Below are positions 1-64,000 of a stretch of DNA of 64,000 nt, one piece after another (position 1 is the stretch's first letter; every line of letters starts with the position of its first letter). Source of the stretch: Ectocarpus siliculosus. Taxonomy: Eukaryota > Sar > Phaeophyceae > Ectocarpales > Ectocarpaceae. The notes beneath the pieces were generated by a model that was not told the origin of the DNA, searched no databases, and was given only the letters and a program-made list of their open reading frames with translations. A program made the translations under genes and the position numbers. The stretch covers positions 99,563 to 163,562 of the forward strand of contig FN648462.1 of NCBI GenBank assembly GCA_000310025.1, given 5' to 3'.

Positions 1-1125
1 CGCTGTCTGCGTAGACGGTGTGGTTTTTGGGAATGTTTTACTGTGTGTGTGCGTGTGTATTTTTCTTGCATAGTCCATGTGTAGATACGTAAACAAAAGA
101 CTATCTATCCGTTCGAGATATTATGTACTACCACAAACAGCAACCAGTCGGTCCTTGCGTGAACCTGCTTGACACTTTGCTGCGGGATGGGTGGGGAGGA
201 AGCCGGGGCTGGCACGGTGGGTTTCTTTGTAGTTGGCTGGCCTGTTGCCCCTGGGAAGTTAGCACAGGCTGAATGAATGCTGCGGTAGGCACGTTGGTTG
301 GCCCTGCTTCCGTGGAACATCAGGCGCAAAGATAAGCACCGCGGGTGGGTCTGTCTGGTGTAGCATAGAAACCGTCAGCGACGGGATGACCACGCAAGAG
401 CGAAGAGACGCAAGCACGGAACGTGACACGTTGTGAACAAAAAAGTAATTCAAACGAAGATATTTTTCTTGCATTTGATGGCACGGCAGGGTGGGCAAGG
501 CGAAACACAAAAACACAAAGAAAGCTACGTTGAAACCTACTCTTGAATCCACCTCCTTACGCTGTGTCCCGCTGTATTTCGGGAAGAATGTCGAGCAGGG
601 AATGCGCCTGACTGATTGAGCCCATACCATCAATCAGGCCACCACGTGACTTGAGTTGTAGGGGCGGCAAGAGGAACAGACGAAGGATCGCTGCATCGAC
701 AACAACAGAACAGAAGAAGTTGTTGTCCAGCAATAAAGACCGATGTTGAACACATATATATATCAAGTTGTCCTGGTATTCGAGACAAAAAAAAACAAAT
801 AGTATGCATAGTCTATAGACTAATATGGGGGTTCGCGAGACGAACACAAATAGATACCGCAAACACAAGCTGCTCGCGTGAATGAATGCACGCAGCAATG
901 TCTCTCACTCGTTTAACGGTTGCTTCTTAGCAGGTGATCCTCCCGAAAACCAAGTGAAGATGCAGGGAGAGATAACAAAAACACAACTAACTAAGTTATC
1001 GTCAGGCTGTGATCCCGGAGGACTGACGATGACTGACTGTCTGTGTCTTCCATACTACTCTCGCTCGCTCGATTTCCAATCAATGTCAACATCAGATGTC
1101 GAGCTCTCTCTTTCTCTCTCTCTTG

Positions 1126-1390
1126 GCGTGTTCCCTCTCAACTCTTCACCCAAATCCCCACATTCATTCGAAGAGTCGTCCGCGGTTGATTTTCTCTCGA
1201 TGAAATCAGTCATATGACCAGCGTGTTCCCTCTCAACTCTTCGCCCAAATCCCCACATTCATTCGAAGAGTCGTCCGCGATTGATATTCTCTCGATGGCG
1301 TGTTCCCTCTCAACTCGTCGCCCAAATCCCCACATTCATTCGAAGAGTCGTCCGCGATTGATATTCTCTCGATGAAATCAATCATGACCA
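1126..1390. repeat. Three-unit tandem repeat (minisatellite)
   Basis: Three head-to-tail units begin with GCGTGTTCCCTCTCAACTC at about 1126, 1221 and 1298. Units one and three are about 93-95 bases. Unit two is about 77 bases because it lacks the tail containing ATGAAATCA and ATGACCA. Units differ by only a few substitutions, for example TTCACC, TTCGCC and GTCGCC, so the expansion is recent. Confidence 0.85.
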
Positions 1391-2271
1391 GCGCAGCGTC
1401 GGCGTCCCACGAAAGGGTACCCACCTCGCTCACCCTCCCTTTTCATGGCGCTCCCTACTGCTCGTCTGTCGGAAACTGCGACTCCCCCCGCCAGCAATAA
1501 CGAGTGTCACTACGCTAACGACACCACTACTCACTGTCCACGACCAACCGTCAGACAGACCGAATCCTCGTGGTTCTAAGATCCCCCCGGCCCCGACAGA
1601 AGCTCGCCCCGCCCCCTCCCCCCCGGGAGAGAGAGAGGGCCTGGCGAATTGTTGTTCATGGTCGAGAGAGAGGCGGTGAAAAACATGAATGAATGGTGAT
1701 GGGGAGCGGAAAGGTAAAGCGACCCAGGGTTGTGTTTCCTGCGAGCCAAGCCAAGCTTGAGCGCGCGAGTGCCACACCACTAGTTACCATGCAATCCGCC
1801 TCACGAGGAACATGTACGTTGTACATGCATAGAATACACCTTGTGCAAGATCTCTACTTACTGCGAGCACGCCGATCCTTTCAAAACATGAACACGCAGT
1901 AGTAGTATTTATTACCTGCCCAACACAGCAATTACCGAAAATGCCATGTTGCACAAGTCGCTAAAGGGCTGGATAAATCTGGCGGCCTAAAACACGCGAG
2001 CACCGATTCTCTAATTTCATGAAAAATTGACTCTTCAACGATGACGCCCCTGCACCAACTGGGGATTCCAAAGCGCCACAGAGAGTGGACAATTAGGAGC
2101 GCTGACGTTTGGGTCCACTGGCTGGTAACGGACAAAAAAAAAAGCCTGTTTCGGCTCCATGTGGGCTAAAGGGCGTGTAGCGGTAGAAGGAGACAAAAAC
2201 ACCCGTAGCGATCGTTTATTCTTAAACAGCGTATTCAAGGCTGTTCCAGTACATTACTCAGTTGGCGTTCG

Positions 2272-2440
2272 CCCCCCCCCCCCCGGCGATGCGACTCGCC
2301 GAATACCTCACGGAGTTTCGCTCTTGGTAATGCGTGAGCGAACCTGGTCCGGTGACGAAATCCGTCCCGGTCTCGTAGGAATGCGTGGTCAATGGTCTGA
2401 CAACTACGACATGCATGGCTTTCATGGCTTTGATTCCACC
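2272..2440 (-). repeat. G-tract dispersed repeat, copy R1
   Basis: Read on the minus strand this matches the repeat seen at 7742 and 13548. It contains ACCATTGACC, a CGGGACGG core, TCACCGGACCAGG and GTGAGGTATTCGGCGAGTCG, next to a run of G (a C-run on the plus strand at about 2270-2284). The copy is diverged and truncated. Confidence 0.65.
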
Positions 2441-3263
2441 CCAACGTCCAAAACAAGCATATGCTCCCTCCAACCGTGTTGGGGGCCTGGTAGCCGCGGA
2501 GCTTCTCTACCATCTGCTAGCGCTCGTCCCATGTACCCCCCCCCACGCAGGCAAAAAAGGCTACAAAACAAGTGGTGACATCTCATAACCGGGATGGTAG
2601 AAAACCCGCTGTTCTCCTCGTCTTCCTTGTCAATTCTCCCGCTCCCGCCGAAGCCTGCTTGCATTCGGATTTCGTTGTGTTGGGGGAGTCGGTGGTCGAC
2701 GTGCGATTCTTGGGGGGGGATTGTGTTTTTTCTTCTCTTGAGGAGTGAGCTTCACCCCCTCTTTGGACATGCCTCTTTCCGCACCTCCAGTCAACAGCAG
2801 GGAGGGAGTGGCGTGGCAGAGAAGCCAAGAAAAGACGTGCAACAAGCTGTATTGCTGCTAATTGAACAAGCTGCATCCTGTATCCGCTTCTGTTGTCCCA
2901 AAGACAACATGAGTACTATACAACAACGCCAGGGTAGTTATCCGAAAAAAAATAAACTCCGTAAGCTGATGGCACTCTCCATTGCAGTGGGTAGTCGACA
3001 CCCGCAAGCGCTATTAGAGTTGTGGCTGATGACAACCTGTTGACTGAACCGACTATGTTTGGGCGGGCACATTTGCATCATGGCCACCAAGCCATCCACC
3101 TCCCCCTGTACCAGCCGAGGACAAGGACAACACACGCTGGAGCTGACCTGACAAGAAGGACATCAAGCCGCCACGTGCCGAATACTCTATTATCCTATCG
3201 TTTCCTATGAATGTAAATAAAAGAGGGGGGGGGAGGCACGAGACCTGGTAGAACTTCGCCCCC

Positions 3264-3363
3264 NNNNNNNNNNNNNNNNNNNNNNNNNNNNNNNNNNNNN
3301 NNNNNNNNNNNNNNNNNNNNNNNNNNNNNNNNNNNNNNNNNNNNNNNNNNNNNNNNNNNNNNN
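3264..3363. other. Assembly gap (100 N)
   Basis: Exactly 100 ambiguous bases, the conventional size for a gap of unknown length. The right side is G-tract repeat sequence, which probably explains the break. Confidence 0.99.
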
Positions 3364-3451
3364 TCATCATGCCTCCACCTTGTCAAACTGCACGATGGTC
3401 TTGGCGGGCTGTCCCTCGTGCGCGATCCTACCAAGTGCAAGCGCGCGAGGG

Positions 3452-3760
3452 ATGGGGTTGGGGGGGTGGGGGTGGTGGTGTCCTCATAGTCGTGCATGCC
3501 GTAGTCATTAGACCATTGACCTCGCATCCCTACAAAGCCGGGACGGAGCACGCCGGGTTCTCACCGGACCAGGCTCTCATATCACCAAGCGCGGATGGGG
3601 TGTGTGGGGGGAAAACTCATGTAACCGTCGTCGCTAGGCCATTGACCTCGAGTTCCTGCAATACCGGGCCGGAGCGATATTTTCGACATACACCATTGTT
3701 GTGAGACCATTGACCAGGCGTCCTCGAGAGGACGGATCACTGCTTGTTCCCACAGGACCA
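3452..3760 (+). repeat. G-tract dispersed repeats, cluster R2
   Basis: A G-rich run is followed by TCATAGTCGTGCATGCCGTA and GACCATTGACCTCGC (from about 3452). A diverged partial copy lies near 3609. A third piece at about 3702-3760 carries GACCATTGACC and the short hairpin GTCCTCGAGAGGAC. These are fragments of the family at 7742, 8236 and 28951. They sit just downstream of the dehydrogenase stop, so a last exon hidden here or in the gap cannot be excluded. Confidence 0.7.
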
Positions 3761-3927
3761 ACCATCTTGGGGCATGCGTGTCAAGTGGAAACCCGGCACT
3801 AGCCAGAGGCGAAGTTGGGGGTTGGGGGAGAACAATCATCCTGACGCTTTGTGGAGACACATCGTTGGATTATTGAGAGAGGGGACCCCTGTGGGGTCAT
3901 CGATCAGGCTGAGAGAGAGACCCCAAC

Positions 3928-6900
3928 TCACCGGTAGATGGTTGTCAGGAGCGGGAACTTCCGGGCGCACTTCTTCTTCTTGATCACGCCGAACGCTTCG
4001 ACCGCTGTGCTGGGCCCCTGCAGCTTCATGCCCCCCAATTCCTCCGCCTCCAGCTGCTCCCAAGAGCGCTTACCGCTTTCGCGGGCGAACATCTCCGCGC
4101 ATCTTCGTTCCCCAAGCGCAAAAAAAAAAGACAGAAACAACAAAATAGAACGGGTAGTCTCTGTTTGATGGTGTATGTATGTTTCCTAAAAGAGAAGCGA
4201 AAATTGTCGTAATGTTACAAGGCCAAAACGCGTTCATCATGGCCACCTCGCCCTATAACCCTTTTACGACACACAGGAAAATCGGAGCTGAGAAAATATC
4301 ACAAAAAGATAAAAAAAGCGCCTGCTGATTGGACGATGATTGACGGTCCCTGACCTGCACACATGGAGAAATCAGCGTCCGTAGCGTCCCCACCTGAACC
4401 GTCTCTACTCTTAAAGGCCCTATCAAATGGCCCCTCAAACCCGATCGTAGCGAGGGGCCATTTGATAGGGCTTTCAAAGAACAACTGGCGAGAGCGCGGT
4501 AAACTGAGCACAAAAGGAGGTTTTTCAAGATACTGTTCTAGAGAGAAAGCGAGACCCCGGCGTTTCAAGCTCCAGGATGCCCGGGTGCCCCTTTCGTCGG
4601 TGGGTGGAGTGTTCCTTCGAGTTAGGCCCTGGAAGCGCTTTTTGCCCAAGCACAGAGTCTGACGCGGCGCAATGACGATTTTCCTGGACGCGTATGCATA
4701 CGAGAGTTCGTGTTCGATGCCGCCATGGCGGTAGGAGCGGGCTCATGCCTGCACGACACTCCGCCAACGGCTCTACCAAGAGGTTTGACGCGCGATCAGC
4801 GCGTCCAAGCCGCGAAGGAACACCCTGGGCTCTGCGGAGTCTATCTGGCGGAGGTGATTGCTGGGTGTGCTTGGGCAAAAAGCGCTTCCAGGGCCTAACT
4901 CGAAGAAACACTCCACCCACCGATGAAAGGGGCACCCGGGCATCCTGGAGCTTGAAACGCCGGGGTCTCGCTTTCTCTCTAGAACAGTATCTTGAAAACC
5001 TCCTTTTGTGCTCAGTTTACCGCGCTCTCGCCAGTTGTTCTCTAAATTCCCTATCAAATGGCCCCTCGCTACGATCGGGTTTGAGGGGCCATTTGATAGG
5101 GCCTTTAAGAGTAGAGACGGTTCAGGTGGGGACGCTACGGACGCTGATTTCTTCATGTGTACAGGTCAGGGACCGTCAATCATCGTCCAATCAGCAGGCG
5201 CATTTTTTTCTTCTTTTTTAAACATATTTTTGTGATATGTTGTCAGCTCCGATTTTTTTCCTGTGCGTCGTAAAGGGGTTAACCCCCTGCCTGAAAGTCA
5301 TCCCTACGGAAACCACGGAGCCTCCTCAAATGCCCCACAAGAGATGCAGGTATTTTAGTATAAGTTCTGGCAGCAGTGCTTTAGGTCGTGTAGCACGAGC
5401 GTTTTCGTCCTTGCTGGCTGTCGTCACTCACCGGCAGCCAAAGACTTTTCGGCCACTCAGAGTTCACCCACACCGGTGAAAAATGTGCGGGCACTCACCT
5501 CTTTCTCTGTGTGTTTGTAACAGTTCTCTCTCTCTCTCTCTCTCCATCTATGACAGAAACAGTTATTTCAGAACATATACTCACTGAAAGGCTACCCGTT
5601 CGAGATAACACCACAGCAGTCGAAGAGATGATGATATAGCAATACTTCCAATGAATGGGGAGAGGAACTGCTGGGGTGCTCTGCTTCTCTGTTTCAAGCC
5701 TATACACAGCAGGCGCTGGTACAAACAACAAACAAAAATAGCTATCTAGCTCGCTGTGGTGGAAGGCTAGCTGGAGACTCACTTTCTGTTGCGGCTGGCG
5801 CCATAACAGGTCGTCATCAAGTCCCCTATCCCGCAGCTCTCTAGGAACGCCCTCGAAGAGGCCGTCGCGTCGAAGGCGCTCGCGTCGCAGCGTAATCTGC
5901 CGCCGGCCGAGGACGTCCATCGACAGCAACCAACCACGACGGGGGATGGGACCGGAAAAATCAAGGAGGCGTTATTCCCGTTTTTTCACAACGCGAACCA
6001 TGACTCTTTCGTTCTCTTGGGAGTAGCCTTGATGAGGCCATTCATCGATAGCGATCACACGGGGGAATGTGACAATGGGACCGGAACACACAAGGAGGCG
6101 TTATTCCCGGTTTTTCACAACGCGCAACCCCGACTCGTCGTTTTCTTGCGAGTAGCCGTAATGGGGGTCGTGCTAAGAATCCCAACGTTTCGCTCCCATG
6201 GCAAAAAAAAACCAAAAAAACATGCATCTCATAGTATCCCTTCACATGCATCTCCCGCACTACCGGAACCTTACTGGCACACGTTACTTAGCATATCTCC
6301 GTTTGACTCTTGAAATATTCTACGCATCGCTCTCGCACACTCGTACACGCATATGCAAACGTACCTCTGTGCGAAGACCTGCATCTCGGCGAGGCCTGTG
6401 CGGACGATAGCCGCCTTGGTGTTTCCCCCGTACCCCAGGCCGTCGCAAAAGGCCGCCCCTAGCGCCACGACGTTCTTCAGCGCGCCGCACAGCTCGACCG
6501 TGGCTGAAGCGTTTCGCACCACCTGTCCAGGTCAAAAATGAGAGATAAAGCGCGGGGGGGGTGGGGGGGGGGTCGGCACATTGGTTCGCGTTCGTAGGCC
6601 TGTGCGTTCTGATTTTCAATGCTCCCATCTACGGCCGGACAAGCGCACCGTCTCTGTCCCCACGCACGAAAAAACGCAACATTCAATCGAAACCCCGTAC
6701 CCAGTTCATCATGATACGCCATGTTTGCAAATTTTCGCAGTCGGTGGTAACTGTAGCCTCGTTCCTCACCGTAACGCGGAACGTAGGGCGGTTGAAGAGG
6801 AGCCTCAGGGTGTCGGTGTCGGCGTCAGCCGTTACCGAAAGTCCCGCCGCTCTGCAAGACGCGTAGTCCTCGTCGGCAAGGCCCAGCTGCATGAAAAAAA

Positions 6901-9900
6901 AAAAAAAAAATGAATCAACGTTTTTTTTCTCGAGCGGGGTACGTATGGTGTACAAGTAGCGACAACCTCTCAGGGGACAATACCGACCCCTGTCAAGCCT
7001 AAAATAGTAGCCCTGAGGGCTATGGATGGGTATCAGAACTAGTCCCACTCGGCATTTTGATGTGACGTACACTCTTGACAGGAGGTGAGAAAACATCAAG
7101 ATCAGCGGGGAGGGGCCAGTAGAAGAGGAAGAGAGGTGGAATGGAGGGGGGGAGAAACAAAACCAAATCTCCCCAACACCAGGAAATTGTACCGAGTAAG
7201 TGGCGCCGTGTCCGCTCGTTAGCTCGTTCGGCTTGTGGAGGCTGGCGGCAGAGACTTACCGCAAGGAGGGCCCCTCGCTTTCGATCAAACGGAACTTCAG
7301 GCCATTCTTACAAGCTGCTTAGAAGATATGCACCGCACCAGAACAATCTTTTCCGTTCAAGATAACTATTTAGCCGTTCGAAGAGATATGCTGAAGGCGT
7401 TGCATAATCTACAGCACAAGCGTGGGCTGAGGGGCACCTGCTGGGAAACTGCACTTGTTGACGTTGTTTTGAAGTCTCAACACTGAACAGGCGGTGATGC
7501 CAGCTGGAAAAAAAAACTTGTAGGCGAGGAAAACAAAATGAAGAGATCATCCCTACCGTAGACTCGCAAAGCTCATCGCGGGCGACCTCGTTCGCGACGT
7601 TGGCCCCCATCAACACGCTCACGGGCACGGCGCCGCAAAGGCCCTCGCGGATGTGATCCGAGATAAGCTTGAGCCCGTCGGGCCCCTTGTCCACCCCCTT
7701 GATGAGCGAGACCGCTCGGATCCTGGCGCAAGCAATTTGTCGGGGGGGGGGGGGGTACTCATAGTCGTGCATGCCGTAGTCGTTACACCATTGACCTCGC
7801 ATCCCTACGAAGCCGGGACGGTGCACGTCGCGGTATCACCGGACCAGGCTCACATCACCAAGCGCGAAGAACCGTGAGGTATTCGGTGAGTCGCATGAAG
7901 GGTGCGCTGCATCCTGCGAAGGGTGTTCGGCATCTTGTGCTTACTTCCTTGCGTACGGATGACAGCTGCGTATGACTCAATTCATGTTCTGGTGCTTTCA
8001 TTTCCAGAGACAGCTATAAGCACTGTGTAACTGCCTCGAGGATGCTTTACCATTCTGCCTCGAGGATGCTTTACCATTTTAACACAGCATGGTGCGATCA
8101 TCCCCCTTGCGCGGAGTGAGGGTTCTCGACCCCGCACAACATGATCTACTCGACCACCATCATCATGGTTACCGCAAAAAAAAAATAACAAGAGGTAAAA
8201 AAAAAACGGTAACCTGGTTGCCGAGTTCACGAAGTATTCATGTTGTGCATGCCATAGCGGTTAGACCATTTGACCATAAGGGGGGTTACTCATGTTTTGC
8301 AAGCTACTGAAGTTAGACCACGCGTCCTCGAGAGGACGGAGCATTGTTCTCCCACAGGATCGATCACCGACAGGCCATTCGTTCCTTGTCGGTGGTTGCG
8401 TTTACCATTCGATCGCACAAGACAACGACCAAGATACCCGCGGGATACCGACCTGGATTAGAGCACAAACTAAAAGTTTCAACTACGTACACAGAAACAA
8501 TATCAGGAGCAAAAGTTCCAGCAAGCACGTCTTACCTGCGGCCGCCCGGTGCTACACCTGCGGTGCCCCCGCTCTTGGTTAGTCCAAGCGCCTCGGCCAC
8601 CGTCGGTAGAACCCGTCCCAGGAACTGCGCAACGTTTCGTTCGTTTTGTCGTAGTTTGGTGTCTTCATAAGAAAGGGTCATGACATCGTTCGTAAATGTG
8701 GCGGTTGTCGTTGTTGACACTCAAGTATTCTTGGCAAGTTGACGGACAGGAGCGAGAATGGTAGGAGCAGGGGGGCGACGCCGATTCGCGCGTGTGGTTT
8801 GTCGCTTCATGTCTACAACATGGTCACAACGTTTGTCGGACTTGTTGTACAGCCACGTTTTCCATTTTACGCAGCCGCTCGTCGCGAGGTTCACGAACGA
8901 ACACGTTTCTCTGGGACGAATGACGTCATAGCGTCTTCCGCTCAATTGCGCCCCCCTCCCTTGCGCTCGTTAATGTCTTTTTTGTTTCTACAAACTTTTG
9001 TTCCGGCCTCCGGGATCAGCGGACCATCAAATCAAAGTTACATACGAAGGGCCTCCGAGTAGTACGTAGTGTGGCCACGACGGTGTTTCGCGGTCCGATC
9101 CTGCTTCGATCCATACTCTCTTCTTTCGTCTCTTTCTCGTGCTCTTTCACTCTCTCTGTCCCTGTCTCCCTCTCTCTGTGTCTGCATCCCTAGCTCCCTA
9201 GTTTCTTGTCCCTCTCCCTGCCCCCCCCCCCCCCTCCCCCTCACCAACAAACAAAAAATAACCCAAAGAACTCCCCTGCGTACATGTATCCAAACACAAA
9301 GCCGACCCGACGCAGACCTGGTGGGGCAGCACGAAGATGAGGATCGTGGCGTCCTTGACGGCGAGGGCGAGATCGCCCTCCGCGACCAGGTTCTCGGGAA
9401 GCTTGACGCCGGGCAGGTACTTGACGTTCTCGTGCTCCTTGTTGATCACCTCGGTCAGGCACGCCTCCACGCCGTTGTGGGAAACCTTCTCGGGGAAGAC
9501 CCACTGGCGGATCTGGTGCTCGAAACCCTCCTGCCCGCCACCGCCGCCGCCGTTTGGGAGACAAGAAAAAAAAAAAACACAGGAGGATGGAGGGAACGTT
9601 ACGAGGTGGCGGCGACGGTGGCCCGCGAGAAAAGAGCGAAAAGGGGCAAAGGGAAGAGAAAACACGGAAGATAATTGACATATTATTTAGTCATGTGCTT
9701 GGCCGCCATTGCTCCCGCCCGTGACGTAGTTCTAACAGTGGCTTTCCCACTGCTCTGAATCTGGCACACGAAGGCAGGAATTTGGGCCAGGCGCGAGTAT
9801 GTTGAAGCGTGTTCGCGCGAAAACTCACAATCAGGGCCAAAACGGCGGCCCCCAAGAACGACCCTCACGGAACAGGAGTTCCAAGCCAACAAGCATGCCT

Positions 9901-10310
9901 CTACACACCTTCCAAACAGGGGGTCCCACGCAAAAGAAGAAAGCCTCCGTCAACGTCACCCACCAAACCAGACCGCGGTCCACAACAAAAATATGTTCCC
10001 GGTTAAACATGTTTCGTGATGTGAACCGCACCTCTTCGTCCCTAATCTCCACCAGTTTTCAACACACAACCGTTACAGGTTACAAACCTCGGCACCACAC
10101 ACCCAACGCGCAATCAACCATAGCCTCCGTTACCTGCTCAATCACATTCCGGCCGACGATGCGGGCGATGGCAGATCCCCAGTTGCCGCTGCCCACGATC
10201 GCCACGCGCTCGGGCGCCGCTCCCCCACCCCCCCCCAACGGCTGCCGCGAAGCCCCGCCCAGGTCGGCGTCGAGGAGGCTCTCGCAGCTAGTCATTGACC
10301 CCATTGACAT
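3928..10310 (-). CDS. GPDH: NAD-dependent glycerol-3-phosphate dehydrogenase, 8 exons
   Basis: The family interconverts dihydroxyacetone phosphate and glycerol 3-phosphate with NAD(H), feeding glycerol and glycerolipid synthesis. Minus-strand exons: 10310-10134, 9530-9318, 8624-8536, 7722-7557, 6886-6770, 6522-6365, 5896-5783 and 4102-3928. All have GT-AG borders and matching phases, giving 402 residues. The dinucleotide motif GSGNWG is at 40-45. The SLIKG lysine is K168 and the VELCGALKN lysine is K270, both catalytic-site positions in the family. The C-terminal domain follows with [20 protein letters not shown] and GMKLQGP. No obvious targeting peptide is seen; a Gly run precedes the Rossmann fold. 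The end is ambiguous: ACC ATC TAC CGG TGA reads as a stop, but CG|GTGAGT is also a perfect donor, so another exon could lie towards 3400-3900 or the gap. The start ATG is the first of three close Met codons. Introns 3 and 7 hold mobile elements. The NAD versus NADP choice is family inference. Confidence 0.9.
4259..5278. mobile_element. Foldback element, TTAA-flanked (piggyBac-like MITE)
   Basis: Two arms of about 400 bases, roughly 4259-4660 and 4867-5278, are inverted repeats of each other around a 206-base spacer. The ends are CCCTTTTACGACACACAGG (left) and the complement of CCCCTTTACGACGCACAGG (right). The flanks are ATAA at 4255-4258 and TTAA at 5279-5282. CCC termini and TTAA target sites are typical of piggyBac elements; the assignment is inference. 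Each arm also contains its own 53-base palindrome (4418-4470 and 5049-5101) with stem CCCTATCAAATGGCCCCTC. No transposase frame is present, so it is non-autonomous. It lies in intron 7 of the dehydrogenase gene. Confidence 0.8.
5936..6157. repeat. Diverged tandem duplication in GPDH intron 6
   Basis: Two units of about 100 bases (5936-6030 and 6056-6157) share GGACCGGAA, CAAGGAGGCGTTATTCCCG, TTTTTCACAACGCG and GAGTAGCC. They are imperfect and lie within one intron. Confidence 0.75.
7742..8234 (+). repeat. G-tract dispersed repeat, long copy R3
   Basis: About 490 bases, parallel over its whole length to 13548-14032. It starts with a G-run, then TACTCATAGTCGTGCATGCC, GACCTCGCATCCCTAC, TCACCGGACCAGGCT, CATCTTGTGCTTACTTCC and AACACAGCATGGTGCG. 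It ends in a GGTTACC...GGTAACC inverted pair. It sits in intron 3 of the minus-strand dehydrogenase. There its G-run reads as a C-tract about 16 bases before the acceptor of exon 4 and may serve as the pyrimidine tract. No coding capacity was seen. Confidence 0.85.
8236..8385 (+). repeat. G-tract dispersed repeat, short copy R4
   Basis: Contains GTGCATGCCATAGCGGTTAG, ACCATTTGACCATAAGG, the hairpin GTCCTCGAGAGGAC and CCCACAGGATCGATCACCGA. Closest to R6 at 28951. It immediately follows R3 in the same intron. Confidence 0.7.
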
Positions 10311-12663
10311 CTGGATGGTGGTGGTGTTGTTGGGTAGAAATAGGGTATGAGTGCACCGAAAAACGCTGCAAGCTAGGTTCAAAGGGTGTGACAGCAGTAG
10401 GGGTTGCAAAAAGAGAGCACGCCGGGTTTCATTTTGGGTGTTGCGCACGAAGCCCCGGACATCAACTGAAATAATGTTTTCGGCTCTCAACCTGTTTCTC
10501 TGCAGCTATGCCTGCCTCTGTTAGGCATTGGTTCCTGGGTGACCCGTCGAAAACGGGTGCCAAAGAGCGCACCAACGCGCTGATCATCGCCATACATACG
10601 CAGCGGTCACGACAGCCTCACGAGATACCTAACCCAAGCACGACCTATCTAACAAGCGCCAGACGAGAGTCTCTCAATGTGTCAATGTTGCGGCAGGTCT
10701 CTGTTTTTTTTTGGGCTGGCTCTCCACGTGTGGCCTGTCGGACGAAACGTACGTACGTGTCACAGAGAGGTATGCCCACGGTAGAGCATGTACCAGCGTA
10801 CCAGCCCCAACCATGAGAGCCTACCTATGCTATGTACGCCGTATTGTTCTTTCCCTCTTTAGCGGCCACGACAGTGGGCAGGGTCGTTCTGCATTGAACG
10901 CGCACACAAGCCTGAAACGCAAAAGAAGGAATTCGAAACCTGGAAAAACAAAACGAAAAGCTACCTGTCGATCTTTCTTTGCTCGACATAAAAAAAAAAA
11001 GAAAAGAAGAGTCGCAAGCGCAATCTTTAGTCTCAGTGGACTACAAGTTCATCTGACGAGCCCCCGAGACTGATTTCGAAACAAAACACAAAAATACATA
11101 GCAAGAACGACGACAAACCACAAGCTGCTGTCTAGGAATAGCTACAACAACGGGAGCCGCACGCAGCAGAAGCGCCCTCTCCACACCCATCACCACGCAA
11201 GTGCGATGCGGTTGCTCTGCTGATCTGTACCCCTAACCCGCGGTGACGCGGTGGCTATTCGTTCGAGCATACAACACACGTGCAAAGAACAAATGAGGCG
11301 TGCACACGCGAAACCCTCCCCCCCCCCAGCCATGATCCCACACGCTTCCGCCCAGCCCGGCACCAACATGAGCAGTGCACAGACGCGGGGCCGAGAGCCG
11401 GTCGCTCGAAGAGGGCAGAGGGGGCGCGCACAAGATGCAAGATCAGCGTTCATGTGCGCGCCGCATACGGGTGGTGACGTGTCCTTTGTCCATTTTCTAA
11501 TTTCTAACGTTTCATTCTTCGTTCCCTTTCCTCTCTCTCTCACCGATTCATCCGCATGGGCAGACGCGATTCCCGCTCCGGTATCAGCCATGACTTGTAG
11601 CGAGGTGTATGGGCGATCGTATGCAGTGTTGTTTGGAGGAGAGGGACGGGCTTGTGTGGCGCGGAAGGAGGACAAGCTGTTCGAGAACTAAAAACTTTTG
11701 GATGAGATCTCCGAGTGACGAGGAAAGAAAAACGGAGATCCTCTTCGGAGATCCTCTTCGGTTAGGCCGCACTGTCGACCGTCCACGGGAGTCCGCAACG
11801 GCAGAGACGGCGATGCATTAGTGGGCAACCCGAGGCAGCGAGACAAGAGGGGAGCGCCTGTTCCCCGATACGATGTCTTTGGCGTCGACAATCGAGGTTC
11901 GTGCAGCCGGTGCCGCGGGGAACGGGTGCTTCGCGACGTCTAGGCCCGGAGGAGGGCTGATCAGGGCCGGGACAGCTGTGCTCCAGGGAGCGCGGCCCAT
12001 GGTGTGGGCGTTGAAGGACGAGCACGAGGGACGCAACTGCAGGTCGGCTGCTCTCCAACTGCTTGTGTCCACTTTTGTGGCGCCCCCGTGAGGGCGACCT
12101 GCTTTTTGGCGTGCAATGACCCTGCTCACCCCGGTCACAGCAGTAAACGGCACAACAAGCGTTGATGTATGGTGCACAGCAGTGTTCATGTTTTACCGTG
12201 GGACGAAAAATGTTCATGTTTCCTGAGGCGCGGCGTTTGTTCCTGTTGGCCATGTTTGATTTGTGACCAGCAGTGTGTGACCTCGCAGCAACGCATGGAA
12301 CACGTGGGTGTCGATGCCGGAGAGAATAGACTCGATGCTTCCTGTTTAAAGTTGCAATTTTGTTTCCTCCTCCTCCTCCTCCTCCTCCTCCTCCTCCTCC
12401 CCACGTACTGCCGTGTGGTTGGAGGCAAGGGCACCAGCCCCCGCCTCTGTGGTACTGCTGTCGTACTGGTGATTGGCCGGGTGTGTACATAAACGCGTCG
12501 TTTTCGGGGACGCGCTGCTGCACGAAATCCCTTTCGTTTCGTGTGTCGATACGCCCGGCCTGGCGGCCCTGTGTCCTTTGTCCTGCACGAAGAAATCTGC
12601 CGGGTGTTGGCATGGGCATTGACCTTCCGTCTCGAATTTTTTCATGTTCGTTGTATGCAGGTC
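10311..12663. other. Intergenic region between divergent GPDH and SMYD genes
   Basis: Lies upstream of both the minus-strand dehydrogenase and the plus-strand SET gene. I see no exon chain. A (CTC)n run is at 12366-12401, and a doubled CGGAGATCCTCTT unit is near 11737-11760. Core promoters for both genes should be here, but I cannot point to defined elements. Confidence 0.5.
12366..12401. repeat. (CTC)n microsatellite
   Basis: An uninterrupted CTC/GAG trinucleotide run of about 36 bases. It makes poly-Glu and poly-Leu open frames that I do not regard as genes. Confidence 0.95.
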
Positions 12664-12990
12664 GCCCCGGTGGTCTAGTTGGTATCCTCGAAACCTTCTA
12701 GAGGTCAGGTCAGGGGTTCGAATCCCGGCGTAAGCGAGTTTTTCTTGCAAAGTGAGTTTTTCTCTCGCTTCCGCTTCTGGCCTAGTGGATAGCGCTAGTT
12801 CGTGTGTACACAGAGGGAAGAGAGTGCTGAACTCTTCTCTCATTAAAAATTGAAGGCAAAGTACCGCAGGAGGGGAGGGTAGAGAGAGGCTCTTCTGTGT
12901 GACCACGGGTTGGAGTAAACGGCACTAGTGCTGTGAGCGCTGATTTGAAGTGAAGAAAAAAAAGGAAAAAAGAAAAAAGAAAAAAAAAAA
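12664..12990 (+). mobile_element. tRNA-derived SINE, copy S1
   Basis: It starts GCCCCGGTGGTCTAGTTGG (box A-like) and has GGGGTTCGAATCCCGGCG (box B). A second box A-like motif, TGGCCTAGTGGATAGCGC, follows at about 12778. A shared body (ACACAGAGGGAAGAGAGTGC, AAGGCAAAGTACCGCAGGA, ACCACGGGTTGGAGT) leads to TTGAAGTGAAG and an A-rich tail ending at 12990. Two more copies, at 35457 and 44784, match along the full length, which shows this is a retroposon and not a tRNA gene. The anticodon region does not fold as a functional tRNA. A (TC)n tract follows. Confidence 0.88.
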
Positions 12991-13005
12991 TCCGCCAAGA
13001 ATAGC

Positions 13006-13008
<3 letters not shown>

Positions 13009-13047
<39 letters not shown>
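13009..13047. repeat. (TC)n microsatellite
   Basis: About 39 bases of pure TC just after the S1 A-rich tail and 77 bases before the SMYD start codon, so it may lie in the 5' leader or core promoter. Confidence 0.95.
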
Positions 13048-13050
<3 letters not shown>

Positions 13051-13123
13051 ATAATGTGCGTGTAACATTGAGTCCCCCTCCCTCGACCCCTCCCTCGATC
13101 TCGGCTTCTTTCCGTCGCCTCCG

Positions 13124-16100
13124 ATGGCCGTCAACGATGCCGCCGCTCTGGACACCGAACCAAACCGCAGGCGCTGTCTGCAGCCCTCCCACCTGTCACC
13201 CAGACTCGTGCCCGAGGCGACACCACAAGGAGGGACGTCTCCGCCTCACCCTCGCAGCTGCGCCAAGTGCCTAAGATCAGTCCTGTGCTCTCGGTGCATC
13301 ACCGCGGCCGACTCAGCTGAGGTTGGTGGTGATGGTGGTGGGTGCTCTCACGGAAGCCTGGAGTGTGATGCCCTGGTGCGTCTGTCGGCTTTGCAACGCG
13401 AGCAGCCGGACCTGGCCAGCTCCCTGCTGGGTGGCAGCACGGTTTACCTCAGGTGGGCGGCCCTCTTGGCTTGGTTTGTTTTTTCTGAACATCGACCTCG
13501 CTTCCCGACTGGCCAATTCAATTTCGAAATTACAACGTCACCCTGCGTGGGGGACGGGGGGGGGGGGTGTACTCATAGTCGTGCACGCCGTAGTCGTTTG
13601 ACCACTGACCGCATCCCTACAAAGCCGGGACGGAGCAGCGTCGGGTTATCACCGGACCAGGCTGTAGTACATACAACACCAAGCGCGAAGCGCCGTGAGG
13701 TATTCGGCGAGTCGCATGAAGGGTGCTCTGCATCCTGCTAAGGGTGTTCGGCATCTTGTGCTTACTTCCTTGCGTACGGATGACAGCTTCGAATGACTTA
13801 ATTCATGTTATGGTGCTTTCACTTCCAAGAGACAGTTGTAAGCATGTTGTAACTGCGTCGAGGGTGCTTGACCATTTTAACACAAGTTGGTGCGATCATC
13901 CCCTTCGTGCGGAGTGAGCGTTCTCGACGCCGCACGTTACACACGTTATAATCCAATCGACAACCATTATGGTTACCGCAAAAACAGAACAAGGAAGAAA
14001 GAAGAGGTAACCTGGTTGTCGAGATCATGAAGCGATCGGCTTGTTTTACAACGTCGTTGCCAAGCGACGAAAACCCGGCGGGACGGAAAAAAACAAAAAT
14101 CGCAAAAATGTTTAGCCTTGGTTAAGGAACAGTATACACGTCTCAAATGGATCACCACACACAACGGCAGGCGCTTCGACGTGGCAGGTTTGTAGCAATG
14201 CGCTTCGGGCGCAGTTTGGGATATTTCCGGCCACTGTTTCCTGGCGACAACCGCATCATATAATGATCCTCTACCTTCCGGCAATCGCCAATCCTACAAC
14301 AGCGCCCCTTCCGCGTAGAACGCCCCAAACCCGCATGCCAGCGGCACTGGTCTAGGCGTCGTGCTGCTTCTGGCGAACGGTGTATTAGTGGCGAAAAAGA
14401 AATCTTCTGGGCAGGTGTGTCTGTGTCGTCCATGCTGTGCTCACCTTCTCGGACACTCCTCGATCCCGGCAGGCTTCTTTTGCAGCTGCTCGCCATGCGC
14501 TCGAGGGAGCTCGGAACGAACTCAACTGCAGGGTCGGCGGCGGCTCGGGCGGGGGATGCGACGGTGAGTAGACAGCACCGGACGGTAGCTCGTGTTGCGG
14601 GTCGTGTTTGGATTCGGAGTTCGTGCTTGTTTCAAGTTTAGACCGGCGGCGGCATATCCGTATCGGTGTCAATTTTCCTGTTCTTTTTTGTCGAATACGA
14701 GCAAGATCGTTGGTGGTGCCCCGGCTCGAGCCACAACCAGCACACCGACACCCTGCCAACCCTTTGACTTATTTATGACCCCCCAAAAGCTATCGCCAAC
14801 ATCACCAGGCGTACCTTAGCGACATGGACGATCTCGAAGACCACCTGGACGACCTCCTCGACGGTGGCGAGATGGAGGCTAGGATGGGAAACACAATTGG
14901 AGCCGCTAGGCTGGTGGCGCCGGCGGCTTGGAAGGCGAACCAGGACGTCTGCTCCGAGTTTCTCGGGAAGCTGTAAGGAAACTCCGAGGGGTGATAAAGA
15001 AAGCTTGCCATCATCACCAACCAACCACGTGTTTAGTAAACCAAGCATTGAGACGCCTCCGGTTGAGTCGTGCCGCACATGTGCGCCGCGGGAGGTTTCG
15101 ATGCGTCCAGTTATTTGCAGAAGATGACGGCCGATCGACGGCACCGTCGCTCTCGTATTTCCTCGGGACATCGGCGGTTCTCGAGACCGTCGCTTTCAAC
15201 AAACAAAATAGAAATGAGACTCTCGACCGCGAAGCGCGTTCAAAATGCCCCGATACATTTGCATTGCACCACACCTATTTCGGCCGATATGGGCGTACGT
15301 TAGTTTGTTGTTTCCATTGTTTGTCTAGGGATGCATGCTCCCACGTCGCTACGGGTAGCACTTGTACAAAAAGCCTATCCCATGCTTCCCCCAATGGTCA
15401 AACGCCCGAGGCAACCTCCCCCCCCCCCCCCCCAGGAGGCGGCTCGTGCTATGCCTCCCGGAACCCCCTCTCCTGTCCCGCCCAAAACGTGGAAAATACC
15501 TGGGCCCCCGTTATGCCCCGCCCTTGCGACCAACAATTGCCAAGATGAGCGCTCATCCTGCGGCGTCTGCTCCCTCGAACTGCTCGTGGAGCAGGGAACA
15601 CCCCCCCCTCCCCTCAAGCTTTCCCATCCCCACGTTCGCAGGGCACCCCTTCCCGCCCGAAACGGACCCCTCCGACAACGAACTCCCTGCACATCCTTAG
15701 GTACTGCAACTCCATGACGATCGGGAAAGCGGGGTTTTCCGCGCCTCTCGCCGGGTGGGGTTACTGGAGCGGGATCCGGGGCTGCCTGTACTCGGACTTC
15801 GGGGTGGGCCTGTACCCGGCGGGCGCCATGTTCAACCACTCGTGTCGGCCCAACTGCTCGTGGCGCACCAACCGCTCCGGGGAGCTGTGCGTGGTTGCCG
15901 TGGAGGACGTTCCTGCCGGCTCCCAGCTGTTCATCTCGTAAGGGGCGGTACATGTACCGAGTTTTCGTTGTGAGGAGGGGGGCGTGAGTTTTGGGATGTG
16001 GTCGGGTTTTTAGTCAGTTTATGGGCTGTAGGATTGGTTGTGAGGGGGGGGGGGAAGAGGCGGGTGTAACATGGGTGCGAGAGGACGCTCCGAAGGAGAG

Positions 16101-18830
16101 GGAGGGTATTGTGTTTTGACCTCGGGGAGCTGTCCTAGGGATGGAACATAGAAAAATAGAGCCCTCCTGCTGCCCACACAACGAGTCTCTTGATTGTGCT
16201 GCCCTGTCTCGATTTTCTCTGCCCTGATGTCTCTCTCAGCGTCTCGCCACCATTCTCCAATGCCGGTTGTTTGCGGCGGGTTGAACTCCACCTTCACCAC
16301 AGATTCTCTCCCTCGCTGTGCCCCCCCGCCCCCCCCCCCCCTTCTGTCGTAACCTTGCCTTCGTGTCCCCTGCGGACAACACACCCACACGTAAAATGCA
16401 AACGTATAGCTACGTGGACATCTTGCAGCCTTGGCCGGTGAGGCAAGACCTCCTCCGCTGCCACTTTTTCTTCGAGTGCGCCTGCCCGCGGTGCTGCCGC
16501 AGTCCCCCCGCGCCGCCAAGGAGAGCGGTCCGAAGCGCCAGGAGCAAGACGGGAGGCAGTGGTAGCGATACGGCGGACCCTTGCAGCGGGGGTGGTTATT
16601 CCAGTGACACGATCTACGGAGAGAGTCGCGACAGGGAGGAGATGGTTTCCGGGGCGTGGGTCTGCCCCAAGAGAGCGTGCTGCGGCAACGGGAGAGTGCT
16701 ACCGCCGTTGTCGACGGCAGGGAGAGGCGGTGCTGCCGGTGGCGAGGCACAGCTTGAAGTAAGGCCGCATGGATGGGGGGCGCAGCAGGCGCGCTGCCGA
16801 TGCGTAGACTGCGGGGGCGTTACGGGGGAAGCGTACTTCGACCGATGGACGGAGCTGCTGCGGGCGAAACAGACGGCGGCGGACGACGACTTGGCGGGCG
16901 GGAGGGTGCGGGAGGGGAGAAGGAAGCTCGCCGACCTGCAGGTGAAATGGGTCCCGTCAGGAGAGAAGAGAGAGAGGGGGAGGGAGGGAGGGAGAGTGAG
17001 AGTGAGTGAGACCGAGTGAGACCGAGTGAGACCGAGAGAGACGGAGAGAGACGGAGAGAGATAGAGAGAGGGAGACAGGGGGAGAGGGAGACAGAGAGAG
17101 ATACACACACAGACAGAAACAGACGGGAAAAGAGAGAGGAGAGACAGAGAGAGGCAGAGGGAGAGAAAGCGAGGGGATAGGAAAGAGAAAGAGCCAGGTT
17201 GAAGACTCAGGGGTTCAAGGAAAAGCCCTTCCCCCCGGTAGTCCATGCAGTTGATAGCCTCGAAAGCATCCCAGCGGCTAGGTTAGCAGTTCGAGTTTCG
17301 GAGAGTGTGAGTCAGGCTGAGTTCTTTCCCGCCTACTGACCTTACCACCAGCTGCATGCGTTCGCAAAGAATCGTGGAGAGAAGAAAAATTGGCGACTCA
17401 CTCTTCTAGCGTTGAACAACTGTTGTCCGTGTAGCCCCCACAGATCGGAGCTCTCCAGTTTAGGAGGCAAGAGCAGCGGGGGACGAATGTGAAAGGGTTT
17501 GTGCAGTGCCTTCTTGACGACCAGTGGACGGGATCACCCGAAAGGGGGTACTGCACGTAAAACTAGTTCTCGTGTGTGTGTTGCGGCGGCGCCATCACCT
17601 GGTTCTCTCATTACGAAACCCTCACAAGACTCAGGGTTTGATTGGTGCGGAGGGTGGTCGTACTGCAGCCCTCCTTTCACTCGCCATCTTCGCCGTACAC
17701 ACGGAACGAGACGGCCCGCTGGTGCGAGGAGGGGCCACGATTTGGCGACCACGCTGCTGTTGTTGCTCTTTACGAAACCCTCCCTTCCTTTCTTCCTTCC
17801 TTCCCCCTCCCTTTTACCTTCCTCCGGTCCACAACTCCCGCGGTAGGTCTTGTGCGAGAGGCGCCTCTCGCCCCACAACTCCTTCTCCCTGGGGGTGCAC
17901 TGCCGACTGTCCTTGGCCGCAGCCGTCGACAGGGACTGGCCGACGACCATCGCGCACGCGGAGCGTGCGCTGGGCTGCATGCGGAGAATCGCCTCTGAGA
18001 TCGAAGGAGGAGGAGGAGGAGGAGGAGGAGGAGGAGGATTGTCGGCCGGGGCGATCGATAGAGGCACGTGCGTCGGCGAGGAGGGTGGTGATGGTATTCG
18101 TGGCGGACGTGGAAGTGATGACAACCGTGGTGGTGGTGGTCGCGTCAGCAAGCGCAGAAGGGGCGGCGGTGACGAGAGGGACGGTGGCAGTTTCACGACT
18201 GCTGTGGTGTCTTCGGAATGCCCTCTCCTTGCTACCGCGGTGAGTGCGCGCGTGCGTGATATTCGTCTTGTTTGTGGCACCGACCGCCCTTACGGGGTGG
18301 CCGATCGTGTGACGCCATTTTTCGTGGGACCAACGATATGGAGGGGGTTATTGTAGTGTGCGTGAGCTCTTCAGAATTATTGCAGGAGGCGTCCAGCTGA
18401 GCTCCCTAGGCACGCACGTCCACTGCCGGTTTCAATTCTTCAACCCACAAACAGGAACACCCAAATACGTGGCATGTGCGTGTTTGCACAGTAGTACTTG
18501 AGAGTGTTTTGCAAGTGTTCCGCAGACGCGCGGAAGAATCACCCCCCTCCTCCTAATCGAAAGAGACCCAATTGCCAGCCATCAAGATCCTACCACGGGC
18601 AAACACCGTTAGCGATCCCGTACGTGCTCTTGATACTGCGGATCGTCCGTTCTGATTGACTCCAGATTTGGGAGGCGATCCTCGTGGAGGTGCTGGACCG
18701 CGTGCTCCCCTTAGCAGGGCGACACTGCGAGACAGAACTACACAGGGCGAGGGTCGCTTTCGCCGAGCGGGTGGTTGGCGTGCTGGGGTTGCGTCGCAGC
18801 AGCCTTGTGACCCTGCCTGGTGAATCATGA
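13124..18830 (+). CDS. SMYD-like SET-domain protein with TPR-like C-terminus, 6 exons
   Basis: SMYD proteins are lysine methyltransferases with a SET domain split by a MYND zinc finger. Exons: 13124-13452, 14820-14972, 15701-15937, 16410-16941, 17847-18239 and 18666-18830. Phases agree throughout and give 602 residues. A Cys-rich, reduced MYND-like patch has C46, C49, C55, C58, C74, H76 and C81. The SET core follows with NSMTIG (164-169) and NHSC (206-209). The post-SET zinc site is FECACPRC (261-268). A second Cys-rich stretch in exon 4 has CPKRACCGNG and CRCVDCGG. Exon 5 reads LSPHNSFSLGVHCRLS, typical of the helical C-terminal region, then an 11-Gly run coded by (GGA)n. The N-terminal S-sequence of SET before the zinc patch is not seen. 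Either an upstream exon is missing from the model or the protein is shortened. Substrate unknown; activity is family inference. Confidence 0.82.
13548..14032 (+). repeat. G-tract dispersed repeat, long copy R5
   Basis: Second long copy of the R3 family in the same orientation. It has a G-run at about 13548-13567, then ACTCATAGTCGTGCACGCCG, TCACCGGACCAGGCTG, GTGAGGTATTCGGCGAGTCG and CATCTTGTGCTTACTTCC, ending GGTAACCTGGTTGTCGAGA. It lies in intron 1 of the SMYD gene, about 95 bases after the exon 1 donor. Confidence 0.85.
16980..17180 (+). repeat. GA-rich minisatellite in SMYD intron 4
   Basis: Repeated GTGAGACCGA units merge into GAGAGAGACG and then GA-rich sequence. It lies directly after the exon 4 donor (16942). 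Several open frames through it are compositional only. Confidence 0.85.
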
Positions 18831-21168
18831 GCGAGGCTCTTAACCTTGCGCAGGAAGACCTTCACATGCATCCCGTACGTATGGATGCCTCCGTACCGCT
18901 CTTACTCTTTGTCTGTGTCTTAGCCTTTTCGAAACGGCGCCTTTGACATCAACCTTGGACACGCGTTTTTACATTTCGGCCGTAGCACGCACGTTCACGC
19001 CGAAGAACTGATTTGGTATCGGTCCTACCGCCGCTTGGTCGTATTCTCTTTGAGTCAGATCTGCATGGTCTGCAAGGTTCCAGTAAGCGTCGCGGCTTTT
19101 GCGGAGTAGGAGAAGACCTTGGTGGGATTAGGATACGCCAGGTTTGTTTTCGTTTGGAGGCATTTTTGGAGTCCCACCGCGGAAGGCTCGTGTGTAGATC
19201 TTACATTTTTTTTTTTTGAGGCTCGATTTCTTCACTCCTGGGTTCTCAAGTACGGGCGCGTTCTGTATGCCCTATGAAGGACACACTTTCCCACGGCTGT
19301 TCTGCCCTTCCCTTCGCGGCTAACTTGTCAACGGCGTATGGCTACAAACGTCACCGAACACGATGCGGCAGCAGCAGTATTTAGTGGTGTCCACAGAGAG
19401 AGATGGCGAAAAACTATCTTGCTTCTAGTGTGCTGCCATGCTTCCCCCCTGTCAGTTTCATTGCCCTCGAATGTTGTCTTGCACCATAGGCTAACCCGGG
19501 CCGGTCCCAACTTTCGTCGCACAACAAGAAACTATCTACTCTTTTTTTTGAGCCACAACGAATCCAAAATAGTCTGACATAGCTTTAAGGAAAAAATAAA
19601 TACACGCACAGAAAGACTACCCATTCGAGATATACCCACAGTCGAACGGGATGTGGTGGAGTCTAACATAGATTATTAGCAATGAATCCTAAGCGTCAGC
19701 GAACACTACGTGTACCTGTGTTCCAAAAATAGTACAATGTCGACTTGAACAATAAACATTCCAAGTTCCAAATGGAGACTGGGATCCCCGGCTCTCGTCT
19801 ACAGCAGTCTGCTGTAGAGTCTAGAGGCAAGCAATTTCATCTCATTTCTCAGTCTCATCGGACTTCTGCACCACTCCGACAGCAGAGCCGGGGTCATTGC
19901 CCACCTTGTTCGACCTTGTTTGATTGTGTTGCCATACCGCTACCTCTGTTGCCCGTAGTTTGTCTGTTGCCCTCAGTTTTGTGACATTACCAACAAGCAT
20001 ACCCACGAGGTAGTCCGTTGGGGGGCGAACGCTATATGTGCTATGTACGTACGAGGTATGTACGAAAAGCAGCACCCGACTAACACCTTGCAAGAATAGC
20101 CATCTTCATGTACGCTACACCATGATACGGAGAATCGGGTGTACAGCAGTGTACAGACAGGGATGCAACCACAAACGCGTGGAGGAGATTTGGTTGTGCT
20201 GCTGCTGCTGCTGCTGCTGCTACCAGGCTAAATACCAAAATCTGCAACCTGGAAGCTTCCACATCGGTTATACTGTCGATCGAGTGGTCGGCGACACTGA
20301 CTTGCCGACTCGCCGAATCGTCACACTTCAGAATAATATCCAAGCCGCAGGAAGATTCGGGTAGCTGTAGCTGTAATTCTCTCTCTCTCCTTCTCGATAC
20401 CGTCTCAAAATGCCACCAAGTGGCCAGAGCAGCAGAAATTGTGAGGCGGCCGCTACCAAGTTATGTTTTCGGCATATCGAAGACTTTTCGTTCGAAGATA
20501 CATTGTAGCGACTTTCAGATGACGCTTCGCATCGTGGAATCGTGGGTCGTGGGTCGTGGAACTCCACATGACACGCGTCTTCATTGGTCCAAAAATGACA
20601 AAAATGACAGTCTCTTACAGTAGTCCCTTTATTTCCGCCGCGTTTCGCGGGGCACAAATCAGTCAGTGAGTCAGTGCCTCTGTCCCCTGCTGTATGCCTC
20701 GGCAAGCCTACTTCACCGCTGTTCTGCGGTTCTGCAGCAACACACACACACGCGACGGATCTTGAGGCAACGAAGAGGGCTCGGAAGCTTGGTTTAGGAT
20801 CGTGGGAGAGAGAAAGCGCGCATGCGACGCAGAGAAGAAATCCCAATATTTCTTTGATGCAGCCCACGTTCGTTCTCCCCTGAGACTGCTGACAAGATAT
20901 TATCCTGACAAGATTTTAAAGAATAATATTTGTAATCCGAGAATCATCACTTTTGAGAAAAGAAACCCTACTTCGGGAGAAGCACGAGGAAAAGTTGACG
21001 TATCCGTACATGCGGCAGCCGTTCCCGTTTAGGGGGTCATGAGGACTCCTTTTTCAAAATCTTGTTCTCCCTCCTCACTCACTCTCTCTTGTTCTCCTCT
21101 CTCCTCCCTTTTCTTCCTCTCCCCGGCGGCCACGCGCAACAAACAGCTGTGTGCCCACTGCCCCCAAG
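18831..21168. other. Intergenic region between SMYD and NRT2-A
   Basis: No exon chain was recognised. A (CTG)n run is at 20197-20221. The last 150 bases before the NRT2-A first exon are pyrimidine-rich and probably contain its promoter or leader. Confidence 0.5.
20197..20221. repeat. (CTG)n microsatellite
   Basis: Eight uninterrupted TGC/CTG units in intergenic DNA. Confidence 0.95.
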
Positions 21169-24100
21169 ATGTCTGACTGGAAGAAATGTGAGTTGTCTAT
21201 GCCCATAGTCTATGTGTACATGGTAGGTGTGTTGACGAGGCCGCAGCACGTACTGCAGCGAGCGGCCCGATCCGTTTGCTCCCCGGCCTTCTTGTACATA
21301 CGCAAAGTATTACTTCGCAACAAAGTTCTGTATGTAGCCCTGGAACGTGTACCACGTGCCCACGGTTGTTATGCACCAGAGGGTGGTTCCGTACGAAGCG
21401 ATGTAGATTGCCGGGAGAGGGACAACGCATTCCTTGAGGCTGGGAATCATGTTTTGGATTCTCGCCTCACCAACAACCAACACAGGGCGGAAGAACGTAA
21501 TCTCCTGCTGCAACCGCTGTAGTCTAGACTACACAGGTTTAGCACCGCAGCAGTGGTTGGCTGCAATCGTTGAGTGGGATCAATCGCTACGAAGACCCTC
21601 TTAGGAATGTATACGGGTAACTAGAATTTTGCTACTATGCTTTATGTAGCAGGTTCCAAGTTGTAGGTGCCACTGCTGCTTTATGTGCAGCAGTAGGTCC
21701 CATATTGTAGGTGCCACTGCTGATAGACTATTATTGTACATCAGTAGTGGTCCCGGTATAACACCGGTCGAATAATGCGTTTCCCCGTATGATGCCGGTG
21801 AATCGTCTGGCGCAGATGGGATGTTCGAGTTGTTTCATACTCTAAATAATGTCGGCCGCTCGCAAAATGCCGGTGCGATCATTCCGATTTCACCGGCATT
21901 ACACCGGGACCACTGCTGTACGTGAATGTTGCACCCAGTGGTGTACCTATCGATTTACCGGTCGTGGTGACATATGCCTCGAATCCCCTCGAACAAACGT
22001 TGTTTGGCATGCGGCGATACAGCAATACCTCCCGAACGGCTTTTCCCTGCCGTCTTGAGGAAGTGCTCCAAACTGACAGAATCCTCCATACCTCCTGTCT
22101 CCAGCACTACTGTAGCAGCATGGTAGCAGCAAATAAGTAGTAACGGTGCCAATCGGTTGCCTCCCTCTACAGAGCGGACCATCTTGGAATATCCTGGTAG
22201 ATCTTCGAACGGCAAATATATCCCCCCAACTCGATTATTGGCGTACTTTCTCGGTGCCCAACGGGCAACGAAGAGAAAGAAACCCAGCGGTACGACAGGA
22301 AGAACATTCGTTTCACGTGATCGTGCCCTCCATCCTCGCCCAATCGACCGTGAGCTCACCCGCCCATCCACCCCCTGCCCACGCGCTCACCAACGACTAC
22401 GACTCCACGCGCAGACGACAGCTATGACGTGCCCATCGACCCCAAGCAGCAGGACAAGGCCACCATGTTCAAGCTCTACAGCTTCCGGCGCCCCCACATG
22501 CGAGCCTTCCATTTCGCGTGGTTCGGTTTCTTCATGGCCTTCGTCTCCTGGTTCGCCTTCGCCCCGCTCATGAAGGAGATCAAGGCCGACCTCGGCATGA
22601 CCAAGCTCGAGGTGTACAACGCCAACATCTCGTCCGTGTCTTCCACCGTGCTCTCGCGTTTCATCGTGGGCCCCCTCTGTGACACGTTCGGCGCGCGAAT
22701 CATCTCCAGCACCCTGCTCATCATGGGGTGTATCCCGACCGCCTTCGCCGGCCTGGTGAACAGCGCCACCGACGTGGCCATCATCCGCTTCTTCATCGGC
22801 GTGATGGGCGCCACGTTCGTGTGCACGCAGTTCTGGTCCTCGCAGATCTTCGCGAAGGAGTTCGTCGGCACGGCTAACGCCACTACCGGAGGCTGGGGAA
22901 ACCTGGGCGGCGGTGTCACTCAGGTGCGTCGGAGCAAAGAGAGAGAGAGAGGTCAAGGGGGGAGAGAGACAGGCAGAGACAAGGGACAGGAACAGAACCA
23001 AGCACACACAAGAAGCAAGTACGATCAGATCATATCTCCAGCTTCTGGGATCCAATCCTGAACAACCAAGTATGACTCAAGACCGCGTTTGAGACTTCGC
23101 TTGACCCTGAATTCATCCCTTCCACCACACCTTCCCCGCCCGCCCATACCTCACAAGGCCCTGCTCAACGCAATATCGCGAAGTCTTGCCACCTTGCCTA
23201 CCCGAGGCCCGGTTGCCATCCTTCCCACTAATCATCCCTCCTTTCCCTTCCGTGATCTACGCACGCAGATCTTCATGGTGGCGATCTGGAACGCCTTCAA
23301 GACCAGCTACGACAGCGAGACGGCGTGGCGCCTCTCGTTCCTCGTGCCGGCGGCCATCGTGTTCTGCGTTGCCGTGGGCCAGCTGTTCCTCGCCGATGAC
23401 AGCCCGAAGGGTAACTACAAGGAGCTCGAGGCGCACGGCGCCATGACTCGCAAGTCCTCCGCCGTTTCCTTCAAGAAGGTGAATGAGGCGGTTTTGGTCC
23501 CGTGCCTATTCCAGAGTTCAGTGTAGTCGAGTTTAGCTGATACATGCTATAGTGTGCCCCGTCTTGGCGCGATTGATTTGGTGGTGCGGTGACTATTCAG
23601 CATCATGCGGAACGGTCTCTCTTCCATTCTTACCCGTTGCTGCTGCCATCTACCATCTCTCACGTTTGCCCGTTCGCTTGCCCCCTTGCCCCCCCATTCA
23701 ATCGCCTCCCCATTCGCTGAGCAGGGCTACATGAACGTGAACTCATGGCTCATGTTCCTCCAGTACGCCGCCTGCTTCGGCGTCGAGCTGACCGTCAACA
23801 ACGTGGCGGCCAACTACTTCTCGGACGAGTTCGACCTGTCTACCTCCAAGGCTGGTCTCGTGGCGTCGTTGTTCGGACTCATGAACCTCTTCGCCCGCTC
23901 TCTGGGTGGCATCTGGTCCGGTGAGTACGCACGACACGCGACTGTATTGGCTGGTGCTGCTACGGTATTGGAGATGGTTGACCGCGCACCGTCCGTGTAT
24001 TGTTCGGATGTATCGATCCCGTAGAGTGCGTTCCTGACCTGTCACATACGCGAAGCGTTGCAACGGCAAGGCACCACGTGCACGTCGCTTGGAACCTCTC

Positions 24101-24718
24101 TTTTTGTGTCGATACATGGTCGAAACAGGGTGAAGTGATGCATCTTCCCTCCACCAGACAAGTCGTGTCGACCTTGAGCACTCCCTCTCACCCTCCCCCC
24201 CACGCCCTGTGCCCGCCCTGCGTCTCCCCCGGACAAATTACCCATCCCCGTGCAAAACGCCTACAACAACGACGACAGACTTCCTGTTCGCCAAGTTCGG
24301 CGGCGGCGTTACCGGCATGCGCGGACGCTTCTTCGCCCAGTGGACTGCCCTCCTTTGGGAAGGCTGCTTCCTCTTCCTCTTCACCTTCATGAACCAACTT
24401 GGTGCGGCCATCCCCGTCCTCATCCTCTTCTCCGTGGGCGTGCAAATGGCGGAGGGCACCTCGTACGGCATCGTGCCGTACATCGTGCCGGACGCGACGG
24501 GCGCGGTGTCGGGCATCGTGGGCGCCGGCGGTAACTTCGGCGCGGTGATGTGGGGTCTGATCTTCCGGTTCGCGGGCAGGAGCGAGAGGGCGGTGTTCCG
24601 AATCATCGCGGCGTTCGTGGTGGGCCTATCATGCCTTACGCCTCTCCTCAAGATCCGCGGGTACGCCACGTGCTTCGCCGCCCCCCAGGGAGAGCCGGAC
24701 TCCATCGCGGACATCTAA
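21169..24718 (+). CDS. NRT2: NRT2-type nitrate transporter, copy A, 5 exons
   Basis: A membrane carrier of the nitrate/nitrite porter branch of the major facilitator superfamily, expected to import nitrate at the plasma membrane. Exons: 21169-21187 (19 bases), 22415-22923, 23269-23478, 23725-23920 and 24279-24718, giving 457 residues. Exon 1 codes MSDWKK and the first base of Tyr7. About 12 hydrophobic helices are expected. The TM2 Arg is R88 (VLSRF), followed by GPLCDTFGAR (92-101). The first nitrate signature is GGWGNLGGG (165-173). The TM8 Arg is R304 (NLFARS). The second signature is AGGNFGA (394-400). The central loop and C-terminus are short, unlike plant NRT2. Donors are GTGAGT, GTGCGT, GTGAAT and GTGAGT. 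The block 22204-24718 is nearly identical to copy B, introns included. Transport substrate is family inference. Confidence 0.95.
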
Positions 24719-27700
24719 GTTTCGCTCTTCTTGCTTGATGGCCGCATGCACACTAGCACAAGCCCATAGCACTTGTGCAACTCATAGACCAACCATCTTG
24801 GGCCGCGTTTCGGACCAACGACAAGACTCTTCGGGGTCGGGCATGCCAGGGTGGGGCGTAGGGGTCGGAGGCACATGATTGTCGTCGTGTCTGATCGTTG
24901 ATCGCGTGTTGCCCGCGATTGTCCCGCAGCTCAGATTGCTTGTGTGTCCCATTTTTTGGCTTCTTGCCGGGCGGGTTTAGGCCTGGATGTGCGTTCTTGT
25001 TGCAAAGCGCCCTAGCAAATAATGCGCATGCTTGGGTGGTACAACTGCCTTGTTTGAGTTCTCAACGGCGGTGTGTACTACTCTCGCGCTTTAATTAGGG
25101 CGCGGTATTGTTCAGAACAGGCTGCGGAGAACACCAAACACCTCTCTAATGTCGTGCTGTGAATCTTGCCGGCGTTTCGTCAATTGTTGGTTTATTACGA
25201 GGGTACATTGTGGCACGCTGCCAGCCCCTCTCGTCGCCTTGTTAGGATACCCTACCACGCGTTGTTGGCGGGATGGGCTGGGTCCCTGACTAATTAGAGT
25301 TGCAGCAAGAAGCGTGCGCGCCGCGTGCATGTTCTGCGGTTCCATCAAGCACATGTACATATTTTTATGCAGCAGATTGTACTCAAGATGGTAGGTTTGC
25401 GAGCCTCGGTGTAGGGCGCAAGGTCAATTTAGCTGTGTTGCTTCCTTGTCAGTTTGACGGAGGGCGTCAGCAAGAACATGTATCAACTTGCTGATGTCCG
25501 GTCCCTTATTGCCAAAATCAGCAGGTGTCTGAGACGGGGTGGTACATGGTACACAAGAAGGAGAACCTGTAAGACACATTGCTTTTTTTCGTCGGGACGT
25601 GGGGCGAGGTTTTCCCAACATCATAGTCAGAGATGCAACAGCACTCGGACTTTTTTATGTACTATTAACGTTAGCACCGCGCTGAGCGAGGGGTTGAGCA
25701 CTTGGATATAATCATACCCAGTCCTCCCTACACTTGTGATTCTCGGATCTTTGTTTGTTCTTGTCGAACGCTGTCAGTCATGTCGTTCTTCATGGTCGTG
25801 GATTTGTAGGAAGCTCTTTTCAAAGGTTGCGCGGAATGTTCGGTCTTGCGGCTTTTTGGCGCAACGTGGGAATGTTCTCCTGTCCTCTTGCAAGGTTCGG
25901 GAATAAAGGTCTCTTCTTCTTAGGATGGAAGATGATGGGATAGGGGATAGGGAAGTCATTCCATGTACCACACATACGTATTACGTCTTGTTTTTGTTCG
26001 CGTCAGTCTGCGTGCATGTAGCATCGATGGATCTCGCCGATTGAACCGTTCCTTGCGGATTGCCACGTAGAACTGAACGCGAAATATATTCAAGTTTTGT
26101 CCACTCGCGGTGATCATTTCCCTTGGTTCGGAGGTAGGTGCCAACACCCCAGGGTCTGGGGGCTTTGGGAAATAGGTGGTTTCTCCAGGGGGTGCAGGAG
26201 GGCAGAGGAAACGATGCAGGATGCAATCCTCACCCCGTTTTCCCCGGGCAGAAGAAGGGGAATATTCCACTGACCGTACACTGCAAAAACGGAAACAAAC
26301 CAATCAATGTGATTAAACTGTTGTTGAGAAATCCTGCGCTCGCAACGAGGCTTGGATTTTTCGCCACCGGCTGAGCCCCGAACCTCGTCGTCGAATTGTG
26401 GTCCAGATTTTTTTTGTCACACATAACAAACACGGTGTTTGTCACGGGCCACAAAATATGGGTTTTCTCCCGAGATGGTTCCATTTGAAACCGAGAACAC
26501 CGTTCGTTGAGTTGAAACCAAAAATACCATCGAGAAACCCGATCGTCTCCCGGCAAGTTTTGCCCTGGAGAGAGAGGTAAAATTTATTTTGGGAGTATGT
26601 GGAGACACACACCCGTTCGGGTTCCGGTTATTACAAGCATTCTTCCCAAGCAACCAAGAACTTCAAGGGTTGTAATGAGATCCCTTCCTGAAGAGTTAAT
26701 CACCTTTCTGCTGTGTGGAATATTGTCCGACCACAGATAGATAGATGCAGGTTGTTGTTGATTTCCTTTGTTCTCTCTCTTGATTATTAATAATGCTGTG
26801 ACGTTCCAACGCAACCCAAGCCAACGCACACATATCTCTAGTACACACGATCAAAACAAACCCGATCGCACGTGTACACACACACGGAACCAGCACAGAA
26901 CAGAAGGGCACATACATACATAATACATGCCTCGGCAGAAAGCCCGAATCTTGCACAATTACGTCGCATCACAGCAGCATATGATAATAATGCCAAATAA
27001 CCATTCATTGTCAAGCACGATCGATCACATGCATGTAAGTACCTCCTAATAACACAACAGGCAGGGGGGATCCCCTTCAAAAGGGTGCAAACTTCCCAAC
27101 GTCTGTCGGGGCCGACTCCCTATTTTCACAAGTATTACAAAAATATCCGAAGAAAAAGGAACCTTCAAAGTCCAGCTCCGTCCGGAGAACATGAACATTT
27201 TGCACGTACATCTATTAGGTGTAGTTTTTCTTGTGGTACATAGTAGGTAGGGTAGGCAAGGGTATACGCCAAAATAAATATATTCCGGACCCCCCCTCCA
27301 ACCCCTCCCGGAGAGCAGTTCCGATTTCGGTTTAATAAAGGATTTAGTATAGGGGGCTTCGTTCACGAGAAGGTAAGTCATGACCCCCTCTACTGCGAGG
27401 GCTTTCTTTACACGGTGCCCCGCTCGCAATTATATAGAAATTAGAGTGTCCCTTTGCCCTCCCACCACCCCCCCCCTCCCCCCCCGCGCGCGGCCGGCCT
27501 CCGATTTCGAGGCAAAACCGCCACCACCGTCCTGCCCGTAAAAAAGTGTCCAGCTTTCCGTCCCCAAACCCTGGGATATAAAGGCGTGCATACGGCACTA
27601 CCTACCTTAGGAGAGGCTGCTTACAAAGTCGTTTTTTTTTTTTTCCTTTGCACGATGCCATATTAGCATATTAGTATCTTGCCTGGGGTGGTAATTACTG

Positions 27701-28319
27701 CATGCACGCGTTTAGATTGAAACAACACAGTACAGGTGGCCAGTGGGCACCGTTGTACGGGGGCGTTGAGTAACCTCCGGCCAACGAGTGGTTATTACAT
27801 GGGATAACGTAGGGGGCTTACAGGCCGAGCCGTCATAACGTGCCCGGGTTGTGAAGAAAGCGGTCATCATGCGAGGGTGGGTGTGAAGAGGGGGAGGGAG
27901 ATAAAAAAGGGTCGAGGAAAAAAAAAATGTGTGTGGGTTTTCACCTTCTTCCACCCTGCGGTCGCGGTGCGCGAGACTTCGCCCGTCCGTGTCTACTAGC
28001 GCGCAGAATCTTGTCAAGGAAGAAAACACGAGTACGGGGGGATTCGAACCGGCGTATTACTAATATCAGAGTGTACATTCTACCGCTACGCAACGTGTTG
28101 TGACATGGCGTGTGCGACATGCACGTAAACCTAATGAATTTATAGTGGGGGGCTGAAAAAATTGTGTGGCACAACACCGCCCACGACGCGGCCGATAAGC
28201 GCACACTTTGCCGTCCCCCCCACCCAAAAGCAGAAACTCCGAATATTGTCGTCTTCCACTGCCAATCGTTTAATGGGAAGTTTTTGGTCAGTTAAGTTTT
28301 ATGTTCCACAACAACAACA
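24719..28319. other. Intergenic DNA between NRT2-A and the TIR element, no gene seen
   Basis: Relatively AT-rich in its second half. Open frames are short and show no family motif. One decayed tRNA-like sequence is at 28033-28102 on the minus strand. I see no further structure I can name. Confidence 0.5.
28033..28102 (-). other. Decayed tRNA-like sequence
   Basis: On the minus strand it has a box A-like TAGCGGTAGAAT and a box B GGTTCGAATCC at tRNA-like spacing. The acceptor and T stems do not pair, so I treat it as a tRNA relic or SINE head and not a gene. Confidence 0.4.
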
Positions 28320-28950
28320 TACCGTAAACGTCGGAGTTTTCCCCCGGGGGAGAGGGGATCGTTTTTTTCTGAAACCAACCCCCCCGGGGGGAAATTGACG
28401 TACCGGGGGGGGTTAGTTTTTTTTGTTCCAACGCTACCCCGAACAGACCCCCCCCCTCGGGGAGTTGTGCAAAATAATGATGGTCTACACACCAAACACA
28501 CAGAGAGTGGCGAACTGAGATGGATAAGGTTTACGAGCAAGCGTTCAACAAACAGAGGGAGGAGGAACGTATGATGAGCAACGAAGGCGAAGAGAAAAAA
28601 TACTGCAAGGAGAACAGCAGCAGAGGGAGTTTGTCTCGTCCCGCGAGTAATTCCAAGAAAAGGAAGGGCCCACCTTCCAGTGACAAACGGTACACCTAAA
28701 TCTCGCTCGAAGCGCACATCTGCAACAATATTTTCCGTCCCATATCGTGCTTTTCGTGCTCCGCGATGCAACAAAATCGACTCAGAAAATTAGAGAAATA
28801 CATCGCCCCGGGGGGGGACCCGTGGGAAAACTGGTACCCCGGGGGGGAATTGAAATACCCGGGGGGATATTTTCTTTTTTGTTCGAAAACGATCTACCCC
28901 GGGGCCAAATCAAAGAAACCATGCTTCCAGGCCGAAAAGGTAGTGGGGGG

Positions 28951-29058
28951 GCGTCCTCTTATGTTTTGCATGCCTTAGCGGTTAGACCATTGACCACGCG
29001 TCCTCGAGAGGACGGAGCATAGTTCCCACGGGACCGATCACCGATGGCCAATCGTTCC
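28951..29058 (+). repeat. G-tract dispersed repeat, copy R6
   Basis: A G-run, then CTTATGTTTTGCATGCC, GCGGTTAGACCATTGACCAC, the hairpin GTCCTCGAGAGGAC and GGACCGATCACCGATGGCC. Same family as R4 and R8. It lies inside the 1.5 kb TIR element. Confidence 0.75.
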
Positions 29059-29560
29059 TTCCTACTTTGCCAAAGGTGGCTCAAAAATGTCTTCCCTAGT
29101 CTGCCTATCCTACCGATATCCCTTCCCGCCTTTTCAAACCACTTCCTACTCCCCAGTACAGCTACCGTCCTCTCCTCTCTATACCATGCCTCAAACATCT
29201 CCCCGTACGTCCCTTGTATTTTTCCCAGCTCAGTCATGTACACTTCCCTCTCCTCTTCGTACCACGAACATTCCGCGTCTACATGAACACGGTCTTCGCA
29301 TTCGAAGCCGCAATTACATTTGAACTTACTTGTCGTCTTCGTCGTCTACCGTCCTATGTCTTCGTCGACGTTCTCGAAGGCCTATGTCCCCGGTCCTGAA
29401 TTTGACCTTAAGCTTTGTCCCTGCATCCACTGGTCCATGTAGTAGGTAACCCTTGAACCCTATTACTTCTTTCAATATTCCGTACGCTTCTAGACCCTCC
29501 TTATCCTTGGTTTCTTTCCTTAGATTGTGTTCTTCTCTCTCGGCACAAGCAACAGATATC
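29040..29560 (-). pseudogene. Decayed non-LTR retrotransposon (LINE) ORF2 tail
   Basis: Minus-strand reading gives KLKVKFRTGDIGLRERRRR, a stop plus frame change near 29325, then CNCGFECEDRVHVDAEC and later VLGSRKW and LWQSRKERL. This order (RTG motif, Cx1CxnHxxxxC knuckle, VLG block, W-x-RK) is characteristic of the C-terminus of reverse-transcriptase proteins of non-LTR elements. The polymerase domain is absent and the frame is broken, so it cannot be active. A 53-base tandem duplication interrupts the upstream part. Confidence 0.7.
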
Positions 29561-29658
29561 TTCTCCTTGAACCCCTGTAGACCCTCCGTTTCCAGCGTTT
29601 CATCTCAGATATCTTCTCCTTGAACCCCTGTAGACCCTCCGTTTCCAGCGTTTCATCT
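29553..29658. repeat. 53-base perfect tandem duplication
   Basis: Two copies of a 53-base unit starting CAGATATCTTCTCCTTGAAC lie head to tail with no differences that I see, inside the LINE fragment region. Confidence 0.9.
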
Positions 29659-30023
29659 CCGTCGATGTCTAACCCCTTCCGTACGTCCTCTACAACCTTG
29701 ACCCATTCCGTGGGTTATCTACCCCTCTTTTTGTTTGTCCACTTCGCCTCCCATACTATTCTCGGCAACGTCTCCTCTCCTATAGTGGGGGGAGGGGAAA
29801 GCTCTACCAGGGGGGGAAACTCCGACGTTTACGGTATTATGCTAGGCGACAAATTCTTTTCAGATATATATATATTCGACCGCTACATGAAGTAATTTTT
29901 AAGGAGACAGACTTTCGTACGTGTCGTCGTATTGACTTTTACAGAGGCATCGTATATTATTATCATCGTCTCTCTCTTTTTCGCAGTCTTTTCTTTCTCC
30001 CCCGATCGTTGCCGTTCGTATTT

Positions 30024-30070
30024 CTAACCCTAGCCCCAGCCCTAACCCTAACCCTAACCCTAACCCTAAT
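30024..30070 (+). repeat. Interstitial telomere-like array (CCCTAA)n
   Basis: Five uninterrupted CCCTAA units, preceded by degenerate CTAACCCTAGCCCCAGC. This is the C-rich strand of a TTAGGG telomere motif. It is internal and in one orientation only. It lies between inverted NRT2 copies A and B. Confidence 0.9.
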
Positions 30071-32686
30071 AATCATATCAAATAGTAGGTCCATGTCTAT
30101 GTTGCTTCTGGTACTACATAATGATGAGAAAAGATACAGATTACACTCGCACTTATGTATTTAGTGGTCAAGAAATGAGGCCTCGAAAAAAATCAAAATC
30201 AAAGAAATTGGCCATAAGAACACGTGCTCAGTCCCGACGTGGTGTTAAGGACAAGAACCCGCCTTCGTGGTGTAGACTAACAATGAATCAATGTGCTTAC
30301 CGATAAGAACAGAGCCCCAAAACGCGGCAGCTGCAAGAAGATAAGAACTCACGAAGGGGTGAGGGGCTACTCGCGGGCTGACCGGTGGGCAGTTACAGAT
30401 CAGCGGCGAGGAGGGGGTTCCTTTGAAATAGTACTGGTGCGGAGGGGGGGGGGCGTACTCTTATGTTTGCACGGTGTAGTCAACTAAAATCGGCCTTACA
30501 ATGCCGGCACTTTTTTTGTAGCTGTTTAGGTATTTCTTTATTGCCGCGAATGAATGTCAAATATATTGGTGTGTGTACTCTGTGGACAACGGCGGGTAGT
30601 TTTCGCGACAAGGCATGGACATTCTTGGGCTTGGACAACCTCGCCTGTAACCTCGTACGGATACAGATGGGTTTAGGGCGGCGTTTCCGAACCTTGCCTG
30701 ACCTTGGACGGTTGAGAACGGTGTGCCCGAGGGAGTTACGCAGGTCGCACAACGCCTAGGGGTTACAGGTCGCTTTAACCCCCCCGTAACGGTGCCCACT
30801 GGCCACCTGTGAACCAGACAGACAGAGAAAAATCCCATTGATTGGGTGTCGTCGGTGGTATCAGCGGACAACATAACACTGACTACCGCTCACCATGTTC
30901 GGTTATTTAAAGCGGGGAATCAAGTATCCCGGCCATCCATGTCGGTCCGTTGGCAGTAAATGATGACGATACGTAACACCTACTACAGAACAGCCTTCCT
31001 TCCTTTTTTTTTTTTCTTACCATGACACAACAATAAATCCATCTCTATCTACAGAAAAAAGTCTAAGATAGATCAGCAATGAATCCATAGCGTCAGCGAA
31101 GGGCTATTCTTTTCTCGGTGAGACAACACAACCAACAGTCAAGTCAGCCATACGTACGTTTGTTTGTGGAACATCGAAGCGGGCTGAACCATTTTTAGGG
31201 TGACGGGGTGTCCTCCAGCCGTTCGTTCGGTGTTCGGCCTCCTCTCTCTCCTCAAGAAGACAGAGCGGGTGTTGCATGCAGCGACCGGCGGAATAGTTGG
31301 GCCACCACCGCCGTGTGAATGTTTCTGAAGAGCAGCAGCCCGTTATTTTAGGCGGTGGTTTTACCGGTCATATGCTACCGACGGAACACAGGGGTGGGGT
31401 GGCGCCAATATATACACTAGAGAGTATGTCACAGCAGCGGCCGTGGCGAGGGCCCTGTTTCTACGATATTTCTCTCCTGAGAGTCCCCACCGAAAAGGGC
31501 TCTTCTTCTACTAGGTCGAAGTACAAGATACATACTATACTCCCAAGGAGACTATGTAGAATATCAACCTTCCCGCCAAGCCGCGGGAAGGCTTACTTTT
31601 GAGGCTGCCAACTAAATCATCACCGGGGCGACCAGCATTATTGTTGTGGTGCCAGTACAAGCTAAACCCGTGTCTCACGTGTTTTTGTTAGCGTCGTTGT
31701 TCTTACGACAACCTACCAGAGGAAAGGACAGCAGTTGCATGTGATGTATGCGTCCGGCATCCATCGTTAATCAGCAGCAACAGTTTTTACACGGATATGT
31801 ATCCTGCAAGAGAGGCAAAGGCGTAGTAAAACCCTTTTCCAACTCAGCCAAGGACACCTGGTTTCAAGTGGCGGAAGCCCTGTCGGGTTTTTAATATTGT
31901 CTCCACCCACAAATTCTTCTGGACTCTCCCACAAAATCAATACCAGTGCGAATGTGTGCCCATGGTCACAGCATGACCCAAAAGACAGATAGATGTGATG
32001 CTGAACCAAGAATACTTACCCAAGAATAGACCATCCAGAAGAGTGGTCTTTCCTCTTCCTACACGTACAGAACATGGACAATCTCATACAATGCAACAGG
32101 GTGCGATCTGACGTTTCCACATCAAATCGTTCCGAAACTACGCCTACATTATTTCCTCCATTGATGACATACAAGAAGACAAGATTCCGACCCTAATCGG
32201 CCCATCCCTCCCTCCAACACACACCCAGTGGGAGGAAAAATATGGACCTGGACTCCCACAGTTTACACACGCAGGTATATATCGGCTGTATACTCAAAAA
32301 CAATCGCGAACGTGGTACGCTTACGGGGGCTATAGGCACAAACGCGTGATTTTTTCAAGCCGACATCAATATACGAACTATTTGATCTCCTCCGTCTCTC
32401 TTATGTCTCTCTCCTATTCTCTGTGTCTGTCTGTCTGTCTGTCTGGCTCTCTCTCCATCAGTCTCTCTCTTATCGATACCGGATAACAGCGACCAAAACG
32501 TATCATGCCCCAAAGCACAACCGCGAAGATTACCACCAGCCCCGACAGAGGCCACCAGACGATTTTTGATAGCACCCGGACATCCCAAGCTCTTGCGAAC
32601 GAGCTAGATGACGATACAATTTTTTCAGGCGGGAAATATGTGTAGTACGGTGCCGATAGGCGAAGTAAAGCACGCAATAAAAACAT
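30071..32686. other. Intergenic DNA upstream of the NRT2-B 3' end, no gene seen
   Basis: A fragment of the G-tract repeat is at about 30447-30485 (G-run, then GTACTCTTATGTTTGCA). A CTGT-rich tract is at 32420-32445. No exon chain recognised. Confidence 0.5.
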
Positions 32687-35600
32687 TTAGATGTCCGCGA
32701 TGGAGTCCGGCTCTCCCTGGGGGGCGGCGAAGCACGTGGCGTACCCGCGGATCTTGAGGAGAGGCGTAAGGCATGATAGGCCCACCACGAACGCCGCGAT
32801 GATTCGGAACACCGCCCTCTCGCTCCTGCCCGCGAACCGGAAGATCAGACCCCACATCACCGCGCCGAAGTTACCGCCGGCGCCCACGATGCCCGACACC
32901 GCGCCCGTCGCGTCCGGCACGATGTACGGCACGATGCCGTACGAGGTGCCCTCCGCCATCTGCACGCCCACGGAGAAGAGGATGAGGACGGGGATGGCCG
33001 CACCAAGTTGGTTCATGAAGGTGAAGAGGAAGAGGAAGCAGCCTTCCCAAAGGAGGGCGGACCACTGGGCGAAGAAGCGTCCCCGCATGCCGGTAACGCC
33101 GCCGCCGAACTTGGCGAACAGGAAGTCTGTCGTCGTTGTTGTAGGCGTTTTGCACGGGGATGGGTAATTTGTCCGGGGGAGACGCAGAGCGGGCACGGGG
33201 CGTGGGGGGGAGGGTGAGAGGGAGTGCTCAAGGTCGACACGACTTGTCTGGTGGAGGGAAGATGCATCACTTCACCCTGTTTCGACCATGTATCGACACA
33301 AAAAGAGAGGTTCCAAGCGACATGCACGTGGTGCCTTGCCGTTGCAACGCTTCGCGTATGTGTCAGGTCAGGAACGCACTCTACGGGATCGATACATCCG
33401 AACAAGACACGGACGGTGTGCGGTCAACCATCTCCAATACCGTAGCAGCACCGGCCAATACAGTCGCGTGTCGTGCGTACTCACCGGACCAGATGCCACC
33501 CAGAGAGCGGGCGAAGAGGTTCATGAGTCCGAACAACGACGCCACGAGACCAGCCTTGGAGGTAGACAGGTCGAACTCGTCCGAGAAGTAGTTGGCCGCC
33601 ACGTTGTTGACCGTCAGCTCGACGCCGAAGCAGGCGGCGTACTGGAGGAACATGAGCCATGAGTTCACGTTCATGTAGCCCTGCTCAGCGAATGGGGAGG
33701 CGATTGAATGGGGGGGCAAGGGGGCAAGCGAACGGTCAAACGTGAGAGATGGTAGATGGCAGCAGCAACGGGTAAGAATGGAAGAGAGACCGTTCCGCAT
33801 GATGCTGAATAGTCACCGCACCACCAAATCAATCGCGCCAAGACGGGGCACACTATAGCATGTATCAGCTAAACTCGACTACACTGAACTCTGGAATAGG
33901 CACGGGACCAAAACCGCCTCATTCACCTTCTTGAAGGAAACGGCGGAGGACTTGCGAGTCATGGCGCCGTGCGCCTCGAGCTCCTTGTAGTTACCCTTCG
34001 GGCTGTCATCGGCGAGGAACAGCTGGCCCACGGCAACGCAGAATACGATGGCCGCCGGCACGAGGAACGAGAGGCGCCACGCCGTCTCGCTGTCGTAGCT
34101 GGTCTTGAAGGCGTTCCAGATCGCCACCATGAAGATCTGCGTGCGTAGATCACGGAAGGGAAAGGAGGGATGATTAGTGGGAAGGATGGCAACCGGGCCT
34201 CGGGTAGGCAAGGTGGCAAGACTTCGCGATATTGCGTTGAGCAGGGCCTTGTGAGGTATGGGCGGGCGGGGAAGGTGTGGTGGAAGGGATGCATTCAGGG
34301 TCAAGCGAAGTCTCAAACGCGGTCTTGAGTCATACTTGGTTGTTCAGGATTGGATCCCAGAAGCTGGAGATATGATCTGATCGTACTTGCTTCTTGTGTG
34401 TGCTTGGTTCTGTTCCTGTCCCTTGTCTCTGCCTGTCTCTCTCCCCCCTTGGCCTCTCTCTCTCTCTTTGCTCCGACGCACCTGAGTGACACCGCCACCC
34501 AGGTTTCCCCAGCCTCCGGTAGTGGCGTTAGCCGTGCCGACGAACTCCTTCGCGAAGATCTGCGAGGACCAGAACTGCGTGCACACGAACGTGGCGCCCA
34601 TCACGCCGATGAAGAAGCGGATGATGGCCACGTCGGTGGCGCTGTTCACCAGGCCGGCGAAGGCGGTCGGGATACACCCCATGATGAGCAGGGTGCTGGA
34701 GATGATTCGCGCGCCGAACGTGTCACAGAGGGGGCCCACGATGAAACGCGAGAGCACGGTGGAAGACACGGACGAGATGTTGGCGTTGTACACCTCGAGC
34801 TTGGTCATGCCGAGGTCGGCCTTGATCTCCTTCATGAGCGGGGCGAAGGCGAACCAGGAGACGAAGGCCATGAAGAAGCCGAACCACGCGAAATGGAAGG
34901 CTCGCATGTGGGGGCGCCGGAAGCTGTAGAGCTTGAACATGGTGGCCTTGTCCTGCTGCTTGGGGTCGATGGGCACGTCATAGCTGTCGTCTGCGCGTGG
35001 AGTCGTAGTCGTTGGTGAGCGCGTGGGCAGGGGGTGGATGGGCGGGTGAGCTCACGGTCGATTGGGCGAGGATGGAGGGCACGATCACGTGAAACGAATG
35101 TTCTTCCTGTCGTACCGCTGGGTTTCTTTCTCTTCGTTGCCCGTTGGGCACCGAGAAAGTACGCCAATAATCGAGTTGGGGGGATATATTTGCCGTTCGA
35201 ACTTCGAGCGAGAAGTGACAACCTGCAGCGTCTGGCTCCGTCGATTTCCCGATTTGGGTTGGGTTATTATGTACGTGATGTTTCAAAAAGGCGAGTCAAC
35301 CTCCATTAGATTTGTTGAGGTCTTGTGCCTTGACGAAACATTTCAACACCAACGTTCTCCTACCTAGACTCCACATTAACCAGTCCCTCGTTTTCACGTC
35401 TAATATTCGTGAAGCGTGCGGTTAGCGCCGTTCGCGATGCTGTTGTCACCCAGATCTTTTTGTTCTTGTTTTTTGTCTTCACTTCAAATCAGCGCACTAA
35501 AATAAATAGTGCCGTTCACTCCAACCCGTGGTCACACAGAAGAGCCCCTCTCTCCCCTCTCGTCCTGCGGTACTTTGCCTTCGATGTTTAATGCGAGAAG

Positions 35601-35905
35601 AGTTCAGCACTCTCTTCCCTCTGTGTACACACGAACTAGCGCTATCCACTGGGCCAGGAGCGGGAAGCGAGAGAAAAACTCAATTTGCGAGAAAAGCTCG
35701 CTTACGCCGGGATTCAAAACCCTTGACCTGACCTCTGGAAGATTTCCAGAATACCAACTAGACCACCGGGGCGAGCGGATTCCCCGCCCACTAGACTAAG
35801 GCATCCAGTCTAGACTACATCTCTCCACGTGAGCCCCGACAGTATCTAGGTTGCTGCAGTAGTATCCGTGGTATCGTTGAGCTCACATTTCTTCCAGTCC
35901 GACAT
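32687..35905 (-). CDS. NRT2: NRT2-type nitrate transporter, copy B, 5 exons
   Basis: Minus-strand exons: 35905-35887 (19 bases, MSDWKK plus one base), 34990-34482, 34136-33927, 33680-33485 and 33126-32687, giving 457 residues. It is near-identical to copy A; the one protein difference I noted is T334S in exon 5. Both signatures and both helix arginines (R88, R304) are intact. The near-identity covers exons 2-5 and introns 2-4 (32687-35201) and stops at the TAA. The 3' flank, outer intron 1, exon 1 surroundings and promoter differ from A. Intron 1 (34991-35886) contains SINE S2. The donor of exon 1 is GTGAGC. It should be functional on sequence grounds. Confidence 0.95.
35457..35775 (-). mobile_element. 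tRNA-derived SINE, copy S2
   Basis: Full-length minus-strand copy of the S1 family inside intron 1 of NRT2-B. The head has GCCCCGGTGGTCTAGTTGG with box B decayed to GGTTTTGAATCC. The second box A reads TGGCCCAGTGGATAGCGC. The tail has TTGAAGTGAAGAC and A-rich sequence (T-rich on plus at 35457-35475). More diverged than S3. Confidence 0.85.
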
Positions 35906-38900
35906 ATTTGGGCGGTGACGTGAGGTAGATCGCAGCGGAGTGAGCGAGGTGCGGGCAAGCTTTAGGAACGTACCGCTCCACCTGTACTTTGCTTGGTTTC
36001 CGCACGTGACCCGTAACTAGGAAGGGGGGTTTCCACTCGCTTGGAGCTTTTCACCTTCGCCTGTCCTTCGAGCGAAGTACTGAAGTACTCTGTCCTCTTT
36101 GTCGGATCACAAAAAATGTGAGGACCGCCGTGTGAATTGCTGCGCTACCGAGCTGCCGAGGGGGGCTGTTGGGAGAAAAGAAGGTGGATTCGCCGAGAAT
36201 GCGCGGGACTGTCAGCGATGAAATGCGCGGGACTGTCAACATGCCCTGTAGATTCTGATGGGCGGCGGGCGGCGGGCGCCACAATAGGAACGTGAACGGT
36301 GTTTCGGGCTGTTGGGCTGTTGCCGAAATGAGCGGAGTAGTGAGGGCGAACTTCGGTGGCACTGCGCGACAACGGCGAGGGTTGCGGGGTAAACCACCGA
36401 GGGTTTGGTTTCTGTGGGCCTCTTTGTGACGGGCGCACGCCTCCGATTATTGTCCATGTGAACGCACACCGAGAGAATGCCCACCGACCACCGAGACTCC
36501 ACCGCAGCCGTGCAATCCGCATCATGCATATCTAAGCAAGAACGTCAGGGGGCAAAGCATTTGGCACAGACGTACAGCGGGGGAAGCAGCGATGGAGCAA
36601 CGTTGAAGGTGGGCGGGGGATCAAAATGTCTGGTTTGTGTGTCGTCGTGTCGTCCCGAGTTCGCTGTCGTACCTCATGGTTGTACATTTTACAAGAGATG
36701 GAAGCCCTGTTGACAGCAGACTACTGTTGTACATATCTTCTTATCTTGACTGCGGTACTGCTGTAGATATATTGGAAGGTTCATTGGAAGGTGAAGGTTC
36801 AGTTTTCTCACCTCTTTTGGAGGGCAAAAAAACGGATGTGTATACCTATGCTATGGTCAGTATAGTCTATTACAAAATCGGTTGTATCGCTAACGCAAGT
36901 AACCAGAACGCTGTAAAGGTGGCCCTGAGGCTGCATCCAGCAGTAGATTGAAATAAAGAGTACGTCGCTATTGGCCTAGACTACGTGCTGTTGGGCAATT
37001 GCTAAACGACGGAGTGAAGTTCGGCGACTCAGAACGCCGAGATCCCCGTGCCTTTACATGTAAAAGAGTTTCCCAATCGAGATTTTCTCGTCAAGGCGTA
37101 CGCTCTGTTGTTTGTCTGAGATGAAGCTATCATTGAGAGCAAGTCAACAAGGGCCTCGGGGGGGTGTTTTCATTTGGGTCAGGTGAAAACACACGCTGCG
37201 GCTGGCTGTGTTCTATCTCCTACGCGAAAGTGCCACGAAACAAAATCCCTACGAAAAGAGTTTCAACGGTACAATATAAATACGTAATATTTTTGCAGAA
37301 AAATTGCAGGAATCGGGAGGTATCATCGCCCCAATGCTGCTGTGCAAGCGCGCACTTGCTGGCGACAGCGGGGATGGTATTGCATTGCTACCCCGAGCTG
37401 GAAACTCTCGGGCGACAGCAGCGTAGTTAGTCTCTGTGGCCGAGGCAAAAGCGACGATGCTTCCATCCCATACTTCCAGCGGACAAGAGGAGGTTTCAGT
37501 GCCGGGTGGTACTGACTTTTCCAAAACACGACAACAACTGCACTACTGTACGCCTCGTTCCGTTCTATGTAGGTCGTTTTCATCTCTGTAAAGAAACCGC
37601 TTTGTGAATATTGAGAAGCACCATGACCACCAGTCAGCGCTGCTGGTAGCCTATCCAGTGGCATCATGCTTCTCAATAGTAGAATCTGCGCTGAACGTTT
37701 CGCGGAGTGAGCGGTAGTCCCCCAGACGCGGTCTTCATGAAGCAAACAGGGGTTGGTGCCGTAGCGGCCAAACTCAACCAACGAGGCGCTGCGTGTCGTG
37801 GCACCGAGTACGGAACGGGCCCGGGGACAAGAACCGTCAAAATCGGGTCGGGGCTCACTTTCTTGATTTGTCGCCACCTGTGGAGAAAAAGTTGTTATAT
37901 AGTAGAGTTTAGTTTCAGGGTCCACCGCTGACGTGTGCCTCTTCACCCATCTTTCCTATCTTTTGTGAAAATATGAGCCTGCCTGTTTCTAAACTAGATA
38001 TTGCTTTACTGCGGGCCCGTACTGCTGTACGGATAGTCGTTGTTCAGGTCCTCGCAGAAGCAAAACGATATCATCCCTACATAGTTCCCCATCATCGTAA
38101 CATCGCCGCCGCGGCCAAATCATCTGTCGACAAGGTGGAAAATAAACCTTCTGTCGATGAGAACACCGGTAGCTGGATATAGGAGCAGGCTGAAGGACAA
38201 CGCTAACCCTCGTCTCCACGTCGTGCTACTTTGTCCAACTCGGTGTCTCATCTTGCTCTGTCAATATCATTTAAACGTCCATTTTCAAGACAAAACACAT
38301 AACCGGATTGTCCAATTACCCGACTCGCCGTAGAAAGCCTACTGACTCGGTCACCGTAGTTCTTGGACCGCTTGATGCCTTTGTTGGCAATGTTGATATT
38401 TTGGAGGAAAGAAACGAGTACCAATAAAAGGCAGGTCGGCTTCCACCACCGTGTTGATTGGAAATATATGTACTGAGAAGGTTAAAACCGAGGGTTTCTA
38501 TTTCTTCCCACGAAGGGAGAAGTCACATATATTTGCCACTAATAACTCAACGATACCGCAGCGCGACAAGACTCCTCCGTGGATTCATTAACAGGACGAC
38601 TGGTAGATTTTTGTTTCGAAACGCACAATCAACGCCGGTGTGTACAGTAAGTGAGGCCGATCAGTTTCGTTGTTCAATATCCCCAACTAATTGCGTGTCG
38701 CACAGTTGTCGACGTGAGGACCGGCGCCTCTTGTTGGCGATGCTTGACGGCATGGTTTTTTGCTTTGGAAACACTTTGAAACTCTCGCGCCGTACTTGCA
38801 ACATTGAGCCTTGGTACACCAGCGCAAAATAGTTCCCGTGTGCAATGAAAGATGGCTAGATTCCTGTTCTAGCCGGCTGCTGGTTGCCTTCTCTTGAACA

Positions 38901-38973
38901 AAAGTCGTGTAGGGGGGCAAAAAAAAACACTCAGGCAAGGCCAGACGGTTCACTACTACTAACAGGCGGTTTT

Positions 38974-39013
38974 GCACCGTCACCCCGAGAGGTGCACCGT
39001 CACCCCGAGAGGT
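38974..39013. repeat. 20-base tandem duplication
   Basis: Two perfect copies of GCACCGTCACCCCGAGAGGT, followed by a third partial GC. Confidence 0.9.
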
Positions 39014-39260
39014 GCTGAACGGGGTAAAAAATGCAAGTGCCTTGCGTGGCAAAACTCACAGATCCAAGGAGTCTTCAGAATGTCCAGGGTCTCAGACGTT
39101 GTGTTTTTCGGTGTTACCACTCTGTCCAAGAGTATCCAGTGTCCCAGGAAAAAGACCCATCACAAGTTTTACGTTTAGATTTACAACCCCGAATTTCATT
39201 ATTTTGTATTCCCTGGTCACAATTTGCGACGATTTCGATCGATTGCAAAGGTGAAGCCTA

Positions 39261-39484
39261 CCGTAGGTTGCATAGGACACCACACCCTCCCCCTGGACCG
39301 ATTTTCAAAGTTCGATTACTCCACGACCAAGAGGGTGCCGAAGGCAAACGGTACGTATTCGAAAAGCTCTCGATGGGACGGTTCCAACTCCACCATTTTT
39401 CCGGCGCCGTCACTTCTTTTCCTTGCCGAGTAATCAAGCTTTCGAAATCGGCCCAGGGGGTGTGATATCTTACGCAACATACGG
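39261..39484. mobile_element. CCGTA MITE, copy 1
   Basis: The inverted ends extend through CCGTAGGTTGCATAGGACAC and CCCTGGACCGATTTTCAAAG on the left, and their complements on the right (GGCCCAGGGGGTGTGATATC...TACGG). The left TA is at 39259-39260; the right TA has decayed. The interior matches copy 2 loosely (ACTCCACGACCAAGAGG, AAGCTCTCGATGGGACGG). Confidence 0.8.
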
Positions 39485-41067
39485 ATGAAGCAATTTGCGT
39501 AGATTTCGATTGCTGAGTAAGGTGAAGCGGCGATGCACCTAACGACAACAGAGATGTCATGACTGTGAAAGCTAGTACCGCTCAACCTGTGTACGCCTAT
39601 CGGGCGCTCTTGGCTGTGAACGGAAAAAGGAAAGAGCTCAGGACAAGTTGTTCATTGGGCTCGGTGCCGAGAGATCGAGGAAGAAACGACTCCTACAAGG
39701 GAAACCTGGAGGCGTCCGATCGCTGTGCGCACAGCGCAGGCCGCAGGTACCCAGCATGCGTTTTTCCATTTGCTTATTTTCTGCCATTGGAAGGTCGGTG
39801 CACGAGATTTGATCTCCCCGCTTCTCCAACAAAGCGTAGCCCTCTCTTCCACGGGCTTTTGCCTCAACAGCAGTTGGCTCTTGCCGTAAGGATTGGGGTT
39901 AAGGTTAGGGCTAACCCCAAGTATGACAACAAAGCGCCGAAGACCCCGGAAATGTCTTGGAAAAAAATAGTAAAATCGAAAGAAAACTGCCGCACGCGCA
40001 AGGCCTGCGAGACGCAGACGCCGCCTCTCTCATTGAAAAGGGTGAGATGTTCGATGGTATGAGGCAACTCGTTGTGATGACCTCTACCGTACAAGAGTGG
40101 CCTGCACGTAAACCTACAGAAAATATATACAACTCTCTCCCGCCCTTGCATCTCCGATCTACCCTCTCCTAGTGGCAGCGGTGGGTGTAGTACCGGACCG
40201 ATCTCCGGTTTCAGCGGTAATCCTTGCACCAAAGGAGGGTTGGGCCTATGATGCATACAAGGGGTACGTCCAGTGCTCGGCGCAAGAGCTCGCAAAAAAA
40301 TAAACACAAATAGGAGGCACAGCTGCACGCGCAAACAACGGTATTATTGCAAGTACACAGCAGTGTTGGCCGTGACCAGTAAGCAAGAGACCCAGCCGTG
40401 AGCATAGGAGTTGCCGGCAGCTGCTGTGCGCAGTACAACGAATAGAACTCTCATTTGACGCCGTCACCGGTCGCCACAAACGTTGCGCAACACGAGCAAA
40501 AAACGAAATATTTCGCATCGTATCCCTTATGCTGTGAACAAGGTACTGTATCTACATCGGCCAATGCCAAGTCAACTTGATCTACTATGTGTTTGATATC
40601 GCTACATCGTTAAGCAAACAACTCATCTGTCGGTCCCTTCTGTCGGTTCCTTGGTGAATGAAATAACACACGAGCGCAGTACGTCTTTGCAGAAAAATCG
40701 AACAAAGCGGTAGTTGCGAGACCAAGCGTGTTATGTGCGAGGCAGGGGCAAACAACAGGGCACCCGCTCCAACACGACAGTGCGGCCACAAGGCCGCAGA
40801 TAAAACACCTAAAACGCCCGTTCCCAGAAATTCTACAGTCGTGACAACCATAAAAACGCAGCCTGTCAACCTTTTCGCCTCCTTCGGCCTGTGGCCATCT
40901 CTGTGCCGCTTCACCCCCCCCCCCTTCCCTCCTCTCCACCGATAAAATAAAAGCACCTCGCAGATGGTCCAGAACGACCCGTACGATGCCAGCATCGAGA
41001 GTGTTCCCTAGGAGCTCTTCGACATAGTACAAAGCAACAACCCATCACGCGCTGCGATGAAAGACTC

Positions 41068-44000
41068 TTAGATCTCCGCGATGGAGTCTGGCTCTCCCTT
41101 GGGCGCACCGAAGCACGAGGCGTACCCGCGGATCTTCATCAACGGCGTCGTGCACGAGAGGGCAACCACGATCGCCGCGATGATTCGGAACACCGCCCTC
41201 TCGCTGGTGGGGCCGAACCGGAAGATCAGACCCCACATCACCGCGCCGAAGTTACCGCCGGCGCCCACGATGCCCGACACCGCGCCCGTCGCGTCGGGCA
41301 CGATGTACGGCACGATGCCGTATGAGGTACCCTCGGACATCTGCACGCCCACGGAGAAGAGGATGAGGATGGGGATGGCCGCACCAACCAAGAGTGTTCA
41401 TGTAGGTGAAGAGGAAGAGGAAGCAGCCTTCCCACACGAGGGCAGTCCACTGGGCGAAGAAGCGTCCGCGCATGCCGGTCACGCCCGCGCCGAACTTGCG
41501 GTAGAGGAAGTCTGCCAAAAATGATAAAACATTGGGTGCGGGAAAGAGGTCAGCGAAGGCGTTGGGTGAGTTGGAGGCTTTCCAACAAGACAATGCGTTG
41601 GAAAATGATACGTGCTTCAGCAAGCAAAAACAAAAATATAACTCGTGTCGTGCGTCAGGAAACCGGCATATCGCACTGGCACATGATATCTACCGGTAAA
41701 CACAATAGTCTACGTGTCGTCGAAAGTGCTTCGGGCACGTGAACCCACTTTGGGCGCGTAAAACCACCGCATTACAACAAAAAACATGGCCGGACTACGA
41801 TACTCAAAGCTGGGTTGCCTGGCAAACGTTCTTGTGGGCTTCCAAGACCTACATGCGGACGCCCCAAGCGAAGAGCGACATCCTTTTCCAGGGAAATACA
41901 CGTATTTTCCGCTTGTTTGCAACGGCCAGATCTGCGGCCCACCCAGAACGGAAAGCACTCGATGAGAAACACGAACAAGCGCAATAGACAGCGGAGCACC
42001 AGAGGCACATATACCTGCCTCGGCCGAAAAGACTCACCGGACCAGATGCCGCCGACCGACCGAGCGAAGAGGTTCATGAGCCCAAACAATGACGCCACCA
42101 TACCCGCCTTGGAGGTCGACAGACCGAACTCGTCAGAGAAGTAGTTCGCCGCAGTGTTGTTGACGGTCAGCTCGACGCCGAAGCAGGCGGCGTACTGGGC
42201 GAACATGATCCATGAGTTCACGTTCGAGTAGCCCTGCTCGGTGGACATCAATTCACAGGGCGATAAAGCACATGGTTGCGTACGTCAGGCAGGGGAGTGA
42301 GAGGATCTGCTTAAGCAAAAGGGACGGTGCGAATGAGTTGCATCATGCACTTGTATTTACGTCCATGTGACTCGCATTTTTATCACACGAGGTTATTACC
42401 GTACGATCGGCCCCCATAGACGACGTATGTATACATAGCACGGCCTGATGAAACCACCTTCCCGTCCTCTGCGAATCAAACGTACTGAGAACTGTCAGGT
42501 CACCTTCTTGAAGGAAACGGCGGAGGACTTGCGGGTCATGGCACCGTGCGCCTCGAGCTCCTTGTAGTTACCCTTGGGGCAGTCGTCGGCGAGGAACACC
42601 TGACCGATGGCGACGCAGAACACGATGGCCGCCGGCACGAGGAACGAGAGACGCCACGCGGTCTCGCTATCGTAGCTGGTCTTGAAGGCGTTCCAGACTC
42701 CCACCATGAAGATCTGTGAAAATGTACGGCAGGCGAGGAGATAAGAGGGCGTCGCAAAGCGAGAGGGAAACGTCATGACAGGAGGTACTGAAAGCTTACC
42801 TTGTACGGCACCAGAGAGCAAGCATTGAGATCGTGCTTCTGTCGACAGGTGAGTGGTGGTTGTTGTGTATCTGGAGCTTCCAGCGAAGGGAGAGTTGCTG
42901 CTGCCATGCACTCATGACCGAGGGTGATGGGAGTTGACTATCGGGTCAACAAACGAGCAAAATCCTACTTCATACGTACAACTACAGGTTGTTGTGAAAG
43001 TGCGCACTTGATTCTACAGAATTACCGTATATGACACAAGATAACACACCCCCTGGGACCAATATCCAAAGCTCGACTACGCCACGACGAAGAGGATGCA
43101 TAAATGAAACAACACATTTTCGGAAAGCTCTCGACGAGAAGCTTCAACGCCACTGTTTTCGGCGCTGAGAAAATGACATTTGAAAATCGGTCCAGGGGGT
43201 GTGTTGTCTCATGTCCTTTACGGTACGTTCATCCAACTCTTTGCGACAACCAAGGGACTGCTGTTGTTCCCGCTCACGACGCACCTGAGTGACACCGCCG
43301 CCCAGGTTTCCCCAGCCTGCGCTGGTGGCGTTAGCCGTGCCGACGAACTCCTTCGCGAACACCTGCGACGTCCAGTACTGGGTGCACACGAACGTGGCGC
43401 CCATCACGCCGATGAAGAAGCGGATGATGGCCACGTCGGTGGCGCTGTTCACCAGGCCGGCGAAAAAGGTCGGGATGCAGCCCATGAGCAGCAGGGTGCT
43501 GGAGGTGATGCGCGCGCCGAAGGTGTCGCAGAGGGGGCCCACGATGAAACGCTAGAGAATAGTGGAGGACACGGACGAGATGTTGGCGTTGTACACCTCG
43601 TTCTTGGTCATGCCGAGGTCGGCCTTGATCTCCTTCATGAGGGGGGCGAAGGCGAACCAGGAGACGAAGGCCATGAAGAAACCGAACCACGCGAAGTGAA
43701 AGGCTCGCATGTGGGGGCGCCGGAAGCTGTAGAGCTTGAGGGTGGTCGCCTTGTCCTGCTGCTTGGGGTCGATGGGCACGTCATAGCTGTCGTCTTTTTT
43801 GTGTTGCGGGGGTGGATGGTGGTAAGGGAGACCACGGGGCGGAGACGGGGCGGGGTGGTTTACTCAGATTTGGCGTCCAAGTGTGTCGCATGTCAGGTCT
43901 GATACATGGTTTTGAAGCGGGAGAGCGAATCCGCCAATTGATGACGCCAGGATATTCCAAGATCGTAGGCAATGTACTGCTGTGGAGGGAGGCAACCGAT

Positions 44001-44543
44001 TGGCACCGTTAAGATTTCTATCATGACTGACTGCGGTCTTCTACCATGCTGCTACAGCAGTAGACTAGTAGTGCTGCCGATAGGCGGTGTGAAGGATTCC
44101 GTCAGTTCGGAGCACTTTGTCAAGAAGGCAGGCAAAAACCGTTCGCCAGGTGCTGCTGTGTCGCCGCATGCCAAAAAACGTTTTGTTGGGGATTCCGAAG
44201 CATATATTGTCGTATGGTACCTTCTTCCGCCGTGTTGGTGGTTGGCGAGGCGAGAATCGTATGGCAAAATTCATTCCCAGCCTTGCGAAGGGCTCTGTCC
44301 CTCCCGGTAATTCTACGTCGATCGCTTCGGATGCATACATACCCTAGAGAAACGTATGCTTAGGTAGTAGCCCTTTACTTCGAAGTTTTACACGTTGCAT
44401 AGAAGGCTCGTGGAGCAAACATTTATTTGTTGATCGGGGGCCGCTCGCTGCAGTACGTACTGCCCTGCCTCATCAACACACCATGTACGTGCACATGTAT
44501 GTAGTCTAGACTAGGCAAACTCACATTTCTTCCATTCAGACAT
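41068..44543 (-). pseudogene. NRT2: NRT2-type nitrate transporter, copy C, broken
   Basis: Minus-strand exons: 44543-44525 (19 bases, MSEWKK), 43793-43285, 42713-42504, 42233-42038 and 41511-41068. The plan equals copies A, B, D and E, and sequence is closest to D. Two breaks are visible. Codon 87 is TAG (43552-43554) where D has TCG, just before the conserved TM2 Arg. Exon 5 is 444 bases instead of 440 because of a duplicated 4-base TTGG near 41384-41391 (after the MNTLG stretch), which shifts the frame. Splice sites are all intact, so decay is recent. Intron 2 contains MITE copy 2. Assembly error in two independent places seems unlikely but cannot be excluded without reads. Confidence 0.88.
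43025..43223. mobile_element. CCGTA MITE, copy 2, in NRT2-C intron 2
   Basis: A 199-base element with inverted ends CCGTATATGACACAAGATAA / complement of CCGTAAAGGACATGAGACAA, continuing through CACACCCCCTGG. TA is duplicated at 43023-43024 and 43224-43225. The homologous intron of copy D reads GATGAACGTAATTCTGTAG with a single TA at 47801-47802: the empty site. This fixes both the element borders and the TA target preference. It has no coding capacity. Confidence 0.93.
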
Positions 44544-45504
44544 CTTGAGGGCAGCTCTGGTAGAGGAAGGAAAGGGAGAAGAGGAGAGCGAGGGTTAGTG
44601 AGGGTGGTAGGGGGCGGGTGAGGTTCCTCAGTGGGGTGGGCCGCTGCCACTGGCATGACGCCTTTATTACTGTAGGAAGATCTTCCAGCACATACATACT
44701 CCATATCCATGTATGAAGAGCGTCAGAATCCTAGCGGCGTGGTACCCACATGCATCATGCATCATGCATCCTCGCAACCCGCATTTTTTTTTTTTTGTCT
44801 TCACTTCAAATCAGCGCTCACAGCGCTAGTAGTGCCATTTATTCCAATCCGCGGTCACACAGAAGAGCCCCTCTCTAGCCTCCCCTCCTGTGGTACTTTG
44901 CCTTCGATTTTTAATGCGAGAAGAGTTCAGCACTCTCTTCCCTCTGTGTACACACGAACTAGCGCTATCCACTAGGCCAGAAACGGAAGCGAGAGAAAAA
45001 CTCACTCTGCAAGAAAAGCTCGCTTACGCCGGGATTCGAACCCCTGACCTGACCTCTATCTAGAAGGTTTCGAGGATACCAACTAGACCACCGGAGCCCG
45101 CATACAACACATTCGGAAAAACTGCCGTTGCGAGACTGTCACACACTAGGAAAAAATCAAGTAGTGACGTTATGCCGTATGACGTTTTCTTCGTGACTGC
45201 TGACCTGCTGCTGACCGGAAACATCCACAAAAGTGTTCTAAAAAAAAAAGAAAGAATTTTTTCACGCTCGCAAGCTTCTAGTGACGTCACTGTTGACCGG
45301 TTGTCAGCCAATCAACATACCGGATTCCTCCAAGTTCTATCAAAGTTCGATAAAGCTTCCTTCCTGCGGCTGAAGCGCTTCGCCCGCACTTCACTCCACC
45401 CTCCTCCCCCTCCTCGAAACCGGCGCGTTCACGAGCCGCACTCATCACACAACCAATATTCCGCGTACCTGACCTTCTCGTCCAAGAGCCTACCTCACAG
45501 CATC
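44544..45504. promoter_or_regulatory. Shared upstream region of divergent NRT2-C and NRT2-D
   Basis: The first exons of C (minus) and D (plus) face away from each other across 961 bases, so both promoters must lie here. SINE S3 occupies 44784-45097. The 300 bases before the D start are pyrimidine-rich. I cannot define specific factor sites. Confidence 0.55.
44784..45097 (-). mobile_element. tRNA-derived SINE, copy S3
   Basis: Minus-strand copy with CTCCGGTGGTCTAGTTGG, box B GGGGTTCGAATCCCGGCG, the second box A TGGCCTAGTGGATAGCGC and an A tail (T-run at 44784-44795). ATGCGGG appears both next to the tail and before the head, a candidate target-site duplication. However, S1 has related sequence before its head, so the true 5' end may lie slightly further out. 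Confidence 0.87.
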
Positions 45505-48500
45505 ATGTCGGACTGGAAGAAATGTGAGAAGATCGAGAGAACACGCAGCAGGCACACATCAGTGGCGCTTTGTCCCTGCGTTTTCCCACGCCCATGCCCA
45601 TTGCAACTGGGCCCATGTGGCGTACTCACTAGATCGGTCGCTGGATCCTACCTCTCGGCTTGCCACCTTGTTCGGATTCTCTTCTGTCAGAGTTTAGATG
45701 AATGGTAGTCTTTTTTTAGTCCAGTGGAGAAGGATATATATATGTAGTCCACATGGCGACGGTAGCAGCGAGTGGCCTACCAGCGTGATGGGTTAGTGGA
45801 GGCAAAGGAAAGCGTATGCACCATCAAGACAACACAAATGTACGTTGTAACACACTAGGGTACCTGGATTGACACGAAAGAAGATACGCATCATGTGGGT
45901 GGTTTTGTGCCATCTTCTAGTAATCTCGCAGCAAGAGGGTTCTCACACACGCTCAGCTCGTTTTTTTTGTATAATCACGTACATATAATAGTGTGGCTGT
46001 GTCCTCGGTGCTTCTACCCTGTGGGCTCTCTCGTTCCATACCCTCTGTGGATCGCTCTCAGACCTCGGAACATACACCCTGCTGTCCCACCCACAACATG
46101 CGCATGAAACATTTCGATTTAAAATAATCTAGACACCGGCTACCGGTGCCGCTTTTTGGCGCAGACCGCGTGTCTTTCCGGTCATGACAGACTGAAAGTT
46201 CGCTGCGTGCAGCGATGGGCTGCAGTAGTGCAGCAGTAGCAAGCAAGCCCGGCACCACGTAGTACGCAGCAGTGTATCCTGACGTCTATCGTACGTACAG
46301 CAGGTGGTCCGAACAAAGTGGCTTGCTTGTTGTGTGGAATTGTTTCTCGATCTTGCATACGCAGATGAGATAATGCCCGCCGATGCCAATATTTAATGTT
46401 TTATTCATTTACTTTTTGATGTATTCTTCCGCGGATTGCACATGTACCTGTAGTACAAAGATATGACTGTTGCCACTGCCACATGATCCGCCACGAAACC
46501 CGGCCGAGATGATCCTCGTTTTGGGAACAATACCCTGGCGTAGCTCAACAACAGCTGCAGTCAGCAAGCGTTTTCGCTTTTTGTTTAGATCAGGGTCATT
46601 TGTCAGTAGCACCGTCACCACCGCGTTGACAATTTGAATTTTTTGAATTGTTTGGCTTTGCGGTCTGTAATGACACTCAAATATTTTTTTGGGTCTGTTT
46701 TGGAAATCTAGTTATTTCCCAAGCTCGGTTCTAGCTCGGTTCTCATTCTTGCCGTGGTGTAAAACCAAACATGTTACATCTTCCGTAGTTTTTGGGCGAG
46801 ACAAATATTATTCATGGAGCACACGTTCAAGTGGTGAAGGCCTAGAAATTTTTGCCTCCTGCGGAAGGCCGAGCTTGGTACTTCCGAGGTAACGTGATGA
46901 CTTGACCTCCTGCCATTTTTTTTGTGGCACAATTAAAAATTCTCCGTAGATCAGCAGTCGTTTTCTCATCCGAACCGATGCACAGCCTGTCCATGATTCC
47001 CGCGAGAACTTTAAACGGCGGGCGCCTCACTCTCGAAATATCACATGCAGTGAAATTCGCAGGCAACATTTTGGGGACAACCAAATTTGTCTTGCCTGCC
47101 CCCATCATTCCTAACAACACACAAAAATATTCTCAAGACGGCATTGTTGCGTCACTGATCACTGCCCGCGTCCCGCCACCCACCGCCCGAACTCTTGTTT
47201 TTCAAAATGCAATGCAGATGACACCTATGACGTGCCCATCGACCCCAAGCAGCAGGACAAGGCGACCACCCTCAAGCTCTACAGCTTCCGGCGCCCCCAC
47301 ATGCGAGCCTTTCACTTCGCGTGGTTCGGTTTCTTCATGGCCTTCGTCTCCTGGTTCGCCTTCGCCCCCCTCATGAAGGAGATCAAGGCCGACCTCGGCA
47401 TGACCAAGAACGAGGTGTACAACGCCAACATCTCGTCCGTGTCCTCCACTATTCTCTCGCGTTTCGTCGTGGGCCCCCTCTGCGACACCTTCGGCGCGCG
47501 CATCACCTCCAGCACCCTGCTGCTCATGGGCTGCATCCCGACCTTTTTCGCCGGCCTGGTGAACAGCGCCACCGACGTGGCCATCATCCGCTTCTTCATC
47601 GGCGTGATGGGCGCCACGTTCGTGTGCACCCAGTACTGGACGTCGCAGGTGTTCGCGAAGGAGTTCGTCGGCACGGCTAACGCCACCAGCGCAGGCTGGG
47701 GAAACCTGGGCGGCGGTGTCACGCAGGTGCGTCGTGAGCGGGAACAACAGCAGTCCCTTGGTTGTCGTAGAGGGTTGTAGTTTGATTAATTTGATGAACG
47801 TAATTCTGTAGAATCAAGTGCACGCTCACAACCAACTTGGTGTCATTGGATTTTGCTCGTTTGTTGACCCGATAGTCAACTCCCATCACCCTCGGTCATG
47901 AGTGCATGGCAGCAGCAACTCTCCTTTCGCTGGAAGCTCCAGATACGCAACAACCACCACTCACCTGTCGACAGAAGCACGATCTCAATGCTTGCTCTCT
48001 GGTGCCGTACAAGGTACGCTTTCAGTACCTCCTGTCATGACGGTTCCCTCTCGCTTTGCGACGCCCTCTTATCTCCTCGCCTGCCGTACATTTTCACAGA
48101 TCTTCATGGTGGGAATCTGGAACGCCTTCAAGACCAGCTACGATAGCGAGACCGCGTGGCGTCTCTCGTTCCTCGTGCCGGCGGCCATCGTGTTCTGCGT
48201 CGCCATCGGTCAGGTGTTCCTCGCCGACGACTGCCCGAAGGGTAACTACAAGGAGCTCGAGGCGCACGGTGCCATGACCCGCAAGTCCTCCGCCGTTTCC
48301 TTCAAGAAGGTGACCTGACAGTTCTCAGTACGTTTGATTCGCAGAGGACGGGAAGGTGGTTTCATCAGGCCGTGCTATGTATACAAACGTTGTCTATGGG
48401 GGTCGATCGTACGGTAATAACCTCATGTGATAAACATGGGAGTCACAAGGACGTAAATTCAAGTGCATGACATATATCATTCGCACCGTCCCTTTTGCTG

Positions 48501-49760
48501 AAGCAGATCCTCTCACTCCCCGCCTGACGTACGCAACCATGTGCTTTATCGCCCTGTGCATGATGTCCACCGATCAGGGCTACTCGAACGTGAACTCATG
48601 GATCATGTTCGCCCAGTACGCCGCCTGCTTCGGCGTTGAGCTGACCGTCAACAACGTGGCGGCCAACTACTTCTCTGACGAGTTCGGTCTGTCGACCTCC
48701 AAGGCGGGTATGGTGGCGTCGTTGTTTGGGCTCATGAACCTCTTCGCTCGGTCGGTCGGCGGCATCTGGTCCGGTGAGTCTTTTCGGCCGAGGCAGGTAC
48801 ATGTGCCTCTGGTGCACCCCTGTCTGTTGCGCTTGTTCGTGTTTCTCATCGAGTGCTTTCCGTTCTGGGTGGGCCGCAGATCTGGCCGTTGCAAACAAGC
48901 GGAAAATACGTGTATTTCCCTGGAAAAGGATGTCGCTCTTCGCTTGGGGCGTCCGTATGTAGGTCTTGGAAGCCCACAAGAACGTTTGTCAGGCAACCCA
49001 GCTTTGGATATTGTAGTCCGGCTTTTGTTTTTTGTTGCAATGCGGTGGTTTCACGCGCCCAGAAGTGGGTTCACGTGCCCAAAGCACTTTCGACGACACA
49101 TAGATTATTGTTTTCACCGGTAGATATCATGTGCCAGTGCGGGATGCCGGTTCGCTGACCCACGACACGAGTTCCGTATTTTTTCTGTAATTATATCTGC
49201 TTGACCAAGCACGTTTGCTTGTGTCACTTCCAACGTATTTTCTTGTTGGAAACAAATCCAATTGGCCCAACGCCTTCGCTGACCTCTTTCCCGCACCCAA
49301 TTTCTTATCGTGTGTGGCAGACTTCCTCTACCGCAAGTTCGGCGCGGGTGTTACCGGCATGCGGGGACGCTTCTTCGCCCAGTGGTCCGCCCTCGTGTGG
49401 GAAGGCTGCTTCCTCTTCCTCTTCACCTACATGAACACCCTTGGTGCGGCCATCCCCATCCTCATCCTCTTCTCCGTGGGCGTGCAGATGTCCGAGGGAA
49501 CCTCGTACGGCATCGTGCCGTACATCGTCCCGGACGCGACGGGCGCGGTGTCGGGCATCGTGGGCGCCGGCGGCAACTTCGGCGCAGTGATGTGGGGTCT
49601 CATCTTCCGGTTCGGCCCCACCAGCGAGAGGTCGGTGTTCCGAATTATCGCGGCGATCGTGGTTGCCCTCTCGTGCACTACGCCGTTGATGAAGATCCGC
49701 GGGTACGCCTCGTGCTTCGGTGCGCCCAAGGGAGAGCCAGACTCCATCGCGGAGATCTAA
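45505..49760 (+). CDS. NRT2: NRT2-type nitrate transporter, copy D, 5 exons
   Basis: Exons: 45505-45523 (19 bases), 47218-47726, 48100-48309, 48578-48773 and 49321-49760, giving 457 residues. It starts MSDWKKYDTYDVPIDPK. Both nitrate signatures (GWGNLGGG, AGGNFGA), R88 and R304 are present. It forms a subfamily with copy C, marked by TTLKLYSF, TKNEVYN, CIPTFFAG, QYWTSQVF and the C-terminal FGPTSERSVF. Introns 2 to 4 align with those of C. Intron 2 keeps the TA empty site of the MITE found in C. Intron 1 is 1694 bases. It is the only intact member of its subfamily in the window. Confidence 0.95.
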
Positions 49761-51866
49761 GAGTCTTTCGTGGCCACCGTCCGTCCATGATGCAATGCAC
49801 GGACCTCTCGCGATGAGTAATGATGGCACACAACGCGTTGGGGAACTGCTGGTGGCGTCGGAGCATTCTTGTCTTTGGGTTTACCGGCACTATTGATGGT
49901 ATGACGGAGTCATGAATGGTAGATACGGTAACTTGTGAATAGGTATTGAAGGAGCGTGCTTGTCTGTTCCTTTTTGATCGTCAGCGAGTGAAAGTCGGGT
50001 TGGTTTTTATCAAATACGAAGAATAATATGGGCGTCGACGCCCATATATATGCATAACAGTCTCGTCATATACCTCTGGAACATAACACGTGTGCGCGCT
50101 TACAGCCGTCCCATGGCGTACCACGCTCGCGTTTTGTGGAGGACTAGCTAAATCGGGTCTAACGAGATATTATTAAGGTCTACCTCTGGTTTAAAGCCCG
50201 CGCGTTGCGAAAGTCGTCCATCTCACCCCATGTGAGTGCATGATAGCAACAAATATCCTTGTGCAGGGTGGTTGGTAGCCGAAAATTTTGTTTGAGCTCC
50301 GCATGTAGCAAATCTCAATAGGTGCTGTTGTCTACGAGGCTCCGATACGAGATCACATGTTGTTGGAAGGGGAGGTGACATTGCCTCAGTCATACCACGG
50401 AACGGGTGTCATTTTCTACCTCGTCCAAAATATGTTGTAATGACCAGTAGTAGCGCTCTGTCCTGGGGGAATCATAGTGGTATGCTTGACGGTAGTCTAG
50501 GAGTGAAGGTCATCCGTCTGTAGGGTTGTCAGCATCGCTTCCCGATAGCTGAGCGCTGGGCATCCACGCGTCGTTTTTTTATTTGGAAGGAGGATAAACT
50601 TGCGCGGATTTATATGACTTCCCATTCTTGCATCGTGCGGAGTTCTTTAGAGGGCACGCTTGTTTGGGAGCGTGCGTAGAGGAAGCAGCAGGAAGTAGTT
50701 CGCGGAGTGCGCCGCCGCATCTGCTTCTGCTCTGATACACATGAGGTACGAACGTGATACGATATACAGTAGTGTACTTCGTTCCCCCCTTCGACTGTGA
50801 TGAAGAGACGGCCATTTTTTTTTTTTCGAGGACGCGTACTACTGATACTGAACGTACACTCGTGTTCAAAACAAAGAGAGGTCGGTGATAAAATAATAAA
50901 ATAATAGTGTGTGTTGGTTTGATGTTTTTGATCATATGCTCAGGGACAAAAGTAGCAGCAGTGAAGCAAAGAATTTCATGACGTGTATTCGAACGTGCGT
51001 TGTCACAATCTACGGGAAGATTTGGGTTGCCCGAGGGTGTCAGGACCGCAGACATGTGGCAGAGGGAGAAACCAGAAACTGATCGTTAACTCACCAAGCT
51101 TTTTGAATAGAAGTCTCTCCAAGCAGTCTTAAGCAGCAGCAGGCACGAAAGCGGAATCTCGTTCTTGCGATTGCTGTCCACTAGCTGCAGGAGGTTTGCA
51201 TACACATTCTAGCAGCACGCAAAGTGCACCCCACGAGACCCCAGAGCGAGGAGACGCGGCCGAAAGCCTTTCGTCGGTACACAGCTGTACGTCTTCAGCG
51301 CTCGCCCCTTGCGTATCGGAAGATGGGTGCCGCTCGCAATTTTCTATGCTCGTGTGATGTCGTTGTGCAAAAGGATGCCTACAGCCGGTCGCTGTTGCTT
51401 CTGGTTGCACGGTGAAGCGATAACACGCCCTTCTTTTCTGTTGGATGTGCGCGATAAGTAGGTGTGATGTGAAGCGTTTGCAATCATCGTGGGTGTGTGC
51501 CCTCTCCCACACGTGTACCAGTGCGTGTGGGGAGAAAAATAAGTGGCATGTACTTTGGGCCTTTGGGTATTTAATCGTCTGCGTGATGAGGGACGTGCGT
51601 ACAGCGTACAGCAGCATCTCCGTAGAAGCTCTCGTGAGAACACAAAATGTGGATGGCTTTTTTGACGACGGTTCATGATGTCATCCAAAGAATGTGAGCT
51701 CAAACTTCAGTGGCACATTGACCGTAGTTGGGCGTGATTTTTTTTTCCTCCGGCTTCATGAGCAGTACAGCACCAGATCGTTTGTCGAGTGCCCGAGCTC
51801 ACACCACAGGCAGCCACAATTTCTTTCATCACACATCGCAGCTCCCAAGCTTCCTATCCCCCAGCG
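49761..51866. other. Intergenic DNA between NRT2-D and NRT2-E
   Basis: No exon chain recognised. A perfect 22-base palindrome is at 50026-50047. The E promoter should lie in the last few hundred bases before 51867. Confidence 0.5.
50026..50047. other. Perfect 22-base palindrome, possible 3' hairpin
   Basis: ATATGGGCGTC followed directly by its reverse complement. It lies 266 bases after the NRT2-D stop. It could form a hairpin in the 3' region of the transcript or bind a dimeric factor; neither is shown by the sequence. Confidence 0.6.
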
Positions 51867-54800
51867 ATGTCGGACTGGAAGAAATGTGAGAGGAAGATGT
51901 GGCAGCGATAAAAATAAGTTTGCTTTTGCAGAAAGGTCACCTACAGCAGCAGCAGCAGCAACGTCATCGTTTTTTGTTCTACTGCTGTACAATGTACAGC
52001 TTCCCCGTGACTTTTCCCGCTCTCTGCTGTGGTCGTCTGATCTTGAAATGCTGTCCCTTGTGGGGCGTACCCCGGAACTGCGCGCACAGTGAAACCCGTC
52101 CCACCCCACCGTAGTCGGAGAGGCACAACTTTTCTGGTGCATCACAACTTGTGCATCATCATCATCTCTCCAAAAAAGTTGTTCCTGCCTCTGCCTAGAA
52201 ATTGTTGGGGGAAGATCGGATCCGAACTCCTGTGTTGCAAGCCCTGCTTGTGAAACGTTGTTGGCGAAACAGCATTTTGGTGTAGACCGCTCTGGCCTCT
52301 TGGTGGGCTAGCGTGTTCTCGCGCCACATATTGGTGACGACGTGGTGATAGCCGCTCTGCGGTACTGACTGTAGCTTTTTTGCCACGTACCTCCTGCTCT
52401 CAGTACGCATGTATATGTATGCATACATACATGTAGTCTACACATGTATATGCATACATGTAGTCTACACCGTACAGCAGTAGTAGTCTATTGTAAATAT
52501 ATACCGTGTGCAATAGGGGTATCATTAACGACCAGTAAGAAGGGCGTATACAAACAAACACAGCGTCGTCTGCGGTGAACTTGGGGCTGGTTCTCATGCT
52601 TAGGACGATGCCCCCCCACACGCCTTGGATGTATCGGAGGGCATACCGGTGTGTTTGAGCCACTGCTGTTGTAGGAGGGGTGTTTTTGTAAGGTTATGTG
52701 AAAGGAGGGACGCGACTTGCCGTAGGGGGGCTGCCACCTGTGCAAAGAAGGATATAATACCCGACAATATTAATTATAAGAATATAATAATGTGTTTGAT
52801 TTAATTGCTTGTTTTGGGGTTTGGGGAGTACATATTAACGAAGAGCCAAAAAATCAAAATCCAAATGGGCACAAAATCAAAATCAAAATGCGTTGCGTGG
52901 AAAACTGAAAAAAGAGGGTCGTGTAGACTATGTTAAAGAAGATAGGAGACAGATGAGACACGTTTCCAACTTTGCACATACATGGAGGCAAGAACATTTT
53001 GGCCGGCGCCCTAAGCGGCCTACCGAGCTTCGTATTATGTACTGGTGTGCAAGACTGTATGCATTCACAACAATAGAGTGCCGTGACGTTCGCGTCGTGA
53101 TCTACAACTGGTTTCCTAGTGTGCGTGTCGATGTCATCAAAACGAGGAGCGTGTGGCATCAGACGTCGTTGGTCGAGCGGCAATTAATTCAAGAAAGGCT
53201 TGAGAAAGGCTTGATCAACAGCAAACGAGTGCTGTGTTTTTTTTTTGTGACTCCCAAATGCATTTGTGGATACGGTCAAATTGATACGTATGGTTGCGCA
53301 TGGATTGCGACTACTGTACAACAGTTGCGCCGTGTTTCCCCATGCTCTGTGCCCAAGCTGCCGGCCCGTCTCTGCAGTTAAAAAAAGCGGGGCGAGCAGT
53401 CTGCCGTTGTTTGCGGTGATGACTACAATAGGTACTCTGTTGTGCACATCATCTCTTCTCTATGTCATGTGTGTATCGAGTAGGAGAAGTTCCGTCGAAC
53501 TCACACAAGATGCACTATTATAGCGTGTACTAAAACAAGGCACTTCTTCTCTCCGAGATACTTTTTTTCCAACTGTGATCCGGGATGTGCGCGTACTTAA
53601 TTGCGCGAGAGTTTTTTTCCATTTTTGTAATATCATGTTATCTGAACATCAATCTTTGGTTACGCCTTTCGGTACAAGACTGGACGCGCCAGCCGGGGTT
53701 ACACCTAGCAGTAGGAAGTAGAATAATTTCCGCGTTCCTTGTGCGGTCCTCGCGTTGATGATTTTCGCGATAAGGATTCAGCCAGCCATTGCTTTCCCTC
53801 GTCGCGACCGTCAAGTCGAATTGTTGCGTACGCACGAATTTCGCTCTCCACGTTTGACACGTTGTGAGAAAAATCCCAGTACGTGTAAAAAACTGCAGCG
53901 GGATTCGAACCTACGTCCAGATTTCATGTCAGGTTGTGAGACTACATGAACACGCCTGTTCTTGTGTTGTGTGACCGATCTGGTATACGGGGGTTAGTGG
54001 AAGTGCCGGCAAGGCATGTGGTGCTACAGTATGTACACTTTCCATGATTCGAAGTCCACTTGTTTCCGTTGTCTTCACATTATATCGGTTCCGGTCTCAC
54101 CTCAGTACCTCCTAACATTCGTACTCCGTCCGGCTGACGCGGGCGCCCGCCTTGGGTTCGCTTGAACGTGTGTATTGCCTCGAGGAACGGCGCGGTGCGA
54201 AAACACAGAAATTTGTGACTGTTGTTCTTGTCCTTTGACAAGTAAACTTTCCTCTCCACCTTATTCTGCGAATGTTTGTTTCAAACAGACGACAGCTATG
54301 ACGTGCCCATCGACCCCAAGCAGCAGGACAAGGCCACCATGTTCAAGCTCTACAGCTTCCGGCGCCCCCACATGCGAGCCTTCCATTTCGCGTGGTTCGG
54401 TTTCTTCATGGCCTTCGTCTCCTGGTTCGCCTTCGCCCCGCTCATGAAGGAGATCAAGGCCGACCTCGGTATGACCAAGCTCGAGGTGTACAACGCCAAC
54501 ATCTCGTCCGTGTCCTCCACCGTGCTCTCGCGTTTCATCGTGGGCCCCCTCTGCGACACCTTCGGCGCGCGAATCATCTCCAGCACGCTGCTCATCATGG
54601 GGTGTATCCCGACCGCCTTCGCCGGCCTGGTGAACAGCGCCACCGACGTGGCCATCATCCGCTTCTTCATCGGCGTGATGGGCGCCACGTTCGTGTGCAC
54701 GCAGTTCTGGTCCTCGCAGATCTTCGCGAAGGAGTTCGTCGGCACGGCTAACGCCACTACCGGGGGCTGGGGAAACCTGGGCGGCGGTGTCACGCAGGTG

Positions 54801-56640
54801 CGTCGGAGAAAAGAGAGGAAGGGAGCGAGAGAACAAAGTTGTTTCCAAAGGTGGCATCTAGACAATGTCGAATAGTTAACCAAGGGACAAACGGATCTCA
54901 CTTTGTAGATACTCGGATCATCACACCTCTTGCAGTCCCCCCACCATCCCCCCCCCCATGCCACAGGTCCTACCCCCTCCCCCTCCATGGCCAAAAGGAG
55001 AACGTTACATCTAGCCCAAAAGCCCGCCGAACGTTTCACAGAATCCCATACCCGTTCTTGTGAGCTTGTTGGTTTGTCCATCAACCTCACCATCGGCACG
55101 TGTAAAGTCGTGTTTGTTTACTCCTCACAGCCCCCATTATCGTCCATCCCTCCTCGCCTCGTGTGATCTACGTAGATCTTAATGGTCGGAATCTGGAACG
55201 CCTTCAAGACTGGCTACGACAGCGAGACGGCGTGGCGTCTCTCGTTCCTCGTGCCGGCGGCCATCGTGTTCTGCGTTGCCGTGGGCCAGCTGTTCCTCGC
55301 CGATGACTGCCCGAAGGGTAACTACAAGGAGCTCGAGGCTCACGGTGCCATGACTCGCAAGTCCTCCGCCGTTTCCTTCAGAAAGGTGAATGAGGCGGTT
55401 TTGGTCCCGTGCCTATACCAGAGTTCAGTATGGTCGAGTTTGCTGGCAGAGCTGTAGTGTACCCCATCTTGGAGCGATGATTGGTGGTAGGGTGACTATT
55501 CAGCATCATGCGGAACGGTCTCTCTTGCATTCTTACCCGTTGCTGATGCTATCCATCATCTCTCACGTTTGCCCGTTCGCTTGCCCGTTCGCTTGCCCCC
55601 TTGCCTCCCCTTTCAATCGCCTCCCCATTCGCTGAGCAGGGATACCTGAACGTGAACTCATGGCTCATGTTCCTCCAGTACGCCGCCTGCTTCGGCGTTG
55701 AGCTGACCGTCAACAACGTGGCGGCCAACTACTTCTCGGACGAGTTCGACCTGTCTACCTCCAAGGCTGGTCTCGTGGCGTCGTTGTTCGGACTCATGAA
55801 CCTCTTCGCCCGCTCTCTGGGTGGCATCTGGTCCGGTGAGTACGCAAGACACGCGACTGTATTGGCCGGTGCTGCTACGGTATTGGAGATGGTTGACTGC
55901 ACACCGTCTGTGCCCTGTTCGGATGTATCGATCCCGTAGAGTGCGTTCCTGACCTGAAACATACGCGAAGCGTTGCAACGGCAAGTCACCACATGCGCAT
56001 TACTTGGAACCTCGCTTTTTGTGTCGATATTGTACATGGTCGAAACAGGGTGAAGTGGCGCATCTTCCCACCACCAGACAAGTCGTGTCCAACTTGAGCA
56101 CTCTCTTTTTCACCACTCCCCCCACGCCCCGTGCCCGCCCTGCGTCTCCCCCGGACAAATTACCCATCCCCGTGCAAAACGCCTACAACAACGACGACAG
56201 ACTTCCTGTTCGCCAAGTTCGGCGGCGGCGTTACCGGCATGCGCGGACGCTTCTTCGCCCAGTGGACTGCCCTCCTTTGGGAAGGCTGCTTCCTCTTCCT
56301 CTTCACCTTCATGAACCAACTTGGTGCGGCCATCCCCGTCCTCATCCTCTTCTCCGTGGGCGTGCAGATGGCGGAGGGCACCTCGTACGGCATCGTGCCG
56401 TACATCGTGCCGGACGCGACGGGTGCGGTGTCGGGCATCGTGGGCGCCGGCGGTAACTTCGGCGCGGTGATGTGGGGTCTGATCTTCCGGTTCGCGGGCA
56501 GGAGCGAGAGGGCGGTGTTCCGAATCATCGCGGCGTTCGTGGTGGGCCTGTCATGCCTTTCCCCTTTCCTCAAGATCCGCGGGTACGCCACGTGCTTCAC
56601 CGCTGCCCAGGGAGAGCCGGACTCGATCGCGGACATCTAA
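51867..56640 (+). CDS. NRT2: NRT2-type nitrate transporter, copy E, 5 exons
   Basis: Exons: 51867-51885 (19 bases), 54289-54797, 55176-55385, 55640-55835 and 56201-56640, giving 457 residues. Exon 2 protein equals A/B. Exon 3 carries several changes (ILMVGIWN for IFMVAIWN, FKTGYD, ADDCPKG, SFRK). Exon 4 begins GYLNV, and the C-terminus reads LSPFLKIRGYATCFTAAQ. Signatures, R88 and R304 are intact. Introns 3 and 4 still align with A, while intron 2 has largely diverged, so similarity to A/B is patchy along the gene. Intron 1 is long (2403 bases) and holds a decayed tRNA-like sequence. The exon 3 acceptor is TAG. Confidence 0.94.
53886..53945 (-). other. Decayed tRNA-like sequence in NRT2-E intron 1
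   Basis: On the minus strand it has GTAGGTTCGAATCCCGCTGC (box B) followed by a run of T, a possible Pol III terminator. Upstream arms do not fold into a clean cloverleaf, so I do not call a gene. Confidence 0.35.
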
Positions 56641-58943
56641 GACTCTTCTCGTGTCAAGATTGGTTGACGAAACGTTAGTCTGTTCGTGAGCCATGCGCAC
56701 ACGTCTTCCTCTGCTCGCTGTGTGTTGTAGCAGTCTGAGCGTAACCTACGGCGCTGATGTCCGCCTGTCTTGCGACCTCCAACTGGGGGATGATTGTAGT
56801 GGTGTGTTCTTTTTTTGGTATCTGTCCATAAGTAGATCAGTTTCGTCTTGTTTTTCGCGCACCGACGTGCAGGATGATGTGAAATGTGTGAATTTGGTGC
56901 CCTTGGAGAGTCGTCAAAAAAAAAATGATGACTGAGGGTTGTTGGAACTGTGTTTTAGTTTTCTTGGGTTTTGTTTCGACGTCCGATGACCCACAACAAA
57001 TGCGTCAGACGCGGCCAGTGGGTGGGGTGTAGTCGTGCTGGAAGCGTTGTACTCGTGGCATATCGTACGCCAATAGCAGTAGCGCAACTCCACGAGCGTT
57101 GGGTTGCACAGCCGCCTATATCTATGCGTTTATTTTGCCTGGGTCATACTCTGATAATCTGCACGTAACATGCCGTGGAAGTCGGTCGGGAATGGAAGTC
57201 TCCGCATATCATATGCATGATTTTGTTTATTTTTTCTCTCTTGTACGCGCGGAGGATATAACAGACTCATGCCTGTTAGATCTAGTTAGCGCTCACCGTT
57301 AGGGGGAACTAGGGCTGATGGAGGGTGGTAAAGATCAGAAACAGAGTACCATAGGATTGAAAGGCGTTGGGGGAGAAATGACACATTTCCATTCCTTCTC
57401 TCATGGTAACATGCGAGAAGTTGAGTCACAGACTAAGGTCACAAGTTTCGTTGATGCGGGGTTGGGGGAGAGGAGGAGGGCGCACCGTACGATGCAGCAC
57501 ACGGGTTTCAATCTGCTTTTTGTCCTTAGCCACATGTCTGGTGTCGTGGAATGTTCCGTTGTTATTATAAACATGTAAAATATGGCCGGCTTGTTGGTAC
57601 GTAGTGATAGGTTTGCTGGCTGCACCCATTGGAATGGCTGGACCTTGCTTACACCAAAATACAAAGGAGAATTTCAATCCATGCTCTAATTGCGGCTTGG
57701 TGGTGTTTCGACGGCGACGTGTTACAACAATGGTATAACAAATATCTAGTCTAGAGACGTGAAGATATTTGCATAATAATAATGCAACCGATTCTCGGCT
57801 CGTCCGAAAACGTGCTCTGCGGCGGCGGATGTGTCGTGGCTGTAGAGAGGGACGAAAAAAAAGCTTCAACGAGCTTATTGCACTTCATCTATCTGTCTTA
57901 CCTCGCTTTCAACAAGAAACTGTGTGTGATGTGTGCCCGGGGTTGTGGCACACACACACGGACGGGAGTGCAGTCCCCGTGCAAGTGTCTTACCTCTGGC
58001 CCGGCCAACTTGAGCAATGAAGACTCACTACCGAGAATGCTGCTCAATCGCGCGGGCGTCGAGTGTATGGATGCCGGTTGAGTTGTGTGGGGCGCACGCT
58101 CCTTTTGTGACAGCAGCGTTTCGCTCTAAACCGTGCCCTGCTCTGTTTGATACCATCCTCGACCAGGAGATGAGGTGTTTGTGGCCGCCCATGGTGAACT
58201 GTCTGTCTGCTGTGTGCGACTGTTCGATGCATAGACTACATCATCACACGTCCGCTCGTCTTTAATTTAGATAAATTGAATTTTCTCGTTGGTTCCTAAG
58301 ACATCCACCAAGCAAGCGTAGAATACCACCGCCGCCGTAACTCGGCCTCGTAAGGAACACACATTGACATGCATACAAAGTATAAAAGTGCTGGGTGTAG
58401 TCGACATATTATTTTACGTTGACTACAAACAACTACGTAGATCTACAGATATAATAACAATTTCGACTATTACCACAAAACAACAGCAACGTAGATCATG
58501 TATGTGCTGGGGATACTCTCTCTCACGACGCAACCTCCACGATCGCGGTGGTATGTACTGCTGTAGTACAGCAGCAATGCTACTGCACTTTGCTGAAATA
58601 ATTGACGACCGCGGAGAAGCAGTAGCCCGTAAGTATGTCCTACTTCTCCCGCCATTTCTTTCCTAAATGGCGCACTTTCCTGTACACGACTCTCTCTACT
58701 GCTTATTTATCTTTGTGCTCTGTGTGCGCTCCGTGCGCACATCATGCACGATGTGATCACATTCCAGTGACGGAGCCCCCTGCCCACGGGTTCAGTTACG
58801 GAGCCCCGCCGCCGCTTGCGCTGCAACTGATCTGTCTCTGTGATCAATGTGTTTGTACAACTGCGTGTAGAGACGATAATGAAGTAGCAACCAGCGGAGC
58901 AGGAGGAGAGCCGATTACTTACAGAGAAGCACGAGCTACGGGT
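56641..58943. other. Intergenic DNA between NRT2-E and the last gene
   Basis: No family motif or phase-consistent exon chain found. An imperfect palindrome around GTACTGCTGTAGTACAGCAG lies near 58555. The last gene may have unrecognised 5' exons here. Confidence 0.45.
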
Positions 58944-61900
58944 ATGGCTGTAGAAGCCAATTCTGATGGAGAGTACGACTACTTAGAAGCTGAGGAGAGG
59001 GAGCAAGCCGCGGATGATGAGGTTATCTCGATCCTGGATGACAGCAGCATCGAAGAGCAACATGATCGCTATCAGGAGAAGGGGGAGGAGGAGGAGCGGC
59101 AGGATGAGGAGGAGGAGGAGGGGGAGGAAGAGTAAGCCCAAGCAATTGCTGTGTCTGTGGTGTGCGTTTCTGTGCTTTCTCGGAGCTCTCTTGCGCATCG
59201 GGCTGCGTACACCGAGTTTTTAAAAACTGTGTTCCTACAGTCTATTAAAAACTGTGTTCCTACAGTCTATTACAAGTATGGTACCGCGGATGCATCATAC
59301 CGTTGCTCAAGATACCACACCCCCTGGAGAGATCTTCAAAGCCCGAGTACTCCACGAGGAAGAGGGTGCCGAAATCAAATGATACGCTGTCGGAAACATT
59401 TCGACGAGGCTGCTCCAGCGCCTCTATGTTCGGCGCCGTTACTGCTTGTCCTGCCGAGCAATCGAGCTCTGAAATTCGTTCGAGGGGGTATGATATCGGG
59501 TATAGTATCTTACGCGACCTTCGGAAGTTCTACAACTTTGTAGAATTTCTTGTACGGCGTACACCACTCGGTTCCACTCTCTTTTATGGCACTCAGATGG
59601 AGCGTACAGCAGCAGCGGCAGCAGCCTTTTTCGCGTCTTTGCGTGTTCTCCTTGTCTCCCTGCACGCTGAGCCACACCTACGACTGCTTCTCCTTGTCTC
59701 CCTGCACGCTGAGCCACACCTACGACTGCTCACAGATACGACTACCAAGACGCCGTAAACCGGTCCAGGCAGGAAGAGAGAGACGACGACGACAACCTCT
59801 CGGACATGTCCCAGGAATCCAACTACGAGTACGAGGTGTCTGATGGCGAAGCAGGGGTCTCGACGCAGGGCAAGGTGTGCTGCGCGTGCCTGGTGGCCGG
59901 GTTCCATTGAGACGAAGTCAGGTCGGATTTGTTCAATCGCGGCAGCGGCCTTTGCTTCTTCTCAGTTTTCTCTCCCTCTTGCGTATTTTCACTCTGTTCG
60001 GAAACACAGGGACCATTCACATGCTTATGTGATTGTCCCCATGGTCCCTACATTGCAGACCAGAGTGGTTATCAGTACAATAGTGTGCAAAGATTCTACA
60101 ATATCTCGTTGTTTCTGCAGCACAAGTAACGATATCTCATTGTTTCTGATTGGACAACACTCTACCGTATTCTGAACCAACTCTTCCACAACACTGTTCA
60201 ACCGGGTAAATCTCGCTACCAGCAACACGACAAGTTCCAACAACGGATGCACCAACTTTTTTTTTTTTTTTTGCTACGGACGGTGCAATACACACACACA
60301 CATGTTCTACGAAAACCTCGGACCAGTCGCGTGGAGGTACGTTACACGGTTGCGTTGTTTGCTCTCCCACCGATATCCCGGATTCACACACGCGGGGTTA
60401 GTGGACGGGAGCCCGGATCCCTGTGGTATTCTCGTGGACCCCGCATGGGCTCCATGTTGGCCCGAACTGGTTGCAGAGGCCGAAAGACGGCGTCATTTGT
60501 GCATGCCTGGCCACCCCCGCATTCCTCGAACGCGGTTCTCTCGCCTCTTTGGCACGAGGCCCACTCTGCCTGGTCGGCGAAAGCCTGACTAACCGTGGTA
60601 TGACACAAGATAACACACCCCCTGGACCAATTTTCAAAGCTCGATAACGCCACGACGAAGAGGATGCATAAATGAAATATTTTCGGAAAGCTCTCGTTGA
60701 GACAGCTTCAACGTCACCGTTTTCGACGCTGTGGCTCTTTCCGCTGTTGAGAAATCGAGATTTGAAAATCGGTCCAGGGGGTGTGTTATCTTGTGTCATT
60801 TACGGTACTCGACCCCTCCCGGCTTCGTGTAGGGGTATGGTGTGTTACGGTGGACGTTCTTGGTTTCGGCTGTCTTACTCTTGTGCCTGCGCACTACTAC
60901 TACTACAGCAACGTGTCTCGCGAACGAAGACGGCCGAAGCTGCAGCGAGGCGAGGAGTCTTGGTCTAAAATCCCACCGCAAAACTAAGAGGCGTGTGCGT
61001 GCCAAAGACGAGTACCGCGCCTATTGGTCGTCTCTCCAAGGGGTAGGAACGAGTATGTCCCCTCCCCCCTTCTCCGGTCGGTGCAAATGACGCCTTCCCA
61101 GGACTTAGCGGAAGCTGATGCCGGCGCGTTCGTGGAGGAATCGGACGGCATGTTCGCCAGGGTCGAGACCCCGTCGACGCACCTCGTGCGCCTGTGGATC
61201 GGCGTCAAGCCGTGGCGGCTGTACGAGGGCCTCGGGTCTAGGACCGTTGAGGCTCTCGGTCTGGATCCGTTGAAAGGGGTCATGGTGCGTGAGCAGTCTA
61301 GTTTTTTTTGTTCATGTGTTGGACGCAACACGTCCGTTACTTGTGTTTTGTTTTTTGCATCGAGGGCGGGAAGCGGCTTTTTGTGGTGCGCGCGTGTGTT
61401 TCCTGATTTGCTGTCTTGTGCGCCTGGCACTTTTCGCCACATGAAATTTTAGGCCATGATGTTTGCTGCTACGACGTGCTGTGCCATGATTTTTTCTGCT
61501 ACTGCTCTACGGTATCCAGCTTATCATGATAGGTGTGCGTTCCCCTGCTTTTGCTAACAGTGATGCTTAGCTTGTTTTTGGTCCGATTTTTTGTTTACGG
61601 TGCTTTGCTTTTTGAGGCGTCACTTGAGGTGGTATGCATATGTGCGGCTGCACGATCGGCCTCCAATCACCGTGCTACTTACCACTGTCGCCTTCCTCTC
61701 CGTCGTCATGATCGTCGTCGTCGTCGGCTGTCCATTTTGAGTGCTGCTTCGTTGCGTGCTGCGCGATGGGGAGCTTGGTTTCGTTACAGCAACGTAGCCC
61801 AGAGCCTGTCCGCGACATAGTATACCGTAGGTGACAGTTGGTATCACTTACACCCCCTGGACCGATTGTCAAAAGCTCGACTACTCCACAGCAGAAAGAA

Positions 61901-63455
61901 TGGCGGTGCCGAAAATGGCGCCATTGGAATAATCTCATGGAGAGCTTTCCGAACACGCATCGGTTGGTTTCTCCATCCCCATTCGTGGGTTGAGTTGTCG
62001 AGCTTTGACAATCGGTCCAGGGGGTGTGATATACTGTGCGACCTACCTTAGGGTACAGCAGCTTTCGTGTAGCGGTGCCTGTGTGTCCTGCGCGTGATTG
62101 CCTCCGTTCCCATCCTCCAATCCCACCCGCTGATGCCCCCGGGCGACCCACACGCACCCCACCCGCCCTTATTTCTTCTTCTGTGGGAACTGTGGTGCTC
62201 TTTCGTGCACGTTATGCTGGGAACGGACCAGTACTACACCTTTTCCAGCCCCAGGCGGCCCATACGCTCCCCCCCCCCTCCCTGATTTCTGAACTGTGGT
62301 GCTCTTGTGTGCAGGTGATGCTGACAACGGACCAGTACTACACTCTCTCCAACAAGTGTCCTGGTGTCAGGTGGTTGAGGCAGGTGGCCCCCGAAAAGAT
62401 GCACACGGCGGCCAAGTGCAGCGACGGAAGGTGAGACGTAGCGCGACAGGTTGCCTTGCAGTAGTAGATGGTATTAACCGCAAGGAAGTGGGCAGTTGGC
62501 AGAAAGTGGCGGAAGCTAGGCGTGTGCTGCTTGAAGCCGTGTTGATTGTTGGGTTTGCAGGAGATCGGTCGGCGTTGGCAAGGGCCCCGAGTTCCCAAGA
62601 AGACCCCCCAACTACAAAGTATGGTCCATGGTCTAACATCTACGGCATGCAAAACATAAGAGTACGCCCCACCCAACCTGTAGTTGCCACCGGTTCGGTT
62701 CTCTGCTTTACCCGGCTTCTAGCGCCACGGTTGCTTGTCTACTTGTTGGGCATAGGTTCTGGAGGCAATGGACATCACGGATGAGGCGTCGGGACTCGTG
62801 CACGCTCCTGTCGACCGTGCGGTCTTGACGCTTGCGGTACTCTCGGCCTTTTTTGTTTAGAAATCTGCGCACGGCAGCTACCCGAAATCCTCCCTCCCCC
62901 GACGCCGCTTTTCTTGTCCGCCCGTCGGATCGACGCGCCTGGGGGTCCGCACACCGACGTCACCACCAACACCACTACCACCATGACCACCACTACCACC
63001 ACTACCACCGCCACCACTGCCACTACTACCACCATGACCACCACCACCACCACTACCACCACTACCACCGCCACCATTGCCGCTACCACCAACATCATTT
63101 GTCACCATCGCCACCATGGCCACCACTATCCCCACCACCACCACCACCAACACCACCACCATGATCGTCACCAACGACAAACAGCGTCGGAGACACGTTC
63201 TCGCTTCAGTGGATGCTCCGCAAGAGGCTCGAGGAAGAGCTGAAGCAGAACTGGCCCCCCAGGTCCCGCTACGCCGACGAAGAGGAAGCCGAAGGTGATC
63301 CTCACCGCGCCGGCGGCGGCGGTCCCGGGCAGGCGGGTGGGGGTGCGGGGGCGGGGGACCCTAACATGGAGGCAACTCGCTTGGCGATTGAGGCGATTTG
63401 CGACTGCACCGCGGTGTCGGCGGAGCTCGCCGCCTATGCCCTGCAGTTTTCCCAG
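58944..63455 (+). CDS. Uncharacterised multi-exon protein with acidic N-terminus, partial
   Basis: Exons: 58944-59131, 59736-59874, 61102-61284, 62315-62430, 62561-62618, 62756 to about 62816, and 63185-63455. Donors and acceptors are canonical and phases agree up to exon 6. The exon 6 to 7 join is unresolved, so an exon may be missed. Exon 1 is strongly acidic (ILDDSSIEEQHDRY, then a Glu run) and exon 2 continues it (DDDDNLSDMSQESNYEYEV). Exons 3-4 look globular: THLVRLWIGVKPWRLYEG, then ALGLDPLKGVM and TTDQYYTLSNKCPGVRWL. Exon 5 has EFPRRPPNYK. Exon 7 has FSLQWMLRKRLEEELKQNWP, a Gly-rich linker and a helical segment. The order (acidic head, strand-rich block with conserved Tyr-Tyr and Pro) loosely recalls the N-terminus of PARP6/PARP8-type proteins. 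That is a weak visual resemblance only. The gene continues past 63455. Confidence 0.6.
59300..59524. mobile_element. CCGTA MITE, copy 3
   Basis: Left end CCGTTGCTCAAGATACCACA then CCCCTGGAGAGATCTTC; right end CGAGGGGGTATGATATC...TTCGG. The left TA (59298-59299) is present and the right one has decayed. The most diverged copy. It lies in intron 1 of the last gene. Confidence 0.7.
59646..59729. repeat. 42-base tandem duplication just before an acceptor
   Basis: Two nearly perfect 42-base units starting TTCTCCTTGTCTCCCTGCAC end six bases before the exon 2 acceptor (59735). The pyrimidine tract and likely branch region are therefore doubled. Confidence 0.88.
60593..60805. mobile_element. CCGTA MITE, copy 4
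   Basis: Inverted ends with ATGACACAAGATAACACACC and its near-complement GGTGTGTTATCTTGTGTCAT, closing TTTACGG then TA. The interior (CGACGAAGAGGATGCATAAA) is shared with copy 2. It lies in intron 2 of the last gene. Confidence 0.85.
61825..62053. mobile_element. CCGTA MITE, copy 5
   Basis: Left end CCGTAGGTGACAGTTGG, then CACCCCCTGGACCGATTGTC. Right end GACAATCGGTCCAGGGGGTG closing TTAGGG. TA is present on both sides (61823-61824 and 62054-62055). It lies in intron 3 of the last gene. Confidence 0.85.
62619..62680 (-). repeat. G-tract dispersed repeat, copy R8
   Basis: Minus-strand match to R6: GGGCGTACTCTTATGTTTTG, CATGCCGTAG, GTTAGACCATGGACC. It begins at the exon 5 donor of the last gene, so the donor GTATGG appears to come from the repeat. 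Confidence 0.7.
62960..63160. repeat. Compound (ACC/ACT)n trinucleotide array
   Basis: About 200 bases of ACC units interspersed with ACT, GCC and ATG variants. It creates Thr/His-rich plus-strand and Val/Gly-rich minus-strand open frames. Most likely intronic, between exons 6 and 7 of the last gene. Confidence 0.9.
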
Positions 63456-64000
63456 GTATTTTGCCTTAGTATAATAGGTAGATCCTGTTTGTCGGGTAGT
63501 TGTTAGGGTCGTCGTCACCGGGTGCTGGCCGTTTGGGGGAGGCGGGTGTGTGGGGGGGGAGGCATTCAAAAGCATATGCGAAGGTGGTTGCCGTTGACGG
63601 GCTTCATGACGTGCCTTTTTTTTCTTCCATCAGCATGTTCCAACGCTGTTGTTGAGCCTAATCACTTTCGTATAGTACGGAAGAGCATACCTCCTGGTAG
63701 GCGTGATTGAACGTGCTCGATTTTTGGGCTTGCCCTCTTTGCTAGATGGATTGTGCTTATTTTGCTTTGTCCGCCTCAGCAGTACTGGTACACGTGAGTG
63801 AACGGACTCACGCTGGGTCACCGTGCTTGCGCCACCTCCCCGTCTTTGGTGTCTTCTTGTTACGCGGCACACATGCGGTCCGTTGACTGCGGCGCAATGC
63901 GTTTTGAGATCTGCGACTCCTGCCTGCAATACTCCAGCTTCGCTGGTGTCGCGTGCCATATTGCCGGCCGGCGTCGCCTCTCCCCCCCCCCCCCCCACCC
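63456..64000 (+). other. Intron or continuation of the last gene to the window end
   Basis: Starts with the donor GTATTT after exon 7. No further exon was recognised before the window edge. It ends in a C-run. Confidence 0.4.

Follow-up and report, generated by a model that had tools for sequence, protein, structure and literature searches.

An NRT2 nitrate transporter array in a brown alga with the signature of concerted evolution by gene conversion

Results

Organization of the NRT2 array

All coordinates are positions in the window, the whole 64-kb stretch of DNA that was analyzed. Gene models, built on conserved exon edges, placed five NRT2-type loci (A to E) within a 35-kb cluster in the order + - - + +, in agreement with the copy number and orientations given in the initial annotation. 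Exon lengths were 19, 509, 210, 196 and 440 bp across the loci, the only exception being exon 5 of C (444 bp), again as first described, and the introns of all five loci were GT-AG without exception. The initial annotation was wrong, however, in calling all five genes complete, as four (A, B, D and E) were intact and C was a pseudogene. The sole N run of the window (3264-3363) lay far outside the cluster. The loci are as follows.

21169-24718, + strand: NRT2 gene A, intact, 457 aa (gene model; TIGR00886 E 1e-92)
21169-21187, 22415-22923, 23269-23478, 23725-23920, 24279-24718, + strand: exons of gene A
35905-32687, - strand: NRT2 gene B, intact, 457 aa (gene model)
35905-35887, 34990-34482, 34136-33927, 33680-33485, 33126-32687, - strand: exons of gene B
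44543-41068, - strand: NRT2 pseudogene C (gene model, two lesions)
44544-45504, no strand: divergent promoter region of C and D, 961 bp, with a dispersed SINE-like repeat inside at 44785-45097
45505-49760, + strand: NRT2 gene D, intact, 457 aa (gene model; TIGR00886 317.7 bits)
45505-45523, 47218-47726, 48100-48309, 48578-48773, 49321-49760, + strand: exons of gene D
51867-56640, + strand: NRT2 gene E, intact, 457 aa (gene model)
51867-51885, 54289-54797, 55176-55385, 55640-55835, 56201-56640, + strand: exons of gene E

The proposed division into two subfamilies, A/B/E and C/D, was borne out by protein identities of 98-99.8% inside A/B/E and about 90% between A/B/E and C/D. The A and B proteins differed by a single residue (nd = 1).

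The copy that had been suspected of being lost was C. Codon 87 of C, in exon 2, was an in-frame TAG (43554-43552, - strand), which was also recovered by a whole-genome search, and a 4-bp TTGG duplication in exon 5 (41391-41388) shifted the frame and led to an early stop. An intact C read through an alternative frame was considered and rejected, since two independent lesions were present. Because these lesions are few and C is otherwise close to D, C appears to have left the functional set recently.

Several repeats were observed in the window. A dispersed repeat of about 310 bp was found at 12650-12970, 35463-35772 and 44785-45097, with one copy in intron 1 of B and one in the divergent promoter region of C and D, and had about 1,520 candidate places genome-wide. 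It carries a tRNA-like A-box (GGTCTAGTTGG) and B-box (GGTTCGAATCC), and on the basis of these sequences is probably a tRNA-derived SINE. Intron 1 of A contained a dispersed repeat of about 180 bp (21736-21921) with dozens of genome matches at 71-89% and partial inverted self-matches, which is perhaps a MITE. A family of repeats of about 200 bp, with 72-81% identity and in both orientations, was located at 39257-39471, 43030-43226, 59308-59497, 60604-60800 and 61850-62052; one copy lies in intron 2 of C; D lacks it, and intron 2 of D is shorter by about 200 bp. An inverted repeat (4256-4654 and 4866-5281) was 92% identical over 417 bp, with a spacer of about 210 bp. No Rfam families or tRNA genes were found in the 64-kb window.

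Family identity and genome-wide complement

The NRT2 identity proposed for the cluster genes was upheld by matches to TIGR00886, the NarK family nitrate/nitrite MFS transporter model, which A and D matched over its full length (E about 1e-92 to 1e-94). The score of D (317.7 bits) was above the curated cut-off of 311.7 bits and that of A (311.1 bits) was 0.6 bits below it, this cut-off belonging to the NCBIfam library, which was made for prokaryotic proteins. PF07690 (MFS_1), within which TIGR00886 falls, was matched by A. Two glycine motifs, GWGNLGGG (G166-WGNLGGG-173) and GAGGNFGAV (G393-AGGNFG-399), were invariant in A, D and E; we take these to be the NNP signature motifs, one in each of two transmembrane segments. 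The array genes therefore resemble the NRT2/NarK (NNP) family in both full-length match and glycine motifs. R88 and R304 are, by their plausible positions, candidates for the two substrate-binding arginines of TM2 and TM8. A PDB sequence search gave no usable match and did not find NarK by sequence.

A search of the 189-Mb assembly returned 21 NRT2 exon matches, all of them in the cluster on the 213-kb contig C75, and no NRT2 was found elsewhere. Nitrate reductase did not adjoin the array, as Mo-co dimer matches were confined to two loci on contigs C2 and C4. The NAR2 partner (PF16974) gave no match in the genome in an exon-by-exon search run without a positive control. NRT2 relatives were not found in viral contigs, nor in prokaryote genomes with search patterns that were too specific. 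A Pfam scan of ten proteins, nine of which were long intergenic or flanking reading frames, matched only NRT2. The array holds every NRT2 (NNP-family, MFS) gene found in this brown-alga genome, with proton- or sodium-coupled high-affinity nitrate uptake as its predicted function.

A chimeric first intron joins a C-type 5' end to a B-type body in gene A

In self-comparison, A and B were 99.28% identical over 2,515 bp without a gap (18 differences). This block opens inside intron 1 and closes with the final base of the stop codon; from the next base onward the two loci are unrelated. Introns 2-4 were 98-99.6% identical between A and B, and the kilobases up- and downstream were no more, or scarcely more, similar than shuffled controls in every copy pair. 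The segments concerned are the following.

22204-24718, + strand: putative conversion tract in A; 99.28% identity with B 35201-32687, gap-free
32687-35201, - strand: partner tract in B (probable donor)
21158-22197, + strand: C-like 5' module of A; covers exon 1 plus the greater part of intron 1, with its homologue in C at 44554-43947
43947-44554, - strand: counterpart in C, homologous to the 5' module of A
24322-24346, + strand: 25-bp patch, given at its position in A (CDS 978-1002); B and D share states here that set them apart from A, C and E, including Thr334Ser

The first introns were unrelated among the copies, except for A with C and the end of A with B. In intron 1 of A, homology to C stops at 22197 and near-identity to B starts at 22204, about 7 bp away. 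The alignment of this intron between A and C consisted of long blocks of about 70-80%, and positions 21972-22197 of A had no genome match other than C. B has its own exon 1. Codon 2, in exon 1, was TCT in A and C and TCG in B, D and E, and all four combinations of codon-2 type and body subfamily were present among the copies. We infer from this arrangement that A combines a 5' end of C type with a body of B type. The simplest reading is that B converted A, with B named as donor because of the chimeric intron 1 of A, a direction that depends on a single junction.

Smaller tracts and divergence between copies

Synonymous differences between C and D numbered 3 of 163 in exons 2-3 and 18 of 155 in exons 4-5 (P = 0.0005, for a pattern picked after inspection), corresponding to a synonymous divergence of 0.02 and about 0.12, respectively. 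Sites at which B and D agree against A, C and E occurred only three times in the coding alignment, all within the 25-bp patch, which crosses the two subfamilies. The probability of such clustering under random placement was about 0.0013, again for a pattern picked after inspection. A GENECONV-like permutation on the CDS gave no significant result when A/B and C/D were each taken as a whole pair, as would be anticipated for A/B, whose tract spans almost the whole CDS.

Within subfamilies, dS was roughly equal to intron divergence (for A/E, a dS of 0.075 with introns 3-4 at about 8%). Between subfamilies, dS was 0.23-0.25 although introns 2-4 could not be aligned. Given the within-subfamily agreement, the exons look younger than the introns between subfamilies.

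Light-harvesting genes of the same genome

The light-harvesting (LHC/FCP) genes form large mixed-orientation arrays on contigs C92, C232, C488 and C16 (L039-L046), in which many copies had identical domain scores. Among the eight copies read, several pairs had coding blocks that were near-identical up to the stop codon with flanks at baseline. Copies with homogenized coding regions had a dS of 0.02-0.08, as in L041/L042 (0.021) and L045/L046 (0.082), the latter two being on different contigs. Other pairs encode nearly the same protein, yet had a dS of 0.3-0.45. On these comparisons, coding-limited homogenization is a wider habit of the genome and not special to NRT2.

Two further observations were made on photosynthesis-related sequences. 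One light-harvesting protein shared about 96% identity with FCP17 from the PSI of giant kelp (PDB 9YGV; PMC13219633). A degenerate psaA/psaB-like fragment, L034 (G000:C109:105538-105705), was the only match to its family in the assembly and is likely nuclear plastid DNA.

Discussion

The comparisons made here favor, with a probability of roughly 0.8, an old NRT2 array, with four genes intact and one a pseudogene, whose copies on the two strands have evolved in concert by gene conversion. The similarity among the NRT2 copies would then not be a plain record of duplication, as conversion appears to have rewritten their bodies. A simpler account holds that A/B and C/D are young inverted duplicates for which conversion is unnecessary. 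The pairs are indeed adjacent and inverted, and their identity is high even in introns (99.3% for A/B). Young duplicates would not, however, be expected to lose all likeness beyond the stop codon and upstream of a point inside intron 1, and this account is further at odds with the separate exon 1 of B, with the single point in intron 1 of A where C-like sequence gives way to B-like, and with a C/D divergence that differs several-fold between exons. Plain recent duplication is therefore considered unlikely.

Two other explanations were judged less probable still. If the copies were merely old, purifying selection and codon bias could preserve the likeness of their exons and leave flanks and introns to drift, and the NRT2 copies do have a dN/dS of 0.04-0.26 and a GC3 of about 0.90. 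For A/B this is contradicted by the near-identity of the noncoding introns 2-4. The agreement of dS with intron divergence within subfamilies indicates that synonymous sites are not strongly frozen, and equally conserved light-harvesting genes reach the higher of the synonymous dS ranges given above. Selection as the whole explanation is thus very improbable; purifying selection and codon bias may nevertheless contribute to the similarity between subfamilies, and codon constraint could lie partly behind the low dS there. Least probable of all is an assembly artifact in which misassembly has duplicated fewer true copies. Near-identical inverted 2.5-kb blocks on a short 213-kb contig, in an assembly with main contigs of megabase length, invite this suspicion, but every copy has unique flanks with its own promoter and 3' side, the 18 differences separate A from B, the cluster is gap-free, and ordinary long reads exceed the repeats in length.

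The sequences show old paralogues with private promoters and 3' flanks, whose bodies (exons 2-5) have repeatedly been overwritten by one another. As the mechanism, ectopic conversion would act between homologous coding blocks with either orientation serving as template, and the stop codon would bound the tracts because no homology exists beyond it. The latest large event linked A with B across at least 2.5 kb, running from inside intron 1 as far as the stop codon, and smaller tracts affect exons 2-3 of C/D and the B/D patch. Gene conversion within gene families is classical, and in inverted or dispersed families it leaves sharp tract ends at the limits of homology, mosaic paralogues and homogenized coding blocks. 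Mosaic paralogues with tract ends at homology limits were seen in the NRT2 array, which bears the same signature without a difference in kind. The array is a clear example of a known process and not a new type of system.

NRT2 genes also occur in several copies, or clustered, in other algae and in plants and fungi. Clustered NRT2 is known from a fungal nitrate cluster (PMC2040219), and haptophytes have about 12-13 nitrate transporter copies (PMC11347835). The array described here differs in lacking nitrate reductase, in its mixed orientation, and in its homogenized bodies under unrelated promoters. The open-access papers searched contained no description of the array, nor any of conversion among brown-algal NRT2 genes, which is weak evidence of absence.

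The promoter regions of A and B were unrelated, and no short motif common to the five NRT2 promoters was found above chance. Since the A and B proteins are one residue apart, any functional difference between them must lie mostly in regulation or dosage. The initial annotation took the array to suggest dosage selection or subfunctionalization of nitrate uptake. The same protein under different regulation, together with dosage, would fit better than divergence of the transporter itself, and the sequences compared make dosage, or a single transporter driven by several promoters, a plausible reading. Near-identical transporters would be expressed from different promoters, and the count of live copies would set the total dosage. 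A bolder and improbable extension is that the alga may systematically hold the coding regions of multicopy genes in high demand, such as nitrate transporters and light-harvesting proteins, uniform among copies of any orientation and even on separate contigs, while promoters and UTRs are left free. This might occur partly by transcript- or cDNA-templated conversion, a possible driver suggested by tracts that stop at exon or stop-codon edges.

Nitrate is often limiting for the growth of coastal brown algae, and the whole predicted high-affinity uptake complement found in this genome lies at one locus. The clean mosaic, in which the protein is kept the same while promoters differ, would make dosage and regulatory divergence separable. 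Trees of brown-algal NRT2 and LHC paralogues would be misled by conversion unless they are built segment by segment.
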